This document shows, piece after piece, positions 1 to 64,000 of a DNA stretch of 64,000 bases. The position numbers were made by a program, and so were the translations under genes. The notes below the pieces were generated by a model that was not told where the DNA came from, ran no database searches, and worked only from the letters and a program-made list of their open reading frames with translations. How positions within the stretch are numbered: the first letter of the stretch is position 1; each line of letters begins with the position of its first letter. Where the stretch lies: contig JBAIAA010000537.1 of the NCBI GenBank assembly GCA_037893245.1, positions 930,001 to 994,000 of the forward strand. The letters are read 5' to 3'. This stretch comes from Crossaster papposus. Lineage: Eukaryota; Echinodermata; Asteroidea; Velatida; Solasteridae.

Positions 1-93
1 TTTGTGGTAAAAGCATGAAATTTGCCATGGTGCTTGGTATTGGGCTAAATATCATTTTTAGACGTGGACCCACGTTGGGTCTCACCTATTTGG

Positions 94-440
94 GGGCGGA
101 GCTTCATTTGCATAAAATGGGGGGTCTCAAATGTAAACAATGATAAAACTTATTCTAGAATTGAAAGATTGTAAATTTTTTGGCAATAAATATAAGCTTG
201 AACAGCATAATAATTGTTTTGGTAATATTAAAAGTCAAAAATTGCCCTTTTGTGGGCGGAGTTTCGATATTCCTAAAAGTGGGCGTCCTTATTTTAACAA
301 AATTGTATCTTTGTGCATTATCACTATTATTTGTTCATTAATGTTACTCAAATAGGCACAGAATAAATGGAAATTGATCACAAATGAAACTTCTCTTATT
401 ATACCCCCTTTTTGTGGGTGGGGCTAGATTATTAAACACT
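94..440 (+). repeat. ~158-bp repeats with a GGGCGGAG box, left arm
   Basis: Three degenerate copies of a module in which a T-rich stretch leads into GGGCGGAG or GGGTGGGG, then AT-rich DNA and AAAAGTGGG. The boxes fall near 98, 254 and 416, a spacing of about 158 bp. The same module recurs in reverse orientation at 3865-4090. The copies are AT-rich outside the box and show no coding potential. Confidence 0.5.
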
Positions 441-556
441 AGGAGACACGCCTTAATATGGGTACATGTATGCATGTCTATCTATCTAGCCTATATGTCA
501 TTCCACTGCAGAAGGAAGGCCTCTTCATCAGCATTCCACCTTGATCTTTCATCGTT

Positions 557-872
557 TTTCGTTCGTTCGTTCGTTCGTTCGTTCGTTCGGTTTTTTTTAT
601 ATAGCGCTTTAGACTCCCACAGTGTGGGTGTATCAAAGCGCTTTACAACTATTATCCCTGTTCACCAGGAACGAGACCATTTCTGCAGCAGCTCAAGATA
701 AGCGCATGTAGTATCTACCTTCACAGGTACCCATTACTCCTGGGTGGAGAGAGGCAATTGTAGCAAAGTGTCTTGCCCAAGAACACAAGCACCATGTTCC
801 CTGCCAGGGTTCGAACCCACGTACCACCGTACAGGAGTCAAACACGGTAACCACTGGACCACAGTGCCCCAG
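557..872 (-). mobile_element. V-SINE-like tRNA-derived SINE
   Basis: Read on the minus strand, the element starts with a tRNA-like head: GGTCCAGTGGTTA resembles an A box and GGGTTCGAACCC a B box. The central motif TTGGGCAAGACACTTTGC is a hallmark of the widespread V-SINE core. The 3' end carries paired AAAGCGCT motifs followed by ATATAAA, typical of SINE tails borrowed from a LINE. It ends in a (CGAA)n tail, seen as TTCG repeats at 560-590 on the plus strand. The head abuts the 3' end of the LINE on the same strand. Confidence 0.8.
560..590. repeat. (TTCG)n microsatellite
   Basis: About seven perfect TTCG units, which form the simple-sequence tail of the neighbouring minus-strand SINE. Confidence 0.9.
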
Positions 873-3760
873 TGTGCTTGTCGCATCCATTTAACGCTTC
901 CAAATTCTCCGATGTCGTCCATCCAACGCCTACTTGGTCTGCCTCTTCGTCTCGTTTGTGGTCTTGGGGTCCAATCTGTTATACAATGTGTCCATCTGTT
1001 GTCATGACGCCTTGCAAGATGGCCTGCCCATCTCCATTTCTTTGTTTTTATTTCCTGTATGATGTCCCGAGCATTTGTTTTCTTTCGTAAGTCCTCATTT
1101 CTGACCCTGTTCTTTCCTGTAACTTCTTCCATGATCCTCTCCATTGCTCTTTCTGTGACTCTATATGTTTCTTTTCCAATTTCTAAGTTTCTGTCCCGTA
1201 GGATAGTACCAGAATTATTCATTGATTGAAGATCTGACTTTTTAGGGAGAGTGGGAGATCCTCGTCTCTGAGTATGATGCTGAGTTTCCCAAATTTCACC
1301 CAAGCTAACTGTATTCTTCTTTGCACTTCACCTGCCGTTTTGTTTTCAAGGGTGTTGTTTTTATATGTAGCTATTCACCTTCTCGATTGTCGTGCCATCA
1401 ACTGTTATTGTATTGTCTTGTAGCTTGTTGCTCATCATTACTTTGGTCTTCTTGATGTTCATTTTGAGTCCTGCCTTTTACTCTCTGCACTCAACTTACG
1501 AATCATTATCTGCAGCTCCTAGGGATTATGACTGACAAGCATGATGTCATCTGCAAACCTTAAATGACTCAGATGTTCCCCATTTATTGCAATTCCTTTC
1601 GATTGCCAATTCAGTTTGAGAGAAATTGGATCACCCTGTCTGGCACCTTTTAGGATTTTGAAAGCACTGGTGGTATATAGTATTTTTCAAATGAATTCTG
1701 GCACTGGGATCTTTGTAAATAGCTTTGATGAGACGGATATATTTGCCATTGCTGATCTGTTTCTCCAATGCATCAAGAAGTGACTGATGGTCTAAACTAT
1801 CAGATGCTTTCTCATAGTCCACGAAGCCTATAGGCAGATGTTAAAACGATATTCTTTCGCCTTTTCAATTATCTGACTTAAGGTGTGTCGATGATCTGAT
1901 GTTCTAAATCCTCCTCAGAAGCCTGCCTGCTCTTTTTGGCTGATTATCATCAAGCTGTTTTTGGACTCTTGCAAGAAAGATTTTGGTAAAGACTTTGTAC
2001 AGTGTCAAACTGACGGGTCTGTAATTCTTGATGTCTTTCATGTCCCCCTTTTTGAATAATACGATGACCTTAGATTTATTCAACTGGGTAGGAACTTGTT
2101 CCAGTTGAAGGATCCTGTTGAAAAATTTTGTCAATATCTTAATAGTATCCTCCCAACTTTAAAATGTCAGAAGTTAACTGGTCCTCTCCAGAAGCCTTAC
2201 CTTTCTTCATTTGGTCTAGAGCATTCTGTACTTCTTCCTTCATAATGGGTTGTACACTATCGGCCTTATTATCCCAGTCTTCTTCTGTTCTCCAATTTGG
2301 TCTATCAGTGTTGTACAGCTCTTTATAGAACTCTTTAATGTTTTTTTATGATTTTAGTTTTGTAAGTAACTCCCGTCCCATCTTTTGTTTTCAGTGATGA
2401 TAACAGCTTTTTTCCTCCCTCTAGTTTTCTATTGATGATTTTTTGCCATTTTAATTGCTCTCCAGCACCTCTTTCACCATTTTGGTTCTGTGTTGTCTCT
2501 TTTGCTGCCGTCTCATCTTGCGGATCGTCTTGTTTAATTCTGTATACTCGATCTGATTTCTCACTGATGTCTGTGTGAAGGGTTGTAATCTTTTTTCATT
2601 CAACTTTCGGATCTCTTCTGTGCAACCACTTGTGGCGTTTACCTTCTCTTTTTGACCTTTAGATAGCTTCTGTGCTTCCTTCATGATAATGCTGGTGACT
2701 TGCTCATATGCAACATAAATTGGATCATCCTCTACAGAGTCTTCAAGAAGTAAGAATCTATTCTTTAGTTCAAGCTGCAATTGGTGTTGCTTGTCAGAAA
2801 GCTTTCCCAGATCAATATGTCTTTTCTTTGACTGCTTCATTCTTATAATCCTTTCCATCTTCGTATTAATCCGTACTATTGCTCTGACGAATGTATGGTC
2901 ACTGCCTGTGTCAACCGTTGGTATAACCTCCACATCCATTAAGTTTCTTTTGTGGTCAGTGATGATATAGTCTATCAAGTTATGGGTTGCTGCATTTGGA
3001 CTTTCCCATGTCCAATATCTATCTTTTGGTTTCTCAAAGCATGTATTGCCAATTCACAGGTTTCTACTTGCAACATATTCCAGAAGCCTTCTCTCGTTCC
3101 GGATATCTGTCCCAAATGGGCCTACACCTTTCTTTTCCTCACATTTTCTCACTCCCACCTTTGCGTTTAGGTCTCCCATAAGTATGGTAAAGGATGTACA
3201 TTCAGTTGTCATTATCCGGTCTATGCCAGTGTAGAGATCTTCCACTGCTTCATCATCATAAGATGTAGTGGGTGCATAAACTTGAATAATCTTCATTGCG
3301 TGTTGCTTGGTAATTTCAAATATGCAAACCTGTCTGATACTTCTTTATATTTCAGTACATTATTTTCAATGTCCTTATGGCCACACCCACGTAGCTTGAT
3401 TGGTCTTCGTGTTTCTGCGAGCCGTATTATGTGCAACTTCACGTTCTCTACTTCTTCAAGGAGGGTGTCTAGGTCTTCTTCTGACTTCAGTGTTCTCATA
3501 TTATAGGTGCAAATACATAAATCCGTGTGGTTCCTGGTGATGCTTTTTTCAGAGCTGACTCTTCCTTGCTGGTTTGGACCCAGCTCGTCATACTTTGGCT
3601 CGACACCAGAAGGATCACCATTTACCGGTTTCCTAGCTCTACCTGTTGAGCTGGGCCCGTTATGGTCATGGGCGTTCCAGCCGGCCTCTTTTTTGTCTAG
3701 TTTCCATGTTGATGAAGGTTAATTGCCTACTCTACGCACTGGCAAGATAAATTGGTAGAG
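873..3760 (-). pseudogene. RTE-like non-LTR retrotransposon, degenerate EN-RT ORF
   Basis: Minus-strand coding fragments read in order through a LINE endonuclease-reverse transcriptase polyprotein. The N-terminal part (about 3500-3290) contains an MRTLKSEEDL start typical of the group. The apurinic endonuclease core follows with GDLNAKVG (about 3150) and, near 2900, the SDH signature GSDHTFVRA. RT motifs are KKGD with NYRPVSL (about 2010-2060), DYEKASDS (about 1800) and RFADD (about 1550). The C-terminus has KWRWAGHLAR and GRPSRRWMDDI (about 950-1050), commonly seen in RTE-type and 'craniofacial development protein 2-like' predictions. Frames shift and stop codons interrupt several times, including just after the FADD region, so it is dead. 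The clade is inferred from motif style only. Confidence 0.8.
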
Positions 3761-3864
3761 GCTGGATGAACTCCTTGGACTCCTGCCCGATCTAAAGGAG
3801 CTCCTAAGTCAGACCTTGGTCTTAAAAAACCAAACATATACAAATCAAGCTAAAAAACGGAAAA

Positions 3865-4090
3865 TCATGCCTCCCACTTTTCAAAAATGTAACTCCGCCC
3901 ATAAAAGGGGCAGAAATAAACAAAACTATTGATTTCAAAAGGATCATTATACTGTTATTATGTATAACAGTCATAAAATGTGCATGAAAAAAACTTAATA
4001 TTGTAATAATGTCAATTTTTTTATTCCCCCCCCCACTTTTATAAAACATAGCCCCGCCCCTAAAATGGGCAAGATCCGAGGTAGCCTTTA
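3865..4090 (-). repeat. GGGCGGAG-box repeats, right arm in inverted orientation
   Basis: Two copies of the same ~158-bp module as at 94-440, now reverse complemented: CTCCGCCC near 3893 and GCCCCGCCCC near 4051. A C10 run lies between them near 4026. The opposite orientation supports a fold-back structure whose middle was later filled by the LINE and SINE. Confidence 0.45.
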
Positions 4091-4443
4091 AACAAGGCCA
4101 CATGTCTGATAGACGCCGAGCGACTAAAAAGAGACTAATCGCGAAAACCTGAGTGAACGCCAGTGCGAATTGCCCAGACAAGTGGCCTTTATCAATCTGG
4201 TTTGGATTTCTTATGTTAACCTTTGTTTCCGACTGGAATCGCTACCGAAATGGTAGCGTCCAATCAGCGAACGTATCTCCGCGTGACGTCAGCTTATATT
4301 TGAGTTGGACTAGTTCATTTTACAAACAGGGAATGTCCAATCATGTCACTTACAATATTTAGCTCAAATCATTAGTTGCTTCCTAATTTATTGCAATTTT
4401 GCATGTAAAATAGATTTAAATGTGATATCTTGTATTTATCATT

Positions 4444-5254
4444 CATATCGTCACCGACACCACGAACTGACACCCAGTGGTCGCCGTTACAGAAATACAA
4501 TTCGGAGAAAAACGCTTTTAAAGGTTTGACATGAGTTTACTCAGTCAACAAATCCGTCTACTTGAGGGGTTTTGGTATCATTAAACGTAACAATTCGTTA
4601 ACTGCCGAAACATAATTTTTATATTGTGAAAATATGGTTAGTTAATTAATAATTAAATGATTAAGATGGGTGCCAGTTCGTGAAAACGAAAACTGTCGCG
4701 TTTTCGGAGAGTGCGCGCATACATTGCAGTGAGTGAGTGCCAGTTCGTGAAAACGAAAATTGACGCGTTTTCGCGGAGTGCGCGTAACCTGTGCTGGGTG
4801 TCAGTTCGTGAAAACGAAAACTGTCGCGTTTTCGGGGAGTGCGCGCACACAGTGCTCGGGTGCCGCCGTGTTGACAACATCGAGTTCTATTTATTTCGTA
4901 GACAAACGTGATACGTATACACGGCGTAATACAACATTGCCCTGGGTACGTTGTATAGACAGTGCCAGTTCGTGAAATCTTTTTCACAGCGCGCCCCCGC
5001 AATTTCGTTTTCACGAACTGACACTGAGTGCAGTGTCACTTCGTGAAACCGAAAAACGACAGAATGGACTAATTTCTGCAAACTCCCCAATAAAAATTAG
5101 CAAATTAACATGATTTAAGAAAAAACAACTTCGCCATGTTATACTTCATGGCACAAAATGATATATTCAGCAATAAAAAAAAATTCGAATTTTTTGAATT
5201 TTTTGTACACATGTGATGCAGAGGGTGCCAGTTCGTGGTGTCGGTGACGATATA
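4444..5254. mobile_element. MITE with ~30-bp terminal inverted repeats
   Basis: The left end ATCGTCACCGACACCACG (from about 4444) and the reverse complement of the right end (to about 5254) match over about 31 bases with one mismatch. The length is about 810 bp. No transposase ORF is seen. ATAT is present on both flanks and may be a target duplication or part of the ends. The interior is built from a tandem hairpin repeat described separately. Confidence 0.7.
4671..5060. repeat. ~60-bp hairpin repeats inside the MITE
   Basis: At least three near copies, starting near 4671, 4738 and 4798, share CAGTTCGTGAAAACGAAAA followed by a CGCGTTTTCG block and a GTGCGCG segment. CGAAAAC and GTTTTCG form a 7-bp stem in each copy. 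Two degenerate copies lie near 4963 and 5005 (the latter inverted) and another near 5035. The CAGTTCGTG start is also part of the element's terminal repeat, so the body may have grown by repeat expansion from the ends. Confidence 0.65.
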
Positions 5255-5423
5255 TTCAACTCAGAAGCAACATTTATTTACGTTTTTTTACCTTTTCTTA
5301 CATGCTTTGATATTAAACGAATCACGAACGAAACCAACTGGGAGATCGCCGTTCTGATTGGGCGTATTGGCATGCTAATATGTATCTATGAATAATTCAT
5401 GCCGAGCAGTGAAACCTACATTG

Positions 5424-5516
5424 CAAAAGGCCTCGTGACATTCGTCACTCGGTCGCGCGTTCACCCCGGGTATCTAGACTCATCTCAGCCGCTTAGCCAG
5501 AGTCACGAGGCCTTGT
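5424..5516. repeat. Inverted repeat, ~14-bp arms
   Basis: AAGGCCTCGTGAC (from about 5426) and GTCACGAGGCCTT (to about 5515) are exact reverse complements around a ~65-base loop. It lies at the inner edge of the right fold-back end and may be a small independent element or part of the larger one. Confidence 0.55.
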
Positions 5517-5597
5517 CAAAAGGCTAGATCCGAGGTGGGTCCACGTCTAAAAACGACATTTAGGGTATATATAACAACTGTAGAAAGTTTCATGCTT

Positions 5598-5801
5598 TTA
5601 CCACAAAATGCACAATTGTCCCACATTATGGGCCTTAGCAGCTGGACTACTAGGTGCAAAACCAACTATAATACCCTCGGGGCGGGGCGTGCCCTCCCTC
5701 TCAGCCACACCTATCAAATTTGAATTACGATCTAATTTTTCTTCCAACATAGCAAGGGTACGGTCCAACTGGACCTTAATAGCAGCTCTTCTTGAATCCA
5801 T
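5598..5801 (-). other. Short ORF, 67 aa, unknown
   Basis: The minus-strand ORF begins at an ATG with A at -3 and G at +4. Its first half is coding-like and helix-prone, with a basic start (MDSRRAAIKVQLDR) and an acidic amphipathic stretch (LAMLEEKLDRN). It then becomes Pro/Gly-rich. The stop falls exactly where the fold-back element's end begins, so the reading frame may have been cut by that insertion or may belong to the repeat itself. I do not recognise the family. It could be a chance ORF. Confidence 0.2.
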
Positions 5802-5895
5802 ACTAATTTACCAAACTATAAACACGCCAAAAAAATCACCAAGGCACCAGCGAATCCCACCGCTGCCACCAAAAACTGTAACGAAACCCACTTAA

Positions 5896-7998
5896 TGTGT
5901 CTGCATTATTTAAAAAAAAAAAATTGTAATAATTTTTGTTTTTAAATGTGGTTTATTTGTTTGTTTTTCAAAGGGAATGGGAAAATGAATTGTTTACATT
6001 TCGTATACAAAACGTATAACTTGTTGAAGTCTTGTTTAGCACATTGTTTAAATTATTAAGGAAAAGGTTTCCATGGTTTATGTTGATATTTAATACATGT
6101 ACTTCCATTTAAATTGTCAATGAAGCACAACACCTGAAAGCTTATAACTAAATTGCAGTGAACTTTCAAACATGATTTTGCTTACTTTAACATGTGTCAA
6201 GATTTTTGTTAATGTTACTAGTTCGATGTGTGGAAAAAAATGCAAAACACAATACCCAAAATGTGTATGAATTGTCTAAATTAACTACACGTTTATGTAA
6301 CTACTCAAATTGTTAAAGGATTGAAATGAAACAGATTGATTTTGTTAATTACATGTGTTGTAAATTATACCTCAACAATGGCAGGTAAAAAAGAAGGAAG
6401 ATAATACTGTAAATTATTAATTCTGAAATTTGCATGCAATAAACACTGTTTTTAATAATTCCCCAAATCATTGTGAAATATAACTATGTAAAATACTTTT
6501 ATAGCTTTCATGGCAAATAAATTAAAGAAATCAACAGCTATGTGTAACAATATTAACCATTATCTGATTTTGTGAACATACATGTACATAAATACGATGA
6601 ATAAAATTGTCACTGTACAAAGTCCTTCAAACGAGGAAAAAAGTGATTCTAGTAGCCTGATGCACTGCACAGTGTCCATCAACATGTCGAATTGAACACT
6701 CCAGGTCTGAATCTCTTTAAAACTTTAAAACAGGTCCAATCAGAGAATTGTTCAAAATGTGATTCAAAAAAATCTAAGGAAGAGTAAAGTATATTGTAAC
6801 ATGAAGTTGTACATGACATGCGAGATAAGCAGTACAAGAAATCGACCAAAACGACAACATAGCCACACTTGTTGTAGTCTTGTAGTGGGATAGTTACATA
6901 GTCCTAGTTGTTTGGTTGAAGTTTAACAGTGCCCTTCGACAGTCTAACCTAGCATGTGATTCAAATTGACGTAAAGCTAAGGGGCAAATTGAAAAATCCG
7001 AGAGCCGATCGTTAGGTCATGGAGCTATCTCCATGATTGGTTAGATTGAAGACAGTGGACTATGCATCAACATTAAGTTATCACAAAACTTATGTTGATG
7101 TACTCTAAACCGAATGAGGGCGCTCTATACTCTTAGCGGTCCGCCAATTGGCACAGAAAACCGAGCAAGAAACTTATCGCTGTATGGTGCAACTCAAAAA
7201 CACTGCGTAGTATGCAAGGACGTTGGAAAATTTAGTCTATTGAAGAAATGCCAAATTTAAATAGTTTTCATCGTTACATTGTATATTATAATCTAGGATT
7301 TTCGGCCAACATATACATGGCTTATCAAACCCATTTAATAGTGATTGGTATTACTTTTGTTATCCCATTGTCCAACTTTATTGTAATATAGTTTTTTATG
7401 GCATGAATATAAAATAATAATTAAAAACCCACAAAAACATTATTTAATCTATCGACCGAGAGCGCTATAATATTTTATGACGTCACCGATAACATTTTGT
7501 AAAGTACAACTAGCCAGCGACTAGCATCGTTGAAAGATTATTCACATAATTTTCCATTGTTTTAATTAAAAGGCACTTCCTGTTTGGTCCGGAAGGGTCA
7601 GGTAATTTTAAAGGTAATAGACAAATTAACACCCTTGATTATTCTATTAATTCCCGTAGAAACCAAAATTAGATTTATTACAGTTGATTTTATTGATTTT
7701 CTAGGAATATATCTAAAAATCTTTGGCTGCTTGTAATCTGACACTTAATGACGTGATGTCAATAACAGAAAGCTCGAGAGCTGTCCTAACTTTAGTATTT
7801 GAATAAAAATCTGGATTATATCTTACGCGGTTAATTTGGCAGCAATTGTTTAAGGTTTAAAGGTCTTTTCATTGTAACTTCCGGTCTGGTGACGTCATCA
7901 ATTTTTCTCCCCGTCAACTTATTCTTAGCATGAAGCTGATTATATAGATCATTTATAAAGTGATTAAAACAAAAACAAAACAAAAATATACGAAAACA
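5896..7998. other. AT-rich non-coding stretch
   Basis: No ORF of note and no recognised repeat family. Two small hairpins are visible: CATGGAG...CTCCATG at 7018-7035, and CATCAACATTAAG paired with CTTATGTTGATG at 7065-7100. The rest appears to be ordinary unique or old decayed sequence. Confidence 0.5.
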
Positions 7999-7999
7999 A

Positions 8000-8087
8000 T
8001 AGCTATTTCGGCTAAAATGACGAAACAGCTAAAAAAATAAATAATTAACAAGAATAATAGCTGTTTCGGCTGAAATGCTGAAACAGC
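8000..8087. repeat. Two tandem imperfect hairpins
   Basis: AGCTATTTCGGCTAAAATGACGAAACAGCT-like and AGCTGTTTCGGCTGAAATGCTGAAACAGCT-like 30-mers lie about 58 bp apart. In the second, AGCTGTTTC pairs perfectly with GAAACAGCT; in the first one base differs. The spacer is A-rich. Confidence 0.6.
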
Positions 8088-8100
8088 TAAACAAAATTAA

Positions 8101-8130
8101 CGATTACTCTCCCCTCCCCTCCCCCCCCCC
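8101..8130. repeat. C-rich tract, possible G-quadruplex on minus strand
   Basis: A run of CCCC blocks ending in C10. On the minus strand this gives four or more G-runs of four or more, enough for a G-quadruplex. It sits directly before the duplicated 280-bp block. Confidence 0.5.
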
Positions 8131-8137
8131 ATTATTT

Positions 8138-8420
8138 CATTCATGAGAATGTGTCTACTCCGACTCGCTTTTCCCGCAGAATACGATGAAAGAATCAATA
8201 CACTGCTTATAATAATTGAGTATGGTACCTGTGCATGTACATGTAGGTCTCAGTAAAATTATTAAAATGCCAAGCTGCAGTACGGTATGGAACAACAAAC
8301 GGATGGTGTTATTGAATCAGCATTCTCATTTTACAAAGTTACTTCCTCTAACAGAGGCTTTTAAATACTTTGATCTTTTTAAAGCAGGATTAATCAGATT
8401 AGGAATTCTCTAGTTGGTTT
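8138..8420 (+). repeat. 280-bp dispersed direct repeat, copy 1
   Basis: The sequence from CATTCATGAGAATGTGTCTAC to GGAATTCTCTAGTTGGTTT matches 11603-11895 at roughly 90 percent by eye, with small indels. Shared landmarks are the CTACTCCGACTCGCTTTTCC block, GTGCATGTACATGTAGGTCT and GCAGGATTAATCAGATTAGG. No long shared ORF exists, so this is more likely a repeat copy or local duplication than paralogous exons. Confidence 0.75.
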
Positions 8421-8619
8421 ATTTATTTATTTTCTATAACTCCCTCATTTTAGGCCTAATAGAGTGTATAAACTGAAAGAAAAGGAAAAAGACAAAAAGT
8501 GATTTGGTGAACTATTGGGATTGCAGAGCACTGGAATTCGCTCATGAGAAACGCCAAAGAAAGGGGAAATTATTGATAGGTAAAAAACTTAGATTGGCCG
8601 TAAAATTCGGCTATTTTAC

Positions 8620-9165
8620 ACTTAACAGTCTTGTTCAATATGTCATTCGGTCTTTTCTGATTGTCAAATAATTTTGGAACACAATTCAATATGTCATTCG
8701 ATACTCAATCGACCGATAATGCAAAGCTACACATCATCCTGTTTAGTATTTGCATGCACTAAATCAAGTGATACTCGACTAAACAGTCTTTTAGATTGTC
8801 AATAAATGTTGATTGTCAAATCATTTTGGAACACAATTCAGTATGTCATTTGGTACTCAATCGACCGATAAGGCAAAGCTACAAATCATCCTGACATATT
8901 GCGTCTTACATATTGCGTCTAAACGGAAAACAATGTATCCTCTTGGGGCCAATTTCAGTATTTGCATGCACTCAATCAAGTGATACTCGGCTAAACAGTC
9001 TTGTTTGATTGTCAAATAATTACTCAATCGACCGATAATGCAAAGCTTCAAAACAGCTTGGCGTCTTACAAATTGCGTCTTGACGGAAAACAAATGTTTT
9101 CTTTTGGGGGGCCAAGTTCAGTATTTGCATGCACTAATTAAGTGATACTCGATTTGCAATAATCG
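8620..9165. repeat. Degenerate tandem repeat, ~3 copies of 150-210 bp
   Basis: ACTCAATCGACCGATAA recurs at about 8703, 8855 and 9022. GTATTTGCATGCACT recurs at about 8746, 8958 and 9121, followed each time by AAGTGATACTCG. Copies differ by indels, including a duplicated TTGCGTCTTACA block. An old, non-coding tandem duplication. Confidence 0.75.
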
Positions 9166-9397
9166 AGATCACAGGGGAAGAATTCCGTTTAAATTTACGG
9201 AGTGTGCTGGTACAATCAAATCTGGGGTCAAATTGTCATGCTGGGTGTGAATCATTCCGTGATAAACTGATAGAAATTAGCCTGATGACTTAATTTTAAA
9301 AATAAAGAGCCTCGTTGGAAAATGTAAAAAAGTAATATGTACACAAATATATCCCAAAAGTAATGAAAAATATGTATACTGAAAACACTTTCAACAT

Positions 9398-9640
9398 GTC
9401 AGGTTGGCACAGCGGTTCTTTCCTCGCCTTCCACCACTATTATGACCCGTGTTCGAATCCGGCCTTGGTCAATATGTAGATTGGGTTTTCAGTCCCTGCC
9501 TGACTCCGCGAGTTTTCCCCAGGATGTTCATCTGGGTTTTCCTCCCACCTCTAAAACTGTCATTTCTTCACATTATCTTTTCTCATTCTGTAATTGGCCC
9601 TAGAGCGCGTTGTTGAATGAAATAATTAAAATGTAAATAA
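9398..9640 (+). mobile_element. tRNA-derived SINE
   Basis: The head GGTTGGCACAGCGGTTC resembles a tRNA A box, and GTGTTCGAATCCGGCC is a good B box about 50 bp on. The body contains CTGGGTTTTCCTCCCACCTC, a segment shared by invertebrate tRNA SINEs. It ends near GGCCCTAGAGCGCGTTG with an AT-rich tail. The family differs from the SINEs at 557 and 14425. Confidence 0.75.
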
Positions 9641-10157
9641 GGAATTTATAGAAAGCATAATTACATATTATGGTCAAGTTGTCAAAAGCATAAAGAGTAC
9701 ATAGGTATCAATGGACTCAGACAGAATGTTCAGATTTTAACCATGTTGTATTAATACACGCTCCATCCGTTTTTAACATGTTTATCACGTCCGCAACATT
9801 TGCCTAGTTCACAGTTTTCACTGCTGTACACAAATATACATGAATACCCATTATGCAAAATATTACCAGCAAATATCTGCAAAGCCATCAATATATGCGG
9901 GGTGCATACATACAACCTAATGATCTTGTTGTTTCGTGGTTGAGTGGTCAATTTCAAAATGCAATTTTGTTTCTTGCCACATGGCATCTACAATCATGAA
10001 GAATTTACTTTAATTCCTCTGTGTTTGTACGCATTGTATTCCGGCTATAGATGTGATAGGTGGGTGAGAATATCCAATAATAATTAGGCTTATTGGCAAT
10101 AGCTCCCAGACCTACAATGTACATTGCATGTTTTTGAAAATCAATGGTTCTGGAAAT
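9641..10157. other. Non-coding, nothing recognised
   Basis: AT-rich sequence without a convincing ORF, tRNA, or paired repeat ends. Confidence 0.45.
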
Positions 10158-10719
10158 TTAACCTCCACCCGTGACGTCACCCTATTGTCCTACCGCTCCA
10201 TTATTTTGAACGAATGGAGCGTTGGAGGCGATATCTCTCCATTATTTTGGGAAGGTAACGCAAGTGAACAAAGAGGAAGTCACTGAAACTAACCAGTGTA
10301 GCGGTTTTCGTTGTATTTTTTAAGAAACCTATGTACTCCAATCCGATTTTCCCTTCAATCTTGTTCTATGGTTAAACTAACCCATACGAAAATGTGTCGA
10401 AGAAAAAGACAAACATTATCGATAGTCGGATTCGAACCACAGACCTTTCGATCCATAGCTCTCCTCTCTACCAACTATGCTATTGACGAGTTGGTGAAAG
10501 AAGCTGTTCTTTATAATTCTTTATAGTTATTTAATGTATATGAGTTGCCATTGCTCTTTCTCATGAATATTTTAATCACGAACCACCCAGCTCCTTGAAA
10601 AAAATATCACGAACCGCTACACCGGTTAGTATAAAGTGTCTTCTGAACAAAGACGCTCCATTCGTGCAAAATAATGGAGCGGTAGGACAATAGGTGGTGA
10701 CGTCCCAGGTGGAGGTTAA
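10158..10719. mobile_element. MITE with ~65-bp inverted ends
   Basis: The left end TTAACCTCCACC and the reverse complement of the right end agree over about 65 bases, including CTATTGTCCTACCGCTCCAT and GAATGGAGCG, with a few small differences. A second inner inverted pair (AACCAGTGTAGCGGTTTT near 10293 and ACCGCTACACCGGTTAGT near 10613) extends the symmetry. The total is about 562 bp. The centre carries a tRNA-like sequence rather than a transposase. Confidence 0.75.
10420..10492 (-). other. tRNA-like pseudogene or SINE head inside the MITE
   Basis: On the minus strand, TAGCATAGTTGGTAGAG matches an A box/D-arm and GTGGTTCGAATCC a B box/T-arm, spaced like a tRNA. The acceptor-stem ends do not pair well, so it is not a working tRNA by eye. 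It may provide an internal RNA polymerase III promoter. Confidence 0.6.
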
Positions 10720-10722
10720 GTC

Positions 10723-10826
10723 AGATAATGCCCTCGTTAACGCGCCATTCGTGGGTAATAATGTCCCTCGGGCTTCGCCCTCGGGACATTATTACCCACG
10801 AATGGCGCGTAACTCGGGCATTATCT
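10723..10826. repeat. 104-bp near-perfect palindrome
   Basis: Two 27-base arms at 10741-10767 and 10783-10809 (CGCGCCATTCGTGGGTAATA...) are exact reverse complements. An inner GGGC-TTC-GCCC stem closes the loop, and outer arms AGATAATGCCC and GGGCATTATCT extend it to both ends. Only a few bases outside the arms are unpaired. It lies four bases after the MITE at 10158-10719 and is probably a tiny palindromic MITE of its own. Confidence 0.85.
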
Positions 10827-10938
10827 ATAACAGAATGCTAATTGGTAGCACATAGCAACCGATGAAAATGTTTTTATTGGATGAAGTCACTCCACCCGGC
10901 CCTAATAATATGTACAATGTACATTGTGCATGTGTGAT

Positions 10939-11062
10939 ACCAGTTCGCGCCGGGATTATTTTAACATCACCGAGCCGAAGCGGGTTCAGGCCGATAGTGC
11001 CGGGAAGCACACCCACGCATTTCCGGCCTTGCGTTTATATACGTCATCCGGCGCGAACTGGT
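10939..11062. mobile_element. Small MITE, 124 bp
   Basis: ACCAGTTCGCGCCGG at the left and CCGGCGCGAACTGGT at the right are perfect 15-bp inverted repeats. The interior is GC-richer than the surroundings (CCGAGCCGAAGCGGG, TGCCGGGAAGC). No coding sequence. Confidence 0.75.
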
Positions 11063-11602
11063 TAAGTGCACATAATTGTCATCATAACTCCATGTGACTC
11101 GACTCAACAAAATGACTCTCAAGTTGGCCGGTTCATTTGTGCGGAAAATGTAAGAGGGTTGCAGATAATGTCCAAAATTGGCCAAACAATAATAATTTGT
11201 TGATTAAACCGATCCTCAAGTTTGTGTAAATTATGCAGAATATTTCAACATTTCGCATTGTTATGATTAAAACAAAACATACAAATTGCACATTTGTTGG
11301 AAGAAAACAATTGTATAGAACACAGGGAACGCATCTTTAACCCTAACATCCCCCAAAACTCAGTACAAAATAACACTTATTAAGTAAACTATATGCAGTA
11401 ACTATTATTGGCCTTTGAGAATTGAGTATTTTGTATTACTGTGTACTAGACCCCAAAGGAACGCCAAAAACTTACAAGGGTGTTATTGAAAGCCTACACG
11501 TACAGTATGCTCTACTATATGTTCACTCACTGTACAGTTTCACTATCATTTTCATGCCGCTTGAAATAGAAGACAACAATATGCCCGCAGAGAAAATTAT
11601 TC
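11063..11602. other. Non-coding, nothing recognised
   Basis: AT-rich DNA with no repeat ends or coding signal that I can support. Confidence 0.4.
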
Positions 11603-11895
11603 CATTCATGCGAGTGTGTCTACTCCGACTCGCTTTTCCCGCAGAATACAGTGAAAGGATCAATACACTGCTTAAAATTGAGTACAGTACCTGTGCATGT
11701 ACATGTAGGTCTAGGCATTGAAATTATTAAAATGCCAAGCTGCAGTACGGTATGAAACAACAAACAGATAGTTTTATTGAATTCAGCATTCTCATTTTAC
11801 AAAGCGACTTCTGCTGTTAAGCCTAACAGAGGCTTTTAAATACTTTAATTCTTTTAAAGCAGGATTAATCAGATTAGGAATTATCTGGTTGGTTT
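11603..11895 (+). repeat. 280-bp dispersed direct repeat, copy 2
   Basis: Second copy of the block at 8138-8420, in the same orientation and 3465 bp downstream. It has a few extra bases near 11815 (CTGCTGTTAAGCC) that are absent from copy 1. Confidence 0.75.
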
Positions 11896-12690
11896 GTGGT
11901 AAATGCCCCTAGTTGCTTTCCTTTTCACAGCATAGTCGTTTTAAAACCTCGCGATGTCAAAATTAATTTTTATTAAAAATTGGGTTGCTTATTTTAAAAG
12001 CTGTTTACGTGCATGTACATTGACAAGTGTACATACATACGTGCACATGTACATAGTCTAGTTCCCTGATCTGACATTTGTGTATGCCCAGACATCTAAA
12101 TTGTTGGCCAGGTAGCAACCGGCGACAACAATAGATCACGACACACTATTCTGCATCGCTATTTTTAGACGATGCGACAATTCAAATTATAACAGTTATA
12201 ACATTATACTGCGACTGCGAGCTTTGATTGTATGCAAACTCAAAAAAATAATGTAGATCGATAGGAGTTCGGCTTTGCGCAAATTGTAATGTAATGTGCA
12301 CGCGCAAAATTAACATTGTGCAGTGAAATTTGCGTGCTTCGGAAGTGTGTTGTGCATGTTCAAAGGTAGGATACACCAATTGCAGATATCAAAACATTTT
12401 AATACCAAATTTATATTAAGAAATATCTTACTCATTTGAAAGTAATTAATGATTCTAGGCATTCAGCAAAATGATTGCGCTAGATATTAGGTAATTGTTC
12501 TCAGTGTGACAATCACATTTTGTCAAAGCAGACCTGACAAAAAATAGACTTGACAAAATATCCTCACTTACTAAAAACACCTAGAGTCATTTAAACCAGA
12601 GCCTCGGTTCAGTTGTTGCATTGCATAATTGCATATTAACAAAACTGTTCTCTCTTATTTGTTTAGCGTCGGCTGACTTTTCGTCTTTGC
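11896..12690. other. Non-coding, nothing recognised
   Basis: The stretch around 12005-12055 is rich in CATGTACA-like words. GCATCG...CGATGC near 12152-12175 can form a small hairpin. No supported gene. Confidence 0.4.
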
Positions 12691-12793
12691 AAAGGCGTCT
12701 ATCAACTTCAGAGTCTTTAGCAAGATTGTCGGCAACGTATTCCTTGACGGTAGAGCAGCCGTGAGGGGATCTGTCGGGCAGCTTGATGAGCTT

Positions 12794-13532
12794 TTATCTT
12801 TTCCCTACCAGATCCAAGGCTTCAGTAAAGGCTGCCCTTGGCAGAAGGGTCGTCGCCGTCCTAGACCAATGCCGATTCGATGAAGTCTTTAACATTCGCA
12901 GAGTGCCCAAATTGTTCGCGGTTGTCGTCTCAGACAGTTTCTGCTTCTTATCAGTTGAAGTTATCTTCTTCTTGAGAGAATCAATTGCCGTCAATATATC
13001 GCTATTGCTGGTCGGTTGGTCGTCGAACATCATGGATGTAACAGGAGTAGGCCCTAAGTGTGACCGCAATGGTACAGTAAATAGAAAGTATCGGCATTTT
13101 GTTTTATTATGAACGTGTGTATCAGCAAGACGTAAGAATCTTATTGCTTTGTTTAAATGGTTTATTTCTTCCATTCTTGGACCGTTTGCCAACGGCCCCA
13201 CCGGCTTGAGACGACTCTCCGTAGTTAGACAGTTTGGCTATAATAACCCCGTCGTCCATTTCATCGGGCGCATTGCGTACGTTGATAAATGAGAAACATC
13301 CGCCTGCTGTTGTGATCGTCACATGCTTCTTATTCACCAGCATATCGCTCCGTATGAATTTGTTGGCAGTGATGACGCTCGTAGTAGTCACAGCCCACTT
13401 GGTTGGACTTAGCTGCTGCACGCAACCCACCTCATTACGTCCGGCCACTTTCTGAATGGCCTCGAAGATCTGCCCGGGAGCTGTCCCCTTGCAGAGGTGC
13501 AGGGTGACGGTTTTCGTCCGGTTCTGACTCAT
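12794..13532 (-). pseudogene. LINE ORF1-like / ZCCHC3-like fragment, frame-broken
   Basis: The minus-strand ORF starts at an ATG (MSQNRTKTVTLHL) and runs 136 codons. A region around residues 65-105 (KKHVTITTAGGCFSFINVRN...IIAKLSNYGE) resembles the RRM-like segment of transposon-encoded 'zinc finger CCHC domain-containing protein 3-like' predictions. The frame then breaks near 13200, and a second ORF (12794-13201) continues in another frame with a Lys-rich linker. No CCHC knuckle is seen, so the C-terminal part is lost or too diverged. The assignment rests on general resemblance and is uncertain. Confidence 0.4.
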
Positions 13533-13620
13533 GGTTTACCCTTAACTGGTTCTGGTGGTCCCGTGCGCGTCGACGGCGAGCGAGGTTCAAATTCTCAAAT
13601 CGAGAAGATTGCAACGCCCG

Positions 13621-13631
13621 CTTATATATAG
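13621..13631 (-). promoter_or_regulatory. TATA box upstream of the ORF1-like start
   Basis: CTATATATAAG on the minus strand, about 90 bases before the ATG at 13532. The surroundings are GC-richer (GCGGGCGTTGCAATC), as in a short promoter plus leader. Transcription is not shown. Confidence 0.35.
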
Positions 13632-13843
13632 CTAAGAGCGTTGTGGCGTAACGAAACCAACGATATAACGGCTCTGTTGAGCCCACCTGTCGTTCGATAA
13701 CGAAAAGAAAAGGCATCTGGTAACAGTATTACAAGAATGGGGTATAAAAAAGAAATTGGACGGGAACAACCAGAAGAGTGAGACAAAAATCATGGCAAGG
13801 GATTAATCTAAAACAGATGACAATGTGAGAAGAAGAAAATAAG

Positions 13844-14310
13844 TTAATCATTTCCTAGTTGGATGTTGAGCCCGTGTGGTTGAAGAGTCCGAAGACGATT
13901 CATCTTAACTTTCTCCCGGCTGAGGCGAACTGAGTCTATCCGATGGCCAAGTGATTCTATGCCCTGTAGAATAATATCAGAAATGGAATGGTTAGGCTGG
14001 TTAAAGTAATGACCGACGGGGTGTCCATAATTTCTTGACCGTAGAAACCTTTGTTAGGGCGTTTTTGGTCTCGCCGACATACTGCACTCCGCAAAAACCT
14101 GCAAGAGATGAGATATATAACATTAGAGGTACTGAAAGTGATGTTACCATTAATTCTGTGAGTGGTACCAGAAGAGTGACCAAAAAAGGAGTCAGACTCC
14201 TGGTTGGGGATCTGGCAAACCACATATCTGGAATTGCACTTCGAAGTTCCGTGCTGGGTGAAAGAAGATGTATCCAAGGTGAGAACTTCGGCTCGAACAA
14301 TGACGTCTCG
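13844..14310 (-). pseudogene. Penelope-like element fragment, GIY-YIG endonuclease end
   Basis: Minus-strand frames contain SNVIYLISC and, one frame over, CGVQYVGETKNALTK, the linked motifs of the Penelope-family GIY-YIG domain. The end reads as a REKVKMNRLRTLQPHGLN-like tail with a stop at 13844-13846, a common C-terminus in this group. At least two frameshifts separate these motifs. The reverse transcriptase part is absent upstream, so only the 3' end of an element is preserved (5'-truncated insertion is usual for the class). Confidence 0.8.
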
Positions 14311-14424
14311 TAAATTTTAAGGGCGTCTATAAGCGTCTATAGAATCATTATTAAGTAAAATATTTCTTAATAATTCGGTAGTAACATTTTTTAATATCTA
14401 CAAATGGTGTATAAAACATATTAT

Positions 14425-14798
14425 TTTATTATTATTTCTGGTAATGAAACCAAGAATCCTTCAAAAGCGCTCAAGGCACTGTAGCTCCCCGCCAGAAGAA
14501 CCCCGCAGACAGAGGCAAGTCAGCCAGGAACACCGGGGCAAACCCCTTATCTTAGCGATAAGTGTTCTGGTTTTTTTGTACGTGCATTATACAATGTTAT
14601 AATGCCATAATGAGAAAGTTATATACACACATTATAAATTATACAACACACGGGACCTACAAATTTGCGTCCCATCCGAAGGACGAAGCAACAGTGGTTA
14701 ATTGCCCTGCTTGAGGACACACGTGTCGACACCGGGACTCGAACTCACGCTCTGCGAAACAGAAAACCCAGCTCTTAACCGATCGGCCACGACACTGA
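14425..14798 (-). mobile_element. tRNA-derived SINE (tRNA-Ser/Leu-like head)
   Basis: Minus strand: GTGTCGTGGCCGATCGGTTA is tRNA-like (A box) and GAGTTCGAGTCCC is the B box. The body has CCTTCGGATGGGACG and GGTCCCGTGTG, then ACACTTATCG and GGGGTTTGCCCCGG, segments shared by a SINE group found in marine invertebrates. It ends in an AT-rich ATTATT-type tail near 14430. It seems nearly full length. Confidence 0.8.
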
Positions 14799-14977
14799 CC
14801 AAATATTTTGGAAACCACTTTTGGAATGTTGCCACTTTACTGAATATGTAGGAAAACGACGCGACAGATTGTACGATGAAGTACACAAATGTGACCGCTG
14901 CAATTTAACCAAGAATAAATACTGGTCATTTGTGACAAGTGTGCCAATTTAAGGTCACACTGCATTCTTCACAACCA

Positions 14978-15233
14978 GGGGCCAATTTCATAGAGCTGCT
15001 AAGCAACCAAATTTGCTTAGCACAAGAAAGTCTTGCTCATTAAACACAGGTTACCAGCCAAAATTATACGTGTTTTTCATGCTAAGCCAAAAAACAGCTG
15101 ATTTTCAATCCAGAAAAATTAAAATCAGGTGAAAATTTGGTCTGTAACCTTGTTTTTGCCAAGAACAAATTGTCATGCTAAGCATTTGTGTGCTTAGCAT
15201 TTGTGTGCTTAGCAGCTCTATGAAATTGGCCCC
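14978..15233. mobile_element. MITE, 256 bp
   Basis: GGGGCCAATTTCATAGAG... at the left and its exact reverse complement at the right form perfect 28-bp ends. TGCTTAGCATTTGTG is tandemly duplicated next to the right end. No coding sequence; non-autonomous DNA transposon. Confidence 0.85.
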
Positions 15234-15530
15234 AGAATGCATCAAAGTGCACCAGACCTTTTTTTCTGATTTATTGTGCTGGTGTTGAAGGGTTAGGAAT
15301 AATAGATCCATCTGGTTAACAATCTCAAGGTCAAACTGCCTCAGAGTCTCTCGTCACCGAACGCAGCAGAATCTATCTCTGGCATTGTTTAATGGGGACT
15401 AGCTCTCAATAATCTTAGACTGTGGTGTTAATGCACTGGTGTTAACAGCAGAATGCATCGAAGTGCACCAGACTTTTTTTTCTGATTTATTGTGCTAGTG
15501 TAGAAGGGTTAGGAATAATAGATAATAAAC
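15233..15530 (+). repeat. Pair of 75-bp direct repeats
   Basis: The sequence from CAGAATGCATC through CTGATTTATTGTGCT to GGGTTAGGAATAATAGAT occurs at about 15233-15308 and again at 15449-15524, differing at a few bases. A unique stretch of ~140 bp lies between. The first copy starts at the right edge of the neighbouring MITE. Confidence 0.75.
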
Positions 15531-15680
15531 TACATTTTAATGGCAGCATATTGCCCAGGCAGTGTTTAAGTGGTATAGTTTTTGTCTGCATTAGAGTTCA
15601 TTGCACAAGCCAGAAAATATTCATTTCGATTGGGCAGTTTCACAATTATCTCCTTCTCAGACTGACTTTTCACAATTTTT

Positions 15681-16010
15681 AGACTACCATGGCAACCGCA
15701 TCCATTGCCTGGCTACCTTCTATGTTTTCCATCCTTGTTACCTCCTCTCCTGCCTGCTCCTGGCCTACAGTTTATCGGTCGTCACCTCTCGCTTTCTCTT
15801 CTCAGCCTGAGAGGCCATTCAGATTACTATAGCCACCGCATCCATTGCCTTGCTACCTCCTCCGTTTTCCCTCATTGTTACCTCCTCTGCTGCCTGCTCC
15901 TAGCCAACGGTTTATTGGTAGTCACCTCTCGCTTATTCTTCTCAGCCTGTGAGGCCAGCCAGATTACTATAGCAACCGCCTCCATTGCCTGGATACCTCC
16001 TCCATTTAAT
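15681..16010 (+). repeat. 140-bp tandem repeat, ~2.4 copies
   Basis: Starts at 15681, 15821 and 15961, each beginning AGA(C/T)TAC and containing ATTGCCT followed by a CT-rich stretch (CTCCTCT, CTGCCTGCTCC, CACCTCTCGC). The period is exactly 140 bp. The plus strand is strongly pyrimidine-rich. ORFs across it are open by composition and show no family match. Confidence 0.85.
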
Positions 16011-16560
16011 TTGTTTGTCTCATTGTTGTTCTTATAATTGACTTTGTAATTTCTACTTGTTTGCTGTCTGTTGTGTAATTCTTGTTATTTTGTGATGGTT
16101 AATAATTTGTTGATGTAATTTTGTGTAGCTACTAATTTGTTGTATAATTATGTTTATAATGTACAGCATTATTGTATATTTTTGTGTAAATAGAAATGGC
16201 GCTCCTGAAATCAAATAAATGTTAATTGTTAAATAAATGATCCAAATGCATTTGCTGCACCTTTATCTTGAGTGGATCCCTGATGAGTTGCCTTAGATTT
16301 TTTAGACAACTTTTCTCACTGTGTACAGACAGTCTTTCATGTGCCAACCGGTCGCGGAAAGGGCACACATTCACTTTGTTCATTTGCTCTTCATAACTCG
16401 TGTTGCAAATTCCCCACTGAAAACTCGCGCTTTATAAACATAACAAACCACTAATAGCAAATGTGTTCCAAACAAGATCAGTGGGTGAAAATGCTATATT
16501 AGGCTGAGCGTTTGCATTCAATGTGTGTATTCCTGTTGTGTTTCAGTGTTTCTAAATTCG
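16011..16560 (+). other. TG/AT-rich stretch with poly(A) signals
   Basis: Rich in TTTGTTG and TGTAATTTTG words; AATAAA occurs twice near 16215 and 16232. It could be the 3' end of an old retroelement or transcript. No gene is supported. Confidence 0.3.
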
Positions 16561-16561
16561 G

Positions 16562-16621
16562 TACCCTGTGGAGACTTGAACACAATGGGGACAATGGGAA
16601 ACAACACATCTACACAGGGTA
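16562..16621. repeat. Short inverted repeat, 9-bp arms
   Basis: TACCCTGTG (16562-16570) and CACAGGGTA (16613-16621) are exact reverse complements bounding 60 bp. It may be a remnant of transposon ends; its link to the transposase fragment downstream is unproven. Confidence 0.4.
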
Positions 16622-16834
16622 ATTTCTATAGATGAATAGGTTCCCACACAAAAATGTAACAAAATAAATGTTAAGATTTTACTCAAATTACTATTAAAAA
16701 ATAGGGATAGAATGTGGGTTAGAGTAGTTGTTTGGGTTGGGGTATGGTATACGGGGTCAAAATTTCAACCCAGAAAATTTATTGTGGTTGATAAGGGAGG
16801 ATTTTGAAAAATGTGCTAGACTTTTTAACCAAGT

Positions 16835-17296
16835 GTGATGGTGTGGGCCGCCATATCAGGCCGGCACAGGACGCCACTGGTGGTTGTGGGTGGGAATCTT
16901 AAAGCCCAGCGGTATGTGGATAACAGCCTGCGACCTCATCTGCTGCCATTCCTGCTACACCACTCAGAACTGAGAACATTTCAGCATGACAACGCTCGTC
17001 CCCATGCTGCTCGCTTTACTACTGCATTTCTCCAAGGCGAGAACATCAACACCATACAGTGGCCTTCGCTCTCCCCTGACCTGGATCCCATAGAGCACCT
17101 TTGGGATGAGCTTCGGAGACGCGTAGTTGGCAGGGCCAGGACATGGGCAGAGCTGCTTCAGACATTGAGAACTGATGAGTGGGGCAGAATCCAGCAGCAA
17201 TCCATCCAAAGACTGCATGGTAGGCAGTATGCGCCGACGAAGCACTGCCTGTATCCAAATCAATGGTGGCCACACACGCTATGGAAAGGGGACTGA
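16835..17296 (+). pseudogene. Tc1/mariner transposase, C-terminal half
   Basis: The 153-aa ORF begins inside the catalytic domain at MVWAAISG. It has the second catalytic Asp in FQHDNARPHAA and the catalytic Glu in SPDLDPIEHLWDE, spaced D-34-E as in Tc1-type enzymes. The N-terminal helix-turn-helix domains and the first catalytic Asp, which lie upstream of this point in intact ~340-aa proteins, are missing. The preceding DNA does not continue the frame. The C-terminus ends with a stop at 17294-17296, and AATAAA follows near 17379. Inactive by truncation. Confidence 0.85.
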
Positions 17297-17481
17297 CTTA
17301 TTGCACCCTCTTCTGTTCTTTACTGTAGAACAAACTGATAAGATAGTGTGTCTTGGTCAAACATTTGACATGTCATCAATAAAATGCCAATGTTTTAATT
17401 AGCAATTTTTGGTTTGTTTTATTTTGAACTATTACAATTTCATTACATTCTTTAACACTGGTAAGTTTCTTTTGCGTTTCA

Positions 17482-18136
17482 GTATACATGGACAGGGGAG
17501 GAAAAGAGTGTACCAGGAACGCCGAGACCCCAGAAGAGTCATATATGGCGGTCGGTCAACCCCCGTAACTTGTTGTTTTCTCCCAACACGAACAAATCTT
17601 TCAAGCTATTTGTAAGGAAATAATTTAAATGTTAAGAGAGTACTGTCAGTTGAAATAGCCTTGTGACTCAGTTGGTAGCCAACAGGACCCGCAAGTGAAA
17701 GTTGGTGGGTTCATATCCGGTCTTAATTTCAGCTTCATCCCTTTACATTTTTCTAGTTCCAAGAAACGTCAAATGTTTGCTTATGGTTGTCTTACTTTTA
17801 ACTCGACCGCGCGTCCTCGACCGTCATTTCCTTTAAATGATTTAAAAAACCGCGCCAAAGTACCAAAAGTACCTTTGCTTCATCGCTATATGCGCTGCTG
17901 CTAGGAGTGTCCGGTTAGGTTAAGTTTAGGTTTAGCACCTGCGTACAGGTTTAAGGCGTTTGCAATCTGTGATCCGTACTTAGGGTGCCGCCTTGTTTCC
18001 TGCCTTTTATGATTGCTTGGCTTTTAGGCTACATAAATGGACAGGGGAGGAAAAGGGTTTGCCACGAACGTCAAGACCCATAAGAGTCATATGGCGGTCG
18101 ATACGGGCTCGTGTAAGCCCGACCCCTGAATGATTG
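17482..18136 (+). repeat. Host tandem duplication (~550 bp) holding the LTR insertion site
   Basis: TGGACAGGGGAGGAAAAG starts at about 17487 and again at 18038, followed each time by ACG...AGACCC and AAGAGTCATAT...GGCGGTCG. In copy 1 this runs directly into GTCAAC...CCCGTAACTTGTTG. In copy 2 the matching continuation resumes only at 24728, after the LTR retrotransposon. Copy 1 includes a tRNA-like stretch near 17655-17720 with a B-box-like GGTTCATATCC, so the unit may itself be a SINE-related repeat. Confidence 0.7.
18133..18136. repeat. 4-bp target-site duplication, left
   Basis: ATTG directly before the 5' LTR; the same ATTG is at 24724-24727 directly after the 3' LTR. Confidence 0.75.
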
Positions 18137-18540
18137 TGTTGTGTAGTTATGTTAATTATACTTACCAGTACACTCGCCGGATGATGTACATTGTTATGAG
18201 TTACACAGCGTATGTTAATTACTCACCTGATGTATACTCACCTGTTGGACACATATAGGAACACTATTACGCAACGTATGTTAATTACTCACCTGATGTA
18301 TACTCACTTGTTGGACACGTATAGGAACCCTATTTTCTATATAAGAAGGCCTTGTGCCTTTGTATAGTTGCAGATGGTTCTCGGGCGTGGTGCTGACGAC
18401 ACCTTCTCTAACTCACATATTCATTTACGCTGTATTGTTTATATTCGATGTAATGAATAAAATACTTTGGATCCAAGTTCTGAGTTACTTAGTTAATATA
18501 TTTCGTTATCCCTGGTGCCTCCCCAAGTAACAACATAATA
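18137..18540 (+). repeat. 5' LTR
   Basis: Begins TGTTGTGTAG and ends ACATAATA. It has TATATAAG at 18338-18345 and a poly(A) signal AATAAA at 18456-18461, so U3, R and U5 can be placed. U3 contains a 66-bp direct duplication (18209-18274 and 18275-18340) with three or four differences between copies. The end is not the usual CA; the boundary was set by identity of the two LTRs and by the target duplication. Confidence 0.92.
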
Positions 18541-18542
18541 TA

Positions 18543-18558
18543 TGGTGGAAGATCCGGG
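18543..18558 (+). promoter_or_regulatory. Putative primer-binding site
   Basis: TGGTGGAAGATCCGGG begins two bases after the 5' LTR. TGG complements the CCA end of a tRNA, and the rest could pair with an acceptor stem and T-arm. I cannot name the tRNA. Confidence 0.6.
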
Positions 18559-18652
18559 TATTTAAAACTGTTAGTTTGTAACTAGCCTGTTAACTTGAGG
18601 ATGTCGACAGACCACGCCCTGCAGCCGGCTGCCCTCACCTGGACATGTATCG

Positions 18653-18814
18653 GTGAGTATTTGTAAATAAAAATGGTAACGTCTTCAACTTCATGTATTG
18701 TGTTTGATAGCGTCGACAACTATGTGATATTTGGTATGTAAATATAATATACAGTTCTACTAAGTGTGGTGTAATGTTACATTTACTAGTGACTGTATTT
18801 CTGTTTTGATAAAG
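18653..18814 (+). other. Possible intron in the gag leader
   Basis: A strong donor (CG|GTGAGTATT) at 18653 and an acceptor after TTCTGTTTTGATAAAG at 18814 would remove 162 bases. An upstream ATG at 18601 opens 52 coding bases before the donor. Joining adds two bases ahead of the gag ATG and keeps frame, giving an 18-residue N-terminal extension. Unspliced, the upstream ORF stops at 18661-18663 after 20 codons. No transcript evidence is available. Confidence 0.35.
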
Positions 18815-18816
18815 GA

Positions 18817-19659
18817 ATGACTGAAGAGTCGGAAACTAAGATCATCATGGCTTTCAAATACGATTTGTCAACTGTTAAAATTAAATATACTGGTACGCCA
18901 AATGAAGATTTAGATTCCTTTATGGATAAATTCAAAGAAATTGCCATTTTGCGAGAGTATACCGATGCAAAAAAGGTATTGGCCTTGCAAACTTTAATTG
19001 ATGGAAATGCTAGAATACTATTACAGTCAATTCCATCTGATGAAAAGGATTCGGTTGACAAAATGTATAAATTGTTGAAAGACCATTTTGAAGGAAACTC
19101 GTGGCATTGGAGTATAGAGACAAAATTGCTCTCTCGCAAGCAACAGCCAATGGAATTGTTGGATGATTATGCCTGTGATATAATGCATCTGTGTAAACAA
19201 ATAAAAAAATCACAAACTGAACAGCTTTCCATTTTTGTGAGAGGCCTAATTCCATCAATTAGAGCTTTTGTCTTTTCAAAAGAACCAACCACGTTCCATG
19301 AAGCACTCAATGCAGCTAGATTAGCTGTTAGTGTTCAATTAACAGCAGCCAGTGAACCAGTTGTGAATTCTTTAAAGGAAGGAAACACTTTGGAATCTAA
19401 GTTGGACTTTCTTGTGAACACAGTCAAGGTATTGGCAATTAAGGTAGAATCCCTTGAGAACAAAAACAAGTTTCCAGATTCATTAAATACTCCACAAGTG
19501 TATTCTAATTATGCTAACCCAGTTAATGTGTCTTCCAATCGAAGCCAGTTTAATAAGACCTCGAGTATGGCTATGCAATGTCATCGCTGTGGACAACTGG
19601 GCCATAAATGGAGACGGTGTTATGCCCAGTATGACATTCAAGGTAAACCTTTAAACTAG
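18817..19659 (+). CDS. gag: Gag polyprotein, Ty3/gypsy
   Basis: The 280-aa protein would form the retrotransposon particle and package its RNA. The middle (about residues 35-190) is a helix-rich capsid-type region with conserved-looking segments such as LLQSIPSDEK and SIFVRGLIPSIR. The C-terminus has one CCHC zinc knuckle, CHRCGQLGHKWRRC (residues 255-268), for RNA binding. The ATG at 18817 is the first in the main ORF; an in-frame spliced upstream start is possible. The ORF is intact and ends at TAG 19657-19659, right after a TTTAAAC slip site that would give Gag-Pol by -1 frameshift. No separate matrix or nucleocapsid cleavage sites can be placed by eye. Confidence 0.9.
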   Translation: MTEESETKIIMAFKYDLSTVKIKYTGTPNEDLDSFMDKFKEIAILREYTDAKKVLALQTLIDGNARILLQSIPSDEKDSVDKMYKLLKDHFEGNSWHWSIETKLLSRKQQPMELLDDYACDIMHLCKQIKKSQTEQLSIFVRGLIPSIRAFVFSKEPTTFHEALNAARLAVSVQLTAASEPVVNSLKEGNTLESKLDFLVNTVKVLAIKVESLENKNKFPDSLNTPQVYSNYANPVNVSSNRSQFNKTSSMAMQCHRCGQLGHKWRRCYAQYDIQGKPLN

Positions 19660-22600
19660 TTTCCCTGCCTTTTTTTGATGAGACAAAGGTCTTGGTTCAG
19701 AATCAAGAAGGTGGGGCTAATAAGGAAACATCTGGACCACTTAATACTTACTTCTCTGAAAGTCTTTCGAATGTGTCAAATAACCAGTTTCATACTCGTT
19801 TGGATCGTTGTAACAGTATCACTGCAACCATTGATAATAAGATCGTACAATGTTTAATTGATACTGGTGCAAATGTAAACGTTATCGATCATGACTGGTT
19901 ACAGATTAATTGTGCATCTATAATGAAATCAGTGGAAACCTCTAAGAGGACTGAAATAAAGGTTGCAAACGGTGATAAATTACAAGTCACTGGGTCAATA
20001 ATTATGCCGATTGTAATAGAAAGGGAAGCATTGTTAGTTTCTTTCGTTGTGGCCAAGAGTTTGTCAGCTGATGTTATATTGGGTTCGCAGTTTCTAAACG
20101 TGAATAAGGCCATTATTGACTGTGCAACAGGTAAATTACACTTGCACAAGAAAAGCCAGATTAGAGTGAGCCATAGACAAGAAATTCCTCCGCATTCCCA
20201 GTCGATTATTTGTGCTAAGATATCAAATAAACGTGTGGGAAATACTCCCGGCCTTTGTCGTGGAGGGAGACGCATTTCTGCTTTAGGAACGTTAGTCGCA
20301 AATACCATATCACCTGTATTACCTGATTGTAGAACTGTAAACCTACTAGTAATGAATGTAACCGACGAAACTATTGTGTTATATCCTCGAACTAAACTCG
20401 GTACATTCACACCTATGAGTAACAACTCTATCCTTCCATTTGATGTTCTTAAGGAGGATGAGACAGTTGACAGAATTAGTTTGGTTAAATCACACAGTGA
20501 ATTACCTGTTGTGATTGATACAAATGAAGTTGACTCTAGAAAACAACAGATATTTTCACAAATTAATATTGATTCGAATCACCTTTCTCAGTCAGAGGAA
20601 AAAGAGTTGTCGGAATTAATTTCTGATTATTCTGATGTTTTCTATTTAGAAGGGGATTCGCCAGGTTTTTATTCGGGTGTTGAACACGAAATACATACCG
20701 GTCATCACCCTCCTATTCGATCTAGACCATATAGAACGTCTCCTATAATGCAAAAGGAAATACGAAAGCAGGTGAGCAATATGCTTGATAAAGACATTAT
20801 CAAAGAATCCACTAGTAATTGGAGTTTTCCTGTTTGTATTGTGCCCAAAGAAGAAAAGAATGAATATCGTTTTGCGATCGATTTTCGAAAACTTAACGAT
20901 ATAACGTCTCGAGATAATTTTCCTTTACCTAATATTAACGATATATTAGATAATTTGGGGTCATCAAATCCTCAGTATTTTACAACTCTTGACTTAGCCT
21001 CTGGATACTGGCAAATTGGCGTAGAAGAAAGATCAAAATGTAAAACGGCGTTCATAACTCAAGATGGACTCTTTGAGTTTCAACGAATGCCTTTTGGTTT
21101 GCATAATGCACCCTCAACATTTCAAAGAGCTATGCAAGAGATTTTTCGAGGTTTGAATTGGAAATTTGTTCTGGTCTATTTGGATGACCTGATGATTTTT
21201 AGTCATACGTTTGAGGAACATGTAGATCATTTGAGGCAAATTTTTACTCGAATTGAAGCAGCTGGGTTGAAGCTAAAACCCAGAAAGTGCAATTTTGTTC
21301 AAGAGCAAGTAAAATACCTGGGATATATTATCACTAAAGATGGTGTGGCCACAGACCCAAATAAAACTCAGATAGTCAAAGATTATCCAATTCCTTGTAA
21401 AGTGTCTGAAGTTCGTTCGTTCTTAGGAATGGTAGGCTATTATCGGAAGTATATAAAGGATTATTGTAAATTAGCCGAGCCTCTTGTTCACCTTACGCGC
21501 AAAGACTCTGTTTTTGTTTGGAATCTAAAATGCCAGTCGGCCTTTGATCTGCTGAAACAGAAATTACAAGAACCTCCAGTTTTAGCCTATCCAAGATTCG
21601 ATGGCACTGAGTTCGTTTTACAAACAGATGCCTGTAATACTGGTCTGGGTTATATTTTGGCCCAAGTACAAGATGGTAGTGAGAAGGTAATTGCTTATGG
21701 TGGTAGAACCCTTAATAAACATGAAAGGAAGTACAGTACTACTGAATTAGAAGCATTAGCAGTAGTGGAAGGCATAAAGAAGTTTGCTCCATATTTACAA
21801 CATACAATCAAATTTAAAGTTGTAACGGATCACTGTGCTTTGAAATGGCTTTTTAGTAAAAAGCATGAGACTGGTAGACTCGCAAGATGGACACTTAAGT
21901 TGCAATCGTACTGTTTTGAAGTAGTTCACATCAAGGGACGTTATAATACCAATGCAGATGCATTAAGTAGGATTAAATCGGAAGAATTGTGTACCGATTG
22001 TATTAGATGTCATGACAATTCATCGTCTGACCTTCCCCAGATAGTTCTCGACCCTGTTTGGGAACATTCGGATTTAGACGAGATTGATATTTTCGAGGAA
22101 GAAGATATCAGTAAAATTGAGTCTAGTGTAAATGCTGTCAGAAATACTCGTTACAAAAGAGGAAGACGAGAAATAAATGACACCGAGGCAACTGATCGAA
22201 ATATACCTATATTTCCAAGTGAACTAAAGCTTGACAAGTTTAGAGAAGCCTTGCAAAAGGATAACTTTGCTGGACCAATGATGGCATACATATCAAATGA
22301 TAAATTACCAGATGATACTAAACATGCCAAGGATTTATTGTTACAGGTTGACCAATACTTTGTCCATGAAAATCTTCTGTATAGGGAGTGGTTTGTCAAC
22401 AAGAAGACCGTTCCTGATCAAGTTGTCGTTCAGCTTTATATACCGGTATGTTTTGTAGACACTGTATTGTATAACTGCCATGATCATGTGTTGGCTGCAC
22501 ATTTTGGGTTACAAAAGACATACCACAAAATTAGACAACGGTATTTTTGGAAAAACATGTACCGAGATGTCGATAATTGGGTTCGTTCCTGCTACTCGTG

Positions 22601-23879
22601 TTCAAAACGGAAAACCCACAGACACAAAATTCGGGCTCCACTTGAAACAATGGAAGTCCCAGATGTTTTTGAACGAGTTAGCATCGACGTTCTAGGGCCT
22701 TTGCCAATAACTACATCGGGTAACCGGTATGTACTTTGTATAACTGACCATTGTACTAGGTGGCCTATTTTAATTACATTGCCAACTATTGATGCAGTAA
22801 CTATAGCACGTGTATTGTTTGATTCTGTAATTTGCGAACATGGTTGCCCGGTTTCATTGTTAAGTGATAGAGGTGCGAATTTCTTAAGTAAAGTTATACG
22901 TGAAGTATGTCGAATCATGCAAACTGAGAAACTAAATACTTCTAGTTATCACCCTCAGTGTAATGCGGTGCAAGAACGGTTCAATTCAGTAATACTTGAT
23001 ACAGTAACACACTATGTGAATGAATGTCAGAATAATTGGGACATCTATATTCCAGCTATACAATTTGCCTACCGTTCTACACCCGCAAACAATTCAGTTG
23101 GATTTAGTCCTTTCTTCCTTCTTTATGGCAGAGAGGCAAGATTACCAATAGATGTGTCTCTCTTAAGCAATATGAAATACACAGATAAAAGTTTACGTGA
23201 TCATATACACGAGTTGGTTTCTAAATTACACGTTTTTCGGGAAGTTTCTAAACGGCACATGGAAGAGAACCAAAGAAAAATGAAAGAAAACTATGATAAG
23301 AATGCTAGGGAAGTAGAATATCAAGTTGGCGATCTTGTTTGGATTTACTTTCCAGTGACACAGAAAGGTTTGTCCAAGAAGCTTAGTAAATTCTGGTTAG
23401 GACCGTATCTTTTGGTGAAACAATTGGGCCCAGTTAATTTTCAAGTAAGGAACTTGGAGAATAACAAATTGTTGTCATCTCCGATACATGTAAATCGAAT
23501 GAAATTTACTTATGATAGATACGTTCGACCTAACAATAACTCTGTCCCCACCGATCCTGAAGAACAAACTCCCATTGACGGTTTAGTACAGGAAGATTAC
23601 CCTGAAGATTCGTTTATTCCACTTAAGGCAAAACATAGACAAAAAGATCAAGTTCAACTTGTTCCTGGAATACAACCTAACTGTAAAACAAGCTGTGTTG
23701 AATTTGAGATAGAAAGGATAATAAGAGGCAGATATAAAAATAACGTTTTGCAGTATTTGGTAAAATGGCGGCATTTTCCAAAGTCTCAAAATTCATGGGA
23801 GCCGATTGATAATTTAAATCAAGCTACCTTGGAATATATCAGAAATAACCCTGTTAGAATAAGTGGTAAAATGTCTTAG
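19647..23879 (+). CDS. pol: Pol polyprotein: PR-RT-RNase H-IN-chromodomain
   Basis: The frame is open from 19647 with no ATG near its start, fitting expression as Gag-Pol by -1 frameshifting; residue numbers below count from 19692 (about 1395 codons). The aspartic protease has DTG at 57-59. RT has YLDD at 496-499. RNase H starts with its catalytic Asp at 646 (TDAC). Integrase has an HHCC zinc domain (His 932/937, Cys 967/970) and catalytic Asp999, Asp1059, Glu1095, a D-35-E spacing. A C-terminal chromodomain spans about 1336-1386, with cage-like Phe1338, Trp1359 and Phe1362, in the arrangement of HP1. No stop or frameshift is seen. The chromodomain probably guides integration to methylated-histone chromatin, by analogy with chromoviruses. 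Confidence 0.95.
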   Translation, partial: TFKLVSLPFFDETKVLVQNQEGGANKETSGPLNTYFSESLSNVSNNQFHTRLDRCNSITATIDNKIVQCLIDTGANVNVIDHDWLQINCASIMKSVETSKRTEIKVANGDKLQVTGSIIMPIVIEREALLVSFVVAKSLSADVILGSQFLNVNKAIIDCATGKLHLHKKSQIRVSHRQEIPPHSQSIICAKISNKRVGNTPGLCRGGRRISALGTLVANTISPVLPDCRTVNLLVMNVTDETIVLYPRTKLGTFTPMSNNSILPFDVLKEDETVDRISLVKSHSELPVVIDTNEVDSRKQQIFSQINIDSNHLSQSEEKELSELISDYSDVFYLEGDSPGFYSGVEHEIHTGHHPPIRSRPYRTSPIMQKEIRKQVSNMLDKDIIKESTSNWSFPVCIVPKEEKNEYRFAIDFRKLNDITSRDNFPLPNINDILDNLGSSNPQYFTTLDLASGYWQIGVEERSKCKTAFITQDGLFEFQRMPFGLHNAPSTFQRAMQEIFRGLNWKFVLVYLDDLMIFSHTFEEHVDHLRQIFTRIEAAGLKLKPRKCNFVQEQVKYLGYIITKDGVATDPNKTQIVKDYPIPCKVSEVRSFLGMVGYYRKYIKDYCKLAEPLVHLTRKDSVFVWNLKCQSAFDLLKQKLQEPPVLAYPRFDGTEFVLQTDACNTGLGYILAQVQDGSEKVIAYGGRTLNKHERKYSTTELEALAVVEGIKKFAPYLQHTIKFKVVTDHCALKWLFSKKHETGRLARWTLKLQSYCFEVVHIKGRYNTNADALSRIKSEELCTDCIRCHDNSSSDLPQIVLDPVWEHSDLDEIDIFEEEDISKIESSVNAVRNTRYKRGRREINDTEATDRNIPIFPSELKLDKFREALQKDNFAGPMMAYISNDKLPDDTKHAKDLLLQVDQYFVHENLLYREWFVNKKTVPDQVVVQLYIPVCFVDTVLYNCHDHVLAAHFGLQKTYHKIRQRYFWKNMYRDVDNWVRSCYSCSKRKTHRHKIRAPLETMEVPDVFERVSIDVLGPLPITTSGNRYVLCITDHCTRWPILITLPTIDAVTIARVLFDSVICEHGCPVSLLSDRGANFLSKVIREVCRIMQTEKLNTSSYHPQCNAVQERFNSVILDTVTHYVNECQNNWDIYIPAIQFAYRSTPANNSVGFSPFFLLYGREARLPIDVSLLSNMKYTDKSLRDHIHELVSKLHVFREVSKRHMEENQRKMKENYDKNAREVEYQVGDLVWIYFPVTQKGLSKKLSKFWLGPYLLVKQLGPVNFQVRNLENNKLLSSPIHVNRMKFTYDRYVRPNNNSVPTDPEEQTPIDGLVQEDYPEDSFIPLKAKHRQKDQVQLVPGIQPNCKTSCVEFEIERIIRGRYKNNVLQYLVKWRHFPKSQNSWEPIDNLNQATLEYIRNNPVRISGKMS
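19650..19656 (+). promoter_or_regulatory. -1 ribosomal frameshift site TTTAAAC
   Basis: T TTA AAC stands in the gag frame as TTA-AAC immediately before the gag stop TAG, exactly the X XXY YYZ arrangement of efficient -1 slip sites. The pol frame is open from 19647 (after a TAA at 19644), so slipping here enters pol directly. A downstream hairpin candidate, TCTTG...CAAGA near 19691-19708, is weak. Confidence 0.75.
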
Positions 23880-24319
23880 TATAACATTTCTTTGTTATGA
23901 TTGTTAAATATGTATAAGAAAAGAACTGTAATGGGATTGTTTAAATTTAAAATGTTATGTGTGGTTGTCGGCGTTACCATTATAATGAATTTGATATAAT
24001 TATCGGCTAAAGAAAACAAATATAACAAATCGGATATTGTATTACGTTGAAACGAGTGGCCAGTCTTCAGACAAAAGAGCACCCAAGGATAGAAGGATGG
24101 TGTGTGTGTGAAGAGGATCAAGTGGAAGTGTAAATGGAGATGAAGTGATACAGCCTTTCTACCTTGGATGGGATCTACCGCGGAGATCTAAGCTTTGAAC
24201 TACAACATCTTGGACTGAAGATCATTTTAATTTAATTTTCACGTAATATTGTATTATAAAAATTGAAAAAAATGTAAAATAATTAATTGTCAGGCGCCAA
24301 TTCAGTAAGAGGAGGCGTA
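23880..24319 (+). other. 3' non-coding region and polypurine tract
   Basis: No env-like ORF. The purine-rich AGTAAGAGGAGGCG at about 24304-24317, just before the 3' LTR, is the likely plus-strand primer site. The rest is AT-rich. Confidence 0.6.
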
Positions 24320-24723
24320 TGTTGTGTAGTTATGTTAATTATACTTACCAGTACACTCGCCGGATGATGTACATTGTTATGAGTTACACAGCGTATGTTA
24401 ATTACTCACCTGATGTATACTCACCTGTTGGACACATATAGGAACACTATTACGCAACGTATGTTAATTACTCACCTGATGTATACTCACTTGTTGGACA
24501 CGTATAGGAACCCTATTTTCTATATAAGAAGGCCTTGTGCCTTTGTATAGTTGCAGTTGGTTCTCGGGCGTGGTGCTGACGACACCTTCTCTAACTCACA
24601 TATTCATTTACGCTGTATTGTTTATATTCGATGTAATGAATAAAATACTTTGGATCCAAGTTCTGAGTTACTTAGTTAATATATTTCGTTATCCCTGGTG
24701 CCTCCCCAAGTAACAACATAATA
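24320..24723 (+). repeat. 3' LTR
   Basis: 404 bp, matching the 5' LTR with one mismatch that I can see (GCAGTTGG here, GCAGATGG at about 18370). It is followed by the ATTG target duplication at 24724-24727. Confidence 0.92.
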
Positions 24724-24727
24724 ATTG

Positions 24728-24950
24728 GTCAACACCCGTAACTTGTTGTTTTCTCCCGCACGAACATTTCTTTCAAGCTATTTGTAGGAAATAATTTAAA
24801 CCTTAAGAGAGTAGCGTCAGTTGAAATAGCCTTGTGAAGCGAACGTTGGTGGGTTAATATCCGGCTTGGGTCTTAATTTTAGCTTCATCCCCTTACATTT
24901 TTGTAGCTTCAAGAAACGTCAAATTGTTGCCAATTTTGATTAAAATGCTA
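24728..24950 (+). repeat. Continuation of the interrupted host repeat, copy 2
   Basis: GTCAACACCCGTAACTTGTTG through TTCAAGAAACGTCAAAT matches 17551-17775, with one ~20-bp deletion at the tRNA-like part. It is the downstream half of the repeat split by the retrotransposon. A third partial copy lies near 25300-25415. Confidence 0.7.
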
Positions 24951-25506
24951 GGCTAACCCCTTACTATTTGTTTTTAAAAAGATCTACCTATGGCCAATTA
25001 TATTTACAATGCAAGGTCGACTCCTTACATTATTTCGTTTTAAGGAAAAATCTAATTTTGAATTTTTTTATTGGAAAACGAAGCTAACCCCTTACAATTA
25101 TTATTTTCTAAGAAAAATAAATGTCATTCAAAAAGCAAAGTAAACCCCCTTACAATTGTTTATTTGGTCATTTTGTTCAAATTACAAAATTTATCTTGCA
25201 CCTGTGACCTGTCAATTAATCCAGAAAATCATTCAAACTGCTGCTCAGAGGGGAATGCACAACAACAAAAACAGAACCGCATAACTGGCCACAAAACCCA
25301 CAAGCGAACGTTGGTTGGTTGGTTGGCTCGAATCTAGCTTCGTCTTAGTTTTAGTTTTTTTCTCTAAATAATTTTAGTTCAAAGAAACGTCAAATGTTGG
25401 CTAATTTTAATAGAATGAAAGGCTAACCCCCTTACACATAATATTTATTTTCTAAGAACAATTAAATTGTTACAATTTATAATAAAATGCAAGGTTAACC
25501 CCTCTA
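24951..25506 (+). repeat. Degenerate ~60-bp repeats (GCTAACCCCTTAC family)
   Basis: A module of ATGCAAGGCTAACCCC, TTACAATTATT and TTTTCTAAGAAAAAT recurs near 24953, 25012, 25080, 25138, 25420 and 25488, with much decay. A GTTG microsatellite lies at about 25311-25326. The last copy is split by the MITE and resumes at 26136. Confidence 0.6.
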
Positions 25507-26133
25507 CAGGGTGTCCACATAAAACGTATACCCATTTTCAAATTCATATTATTGCCAAACTACTGAATTTCCAGAAAATTACAAATGTCTGTTAAAAGAA
25601 TAGAATGTCCAATGGTATAAGGTTCATTATGTCATAGTCATAAATGACTGAACATTTATGAAAGGTACTGAAATCAGCACTATGGCAAGTTGTTTTTATT
25701 TCTGTGACAAAGCTCAGGCAGGTGTTTGTAAGGACAAATTATTTTACGCTTTAAACACATTGAAAAAGCAATGACTGGGTTGATGAATCATTTTTTTCTG
25801 ATCCCTTTCTTTGTTTGGTACACTTACCTGACAAATTTAAGATGATGTACCCTCCACATGGCCACTATTCCTGTTAATGCATATAGCTGGCATCTTCGTC
25901 TCATGTCTCTCACTGCCCGCCTTATCATCCCAACTTGTCACAGTTCTGATTTCAGTACCTTTCATAACGGTCTTGTTTGTTCACTCATTAATGGCAATGA
26001 CATAATGAACCTTATACCATTGGACAAAGGGCATTCTACCCTTTCAACAGACATTTGTATTTTTCAGAAACATCTAGTCGTTTTGCAATAATATGAATTT
26101 GAAAATGGGTATACTTTTTATGTGGACACCCCG
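25507..26133. mobile_element. MITE with ~200-bp inverted ends and TA duplication
   Basis: CAGGGTGTCCACATAAAA at the left and its near match at the right continue pairing for about 200 bp (shared inner segments include CCAATGGTATAAGGTTCATT and GAAAGGTACTGAAATCAG). TA flanks both sides (25505-25506 and 26134-26135), as for Tc1/mariner-type elements. The interior (about 25730-25860) has no transposase. The length is 627 bp. Confidence 0.88.
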
Positions 26134-26559
26134 TATAGGGCCTTACAAAAATTATCAACGAAAATATAATTTTGCCAATTTTAATAAAAATGCACGGTTA
26201 CCGGTAACCCCGGATTTTGAAGCAATGGCCACGTTATAAGTCACACCGGGAAAAGGTGGCATATTTCACCTTGGAACGGGTTTTTACGGCCGTATAGTGT
26301 TTTTATGGATGCAGTGACCACGTGGTGCGTCCTCTACCTAAAGAACAAAAGTCGTGTTTAGTCGGGAGGCAGCAGAGCAGTGAGTATGCCGACAATTGCC
26401 GATGCGGGCCAAATCATGATTTACTTGCGCATGTCCTCACATTTTGTGCTATTAGAGTATTTATTTGTGGGGCATCAACTTGAGCTAAATAACAAGCAGA
26501 CTTGACTCTATAGGTTTTCAAAGACGTGTGTACCTACCAGCATGTTTAGTTTATGTAAT
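26134..26559. other. Non-coding spacer
   Basis: Starts with the rest of the split host repeat. A 14-bp perfect palindrome, GGTTACCGGTAACC, lies at 26196-26209. No other feature is supported. Confidence 0.45.
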
Positions 26560-27503
26560 TCACTGTCTGCCTTTTCGACAAATGAGTTTTTTAGTAGATT
26601 TCCTGAAAGCTTCATTTCTCCAGCAATAGATGACCGTGTTGAGCCAAGAATTGCTGTAGCGCACACTTTCAATGAAAATTGATATTAAGAAGTTTACTTT
26701 TCCCGGGTACATTGTGGGCAGCCATGTGACGCAGACGGTGCCTGTGATAATCAGAAATGTTTTGAGAGCTTTTACATTTGATCGATGAAGCTGAACCTGT
26801 GCATCGTCAGCATTGATCTCAGCTGCTGCTATACGCCGTGCCTGATGCCTCGCTATCAATATCATTTTCCCATACGAAACAATTATAATCATAACAACTG
26901 ATATTACAACAGACCTACCAAGAACTTTATAAATTATTTCCAACTTTTCAAAATGCTGAGCTACTATGCGGAAAGTGAACAGAACAAAACAGAGTAAAGT
27001 TGCACATGTCAAGGCAATGCAAGCTCGTCTTTTGGTGACTAATGTTGGCAGTTTGAGAGGTTGTGATACTGCAATGTAGCGGACCACAGTAACCAATACC
27101 AAAATGCACAATTCCAGCAATTGAAAAAAAAACCTATACTTTGAAGGACTGGTATATCAACATGCAGCATGAAACCCGCATAAAGAAGACCAAATAAGCC
27201 CACTCCAACATCGGTAATCGTTAGGGCTACCACCAGCAGCTTAGTGACGTCATGCATGTCATGTATGCCATGTAACACCAGCAGAGAAAACAAGTTGCAG
27301 ATGATACAAAACAAGCAGTTTAAACTAAGAACACAGATACGTAGGCCTATGTAGAAGCAATCTTTGTTTTCGTTGGTATCGTTTGCATGTGATGAATGTC
27401 CACACAGTCCTGATATGTTTTCCATTTTAAGAGGCTGTGATATTCCGTGTGCGGTAGATTGGAAGATTTGAACTCGCTTGACAGGCACTTGATCAATCTT
27501 CAC
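26560..27503 (-). pseudogene. Rhodopsin-class GPCR, single exon, one frame break
   Basis: Two overlapping minus-strand ORFs (27039-27503 and 26560-27120) together span a seven-helix receptor. A likely start is the ATG at about 27425, giving an N-terminus with Asn-Ile-Ser and Asn-Asp-Thr glycosylation sites. Helix 1 has ICNLFSLLVL, helix 2 LTITDVGVG, helix 3 ends in VRYIAVSQPL (the acidic residue of D/ERY is replaced by Val), helix 6 has CVTWLP, and helix 7 NSWLNTVIYCWRNEAFR, with Thr where NPxxY has Pro. The frame is lost in an A9 run at 27124-27132; a one-base change in that run would make it continuous. It may be a real pseudogene, a polymorphism or a homopolymer base-calling error. Intronless class A receptors form large lineage-specific families in invertebrate deuterostomes; the ligand is unknown. 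Confidence 0.82.
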
Positions 27504-28830
27504 AGGAACAGAAAACTAATTCAGTGGTGTAAGGTATAATGTCTAGGATAATGTAAATACTGTTCCTCAGAAACCAGAAGAGGAGCTTCGTTTTCAACGT
27601 AGACTTCTATGCTATTGTACACGAGACAGTGTCCTGGCGACGGGCAGGTAATTCTTTTCAGAACCGCACAATAGACTGAGAATTATCCACGTGGTGCTTG
27701 CAAAGGACTTATCTTATTTCTTTTCACCATGCAAACCTTCAAATCTCACACGAGACATCAAATCCAGACACCGTTCAATGTACATCACTGTTTACAGTGC
27801 TTCAGTATAAGCAGAACGTCATGGATTCACCACCACCAGGGCAACCAAACTCCCAGACAGTGGCGGACTTCAGAGGAACTCAGAAAGGCTCCTAGTAGAA
27901 CTGAAATGCAGGGTTAGTGGGGATCATCAGTTGTAATAGTACTGCGTAACGTTCGTGCATATAAATAGTTTCTCAATTCCAGTTGAACTAGTGCCGTATT
28001 GGATACATACCAACAGGCACATCAGTTACATATGGTGCGGTGTATCTGTCAATTCCGGACGATTTCACTCCAGATGCATCCAATACTTATAATTTAGCAT
28101 CCAGTAAAAGTCAGTCCATTTGAATTGTCATTAAGCATGGTTTCCAGAGTTGTGTTGCAAGGATTGTTTTTTCCAGCGTCTCATACAGTATACATCAGAC
28201 GTGATTGTGTGTACATATCGTGTTAGACACGTTTCTACGGCGTGGTAGACGGTGGACGTATACTATCCAATCAAAACCAGAGCAAACCGCTCACCTCGGC
28301 CCCATCTAATCCTTGCCAAGATATTGTTTAACATTGTGCTTTTGCTAATGCAAGATGCGCATTAAGCAAGAATTAATTTATTCAAATCAGCTACATGTAC
28401 TTAGCAAAAATGTACAGGGGACTAGGCTGGGTGGGATTTGTCAATGCCCATTCTACAAGGTGTCTCCCCCAAAATGTAATTTCTAACAATAAGATTCAGT
28501 TTGACAAAGATATGCATTTTATGGCTATTGATCATGTTTACCATAAAGTAGGAGCCAAATGCTTCCCATGCAGCGATACCTTGATTTCATTCTTTTAGTG
28601 ATGCATCACTCAGAATCACTGTTTGGAAAATGGTACGTGGAAACCCTTTTGGGATAGTTCATGGTCAGACATGATGAGCAGCACATTCAGATATGACCCG
28701 AGGGAAATCTAACCGTTTAAAAGCATTTAACAGGTTAAGACGTTTATCAATTGGTGATATTTATTCAGTACTGAATTATGAACACCTTTCACGTGATCAC
28801 CTCCTCTTTCGATACAGATTCTACAGCGGC
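27504..28830. other. Upstream and intergenic DNA
   Basis: Includes the possible 5' region of the receptor. Small ORFs here (for example 27698-27895 and 28395-28598) overlap in several frames and show no family signal. Nothing else is recognised. Confidence 0.4.
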
Positions 28831-28837
28831 GGCGCAT

Positions 28838-29335
28838 GTCAGCCACAGCTATAGAGCTATATCAAATTACTAGAGCACTGGCTCAATGTGCAAAAAGATG
28901 CCTGCTGGGCGCATCCATGTTTGTGCACAAACCTATGGAAAACTCGAAACTTTGTATGGCTATTTGCATATCTGCGTTTGTATTCTATATACAGTGCGTT
29001 ACCGAAGCAGATACGCCCAAAACTGAAACGCACGATCAGCAAATGAACGTTTCATGTTTGTTCTTAATGGGCAAACAGCGCAAATCATCCGCGTGCGCGC
29101 GTACCTATCCGCTGCAGATGATTTTGCCGTGACTTCATTTAACTGGCATGATGCGCATGTTTGCGTCTGTTCTACTTGCACGCGCGTTGCATTTAGAGTA
29201 CACTGTCAACATTAAATCCATCTATTTGTGCTATGTTCTACAACACGCACATGAATTTAAAATGTCTGCGTACAGGATGGATTCAAGGTATCTCCGCGCG
29301 TAAAAAAATGAGGAGTTAGTATAGCTCTATGGCCA
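28838..29335. other. Possible MITE with ATAGAGCTATA ends
   Basis: AGCTATAGAGCTATA near 28850 and the reverse complement of TATAGCTCTATGG near 29325 share an ~11-bp inverted end. The span between is rich in GCG/CGT words (GCGTGCGCGCG). The match is short, so this is tentative. Confidence 0.25.
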
Positions 29336-29520
29336 CAACTAGTCTCACCGTTGCATGATCATCACGTAAGATTTCGACCTCGTGTTGAATGTGGGCTTGC
29401 AATCCTGAAGGTTACGCGGTGGACTGGTGAACACTTTGTTCTTACACGTTTCTGGTTTGTTGACATTACTCCGATTTGTGCAGCCAAAAGCACGCACAAG
29501 TCTTAGGCATCTCAACCCGG

Positions 29521-29548
29521 CATCTCTTTGCCGCGCGGCAAAGAGATG
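29521..29548. repeat. 28-bp perfect palindrome
   Basis: CATCTCTTTGCCGC and its exact reverse complement abut with no loop, centred on GCGC. It could be a cruciform-prone site or a protein-binding palindrome. Confidence 0.9.
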
Positions 29549-30121
29549 AAACAGATGCGTAGGCTATGTCAACTATGTATTTTTTGTTTGCCCACTTACA
29601 GAATGGGGTCACGTGATAAGTGCGCTCCCTAGTTTCTATATAATATAACTCTATGGATTCAAAGCATCAACCATTTCCATATGATACACTGATTTGCTCA
29701 GATAATTGTAATGGAACTTATAGAAACAGATTTTGTTCTATAAATTTTGTCAAAATCTGTCTTGGTCAAAAAATTAGATTTACAAAAATCCAAACTTTTT
29801 AAAAATTGGTTAGGTATAAATGGATGTTCTAGAGGCAAAAACGACAGCGACAAACCATTCGGACAGCGACTATAAATTCTACATCCGCTGCAAAAATCGC
29901 TCTGTAATAAAGCTGCATTGGTCACAAAGCGATCGACGGCACACATCACAATGGGCTAATAAACTGATAAAAGACGCTGTCAGCCTCCTGACATGCCTGA
30001 AGCGAATTCTATACATAATGCCCACAATACACGCCACCAACACAATAGCCTATGATGACCAACTTGACGTGGATGGATAGACGGAAAGAAAACAGCGATT
30101 TAAGTGGCCAATTGTGCGTAC
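29549..30121. other. Non-coding, nothing recognised
   Basis: ORFs of 80-90 codons on both strands around 29700-30080 overlap each other and match no family I know. Confidence 0.35.
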
Positions 30122-30295
30122 TGGGGCCGGTTGCACCAAACATGTCCTACATGCTTGTCGTAAGATAAGAAATTAGAACAATTAGGATAGGACAACCCTA
30201 AGACATGTCGTAACTGCGGTTGCACCAAAAAGCTTTTAGGCCTGTCCTAAAATGCATATCTTACGACACTCCGTAGGACTTGTCCTATTGTATAA
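30122..30295 (+). mobile_element. Fragment of a GGCCGGTTGCACCAAA MITE
   Basis: GGGGCCGGTTGCACCAAA at 30123 and a second GGTTGCACCAAA at about 30219 are each followed by CATGTC/CTGTCCTA and TCTTACGAC-like blocks, giving two partial tandem copies. No opposite end is found nearby, so it is probably truncated. Confidence 0.5.
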
Positions 30296-31029
30296 TTTTA
30301 ACTGTATTGGGACCGACGCAGATCACCATCCCGAAATTAGATGTAGCAACTGTACACAGCATGTTTTCAATCAAATATGTTTTATTTTTCTTAAAATACA
30401 ATCAAATTCGATACACCAATCAAGCATGTCAATAAAGAGCATGTTCTCTCACTCATTTCGAAAAAAAGAATAACCGAAAATTCATGCCCTCATATGCATG
30501 GAATAATATTGGAAGCTGTTGAATTCAAATACAAATGAGTTTTTTGATAATTGAAATTAAGAATAAAAACCTTCTTTGCATTGCAAGATTTTGTATTTAG
30601 AATTGGGAACAAGTGAACACTTTTCCACCGAAATATTAATGGCGATTTTTTGTATTTCTTTTTTCGCAAGTCAATAAAATGTACCAGTGAGCCAAATATT
30701 TTTCATTTATTTCCTTCAAATTCTGCCATTTTTTTGTTGACTCGTCCAGTGCGTGTTCCGTGTCGATTAAAACAATTCCGAGTTGTAGATTGCACAGGTT
30801 CGACCCTACTTCCGGCCCTGCTATAATTGTTGTATTTTTTTGTAGAAACAATTGGAGCATTTGAACAAAATCCAAATAGTTAATACCACGTGCAGTCTCC
30901 AAACGTCTTTTAAAATCGATGTCCGGTTGTTCTTTTCTCTCAGCTACTGATTTTCAGAAAGATTTTTTAATAACTTATTGCCTAATCGTTTTTAACACGA
31001 TTTTCGTGTTTTTACGAAAACTCGTCTAA
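30296..31029. other. AT-rich, no supported gene
   Basis: An 88-codon minus-strand ORF (30636-30902) has ordinary composition and a KKWQNLKE-like stretch, but not enough to assign a family. Confidence 0.35.
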
Positions 31030-32313
31030 AAGCCTCCTTACACATAGGCGAATCCATTAAACGCAGCCTGGCGAATTCGAGCGATTCACAATACCTAGAA
31101 GCTGCCGTTGGAGGCGCAAATCCTGCTATACCCGCAGTGCATCATGGGAAAAAGTCGGCATCAGTTTGAAAAACGGTATTCATTTTGCATGAACTCATCA
31201 GTTTTTACGTCTTTTTGGACGCGTGCGATTAAAGTTCCAATTTTTTTCTGCAAATAACAATGTTTTAATCAACGACGCTTCCGGATACATTTAAGTTTGT
31301 GTAGTACCGCGCGTGAACAATGAAGAATAGATATTTCACTACAGTATGATATACGGTAGAAGTCGACCGTAAAGTTTAAAAGTGGTTCTTTTGAGTCAAA
31401 CGCTTGGTGGCGCACTGCATTGTGAATCGCCCGAATTGGGTAAATGTGTCAATTCTGGCAAATTTTGACCGAAACTGTTTGAAAATGTGTTACATAAAAA
31501 AGTAAGGTAAACGTAGGGGAACTATGTTGCGAATGATTTACGAAGTGTGACGAACGGTTACTGTTATTCGCTAGAATGCGTTGGGTCGCGCAAACAATCT
31601 TTGTTCTTTTCGTTAGCGATTAGGAACGCAAACATGCGAACCGAAGCGCAACTTTGCGCCTGCTTCCGAAGCTTTCCGAAAGGGTATTTCCGCATCCGGC
31701 CGTTACCGGACGCTATACAAGACTGGCGAAAACCAGGTGGGGTCATTTGCCTTCTAACTTTCTCCGAATCAACACCACCTCGTATGGCTGTTTGATTTTC
31801 AACTTTGTTGAAGTTTTTTAATGACTCGTATGCAAAGCGTATGCCGTTCGTTTTACAAATCGCTTTCATTCGTCATGAAATTTCGGATTCAATTAGCTAC
31901 AATACGTAATTATTCGCCACATTTCGTACAAGTTCGCAAACTATAGCAAAGATTCGTCATGGGATCGTCCTCGATCGCTTGATATGCAAATTAGCTGATC
32001 ACGACCTGATAACTTGCGACCTCTAAGGCCAGTTGACAAACGCTATGCGAAGACTTTCCGATTGGTTAACGTATTGAAACGAATTTTAACGAATGATAGA
32101 CGAAACTTTTATTCGCCACAAATTTGTCAACATGCTCAAAATTTTCCGACGAACAAGACTAATCGCAACGGAAACAAAAGCTCACAAACGCATCTATACG
32201 AACCACCAACGATACAACGTACATATACTAACGGGAACGAATTTTACTCAAGTCCTATTCGCCAGTACACGCAAGTTGACGTCGGTTTTTTTCGTCTATG
32301 TGTGAGGAGGTCT
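31030..32313. mobile_element. Large inverted-repeat element, ~1.28 kb
   Basis: CCTCCTTACACATAGGCGAA (31032-31051) and the reverse complement of TTCGTCTATGTGTGAGGAGG (32291-32310) agree at 18 of 20 bases. An inner inverted pair, CGAATTCGAGCGATTCACAA near 31071 against 31420-31440, suggests a nested element in the left third. The body is unusually rich in TTCG/CGAA words. Overlapping ORFs on both strands (31547-31869, 32014-32316) show no recognisable transposase. Confidence 0.5.
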
Positions 32314-33425
32314 TGAAGCCAACGTACGTGCGTCGTTAGAATTGCCTTTAATTTTGCGCTGCATTTTGTCGTCAATGTAATCGTTTATACCCCAACATTA
32401 AAAAAACCAAAAAAAACCAAACCTATACTCTATCTACGACATACCTGTTGATTGTTAATGTCGCAAGCTAGTTTGGTAAGTCCAATAACTTTAAAGTAGT
32501 TGTTCCGTCTATGGAACGGGGCCTGTACCGTAGATTCTTAAATCGCCGTATAAATGTATATGTTAACATTTTAGCTTACGTTTAATAAAAAAAAGAAAAC
32601 CACTTTCACATACATGAATTTTTATGAAACTTGGATGCAGTGACCCTTGGGTGAAAAGACATTTCGTCATCGAATTACTGAGGTAAAAGGTCATTGTTAA
32701 AATATTTCTTTCATAATTTGATGGATTTTTATGTCTATCGATTACCAGTATAAACAGTGTGTATAATTGGGTTTAATTAAAAGCCTATTCTGTGAATATT
32801 GACATTAAGACTAGCCACATATTAACAGCGAAATCACATTATATATTTTGTTAAATTGTACTCGCACAAAAAATAAGTCAATTTTTTTTTTGTTCGTTGA
32901 TACCCAAGAAAGACCTTCAAACTCTGAACAAATTTATCAAATTACATAAATAGTGGGTTTTTTTAAATAAAAAACGTACTGGTTATAATTATGTGTAGTG
33001 TACAGTGGTTGTTTTTCTGCAATTATACCCAACTCTTACTTCTAATGTTGTTTGACTGATAATTTTAAGCCTGTTTTATTACAAAAAAGTTACCTTTAGT
33101 GGGGTCACTGTAATACAATTACAATTTACAGGAAATTACCTGGCAGCCATGGTTGCCCAACGAATTCCCGTAAAATGTACGTTCACCGTAAATTGGCAGT
33201 AATGGATTTGTTCATTACTACGTATATGTACCGTAATGGTGTGGTATTGTTGAAGCGCCAATACAAGGCTTAAAACCACAAAATGTGTGTTTTTAGCATA
33301 TGACATTTTATTTATTTATTCATTTCTGGTTTTTAATTAGGGCAGCCCGTTCACATAAAATGTTGTCTCCCAAGATGCACTGAGCATAACATGACCGGAA
33401 AAAAATGATAAATTATTCAAATAAA
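32314..33425. other. AT-rich left flank of the satellite array
   Basis: No repeat of the array unit and no ORF of note. The DNA is unique as far as I can see up to the abrupt start of the array. Confidence 0.45.
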
Positions 33426-33474
33426 TATCGTGAGGTACGTTTAGGGACAGCTATGGACTTCAGGTTTGTGGCGC

Positions 33475-33482
33475 TATAAATA
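33475..33482 (+). promoter_or_regulatory. TATA box in the array unit (unit 1 shown)
   Basis: TATAAATA follows GTGGCGC and precedes a mixed-composition stretch, one of the few non-AT-rich parts of the unit. It recurs at +3350 in every unit. Whether it starts transcription is unknown. Confidence 0.3.
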
Positions 33483-33790
33483 ACAATGAAAGACAAGTCG
33501 AATGATTTGCACTGGCGTTCTTTCGTAATTCTCGAGAGTCTGCGGGGCCGTTCATCTATCTTTTTCTCTCTTCTGTTTTTCCCTTTCTTACTACAACTCT
33601 TTTCTTCTTTCTTTTCACGAACGTTTTCTCAATTTGTCGACGCCTATTTTTATTACCATAATTAAGATTTTTGTATCTTTATAAATAATTAATCAAATAT
33701 TTTTTATTTCAATAATTCTTGAGAACGAGATACGTCTAATATAAACAATTCGTTATTAACCTTATCGAATACTTGTATTACTCTGATGCT

Positions 33791-33852
33791 GCGCCACACA
33801 CCTTATTGATACGCGCCAACGATTGTTTTTAACACGCGCGCGTGTGGAGCGC
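33791..33852. repeat. CG-rich hairpin and Z-DNA-prone palindrome in the unit
   Basis: ACACGCGCGCGTGT (33832-33845) is a perfect palindrome of alternating purine-pyrimidine. GCGCCACAC (33791) can also pair with GTGTGGAGCGC (33842-33852), giving competing folds. It recurs in each unit. Confidence 0.6.
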
Positions 33853-33890
33853 ACATGGCTAGAATGATGATTCAAATTCCTGCGTCACGT

Positions 33891-34115
33891 TCACACTTCG
33901 CTCCTAGCTGCCATCGATGCTATACGCCTTTCTCTGTATACTAGCGCTATAACGCAATTTGACCGACTGCAAGGTATTTTTATGTTTACACTTGTTTTTC
34001 TCTCTCTCTCTAACACCACGTAAAAGTTCTTATGGGGTAGGTCGTGCAGTCTCGAGACGAAACCTACCCATGGTCTGAGCGAACTGCACCTGACGAGTTC
34101 TCGCTTTTTAGACAT
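33891..34115 (-). other. 74-aa ORF in the array unit (unit 1 shown)
   Basis: Starts MSKKRELVRC after an A-rich AACAAAA context and ends RIASMAARSEV. It is Arg/Lys-rich with four Cys or fewer, and has no signal peptide or membrane segment. Identical copies occur at +3350 steps up to 60691-60915. It overlaps a hairpin cluster, so its conservation may reflect DNA or RNA structure or simply array homogeneity. No family is recognised. Confidence 0.2.
34030..34112. repeat. Compound inverted repeats in the unit
   Basis: GGGTAGGT pairs with ACCTACCC across GTCTCGAGAC, itself a 10-bp palindrome. GTGCAGT within that loop can instead pair with ACTGCAC near 34085, and AGCGAACT near 34078 with the AGTTCTCGCT near 34097. 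At least three mutually exclusive stems occupy ~80 bases, as in a structured RNA or a cruciform site. Confidence 0.55.
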
Positions 34116-34350
34116 TTTTGTTTATGGTCTCCTTGTTGAAATTTACTAAAATTGACTGGTAAGAACTTTTACACGCCGGCATCTTTAATACCTATACTAA
34201 CCTGAACTCTGTAAATATTCTTGTACTTTAATCAGTTTGTTTCTTTACTGTCCTGATAAATACCCGCGCTGCGTCCTTATGGCCCAATGTATTTTTTCCT
34301 CAATATTCCAAAGTTCCCTCCACTTCTCTATAAAACATTAAATCCCACAG

Positions 34351-34557
34351 ATGTCATTCACTAACGCATCAAGGACCATTAACAAGATGGCTGTTTCTAA
34401 ACGCCTGAACGCTTGGAAGTTGGCCTACAGAAAGTCCTGCTCCACTCCATTCGGCAGATACATCAACCAAGTTCACAAAGATTGCATTCGTATAATTATT
34501 TCTTTTTACCCTAGGACTCTCGACATTATTTACTACTCTCGGCCTTATTTACCCTAG
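34351..34557 (+). other. 68-aa basic ORF in the array unit (unit 1 shown)
   Basis: Begins MSFTNASRTINK at an ATG just after CTATAAAACATTAAATCCCACAG, which looks both like a TATA box 21 bases upstream and like a 3' splice site ending in CAG. A second in-frame ATG (AACAAGATGG, 34387) has better context and would give a 56-aa protein starting MAVSKRLNAWK. The N-terminal 45 residues are basic and coding-like; the last ~20 run into the CCCTAGGACT repeats. It could be an exon rather than a whole gene. Copies are at +3350 steps to 61151-61357. No family is recognised. Confidence 0.25.
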
Positions 34558-34635
34558 GACTCTCAACTTATTTCCCCAAGGACTATGGGCTTTATTAACC
34601 CTAGGACTCTCGGCTTTATTGACCCTAAGACTCAG
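34498..34635 (+). repeat. CCCTAGGACTCTCGGCTTTATT short tandem repeats
   Basis: Four or five degenerate copies, ~25-40 bp apart, of a motif built on CCCTAGGACTCT and TTTATT. Present in all units. Confidence 0.75.
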
Positions 34636-34644
34636 TAATTGATT

Positions 34645-35098
34645 TCCTGACAATAACACGTCACTGTACAGTTATACAAGTAAAATAAATTATTGATTCC
34701 AGATAAATACAGATTACCGTTCGTCTGTGTGTTTTAGTTTGTTACCATTTTATTGTCTATTAACTTTCGTATCCATTCAATTATGCCCCATACATTTTTA
34801 GAATAAATGTTGTTTACGCTTTAAATAAACAAACAAACAAACTCCCCATCTAACTTGAACAAAATTAATTTCAAAAAAGGAATCTGGCCTATCTATAACC
34901 TTTATCTGGTACGCATCTTTGTACTTACTAATAACCTGTTTTCCTACTATCTATCGCTCATTGCCGAGTATGATATATGACTAAATCTTTTATAATTGGT
35001 CGTCATGCTCATCTAAAGGCAATCCTAGAGAGGTTTAAAACTCCTTGCTTCCACGGTGATAGATTTAACGTTTGATATATCGTGAGGTATATCTAGGA
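34645..35098 (+). repeat. Diverged internal duplication, copy B (unit 1)
   Basis: CCTGACAATAACACGTCAC to CTTTCGTATCC, and then TTGCCGAGTA to TATATCGTGAGGTAT, match 36528-36795 at about 75-80 percent by eye. Copy B carries ~185 extra bases (34775-34959), including an (AAAC)n run and TTTACGCTTTAAAT. Confidence 0.75.
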
Positions 35099-35399
35099 TG
35101 TGTAAACATTATGTTTACTCCGATCTTAACGACAACCAAGTTAACGATCATTAAATAATATGTATATGCTGGTTCTAGCGCAGCGTTTCTTCTGGTCATC
35201 GAGAGTAAGGAGACCTTTCCTCTTTATTTCTCCATCATTTCTACCCTAATATTACATTTCCTTCCTCATTACAACCTACCTTTTTACTGTCCCTCCATCC
35301 ACTTTTTTCTTGTTTTTCCTTCCATTTCTTAACTCACTTCTTTCAGCACAAACCAGATATCCATTTTTGAGTCCAACTACATTAACTAAAACGCTATCG

Positions 35400-36215
35400 T
35401 AATAATAATAAATGGTTTCTAATAAATATCCCCCAGCCAAAATGTTTTGTCCCCTCCATTCTTTACTCCTAAAAATTATCCCCTAACCAAGACGATTCGT
35501 CTACCAAGATGGTTCATCTACCTTATAATCCCCTCTAAAAAATATCCCCCTAGCTAAATCGGTTTGTCCACTCCATGTTTCCTTCTAAAAAAAATATTCC
35601 CTTAGCCAATATGATTCGACTACCATGATGGTTCATCTACTTTATATTTCCTTCTAAAAATTATCCCCCACCCGAAATGATTTGTACACTTCATGTTTCC
35701 TTCTAAAAATTATCCCCTAACCAAGACGATTCGTCTACCAAGATGGTTTATCTACTTTATAACCCCTTCTAAAAAATACCCCCCTAGCCAAAATGGTTTG
35801 TCCACTCCATGTTTCCTTCTAAAAAATATCCCCTTAGCAAAGATTATTCGACTACCATGATGGTTCATCTACTTTATATTTCCTTCTAAAAATTATCCCT
35901 AACCAAGACGGCTCGTCTACCAAGATGGTTCATCTACTTTATAACCCCTTCTAAAAATTATCCCCCTAGCCAAAATGTTTTGTCCACTCCATGTTTCCTT
36001 CTAAACAAAATATCCCATTAGCAAAGATGATTTGACTACCATGATGGTTTATCTACCTTATATTTCCTTCTAAAAATTATCCCCCACCCAAAATGATTTT
36101 TACACTTCATGTTTCCTTCTAAAAAATATACTCCAACCCTATGGTTAGTCTAGCCCCATAATTCCTTCTTAAAAATATCCTCCAACCTGATAGTTAGTCT
36201 AGCCCCGTAATTTCG
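35400..36215 (+). repeat. Alternating 50/66-bp minisatellite inside the unit (unit 1)
   Basis: Modules start at CCTTCTAAAAA(T/A)TATCCCC. One type (~66 bp) continues to GATTCG(T/A)CTACCA(A/T)GATGG; the other (~50 bp) continues to TTTGTCCACTCCATGTTT. They mostly alternate through at least ten modules, then shift to a third ~50-bp type with TTAGTCTAGCCCC that resumes after the A-rich tract (36300-36460). Confidence 0.85.
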
Positions 36216-36219
36216 TTAT

Positions 36220-36296
36220 AAAAAAAAAAAAAAAATAAAAATAAAAAAACAAAAAAAAATAAAAATAAAATAAAAAAAATAATAAAAAATAAAAGA
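36220..36296. repeat. A-rich tract, the main variable site among units
   Basis: Almost only A with scattered T and one C. Unit 1 has 15 or more As at the start, units 2-7 read A7-T there, unit 8 has a TT one base earlier, and unit 9 a TT one base later. Length is unchanged. Confidence 0.8.
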
Positions 36297-36527
36297 ATTT
36301 ATCTAACTTGATTGTTAGTCTAGCCCCGTGGTTCCTTATAAAAAATATCATCCAACTTGATAGTTAATCTAGCCCCATACTTCCTTCTAAAAATATCCTC
36401 CGATTTGATGGTTAATCTAGACCCATAATTCCTTCTTAAAAATATCCTCTAACTTGATGGAACGTTGAAGTACTTTCGTTTTATAATTATACCTTTATTT
36501 TGTACTCAAAATGTATATTACAAATGT

Positions 36528-36795
36528 CCCTGATAATAACTCGTCACATGTCCAGTTATAAAATTAAAATAAATTAACGATTCCTGACAAATATAGATTA
36601 TCGTTCGTCTTTTTGTTCAGTTTGTTACCATCTTATTGTCTATAAACTTTCGTATCCCCTCGTGCCGAGTTTGGCAGTGATTGGATCTTTATAACTGGTC
36701 GTCAAGCTCGTTAAATGGCACTTCCCGAACGGTTTAAACCCCCTTTCTCCACGAGGATCGTCTGATCGTCTAGCGTATCGTGAGGTACGTTTAGG
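36528..36795 (+). repeat. Diverged internal duplication, copy A (spans the unit 1/2 junction)
   Basis: The compact copy of the segment at 34645-35098, lacking the ~185-bp insert. Its right end, TATCGTGAGGTA, is the point where the array starts at 33426, so the unit boundary used here falls in this copy. Confidence 0.75.
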
Positions 36796-39700
36796 GACAG
36801 CTATGGACTTCAGGTTTGTGGCGCTATAAATAACAATGAAAGACAAGTCGAATGATTTGCACTGGCGTTCTTTCGTAATTCTCGAGAGTCTGCGGGGCCG
36901 TTCATCTATCTTTTTCTCTCTTCTGTTTTTCCCTTTCTTACTACAACTCTTTTCTTCTTTCTTTTCACGAACGTTTTCTCAATTTGTCGACGCCTATTTT
37001 TATTACCATAATTAAGATTTTTGTATCTTTATAAATAATTAATCAAATATTTTTTATTTCAATAATTCTTGAGAACGAGATACGTCTAATATAAACAATT
37101 CGTTATTAACCTTATCGAATACTTGTATTACTCTGATGCTGCGCCACACACCTTATTGATACGCGCCAACGATTGTTTTTAACACGCGCGCGTGTGGAGC
37201 GCACATGGCTAGAATGATGATTCAAATTCCTGCGTCACGTTCACACTTCGCTCCTAGCTGCCATCGATGCTATACGCCTTTCTCTGTATACTAGCGCTAT
37301 AACGCAATTTGACCGACTGCAAGGTATTTTTATGTTTACACTTGTTTTTCTCTCTCTCTCTAACACCACGTAAAAGTTCTTATGGGGTAGGTCGTGCAGT
37401 CTCGAGACGAAACCTACCCATGGTCTGAGCGAACTGCACCTGACGAGTTCTCGCTTTTTAGACATTTTTGTTTATGGTCTCCTTGTTGAAATTTACTAAA
37501 ATTGACTGGTAAGAACTTTTACACGCCGGCATCTTTAATACCTATACTAACCTGAACTCTGTAAATATTCTTGTACTTTAATCAGTTTGTTTCTTTACTG
37601 TCCTGATAAATACCCGCGCTGCGTCCTTATGGCCCAATGTATTTTTTCCTCAATATTCCAAAGTTCCCTCCACTTCTCTATAAAACATTAAATCCCACAG
37701 ATGTCATTCACTAACGCATCAAGGACCATTAACAAGATGGCTGTTTCTAAACGCCTGAACGCTTGGAAGTTGGCCTACAGAAAGTCCTGCTCCACTCCAT
37801 TCGGCAGATACATCAACCAAGTTCACAAAGATTGCATTCGTATAATTATTTCTTTTTACCCTAGGACTCTCGACATTATTTACTACTCTCGGCCTTATTT
37901 ACCCTAGGACTCTCAACTTATTTCCCCAAGGACTATGGGCTTTATTAACCCTAGGACTCTCGGCTTTATTGACCCTAAGACTCAGTAATTGATTTCCTGA
38001 CAATAACACGTCACTGTACAGTTATACAAGTAAAATAAATTATTGATTCCAGATAAATACAGATTACCGTTCGTCTGTGTGTTTTAGTTTGTTACCATTT
38101 TATTGTCTATTAACTTTCGTATCCATTCAATTATGCCCCATACATTTTTAGAATAAATGTTGTTTACGCTTTAAATAAACAAACAAACAAACTCCCCATC
38201 TAACTTGAACAAAATTAATTTCAAAAAAGGAATCTGGCCTATCTATAACCTTTATCTGGTACGCATCTTTGTACTTACTAATAACCTGTTTTCCTACTAT
38301 CTATCGCTCATTGCCGAGTATGATATATGACTAAATCTTTTATAATTGGTCGTCATGCTCATCTAAAGGCAATCCTAGAGAGGTTTAAAACTCCTTGCTT
38401 CCACGGTGATAGATTTAACGTTTGATATATCGTGAGGTATATCTAGGATGTGTAAACATTATGTTTACTCCGATCTTAACGACAACCAAGTTAACGATCA
38501 TTAAATAATATGTATATGCTGGTTCTAGCGCAGCGTTTCTTCTGGTCATCGAGAGTAAGGAGACCTTTCCTCTTTATTTCTCCATCATTTCTACCCTAAT
38601 ATTACATTTCCTTCCTCATTACAACCTACCTTTTTACTGTCCCTCCATCCACTTTTTTCTTGTTTTTCCTTCCATTTCTTAACTCACTTCTTTCAGCACA
38701 AACCAGATATCCATTTTTGAGTCCAACTACATTAACTAAAACGCTATCGTAATAATAATAAATGGTTTCTAATAAATATCCCCCAGCCAAAATGTTTTGT
38801 CCCCTCCATTCTTTACTCCTAAAAATTATCCCCTAACCAAGACGATTCGTCTACCAAGATGGTTCATCTACCTTATAATCCCCTCTAAAAAATATCCCCC
38901 TAGCTAAATCGGTTTGTCCACTCCATGTTTCCTTCTAAAAAAAATATTCCCTTAGCCAATATGATTCGACTACCATGATGGTTCATCTACTTTATATTTC
39001 CTTCTAAAAATTATCCCCCACCCGAAATGATTTGTACACTTCATGTTTCCTTCTAAAAATTATCCCCTAACCAAGACGATTCGTCTACCAAGATGGTTTA
39101 TCTACTTTATAACCCCTTCTAAAAAATACCCCCCTAGCCAAAATGGTTTGTCCACTCCATGTTTCCTTCTAAAAAATATCCCCTTAGCAAAGATTATTCG
39201 ACTACCATGATGGTTCATCTACTTTATATTTCCTTCTAAAAATTATCCCTAACCAAGACGGCTCGTCTACCAAGATGGTTCATCTACTTTATAACCCCTT
39301 CTAAAAATTATCCCCCTAGCCAAAATGTTTTGTCCACTCCATGTTTCCTTCTAAACAAAATATCCCATTAGCAAAGATGATTTGACTACCATGATGGTTT
39401 ATCTACCTTATATTTCCTTCTAAAAATTATCCCCCACCCAAAATGATTTTTACACTTCATGTTTCCTTCTAAAAAATATACTCCAACCCTATGGTTAGTC
39501 TAGCCCCATAATTCCTTCTTAAAAATATCCTCCAACCTGATAGTTAGTCTAGCCCCGTAATTTCGTTATAAAAAAAATAAAAAAAATAAAATAAAAAAAC
39601 AAAAAAAAATAAAAATAAAATAAAAAAAATAATAAAAAATAAAAGAATTTATCTAACTTGATTGTTAGTCTAGCCCCGTGGTTCCTTATAAAAAATATCA

Positions 39701-42700
39701 TCCAACTTGATAGTTAATCTAGCCCCATACTTCCTTCTAAAAATATCCTCCGATTTGATGGTTAATCTAGACCCATAATTCCTTCTTAAAAATATCCTCT
39801 AACTTGATGGAACGTTGAAGTACTTTCGTTTTATAATTATACCTTTATTTTGTACTCAAAATGTATATTACAAATGTCCCTGATAATAACTCGTCACATG
39901 TCCAGTTATAAAATTAAAATAAATTAACGATTCCTGACAAATATAGATTATCGTTCGTCTTTTTGTTCAGTTTGTTACCATCTTATTGTCTATAAACTTT
40001 CGTATCCCCTCGTGCCGAGTTTGGCAGTGATTGGATCTTTATAACTGGTCGTCAAGCTCGTTAAATGGCACTTCCCGAACGGTTTAAACCCCCTTTCTCC
40101 ACGAGGATCGTCTGATCGTCTAGCGTATCGTGAGGTACGTTTAGGGACAGCTATGGACTTCAGGTTTGTGGCGCTATAAATAACAATGAAAGACAAGTCG
40201 AATGATTTGCACTGGCGTTCTTTCGTAATTCTCGAGAGTCTGCGGGGCCGTTCATCTATCTTTTTCTCTCTTCTGTTTTTCCCTTTCTTACTACAACTCT
40301 TTTCTTCTTTCTTTTCACGAACGTTTTCTCAATTTGTCGACGCCTATTTTTATTACCATAATTAAGATTTTTGTATCTTTATAAATAATTAATCAAATAT
40401 TTTTTATTTCAATAATTCTTGAGAACGAGATACGTCTAATATAAACAATTCGTTATTAACCTTATCGAATACTTGTATTACTCTGATGCTGCGCCACACA
40501 CCTTATTGATACGCGCCAACGATTGTTTTTAACACGCGCGCGTGTGGAGCGCACATGGCTAGAATGATGATTCAAATTCCTGCGTCACGTTCACACTTCG
40601 CTCCTAGCTGCCATCGATGCTATACGCCTTTCTCTGTATACTAGCGCTATAACGCAATTTGACCGACTGCAAGGTATTTTTATGTTTACACTTGTTTTTC
40701 TCTCTCTCTCTAACACCACGTAAAAGTTCTTATGGGGTAGGTCGTGCAGTCTCGAGACGAAACCTACCCATGGTCTGAGCGAACTGCACCTGACGAGTTC
40801 TCGCTTTTTAGACATTTTTGTTTATGGTCTCCTTGTTGAAATTTACTAAAATTGACTGGTAAGAACTTTTACACGCCGGCATCTTTAATACCTATACTAA
40901 CCTGAACTCTGTAAATATTCTTGTACTTTAATCAGTTTGTTTCTTTACTGTCCTGATAAATACCCGCGCTGCGTCCTTATGGCCCAATGTATTTTTTCCT
41001 CAATATTCCAAAGTTCCCTCCACTTCTCTATAAAACATTAAATCCCACAGATGTCATTCACTAACGCATCAAGGACCATTAACAAGATGGCTGTTTCTAA
41101 ACGCCTGAACGCTTGGAAGTTGGCCTACAGAAAGTCCTGCTCCACTCCATTCGGCAGATACATCAACCAAGTTCACAAAGATTGCATTCGTATAATTATT
41201 TCTTTTTACCCTAGGACTCTCGACATTATTTACTACTCTCGGCCTTATTTACCCTAGGACTCTCAACTTATTTCCCCAAGGACTATGGGCTTTATTAACC
41301 CTAGGACTCTCGGCTTTATTGACCCTAAGACTCAGTAATTGATTTCCTGACAATAACACGTCACTGTACAGTTATACAAGTAAAATAAATTATTGATTCC
41401 AGATAAATACAGATTACCGTTCGTCTGTGTGTTTTAGTTTGTTACCATTTTATTGTCTATTAACTTTCGTATCCATTCAATTATGCCCCATACATTTTTA
41501 GAATAAATGTTGTTTACGCTTTAAATAAACAAACAAACAAACTCCCCATCTAACTTGAACAAAATTAATTTCAAAAAAGGAATCTGGCCTATCTATAACC
41601 TTTATCTGGTACGCATCTTTGTACTTACTAATAACCTGTTTTCCTACTATCTATCGCTCATTGCCGAGTATGATATATGACTAAATCTTTTATAATTGGT
41701 CGTCATGCTCATCTAAAGGCAATCCTAGAGAGGTTTAAAACTCCTTGCTTCCACGGTGATAGATTTAACGTTTGATATATCGTGAGGTATATCTAGGATG
41801 TGTAAACATTATGTTTACTCCGATCTTAACGACAACCAAGTTAACGATCATTAAATAATATGTATATGCTGGTTCTAGCGCAGCGTTTCTTCTGGTCATC
41901 GAGAGTAAGGAGACCTTTCCTCTTTATTTCTCCATCATTTCTACCCTAATATTACATTTCCTTCCTCATTACAACCTACCTTTTTACTGTCCCTCCATCC
42001 ACTTTTTTCTTGTTTTTCCTTCCATTTCTTAACTCACTTCTTTCAGCACAAACCAGATATCCATTTTTGAGTCCAACTACATTAACTAAAACGCTATCGT
42101 AATAATAATAAATGGTTTCTAATAAATATCCCCCAGCCAAAATGTTTTGTCCCCTCCATTCTTTACTCCTAAAAATTATCCCCTAACCAAGACGATTCGT
42201 CTACCAAGATGGTTCATCTACCTTATAATCCCCTCTAAAAAATATCCCCCTAGCTAAATCGGTTTGTCCACTCCATGTTTCCTTCTAAAAAAAATATTCC
42301 CTTAGCCAATATGATTCGACTACCATGATGGTTCATCTACTTTATATTTCCTTCTAAAAATTATCCCCCACCCGAAATGATTTGTACACTTCATGTTTCC
42401 TTCTAAAAATTATCCCCTAACCAAGACGATTCGTCTACCAAGATGGTTTATCTACTTTATAACCCCTTCTAAAAAATACCCCCCTAGCCAAAATGGTTTG
42501 TCCACTCCATGTTTCCTTCTAAAAAATATCCCCTTAGCAAAGATTATTCGACTACCATGATGGTTCATCTACTTTATATTTCCTTCTAAAAATTATCCCT
42601 AACCAAGACGGCTCGTCTACCAAGATGGTTCATCTACTTTATAACCCCTTCTAAAAATTATCCCCCTAGCCAAAATGTTTTGTCCACTCCATGTTTCCTT

Positions 42701-45700
42701 CTAAACAAAATATCCCATTAGCAAAGATGATTTGACTACCATGATGGTTTATCTACCTTATATTTCCTTCTAAAAATTATCCCCCACCCAAAATGATTTT
42801 TACACTTCATGTTTCCTTCTAAAAAATATACTCCAACCCTATGGTTAGTCTAGCCCCATAATTCCTTCTTAAAAATATCCTCCAACCTGATAGTTAGTCT
42901 AGCCCCGTAATTTCGTTATAAAAAAAATAAAAAAAATAAAATAAAAAAACAAAAAAAAATAAAAATAAAATAAAAAAAATAATAAAAAATAAAAGAATTT
43001 ATCTAACTTGATTGTTAGTCTAGCCCCGTGGTTCCTTATAAAAAATATCATCCAACTTGATAGTTAATCTAGCCCCATACTTCCTTCTAAAAATATCCTC
43101 CGATTTGATGGTTAATCTAGACCCATAATTCCTTCTTAAAAATATCCTCTAACTTGATGGAACGTTGAAGTACTTTCGTTTTATAATTATACCTTTATTT
43201 TGTACTCAAAATGTATATTACAAATGTCCCTGATAATAACTCGTCACATGTCCAGTTATAAAATTAAAATAAATTAACGATTCCTGACAAATATAGATTA
43301 TCGTTCGTCTTTTTGTTCAGTTTGTTACCATCTTATTGTCTATAAACTTTCGTATCCCCTCGTGCCGAGTTTGGCAGTGATTGGATCTTTATAACTGGTC
43401 GTCAAGCTCGTTAAATGGCACTTCCCGAACGGTTTAAACCCCCTTTCTCCACGAGGATCGTCTGATCGTCTAGCGTATCGTGAGGTACGTTTAGGGACAG
43501 CTATGGACTTCAGGTTTGTGGCGCTATAAATAACAATGAAAGACAAGTCGAATGATTTGCACTGGCGTTCTTTCGTAATTCTCGAGAGTCTGCGGGGCCG
43601 TTCATCTATCTTTTTCTCTCTTCTGTTTTTCCCTTTCTTACTACAACTCTTTTCTTCTTTCTTTTCACGAACGTTTTCTCAATTTGTCGACGCCTATTTT
43701 TATTACCATAATTAAGATTTTTGTATCTTTATAAATAATTAATCAAATATTTTTTATTTCAATAATTCTTGAGAACGAGATACGTCTAATATAAACAATT
43801 CGTTATTAACCTTATCGAATACTTGTATTACTCTGATGCTGCGCCACACACCTTATTGATACGCGCCAACGATTGTTTTTAACACGCGCGCGTGTGGAGC
43901 GCACATGGCTAGAATGATGATTCAAATTCCTGCGTCACGTTCACACTTCGCTCCTAGCTGCCATCGATGCTATACGCCTTTCTCTGTATACTAGCGCTAT
44001 AACGCAATTTGACCGACTGCAAGGTATTTTTATGTTTACACTTGTTTTTCTCTCTCTCTCTAACACCACGTAAAAGTTCTTATGGGGTAGGTCGTGCAGT
44101 CTCGAGACGAAACCTACCCATGGTCTGAGCGAACTGCACCTGACGAGTTCTCGCTTTTTAGACATTTTTGTTTATGGTCTCCTTGTTGAAATTTACTAAA
44201 ATTGACTGGTAAGAACTTTTACACGCCGGCATCTTTAATACCTATACTAACCTGAACTCTGTAAATATTCTTGTACTTTAATCAGTTTGTTTCTTTACTG
44301 TCCTGATAAATACCCGCGCTGCGTCCTTATGGCCCAATGTATTTTTTCCTCAATATTCCAAAGTTCCCTCCACTTCTCTATAAAACATTAAATCCCACAG
44401 ATGTCATTCACTAACGCATCAAGGACCATTAACAAGATGGCTGTTTCTAAACGCCTGAACGCTTGGAAGTTGGCCTACAGAAAGTCCTGCTCCACTCCAT
44501 TCGGCAGATACATCAACCAAGTTCACAAAGATTGCATTCGTATAATTATTTCTTTTTACCCTAGGACTCTCGACATTATTTACTACTCTCGGCCTTATTT
44601 ACCCTAGGACTCTCAACTTATTTCCCCAAGGACTATGGGCTTTATTAACCCTAGGACTCTCGGCTTTATTGACCCTAAGACTCAGTAATTGATTTCCTGA
44701 CAATAACACGTCACTGTACAGTTATACAAGTAAAATAAATTATTGATTCCAGATAAATACAGATTACCGTTCGTCTGTGTGTTTTAGTTTGTTACCATTT
44801 TATTGTCTATTAACTTTCGTATCCATTCAATTATGCCCCATACATTTTTAGAATAAATGTTGTTTACGCTTTAAATAAACAAACAAACAAACTCCCCATC
44901 TAACTTGAACAAAATTAATTTCAAAAAAGGAATCTGGCCTATCTATAACCTTTATCTGGTACGCATCTTTGTACTTACTAATAACCTGTTTTCCTACTAT
45001 CTATCGCTCATTGCCGAGTATGATATATGACTAAATCTTTTATAATTGGTCGTCATGCTCATCTAAAGGCAATCCTAGAGAGGTTTAAAACTCCTTGCTT
45101 CCACGGTGATAGATTTAACGTTTGATATATCGTGAGGTATATCTAGGATGTGTAAACATTATGTTTACTCCGATCTTAACGACAACCAAGTTAACGATCA
45201 TTAAATAATATGTATATGCTGGTTCTAGCGCAGCGTTTCTTCTGGTCATCGAGAGTAAGGAGACCTTTCCTCTTTATTTCTCCATCATTTCTACCCTAAT
45301 ATTACATTTCCTTCCTCATTACAACCTACCTTTTTACTGTCCCTCCATCCACTTTTTTCTTGTTTTTCCTTCCATTTCTTAACTCACTTCTTTCAGCACA
45401 AACCAGATATCCATTTTTGAGTCCAACTACATTAACTAAAACGCTATCGTAATAATAATAAATGGTTTCTAATAAATATCCCCCAGCCAAAATGTTTTGT
45501 CCCCTCCATTCTTTACTCCTAAAAATTATCCCCTAACCAAGACGATTCGTCTACCAAGATGGTTCATCTACCTTATAATCCCCTCTAAAAAATATCCCCC
45601 TAGCTAAATCGGTTTGTCCACTCCATGTTTCCTTCTAAAAAAAATATTCCCTTAGCCAATATGATTCGACTACCATGATGGTTCATCTACTTTATATTTC

Positions 45701-48700
45701 CTTCTAAAAATTATCCCCCACCCGAAATGATTTGTACACTTCATGTTTCCTTCTAAAAATTATCCCCTAACCAAGACGATTCGTCTACCAAGATGGTTTA
45801 TCTACTTTATAACCCCTTCTAAAAAATACCCCCCTAGCCAAAATGGTTTGTCCACTCCATGTTTCCTTCTAAAAAATATCCCCTTAGCAAAGATTATTCG
45901 ACTACCATGATGGTTCATCTACTTTATATTTCCTTCTAAAAATTATCCCTAACCAAGACGGCTCGTCTACCAAGATGGTTCATCTACTTTATAACCCCTT
46001 CTAAAAATTATCCCCCTAGCCAAAATGTTTTGTCCACTCCATGTTTCCTTCTAAACAAAATATCCCATTAGCAAAGATGATTTGACTACCATGATGGTTT
46101 ATCTACCTTATATTTCCTTCTAAAAATTATCCCCCACCCAAAATGATTTTTACACTTCATGTTTCCTTCTAAAAAATATACTCCAACCCTATGGTTAGTC
46201 TAGCCCCATAATTCCTTCTTAAAAATATCCTCCAACCTGATAGTTAGTCTAGCCCCGTAATTTCGTTATAAAAAAAATAAAAAAAATAAAATAAAAAAAC
46301 AAAAAAAAATAAAAATAAAATAAAAAAAATAATAAAAAATAAAAGAATTTATCTAACTTGATTGTTAGTCTAGCCCCGTGGTTCCTTATAAAAAATATCA
46401 TCCAACTTGATAGTTAATCTAGCCCCATACTTCCTTCTAAAAATATCCTCCGATTTGATGGTTAATCTAGACCCATAATTCCTTCTTAAAAATATCCTCT
46501 AACTTGATGGAACGTTGAAGTACTTTCGTTTTATAATTATACCTTTATTTTGTACTCAAAATGTATATTACAAATGTCCCTGATAATAACTCGTCACATG
46601 TCCAGTTATAAAATTAAAATAAATTAACGATTCCTGACAAATATAGATTATCGTTCGTCTTTTTGTTCAGTTTGTTACCATCTTATTGTCTATAAACTTT
46701 CGTATCCCCTCGTGCCGAGTTTGGCAGTGATTGGATCTTTATAACTGGTCGTCAAGCTCGTTAAATGGCACTTCCCGAACGGTTTAAACCCCCTTTCTCC
46801 ACGAGGATCGTCTGATCGTCTAGCGTATCGTGAGGTACGTTTAGGGACAGCTATGGACTTCAGGTTTGTGGCGCTATAAATAACAATGAAAGACAAGTCG
46901 AATGATTTGCACTGGCGTTCTTTCGTAATTCTCGAGAGTCTGCGGGGCCGTTCATCTATCTTTTTCTCTCTTCTGTTTTTCCCTTTCTTACTACAACTCT
47001 TTTCTTCTTTCTTTTCACGAACGTTTTCTCAATTTGTCGACGCCTATTTTTATTACCATAATTAAGATTTTTGTATCTTTATAAATAATTAATCAAATAT
47101 TTTTTATTTCAATAATTCTTGAGAACGAGATACGTCTAATATAAACAATTCGTTATTAACCTTATCGAATACTTGTATTACTCTGATGCTGCGCCACACA
47201 CCTTATTGATACGCGCCAACGATTGTTTTTAACACGCGCGCGTGTGGAGCGCACATGGCTAGAATGATGATTCAAATTCCTGCGTCACGTTCACACTTCG
47301 CTCCTAGCTGCCATCGATGCTATACGCCTTTCTCTGTATACTAGCGCTATAACGCAATTTGACCGACTGCAAGGTATTTTTATGTTTACACTTGTTTTTC
47401 TCTCTCTCTCTAACACCACGTAAAAGTTCTTATGGGGTAGGTCGTGCAGTCTCGAGACGAAACCTACCCATGGTCTGAGCGAACTGCACCTGACGAGTTC
47501 TCGCTTTTTAGACATTTTTGTTTATGGTCTCCTTGTTGAAATTTACTAAAATTGACTGGTAAGAACTTTTACACGCCGGCATCTTTAATACCTATACTAA
47601 CCTGAACTCTGTAAATATTCTTGTACTTTAATCAGTTTGTTTCTTTACTGTCCTGATAAATACCCGCGCTGCGTCCTTATGGCCCAATGTATTTTTTCCT
47701 CAATATTCCAAAGTTCCCTCCACTTCTCTATAAAACATTAAATCCCACAGATGTCATTCACTAACGCATCAAGGACCATTAACAAGATGGCTGTTTCTAA
47801 ACGCCTGAACGCTTGGAAGTTGGCCTACAGAAAGTCCTGCTCCACTCCATTCGGCAGATACATCAACCAAGTTCACAAAGATTGCATTCGTATAATTATT
47901 TCTTTTTACCCTAGGACTCTCGACATTATTTACTACTCTCGGCCTTATTTACCCTAGGACTCTCAACTTATTTCCCCAAGGACTATGGGCTTTATTAACC
48001 CTAGGACTCTCGGCTTTATTGACCCTAAGACTCAGTAATTGATTTCCTGACAATAACACGTCACTGTACAGTTATACAAGTAAAATAAATTATTGATTCC
48101 AGATAAATACAGATTACCGTTCGTCTGTGTGTTTTAGTTTGTTACCATTTTATTGTCTATTAACTTTCGTATCCATTCAATTATGCCCCATACATTTTTA
48201 GAATAAATGTTGTTTACGCTTTAAATAAACAAACAAACAAACTCCCCATCTAACTTGAACAAAATTAATTTCAAAAAAGGAATCTGGCCTATCTATAACC
48301 TTTATCTGGTACGCATCTTTGTACTTACTAATAACCTGTTTTCCTACTATCTATCGCTCATTGCCGAGTATGATATATGACTAAATCTTTTATAATTGGT
48401 CGTCATGCTCATCTAAAGGCAATCCTAGAGAGGTTTAAAACTCCTTGCTTCCACGGTGATAGATTTAACGTTTGATATATCGTGAGGTATATCTAGGATG
48501 TGTAAACATTATGTTTACTCCGATCTTAACGACAACCAAGTTAACGATCATTAAATAATATGTATATGCTGGTTCTAGCGCAGCGTTTCTTCTGGTCATC
48601 GAGAGTAAGGAGACCTTTCCTCTTTATTTCTCCATCATTTCTACCCTAATATTACATTTCCTTCCTCATTACAACCTACCTTTTTACTGTCCCTCCATCC

Positions 48701-51700
48701 ACTTTTTTCTTGTTTTTCCTTCCATTTCTTAACTCACTTCTTTCAGCACAAACCAGATATCCATTTTTGAGTCCAACTACATTAACTAAAACGCTATCGT
48801 AATAATAATAAATGGTTTCTAATAAATATCCCCAAGCCAAAATGTTTTGTCCCCTCCATTCTTTACTCCTAAAAATTATCCCCTAACCAAGACGATTCGT
48901 CTACCAAGATGGTTCATCTACCTTATAATCCCCTCTAAAAAATATCCCCCTAGCTAAATCGGTTTGTCCACTCCATGTTTCCTTCTAAAAAAAATATTCC
49001 CTTAGCCAATATGATTCGACTACCATGATGGTTCATCTACTTTATATTTCCTTCTAAAAATTATCCCCCACCCGAAATGATTTGTACACTTCATGTTTCC
49101 TTCTAAAAATTATCCCCTAACCAAGACGATTCGTCTACCAAGATGGTTTATCTACTTTATAACCCCTTCTAAAAAATACCCCCCTAGCCAAAATGGTTTG
49201 TCCACTCCATGTTTCCTTCTAAAAAATATCCCCTTAGCAAAGATTATTCGACTACCATGATGGTTCATCTACTTTATATTTCCTTCTAAAAATTATCCCT
49301 AACCAAGACGGCTCGTCTACCAAGATGGTTCATCTACTTTATAACCCCTTCTAAAAATTATCCCCCTAGCCAAAATGTTTTGTCCACTCCATGTTTCCTT
49401 CTAAACAAAATATCCCATTAGCAAAGATGATTTGACTACCATGATGGTTTATCTACCTTATATTTCCTTCTAAAAATTATCCCCCACCCAAAATGATTTT
49501 TACACTTCATGTTTCCTTCTAAAAAATATACTCCAACCCTATGGTTAGTCTAGCCCCATAATTCCTTCTTAAAAATATCCTCCAACCTGATAGTTAGTCT
49601 AGCCCCGTAATTTCGTTATAAAAAAAATAAAAAAAATAAAATAAAAAAACAAAAAAAAATAAAAATAAAATAAAAAAAATAATAAAAAATAAAAGAATTT
49701 ATCTAACTTGATTGTTAGTCTAGCCCCGTGGTTCCTTATAAAAAATATCATCCAACTTGATAGTTAATCTAGCCCCATACTTCCTTCTAAAAATATCCTC
49801 CGATTTGATGGTTAATCTAGACCCATAATTCCTTCTTAAAAATATCCTCTAACTTGATGGAACGTTGAAGTACTTTCGTTTTATAATTATACCTTTATTT
49901 TGTACTCAAAATGTATATTACAAATGTCCCTGATAATAACTCGTCACATGTCCAGTTATAAAATTAAAATAAATTAACGATTCCTGACAAATATAGATTA
50001 TCGTTCGTCTTTTTGTTCAGTTTGTTACCATCTTATTGTCTATAAACTTTCGTATCCCCTCGTGCCGAGTTTGGCAGTGATTGGATCTTTATAACTGGTC
50101 GTCAAGCTCGTTAAATGGCACTTCCCGAACGGTTTAAACCCCCTTTCTCCACGAGGATCGTCTGATCGTCTAGCGTATCGTGAGGTACGTTTAGGGACAG
50201 CTATGGACTTCAGGTTTGTGGCGCTATAAATAACAATGAAAGACAAGTCGAATGATTTGCACTGGCGTTCTTTCGTAATTCTCGAGAGTCTGCGGGGCCG
50301 TTCATCTATCTTTTTCTCTCTTCTGTTTTTCCCTTTCTTACTACAACTCTTTTCTTCTTTCTTTTCACGAACGTTTTCTCAATTTGTCGACGCCTATTTT
50401 TATTACCATAATTAAGATTTTTGTATCTTTATAAATAATTAATCAAATATTTTTTATTTCAATAATTCTTGAGAACGAGATACGTCTAATATAAACAATT
50501 CGTTATTAACCTTATCGAATACTTGTATTACTCTGATGCTGCGCCACACACCTTATTGATACGCGCCAACGATTGTTTTTAACACGCGCGCGTGTGGAGC
50601 GCACATGGCTAGAATGATGATTCAAATTCCTGCGTCACGTTCACACTTCGCTCCTAGCTGCCATCGATGCTATACGCCTTTCTCTGTATACTAGCGCTAT
50701 AACGCAATTTGACCGACTGCAAGGTATTTTTATGTTTACACTTGTTTTTCTCTCTCTCTCTAACACCACGTAAAAGTTCTTATGGGGTAGGTCGTGCAGT
50801 CTCGAGACGAAACCTACCCATGGTCTGAGCGAACTGCACCTGACGAGTTCTCGCTTTTTAGACATTTTTGTTTATGGTCTCCTTGTTGAAATTTACTAAA
50901 ATTGACTGGTAAGAACTTTTACACGCCGGCATCTTTAATACCTATACTAACCTGAACTCTGTAAATATTCTTGTACTTTAATCAGTTTGTTTCTTTACTG
51001 TCCTGATAAATACCCGCGCTGCGTCCTTATGGCCCAATGTATTTTTTCCTCAATATTCCAAAGTTCCCTCCACTTCTCTATAAAACATTAAATCCCACAG
51101 ATGTCATTCACTAACGCATCAAGGACCATTAACAAGATGGCTGTTTCTAAACGCCTGAACGCTTGGAAGTTGGCCTACAGAAAGTCCTGCTCCACTCCAT
51201 TCGGCAGATACATCAACCAAGTTCACAAAGATTGCATTCGTATAATTATTTCTTTTTACCCTAGGACTCTCGACATTATTTACTACTCTCGGCCTTATTT
51301 ACCCTAGGACTCTCAACTTATTTCCCCAAGGACTATGGGCTTTATTAACCCTAGGACTCTCGGCTTTATTGACCCTAAGACTCAGTAATTGATTTCCTGA
51401 CAATAACACGTCACTGTACAGTTATACAAGTAAAATAAATTATTGATTCCAGATAAATACAGATTACCGTTCGTCTGTGTGTTTTAGTTTGTTACCATTT
51501 TATTGTCTATTAACTTTCGTATCCATTCAATTATGCCCCATACATTTTTAGAATAAATGTTGTTTACGCTTTAAATAAACAAACAAACAAACTCCCCATC
51601 TAACTTGAACAAAATTAATTTCAAAAAAGGAATCTGGCCTATCTATAACCTTTATCTGGTACGCATCTTTGTACTTACTAATAACCTGTTTTCCTACTAT

Positions 51701-54700
51701 CTATCGCTCATTGCCGAGTATGATATATGACTAAATCTTTTATAATTGGTCGTCATGCTCATCTAAAGGCAATCCTAGAGAGGTTTAAAACTCCTTGCTT
51801 CCACGGTGATAGATTTAACGTTTGATATATCGTGAGGTATATCTAGGATGTGTAAACATTATGTTTACTCCGATCTTAACGACAACCAAGTTAACGATCA
51901 TTAAATAATATGTATATGCTGGTTCTAGCGCAGCGTTTCTTCTGGTCATCGAGAGTAAGGAGACCTTTCCTCTTTATTTCTCCATCATTTCTACCCTAAT
52001 ATTACATTTCCTTCCTCATTACAACCTACCTTTTTACTGTCCCTCCATCCACTTTTTTCTTGTTTTTCCTTCCATTTCTTAACTCACTTCTTTCAGCACA
52101 AACCAGATATCCATTTTTGAGTCCAACTACATTAACTAAAACGCTATCGTAATAATAATAAATGGTTTCTAATAAATATCCCCCAGCCAAAATGTTTTGT
52201 CCCCTCCATTCTTTACTCCTAAAAATTATCCCCTAACCAAGACGATTCGTCTACCAAGATGGTTCATCTACCTTATAATCCCCTCTAAAAAATATCCCCC
52301 TAGCTAAATCGGTTTGTCCACTCCATGTTTCCTTCTAAAAAAAATATTCCCTTAGCCAATATGATTCGACTACCATGATGGTTCATCTACTTTATATTTC
52401 CTTCTAAAAATTATCCCCCACCCGAAATGATTTGTACACTTCATGTTTCCTTCTAAAAATTATCCCCTAACCAAGACGATTCGTCTACCAAGATGGTTTA
52501 TCTACTTTATAACCCCTTCTAAAAAATACCCCCCTAGCCAAAATGGTTTGTCCACTCCATGTTTCCTTCTAAAAAATATCCCCTTAGCAAAGATTATTCG
52601 ACTACCATGATGGTTCATCTACTTTATATTTCCTTCTAAAAATTATCCCTAACCAAGACGGCTCGTCTACCAAGATGGTTCATCTACTTTATAACCCCTT
52701 CTAAAAATTATCCCCCTAGCCAAAATGTTTTGTCCACTCCATGTTTCCTTCTAAACAAAATATCCCATTAGCAAAGATGATTTGACTACCATGATGGTTT
52801 ATCTACCTTATATTTCCTTCTAAAAATTATCCCCCACCCAAAATGATTTTTACACTTCATGTTTCCTTCTAAAAAATATACTCCAACCCTATGGTTAGTC
52901 TAGCCCCATAATTCCTTCTTAAAAATATCCTCCAACCTGATAGTTAGTCTAGCCCCGTAATTTCGTTATAAAAAAAATAAAAAAAATAAAATAAAAAAAC
53001 AAAAAAAAATAAAAATAAAATAAAAAAAATAATAAAAAATAAAAGAATTTATCTAACTTGATTGTTAGTCTAGCCCCGTGGTTCCTTATAAAAAATATCA
53101 TCCAACTTGATAGTTAATCTAGCCCCATACTTCCTTCTAAAAATATCCTCCGATTTGATGGTTAATCTAGACCCATAATTCCTTCTTAAAAATATCCTCT
53201 AACTTGATGGAACGTTGAAGTACTTTCGTTTTATAATTATACCTTTATTTTGTACTCAAAATGTATATTACAAATGTCCCTGATAATAACTCGTCACATG
53301 TCCAGTTATAAAATTAAAATAAATTAACGATTCCTGACAAATATAGATTATCGTTCGTCTTTTTGTTCAGTTTGTTACCATCTTATTGTCTATAAACTTT
53401 CGTATCCCCTCGTGCCGAGTTTGGCAGTGATTGGATCTTTATAACTGGTCGTCAAGCTCGTTAAATGGCACTTCCCGAACGGTTTAAACCCCCTTTCTCC
53501 ACGAGGATCGTCTGATCGTCTAGCGTATCGTGAGGTACGTTTAGGGACAGCTATGGACTTCAGGTTTGTGGCGCTATAAATAACAATGAAAGACAAGTCG
53601 AATGATTTGCACTGGCGTTCTTTCGTAATTCTCGAGAGTCTGCGGGGCCGTTCATCTATCTTTTTCTCTCTTCTGTTTTTCCCTTTCTTACTACAACTCT
53701 TTTCTTCTTTCTTTTCACGAACGTTTTCTCAATTTGTCGACGCCTATTTTTATTACCATAATTAAGATTTTTGTATCTTTATAAATAATTAATCAAATAT
53801 TTTTTATTTCAATAATTCTTGAGAACGAGATACGTCTAATATAAACAATTCGTTATTAACCTTATCGAATACTTGTATTACTCTGATGCTGCGCCACACA
53901 CCTTATTGATACGCGCCAACGATTGTTTTTAACACGCGCGCGTGTGGAGCGCACATGGCTAGAATGATGATTCAAATTCCTGCGTCACGTTCACACTTCG
54001 CTCCTAGCTGCCATCGATGCTATACGCCTTTCTCTGTATACTAGCGCTATAACGCAATTTGACCGACTGCAAGGTATTTTTATGTTTACACTTGTTTTTC
54101 TCTCTCTCTCTAACACCACGTAAAAGTTCTTATGGGGTAGGTCGTGCAGTCTCGAGACGAAACCTACCCATGGTCTGAGCGAACTGCACCTGACGAGTTC
54201 TCGCTTTTTAGACATTTTTGTTTATGGTCTCCTTGTTGAAATTTACTAAAATTGACTGGTAAGAACTTTTACACGCCGGCATCTTTAATACCTATACTAA
54301 CCTGAACTCTGTAAATATTCTTGTACTTTAATCAGTTTGTTTCTTTACTGTCCTGATAAATACCCGCGCTGCGTCCTTATGGCCCAATGTATTTTTTCCT
54401 CAATATTCCAAAGTTCCCTCCACTTCTCTATAAAACATTAAATCCCACAGATGTCATTCACTAACGCATCAAGGACCATTAACAAGATGGCTGTTTCTAA
54501 ACGCCTGAACGCTTGGAAGTTGGCCTACAGAAAGTCCTGCTCCACTCCATTCGGCAGATACATCAACCAAGTTCACAAAGATTGCATTCGTATAATTATT
54601 TCTTTTTACCCTAGGACTCTCGACATTATTTACTACTCTCGGCCTTATTTACCCTAGGACTCTCAACTTATTTCCCCAAGGACTATGGGCTTTATTAACC

Positions 54701-57700
54701 CTAGGACTCTCGGCTTTATTGACCCTAAGACTCAGTAATTGATTTCCTGACAATAACACGTCACTGTACAGTTATACAAGTAAAATAAATTATTGATTCC
54801 AGATAAATACAGATTACCGTTCGTCTGTGTGTTTTAGTTTGTTACCATTTTATTGTCTATTAACTTTCGTATCCATTCAATTATGCCCCATACATTTTTA
54901 GAATAAATGTTGTTTACGCTTTAAATAAACAAACAAACAAACTCCCCATCTAACTTGAACAAAATTAATTTCAAAAAAGGAATCTGGCCTATCTATAACC
55001 TTTATCTGGTACGCATCTTTGTACTTACTAATAACCTGTTTTCCTACTATCTATCGCTCATTGCCGAGTATGATATATGACTAAATCTTTTATAATTGGT
55101 CGTCATGCTCATCTAAAGGCAATCCTAGAGAGGTTTAAAACTCCTTGCTTCCACGGTGATAGATTTAACGTTTGATATATCGTGAGGTATATCTAGGATG
55201 TGTAAACATTATGTTTACTCCGATCTTAACGACAACCAAGTTAACGATCATTAAATAATATGTATATGCTGGTTCTAGCGCAGCGTTTCTTCTGGTCATC
55301 GAGAGTAAGGAGACCTTTCCTCTTTATTTCTCCATCATTTCTACCCTAATATTACATTTCCTTCCTCATTACAACCTACCTTTTTACTGTCCCTCCATCC
55401 ACTTTTTTCTTGTTTTTCCTTCCATTTCTTAACTCACTTCTTTCAGCACAAACCAGATATCCATTTTTGAGTCCAACTACATTAACTAAAACGCTATCGT
55501 AATAATAATAAATGGTTTCTAATAAATATCCCCCAGCCAAAATGTTTTGTCCCCTCCATTCTTTACTCCTAAAAATTATCCCCTAACCAAGACGATTCGT
55601 CTACCAAGATGGTTCATCTACCTTATAATCCCCTCTAAAAAATATCCCCCTAGCTAAATCGGTTTGTCCACTCCATGTTTCCTTCTAAAAAAAATATTCC
55701 CTTAGCCAATATGATTCGACTACCATGATGGTTCATCTACTTTATATTTCCTTCTAAAAATTATCCCCCACCCGAAATGATTTGTACACTTCATGTTTCC
55801 TTCTAAAAATTATCCCCTAACAAAGACGATTCGTCTACCAAGATGGTTTATCTACTTTATAACCCCTTCTAAAAAATACCCCCCTAGCCAAAATGGTTTG
55901 TCCACTCCATGTTTCCTTCTAAAAAATATCCCCTTAGCAAAGATTATTCGACTACCATGATGGTTCATCTACTTTATATTTCCTTCTAAAAATTATCCCT
56001 AACCAAGACGGCTCGTCTACCAAGATGGTTCATCTACTTTATAACCCCTTCTAAAAATTATCCCCCTAGCCAAAATGTTTTGTCCACTCCATGTTTCCTT
56101 CTAAACAAAATATCCCATTAGCAAAGATGATTTGACTACCATGATGGTTTATCTACCTTATATTTCCTTCTAAAAATTATCCCCCACCCAAAATGATTTT
56201 TACACTTCATGTTTCCTTCTAAAAAATATACTCCAACCCTATGGTTAGTCTAGCCCCATAATTCCTTCTTAAAAATATCCTCCAACCTGATAGTTAGTCT
56301 AGCCCCGTAATTTCGTTATAAAAAAAATAAAAAAAATAAAATAAAAAAACAAAAAAAAATAAAAATAAAATAAAAAAAATAATAAAAAATAAAAGAATTT
56401 ATCTAACTTGATTGTTAGTCTAGCCCCGTGGTTCCTTATAAAAAATATCATCCAACTTTTTAGTTAATCTAGCCCCATACTTCCTTCTAAAAATATCCTC
56501 CGATTTGATGGTTAATCTAGACCCATAATTCCTTCTTAAAAATATCCTCTAACTTGATGGAACGTTGAAGTACTTTCGTTTTATAATTATACCTTTATTT
56601 TGTACTCAAAATGTATATTACAAATGTCCCTGATAATAACTCGTCACATGTCCAGTTATAAAATTAAAATAAATTAACGATTCCTGACAAATATAGATTA
56701 TCGTTCGTCTTTTTGTTCAGTTTGTTACCATCTTATTGTCTATAAACTTTCGTATCCCCTCGTGCCGAGTTTGGCAGTGATTGGATCTTTATAACTGGTC
56801 GTCAAGCTCGTTAAATGGCACTTCCCGAACGGTTTAAACCCCCTTTCTCCACGAGGATCGTCTGATCGTCTAGCGTATCGTGAGGTACGTTTAGGGACAG
56901 CTATGGACTTCAGGTTTGTGGCGCTATAAATAACAATGAAAGACAAGTCGAATGATTTGCACTGGCGTTCTTTCGTAATTCTCGAGAGTCTGCGGGGCCG
57001 TTCATCTATCTTTTTCTCTCTTCTGTTTTTCCCTTTCTTACTACAACTCTTTTCTTCTTTCTTTTCACGAACGTTTTCTCAATTTGTCGACGCCTATTTT
57101 TATTACCATAATTAAGATTTTTGTATCTTTATAAATAATTAATCAAATATTTTTTATTTCAATAATTCTTGAGAACGAGATACGTCTAATATAAACAATT
57201 CGTTATTAACCTTATCGAATACTTGTATTACTCTGATGCTGCGCCACACACCTTATTGATACGCGCCAACGATTGTTTTTAACACGCGCGCGTGTGGAGC
57301 GCACATGGCTAGAATGATGATTCAAATTCCTGCGTCACGTTCACACTTCGCTCCTAGCTGCCATCGATGCTATACGCCTTTCTCTGTATACTAGCGCTAT
57401 AACGCAATTTGACCGACTGCAAGGTATTTTTATGTTTACACTTGTTTTTCTCTCTCTCTCTAACACCACGTAAAAGTTCTTATGGGGTAGGTCGTGCAGT
57501 CTCGAGACGAAACCTACCCATGGTCTGAGCGAACTGCACCTGACGAGTTCTCGCTTTTTAGACATTTTTGTTTATGGTCTCCTTGTTGAAATTTACTAAA
57601 ATTGACTGGTAAGAACTTTTACACGCCGGCATCTTTAATACCTATACTAACCTGAACTCTGTAAATATTCTTGTACTTTAATCAGTTTGTTTCTTTACTG

Positions 57701-60700
57701 TCCTGATAAATACCCGCGCTGCGTCCTTATGGCCCAATGTATTTTTTCCTCAATATTCCAAAGTTCCCTCCACTTCTCTATAAAACATTAAATCCCACAG
57801 ATGTCATTCACTAACGCATCAAGGACCATTAACAAGATGGCTGTTTCTAAACGCCTGAACGCTTGGAAGTTGGCCTACAGAAAGTCCTGCTCCACTCCAT
57901 TCGGCAGATACATCAACCAAGTTCACAAAGATTGCATTCGTATAATTATTTCTTTTTACCCTAGGACTCTCGACATTATTTACTACTCTCGGCCTTATTT
58001 ACCCTAGGACTCTCAACTTATTTCCCCAAGGACTATGGGCTTTATTAACCCTAGGACTCTCGGCTTTATTGACCCTAAGACTCAGTAATTGATTTCCTGA
58101 CAATAACACGTCACTGTACAGTTATACAAGTAAAATAAATTATTGATTCCAGATAAATACAGATTACCGTTCGTCTGTGTGTTTTAGTTTGTTACCATTT
58201 TATTGTCTATTAACTTTCGTATCCATTCAATTATGCCCCATACATTTTTAGAATAAATGTTGTTTACGCTTTAAATAAACAAACAAACAAACTCCCCATC
58301 TAACTTGAACAAAATTAATTTCAAAAAAGGAATCTGGCCTATCTATAACCTTTATCTGGTACGCATCTTTGTACTTACTAATAACCTGTTTTCCTACTAT
58401 CTATCGCTCATTGCCGAGTATGATATATGACTAAATCTTTTATAATTGGTCGTCATGCTCATCTAAAGGCAATCCTAGAGAGGTTTAAAACTCCTTGCTT
58501 CCACGGTGATAGATTTAACGTTTGATATATCGTGAGGTATATCTAGGATGTGTAAACATTATGTTTACTCCGATCTTAACGACAACCAAGTTAACGATCA
58601 TTAAATAATATGTATATGCTGGTTCTAGCGCAGCGTTTCTTCTGGTCATCGAGAGTAAGGAGACCTTTCCTCTTTATTTCTCCATCATTTCTACCCTAAT
58701 ATTACATTTCCTTCCTCATTACAACCTACCTTTTTACTGTCCCTCCATCCACTTTTTTCTTGTTTTTCCTTCCATTTCTTAACTCACTTCTTTCAGCACA
58801 AACCAGATATCCATTTTTGAGTCCAACTACATTAACTAAAACGCTATCGTAATAATAATAAATGGTTTCTAATAAATATCCCCCAGCCAAAATGTTTTGT
58901 CCCCTCCATTCTTTACTCCTAAAAATTATCCCCTAACCAAGACGATTCGTCTACCAAGATGGTTCATCTACCTTATAATCCCCTCTAAAAAATATCCCCC
59001 TAGCTAAATCGGTTTGTCCACTCCATGTTTCCTTCTAAAAAAAATATTCCCTTAGCCAATATGATTCGACTACCATGATGGTTCATCTACTTTATATTTC
59101 CTTCTAAAAATTATCCCCCACCCGAAATGATTTGTACACTTCATGTTTCCTTCTAAAAATTATCCCCTAACCAAGACGATTCGTCTACCAAGATGGTTTA
59201 TCTACTTTATAACCCCTTCTAAAAAATACCCCCCTAGCCAAAATGGTTTGTCCACTCCATGTTTCCTTCTAAAAAATATCCCCTTAGCAAAGATTATTCG
59301 ACTACCATGATGGTTCATCTACTTTATATTTCCTTCTAAAAATTATCCCTAACCAAGACGGCTCGTCTACCAAGATGGTTCATCTACTTTATAACCCCTT
59401 CTAAAAATTATCCCCCTAGCCAAAATGTTTTGTCCACTCCATGTTTCCTTCTAAACAAAATATCCCATTAGCAAAGATGATTTGACTACCATGATGGTTT
59501 ATCTACCTTATATTTCCTTCTAAAAATTATCCCCCACCCAAAATGATTTTTACACTTCATGTTTCCTTCTAAAAAATATACTCCAACCCTATGGTTAGTC
59601 TAGCCCCATAATTCCTTCTTAAAAATATCCTCCAACCTGATAGTTAGTCTAGCCCCGTAATTTCGTTATAAAAAAATTAAAAAAAATAAAATAAAAAAAC
59701 AAAAAAAAATAAAAATAAAATAAAAAAAATAATAAAAAATAAAAGAATTTATCTAACTTGATTGTTAGTCTAGCCCCGTGGTTCCTTATAAAAAATATCA
59801 TCCAACTTGATAGTTAATCTAGCCCCATACTTCCTTCTAAAAATATCCTCCGATTTGATGGTTAATCTAGACCCATAATTCCTTCTTAAAAATATCCTCT
59901 AACTTGATGGAACGTTGAAGTACTTTCGTTTTATAATTATACCTTTATTTTGTACTCAAAATGTATATTACAAATGTCCCTGATAATAACTCGTCACATG
60001 TCCAGTTATAAAATTAAAATAAATTAACGATTCCTGACAAATATAGATTATCGTTCGTCTTTTTGTTCAGTTTGTTACCATCTTATTGTCTATAAACTTT
60101 CGTATCCCCTCGTGCCGAGTTTGGCAGTGATTGGATCTTTATAACTGGTCGTCAAGCTCGTTAAATGGCACTTCCCGAACGGTTTAAACCCCCTTTCTCC
60201 ACGAGGATCGTCTGATCGTCTAGCGTATCGTGAGGTACGTTTAGGGACAGCTATGGACTTCAGGTTTGTGGCGCTATAAATAACAATGAAAGACAAGTCG
60301 AATGATTTGCACTGGCGTTCTTTCGTAATTCTCGAGAGTCTGCGGGGCCGTTCATCTATCTTTTTCTCTCTTCTGTTTTTCCCTTTCTTACTACAACTCT
60401 TTTCTTCTTTCTTTTCACGAACGTTTTCTCAATTTGTCGACGCCTATTTTTATTACCATAATTAAGATTTTTGTATCTTTATAAATAATTAATCAAATAT
60501 TTTTTATTTCAATAATTCTTGAGAACGAGATACGTCTAATATAAACAATTCGTTATTAACCTTATCGAATACTTGTATTACTCTGATGCTGCGCCACACA
60601 CCTTATTGATACGCGCCAACGATTGTTTTTAACACGCGCGCGTGTGGAGCGCACATGGCTAGAATGATGATTCAAATTCCTGCGTCACGTTCACACTTCG

Positions 60701-63700
60701 CTCCTAGCTGCCATCGATGCTATACGCCTTTCTCTGTATACTAGCGCTATAACGCAATTTGACCGACTGCAAGGTATTTTTATGTTTACACTTGTTTTTC
60801 TCTCTCTCTCTAACACCACGTAAAAGTTCTTATGGGGTAGGTCGTGCAGTCTCGAGACGAAACCTACCCATGGTCTGAGCGAACTGCACCTGACGAGTTC
60901 TCGCTTTTTAGACATTTTTGTTTATGGTCTCCTTGTTGAAATTTACTAAAATTGACTGGTAAGAACTTTTACACGCCGGCATCTTTAATACCTATACTAA
61001 CCTGAACTCTGTAAATATTCTTGTACTTTAATCAGTTTGTTTCTTTACTGTCCTGATAAATACCCGCGCTGCGTCCTTATGGCCCAATGTATTTTTTCCT
61101 CAATATTCCAAAGTTCCCTCCACTTCTCTATAAAACATTAAATCCCACAGATGTCATTCACTAACGCATCAAGGACCATTAACAAGATGGCTGTTTCTAA
61201 ACGCCTGAACGCTTGGAAGTTGGCCTACAGAAAGTCCTGCTCCACTCCATTCGGCAGATACATCAACCAAGTTCACAAAGATTGCATTCGTATAATTATT
61301 TCTTTTTACCCTAGGACTCTCGACATTATTTACTACTCTCGGCCTTATTTACCCTAGGACTCTCAACTTATTTCCCCAAGGACTATGGGCTTTATTAACC
61401 CTAGGACTCTCGGCTTTATTGACCCTAAGACTCAGTAATTGATTTCCTGACAATAACACGTCACTGTACAGTTATACAAGTAAAATAAATTATTGATTCC
61501 AGATAAATACAGATTACCGTTCGTCTGTGTGTTTTAGTTTGTTACCATTTTATTGTCTATTAACTTTCGTATCCATTCAATTATGCCCCATACATTTTTA
61601 GAATAAATGTTGTTTACGCTTTAAATAAACAAACAAACAAACTCCCCATCTAACTTGAACAAAATTAATTTCAAAAAAGGAATCTGGCCTATCTATAACC
61701 TTTATCTGGTACGCATCTTTGTACTTACTAATAACCTGTTTTCCTACTATCTATCGCTCATTGCCGAGTATGATATATGACTAAATCTTTTATAATTGGT
61801 CGTCATGCTCATCTAAAGGCAATCCTAGAGAGGTTTAAAACTCCTTGCTTCCACGGTGATAGATTTAACGTTTGATATATCGTGAGGTATATCTAGGATG
61901 TGTAAACATTATGTTTACTCCGATCTTAACGACAACCAAGTTAACGATCATTAAATAATATGTATATGCTGGTTCTAGCGCAGCGTTTCTTCTGGTCATC
62001 GAGAGTAAGGAGACCTTTCCTCTTTATTTCTCCATCATTTCTACCCTAATATTACATTTCCTTCCTCATTACAACCTACCTTTTTACTGTCCCTCCATCC
62101 ACTTTTTTCTTGTTTTTCCTTCCATTTCTTAACTCACTTCTTTCAGCACAAACCAGATATCCATTTTTGAGTCCAACTACATTAACTAAAACGCTATCGT
62201 AATAATAATAAATGGTTTCTAATAAATATCCCCCAGCCAAAATGTTTTGTCCCCTCCATTCTTTTCTCCTAAAAATTATCCCCTAACCAAGACGATTCGT
62301 CTACCAAGATGGTTCATCTACCTTATAATCCCCTCTAAAAAATATCCCCCTAGCTAAATCGGTTTGTCCACTCCATGTTTCCTTCTAAAAAAAATATTCC
62401 CTTAGCCAATATGATTCGACTACCATGATGGTTCATCTACTTTATATTTCCTTCTAAAAATTATCCCCCACCCGAAATGATTTGTACACTTCATGTTTCC
62501 TTCTAAAAATTATCCCCTAACCAAGACGATTCGTCTACCAAGATGGTTTATCTACTTTATAACCCCTTCTAAAAAATACCCCCCTAGCCAAAATGGTTTG
62601 TCCACTCCATGTTTCCTTCTAAAAAATATCCCCTTAGCAAAGATTATTCGACTACCATGATGGTTCATCTACTTTATATTTCCTTCTAAAAATTATCCCT
62701 AACCAAGACGGCTCGTCTACCAAGATGGTTCATCTACTTTATAACCCCTTCTAAAAATTATCCCCCTAGCCAAAATGTTTTGTCCACTCCATGTTTCCTT
62801 CTAAACAAAATATCCCATTAGCAAAGATGATTTGACTACCATGATGGTTTATCTACCTTATATTTCCTTCTAAAAATTATCCCCCACCCAAAATGATTTT
62901 TACACTTCATGTTTCCTTCTAAAAAATATACTCCAACCCTATGGTTAGTCTAGCCCCATAATTCCTTCTTAAAAATATCCTCCAACCTGATAGTTAGTCT
63001 AGCCCCGTAATTTCGTTATAAAAAAAATTAAAAAAATAAAATAAAAAAACAAAAAAAAATAAAAATAAAATAAAAAAAATAATAAAAAATAAAAGAATTT
63101 ATCTAACTTGATTGTTAGTCTAGCCCCGTGGTTCCTTATAAAAAATATCATCCAACTTGATAGTTAATCTAGCCCCATACTTCCTTCTAAAAATATCCTC
63201 CGATTTGATGGTTAATCTAGACCCATAATTCCTTCTTAAAAATATCCTCTAACTTGATGGAACGTTGAAGTACTTTCGTTTTATAATTATACCTTTATTT
63301 TGTACTCAAAATGTATATTACAAATGTCCCTGATAATAACTCGTCACATGTCCAGTTATAAAATTAAAATAAATTAACGATTCCTGACAAATATAGATTA
63401 TCGTTCGTCTTTTTGTTCAGTTTGTTACCATCTTATTGTCTATAAACTTTCGTATCCCCTCGTGCCGAGTTTGGCAGTGATTGGATCTTTATAACTGGTC
63501 GTCAAGCTCGTTAAATGGCACTTCCCGAACGGTTTAAACCCCCTTTCTCCACGAGGATCGTCTGATCGTCTAGCGTATCGTGAGGTACGTTTAGGGACAG
63601 CTATGGACTTCAGGTTTGTGGCGCTATAAATAACAATGAAAGACAAGTCGAATGATTTGCACTGGCGTTCTTTCGTAATTCTCGAGAGTCTGCGGGGCCG

Positions 63701-64000
63701 TTCATCTATCTTTTTCTCTCTTCTGTTTTTCCCTTTCTTACTACAACTCTTTTCTTCTTTCTTTTCACGAACGTTTTCTCAATTTGTCGACGCCTATTTT
63801 TATTACCATAATTAAGATTTTTGTATCTTTATAAATAATTAATCAAATATTTTTTATTTCAATAATTCTTGAGAACGAGATACGTCTAATATAAACAATT
63901 CGTTATTAACCTTATCGAATACTTGTATTACTCTGATGCTGCGCCACACACCTTATTGATACGCGCCAACGATTGTTTTTAACACGCGCGCGTGTGGAGC

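Follow-up and report, generated by a model that had tools for sequence, protein, structure and literature searches.

A 3350-bp tandem array in Crossaster papposus is probably a recently spread noncoding macrosatellite built of diverged half-units

The window analyzed here is a 64,000-nucleotide stretch of the Crossaster papposus genome (contig JBAIAA010000537.1, positions 930,001 to 994,000, forward strand). Its left 33 kb contains an apparently young LTR retrotransposon at 18137 to 24723, whose 404-bp LTRs (18137 to 18540 and 24320 to 24723) differ at one position and whose long gag and pol frames are open; by eye it is of the Ty3/gypsy type, and ATTG on both outer sides is a likely target-site duplication. 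The same flank holds a DDE_3 transposase fragment, a minisatellite at 4667 to 4864 (three copies of a 61-bp period), and a MITE-like foldback element of ~0.62 kb at 25509 to 26131, the long, near-perfect inverted ends of which start with GGGTGTCCACATAAAA. By eye, frames at 13957 to 14336 resemble a Penelope-like element in its GIY-YIG region. A 7tm_1 receptor match lies on the minus strand at 26560 to 27156, and an overlapping frame at 27039 to 27515 looks by eye like the N-terminal part of this receptor while having no 7tm match; the copy at 26560 to 27515 may be broken or contain an intron, or the assembly may have slipped there. Taken together, the contents of the flank point to an animal genome.

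Self-comparison revealed that about half of the window is occupied by a tandem array that continues past the window end:

33426 to 64000, plus strand: tandem array, a probable macrosatellite
33426 to 33437, plus strand: left edge of the array with the motif TATCGTGAGGTA, which is found again in every unit at both half-unit boundaries
33426, 36776, 40126, 43476, 46826, 50176, 53526, 56876, and 60226, plus strand: starts of full units 1 to 9

From 33426 to the window end, nine full units of 3350 bp follow one another head to tail, with a last, partial unit of 425 bp that begins at 63576, giving 9.1 copies within the window. This bears out the sequence-only reading, which had placed a tandem array of 3350-bp units from 33426 onward and counted at least nine copies; because the partial unit runs off the window end, "at least nine" is the correct count. 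The period is exactly 3350, without any difference in unit length even across a 75-bp A-rich tract, and the self-match at an offset of 3350 is 0.999. The left junction with nonrepeated DNA is sharp: positions 33417 to 33425 mismatch the sequence one period on at every position, and the array starts precisely with TATCGTGAGGTA. No unit-like sequence was found in the left flank, which shares no 16-mer with the unit on either strand and gave no BLASTN match (E 0.01), a result in favor of a macrosatellite.

Identity among the units is high. Comparison of the nine full units showed 10 variable columns out of 3350, each a variant of one unit. Units 2, 3, 4, and 6 (four of nine) are identical to the consensus, while units 1 and 7 have three variable columns each, unit 9 has two, and units 5 and 8 have one each. 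Half of these columns fall in the A-rich tract (unit positions 2802 to 2812), and the others are at unit columns 2009, 2040, 2297, 2934, and 2935. The finding of one-unit variants and no others speaks for a burst of amplification or very strong homogenization, although with 10 variants this is a weak test.

The internal organization of the unit is illustrated by unit 2 (36776 to 40125):

37370 to 37522, plus strand: 13-bp perfect inverted repeat (37370 to 37382 and 37510 to 37522) enclosing smaller hairpins, a weak RNA-structure candidate
37634 to 37710, plus strand: promoter-like set of CCAAT (37634 to 37638), TATAAA (37679 to 37684), and initiator-like TCATTCA (37704 to 37710)
37737 to 37907, plus strand: 56-amino-acid (aa) open reading frame (ORF) that follows the initiator-like site and starts with an ATG in strong context; searches gave no homologue
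37855 to 37983, plus strand: 24-bp imperfect repeat, 5.6 copies, overlapping the 3' end of the 56-aa ORF
37996 to 38439, plus strand: module A, with AATAAA (38034 to 38039), a GU-rich stretch (38074 to 38093), and TATCGTGAGGTA (38428 to 38439)
38767 to 39810, plus strand: nested minisatellite with periods of 49 to 234 bp, broken by the A-rich tract (39570 to 39644)
39879 to 40137, plus strand: module A' and TATCGTGAGGTA at 40126 to 40137, which is the start of unit 3

The unit is a diverged dimer. Its first half measures about 1652 bp (~1.65 kb) and its second about 1698 bp (~1.70 kb), and both end with a related module followed by TATCGTGAGGTA. The motif stands at unit positions 1 and 1653; its 10-base core occurs at 19 places in the window, all within the array and all at these two unit positions, and a search of the whole window found none on the minus strand. 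Module A (unit ~1221 to 1652) and module A' (~3104 to 3350) are 86% identical over 130 bp and 73% identical over 94 bp; A contains an additional ~190 bp that A' lacks. The 3' part of A scored 60 against A', compared with a null of 14.5 ± 2.3 that reached this value in 0 of 300 trials. For the sequences that follow the motif in the two halves, the score was 35 (null, 21.4 ± 3.0; 0 of 300), a match that is C/T rich and less informative. We use the term "dimer" on the basis of the end modules and the motif, since the middles of the two halves are without clear homology. A' shares with A the AATAAA and the sequence around it, which would fit either a duplicated terminator or plain shared descent. 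The minisatellite and the A-rich tract sit in the second half-unit; together with the 24-bp repeat, the minisatellite confirms an earlier remark that the unit contains nested repeats.

Alpha-satellite DNA consists of diverged 171-bp monomers inside near-identical higher-order units. The Crossaster unit resembles it in having diverged subunits within a near-identical larger unit, a pattern that holds here for the end modules only. It differs in the size of the subunit, ~1.65 to 1.70 kb rather than 171 bp, and in containing no CENP-B box by the strict pattern.

The unit is AT rich and strongly strand asymmetric, with 12.7% G and 23.0% C on the plus strand. Its GC skew is −0.287, whereas overlapping windows of this size in the flank average −0.001 (standard deviation, 0.048; range, −0.086 to 0.086). 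The two half-units have skews of −0.183 and −0.401, both outside the flank range at that size (−0.117 to 0.12). At a finer scale, the skew is negative in all 10 of the 335-bp bins, only four of which, those from unit position 1676 to 3015 that contain the minisatellite, lie outside the flank range for bins of this size (−0.373 to 0.311). When the unit was divided into 11 segments, two were nonnegative: the inverted-repeat region (0.029) and the A-rich tract (0.0). Across the unit and 150 bp of the following one, the minus strand has 43 runs of at least three G's and the plus strand has 6; no G-quadruplex was found by the strict rule. The pyrimidine share of the unit, 0.58, is not peculiar to it; that of the first 3350 bp of the window is 0.59, and those of the next eight flank bins are 0.47 to 0.51. 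The asymmetry is strongest in the minisatellite and extends beyond it. It may reflect transcription or replication of ancestral copies in a constant direction over a long time, a suggestion that is weaker outside the minisatellite. CpG is not depleted in the unit (1.07, compared with 0.84 in the flank); by 335-bp bin, the ratio is 1.76 and 1.35 in the first two bins and 1.59 in the last, with a lowest value of 0.38.

Searches for the genes that usually reside in multikilobase arrays were negative. Rfam at gathering scores detected no RNA gene and no rRNA family in the window, and for one unit searched at E values up to 10, it returned only three matches (E 3.6 to 5.2), far below gathering scores. 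ARAGORN found no tRNA. An array with an rRNA, 5S, snRNA, or tRNA gene in each unit was therefore not detected by these two programs. A TCATTCA-like sequence is the cap motif of sea-urchin histone genes, and the layout of the TATA box and TCATTCA prompted us to consider a histone array. We rejected this candidate: there was no Pfam histone match among the ORFs scanned, no histone 3' stem-loop in the unit in a search for 6-bp stems with defined loop types, and no significant similarity of ORFs to histones, the observed values being equaled by 47 (H2B), 22 (H3), 141 (H4), and 252 (H2A) of 300 shuffles. A literature search found no paper joining "PyCATTCPu" with "histone." As far as Rfam, ARAGORN, Pfam, and the histone comparison reach, the view from sequence alone that the unit lacks rRNA, snRNA, 5S, and histone genes holds.

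Protein-level searches gave a similar result. ORFs are present in the unit, as had been noted, but the longest one with an ATG is 74 aa, a chance-level length reached by 35% of 300 Markov sequences; a longer frame (112 codons) spans the unit junction and has no ATG. Pfam yielded no match for the larger frames scanned, namely, three ATG ORFs, five distinct stop-to-stop frames of at least 60 codons, and the 56-aa form; among the seven ATG ORFs of at least 35 aa in the unit, four (38, 44, 50, and 55 aa) fell outside the scans as such. A word-based protein search found no homologue for the two ORFs queried. Nothing pointed to a bacterial, archaeal, or viral origin: PHROGs gave no match for three ORFs scanned, and of three patterns of 20 to 25 bases from the unit, two had 0 exact matches in viral contigs and one had 0 in prokaryote genome contigs.

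We also inspected the unit by eye for features of mobile elements and found no convincing terminal inverted repeats or Helitron ends. Helitron copies have a 5' TC, a 3' CTRR, and a short hairpin close upstream of the latter; the unit ends in CTAGCG before TATCG, and the nearest palindrome, GGTTTAAACC, is >30 bases upstream. A retroposed origin suggested by the A-rich tract was rejected, likewise by eye, because this tract sits within the 49-bp minisatellite.

The promoter-like set and the ORF raise the question of whether the unit is an amplified small gene. In unit coordinates, CCAAT (859), TATAAA (904), TCATTCA (929), the ATG (962), AATAAA (1259), and the GU-rich stretch (~1300) follow one another in the order of a gene with a complete polymerase II (Pol II) promoter, a 31-nucleotide leader, the 56-aa ORF, and a poly(A) site, which would give an mRNA of ~0.35 kb. 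In this reading, each of the at least nine repeats would be a Pol II unit for a lineage-specific small basic peptide, the array would serve dosage, and the strand asymmetry would reflect long one-way transcription or copying. The TATA box seen earlier is real as a motif, at unit 904. To judge the pattern, we used 1500 order-2 random units generated from unit and from flank composition, on both strands. A TATA box and TCATTCA-type initiator at canonical spacing were seen once, compared with 0.029 expected per unit; the same pair with an upstream CCAAT was seen once (0.007 or 0.002 expected), as was the pair with a strong-context ATG and an ORF of at least 50 codons (0 or 0.0007 expected). Further, the third position is the GC-richest in the first 35 codons (0.57, compared with 0.37 and 0.46), no variable column falls inside the ORF, and the undepleted CpG, at 1.76 in the first 335 bp, would also fit transcription. 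However, the pattern was defined after the sequence had been seen, and the null is too low, as the real 33-kb flank contains two TATA-initiator pairs against an expectation of about 0.3, none of them with a CCAAT or with an ORF. The expected counts therefore overstate the case for a gene. The peptide itself argues against it as well: the 68-aa form has no homologue in a word-based search of 5.8 billion proteins, the 56-aa form has no Pfam match and one chance-level PDB match (E 1.1), and the end of the ORF runs into the 24-bp repeat. We regard an amplified small gene, in the form of a dosage-amplified orphan gene, as unlikely.

The other explanations have less to commend them. An array of noncoding RNA units, for example, of the spliced-leader, small nuclear, or piRNA-precursor type, could account for the strand asymmetry and for the 13-bp perfect inverted repeat with its enclosed hairpins, which was matched in 2.5% of 200 random units. 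The fold of this region has a z score of just −1.7 on the plus strand and −1.8 on the minus strand, with 14 and 7 of 200 shuffles, respectively, equaling it; thus, the "structured segments" reported from the sequence alone are present but are weakly above chance. The only Rfam matches to the unit fall far under gathering scores, and neither strand contains a splice donor followed within ~110 bases by an Sm site (0.41 expected by chance), on which ground we rejected a spliced-leader array. RNA units of any of these types seem distinctly unlikely. Alternatively, the assembler might have repeated one or a few real copies. Near-identity among the units may in part be an assembly product, and the assembly may have affected their number as well; the four identical units and the clustering of variable columns in the A-rich tract would fit such an artifact, yet some of the units are marked by variants of their own beyond this tract and the left junction is sharp, making it very unlikely that the array arose in this way. 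rDNA intergenic spacers have duplicated modules with subrepeats, a layout that the unit resembles, and a satellite could derive from such a spacer if spacer-promoter-like modules and minisatellite subrepeats were amplified without the rRNA genes. In a moss, the rDNA spacer is described as containing a high-copy tandem repeat that is transcribed (PMC6302065). With no rRNA family match in the window, or in the unit at E values up to 10, we consider a spacer origin highly improbable.

The exact period, the near-identity of the units, the one-unit variants, the related modules A and A' with their motif, the array edge at this motif, and the lack of any detected gene lead us to conclude that the array is probably a recently spread noncoding macrosatellite in which two old, diverged half-units make up a higher-order dimeric unit. 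A large satellite, one of several possibilities raised by the sequence-only reading, is thus the best-supported one. The sequence may also be new; a literature search, judged by titles and the starts of abstracts, found no account of a 3350-bp or 3.35-kb tandem satellite array. For this macrosatellite, we propose that an ancestral unit of ~1.65 kb was duplicated long ago, after which one half would have gained the minisatellite and one end module an insertion of ~190 bp. A single dimer would then have multiplied recently and too fast for its copies to acquire distinguishing mutations. Rolling-circle copying, break-induced copying, and repeated unequal exchange are candidate routes, which one visible edge and one allele do not tell apart. 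The array is most likely kept by homogenization alone, and no sequence-specific job would be needed.

The earlier reading had implied that multikilobase units without the usual genes are rare, a view contradicted by human arrays, namely, the gene-free megasatellites and DXZ4 (as described in PMC2588610) and D4Z4 (as described in PMC13138017). A human survey reports 96 arrays, nearly all with units of >2 kb, of which 53 include genes or repeated exons. Gene-free megasatellites are also described there, with unequal crossing over as their presumed mode of expansion (PMC2588610). In that account, DXZ4 on the human X has 50 to 100 copies of 3-kb units and is said to hold no known transposons. The Crossaster array resembles DXZ4, as described there, in unit size, uninterrupted head-to-tail order, and the lack of an obvious protein gene in each unit. 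This likeness is one of layout; the Crossaster unit differs in being AT rich and strand asymmetric with a nested minisatellite. D4Z4, with units given as 3.3 kb (PMC13138017, PMC12376486), is similar in unit size and tandem order but is described as carrying the double-homeobox retrogene DUX4, whereas the Crossaster ORFs scanned have no known domain. The human gene-free megasatellites (PMC2588610) and SST1 arrays (PMC3018141) are likewise presented as multikilobase tandem arrays, the megasatellites being marked, according to the survey, by known transposable elements. One report describes macrosatellites as having no known role and found all four of those it studied to be expressed, with testis the site of strongest expression for three (PMC3018141). 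Gene-free multikilobase tandem arrays are an accepted class in these sources, and the Crossaster array fits the definition as far as it is testable.

The array provides a clean example of a multikilobase satellite with an apparently recent amplification and an edge that is visible at the motif marking its internal half-unit boundaries. This makes the mechanism by which such arrays start testable through comparison of alleles and relatives. If expressed, the small gene would be an orphan that had arisen or been amplified within a satellite.
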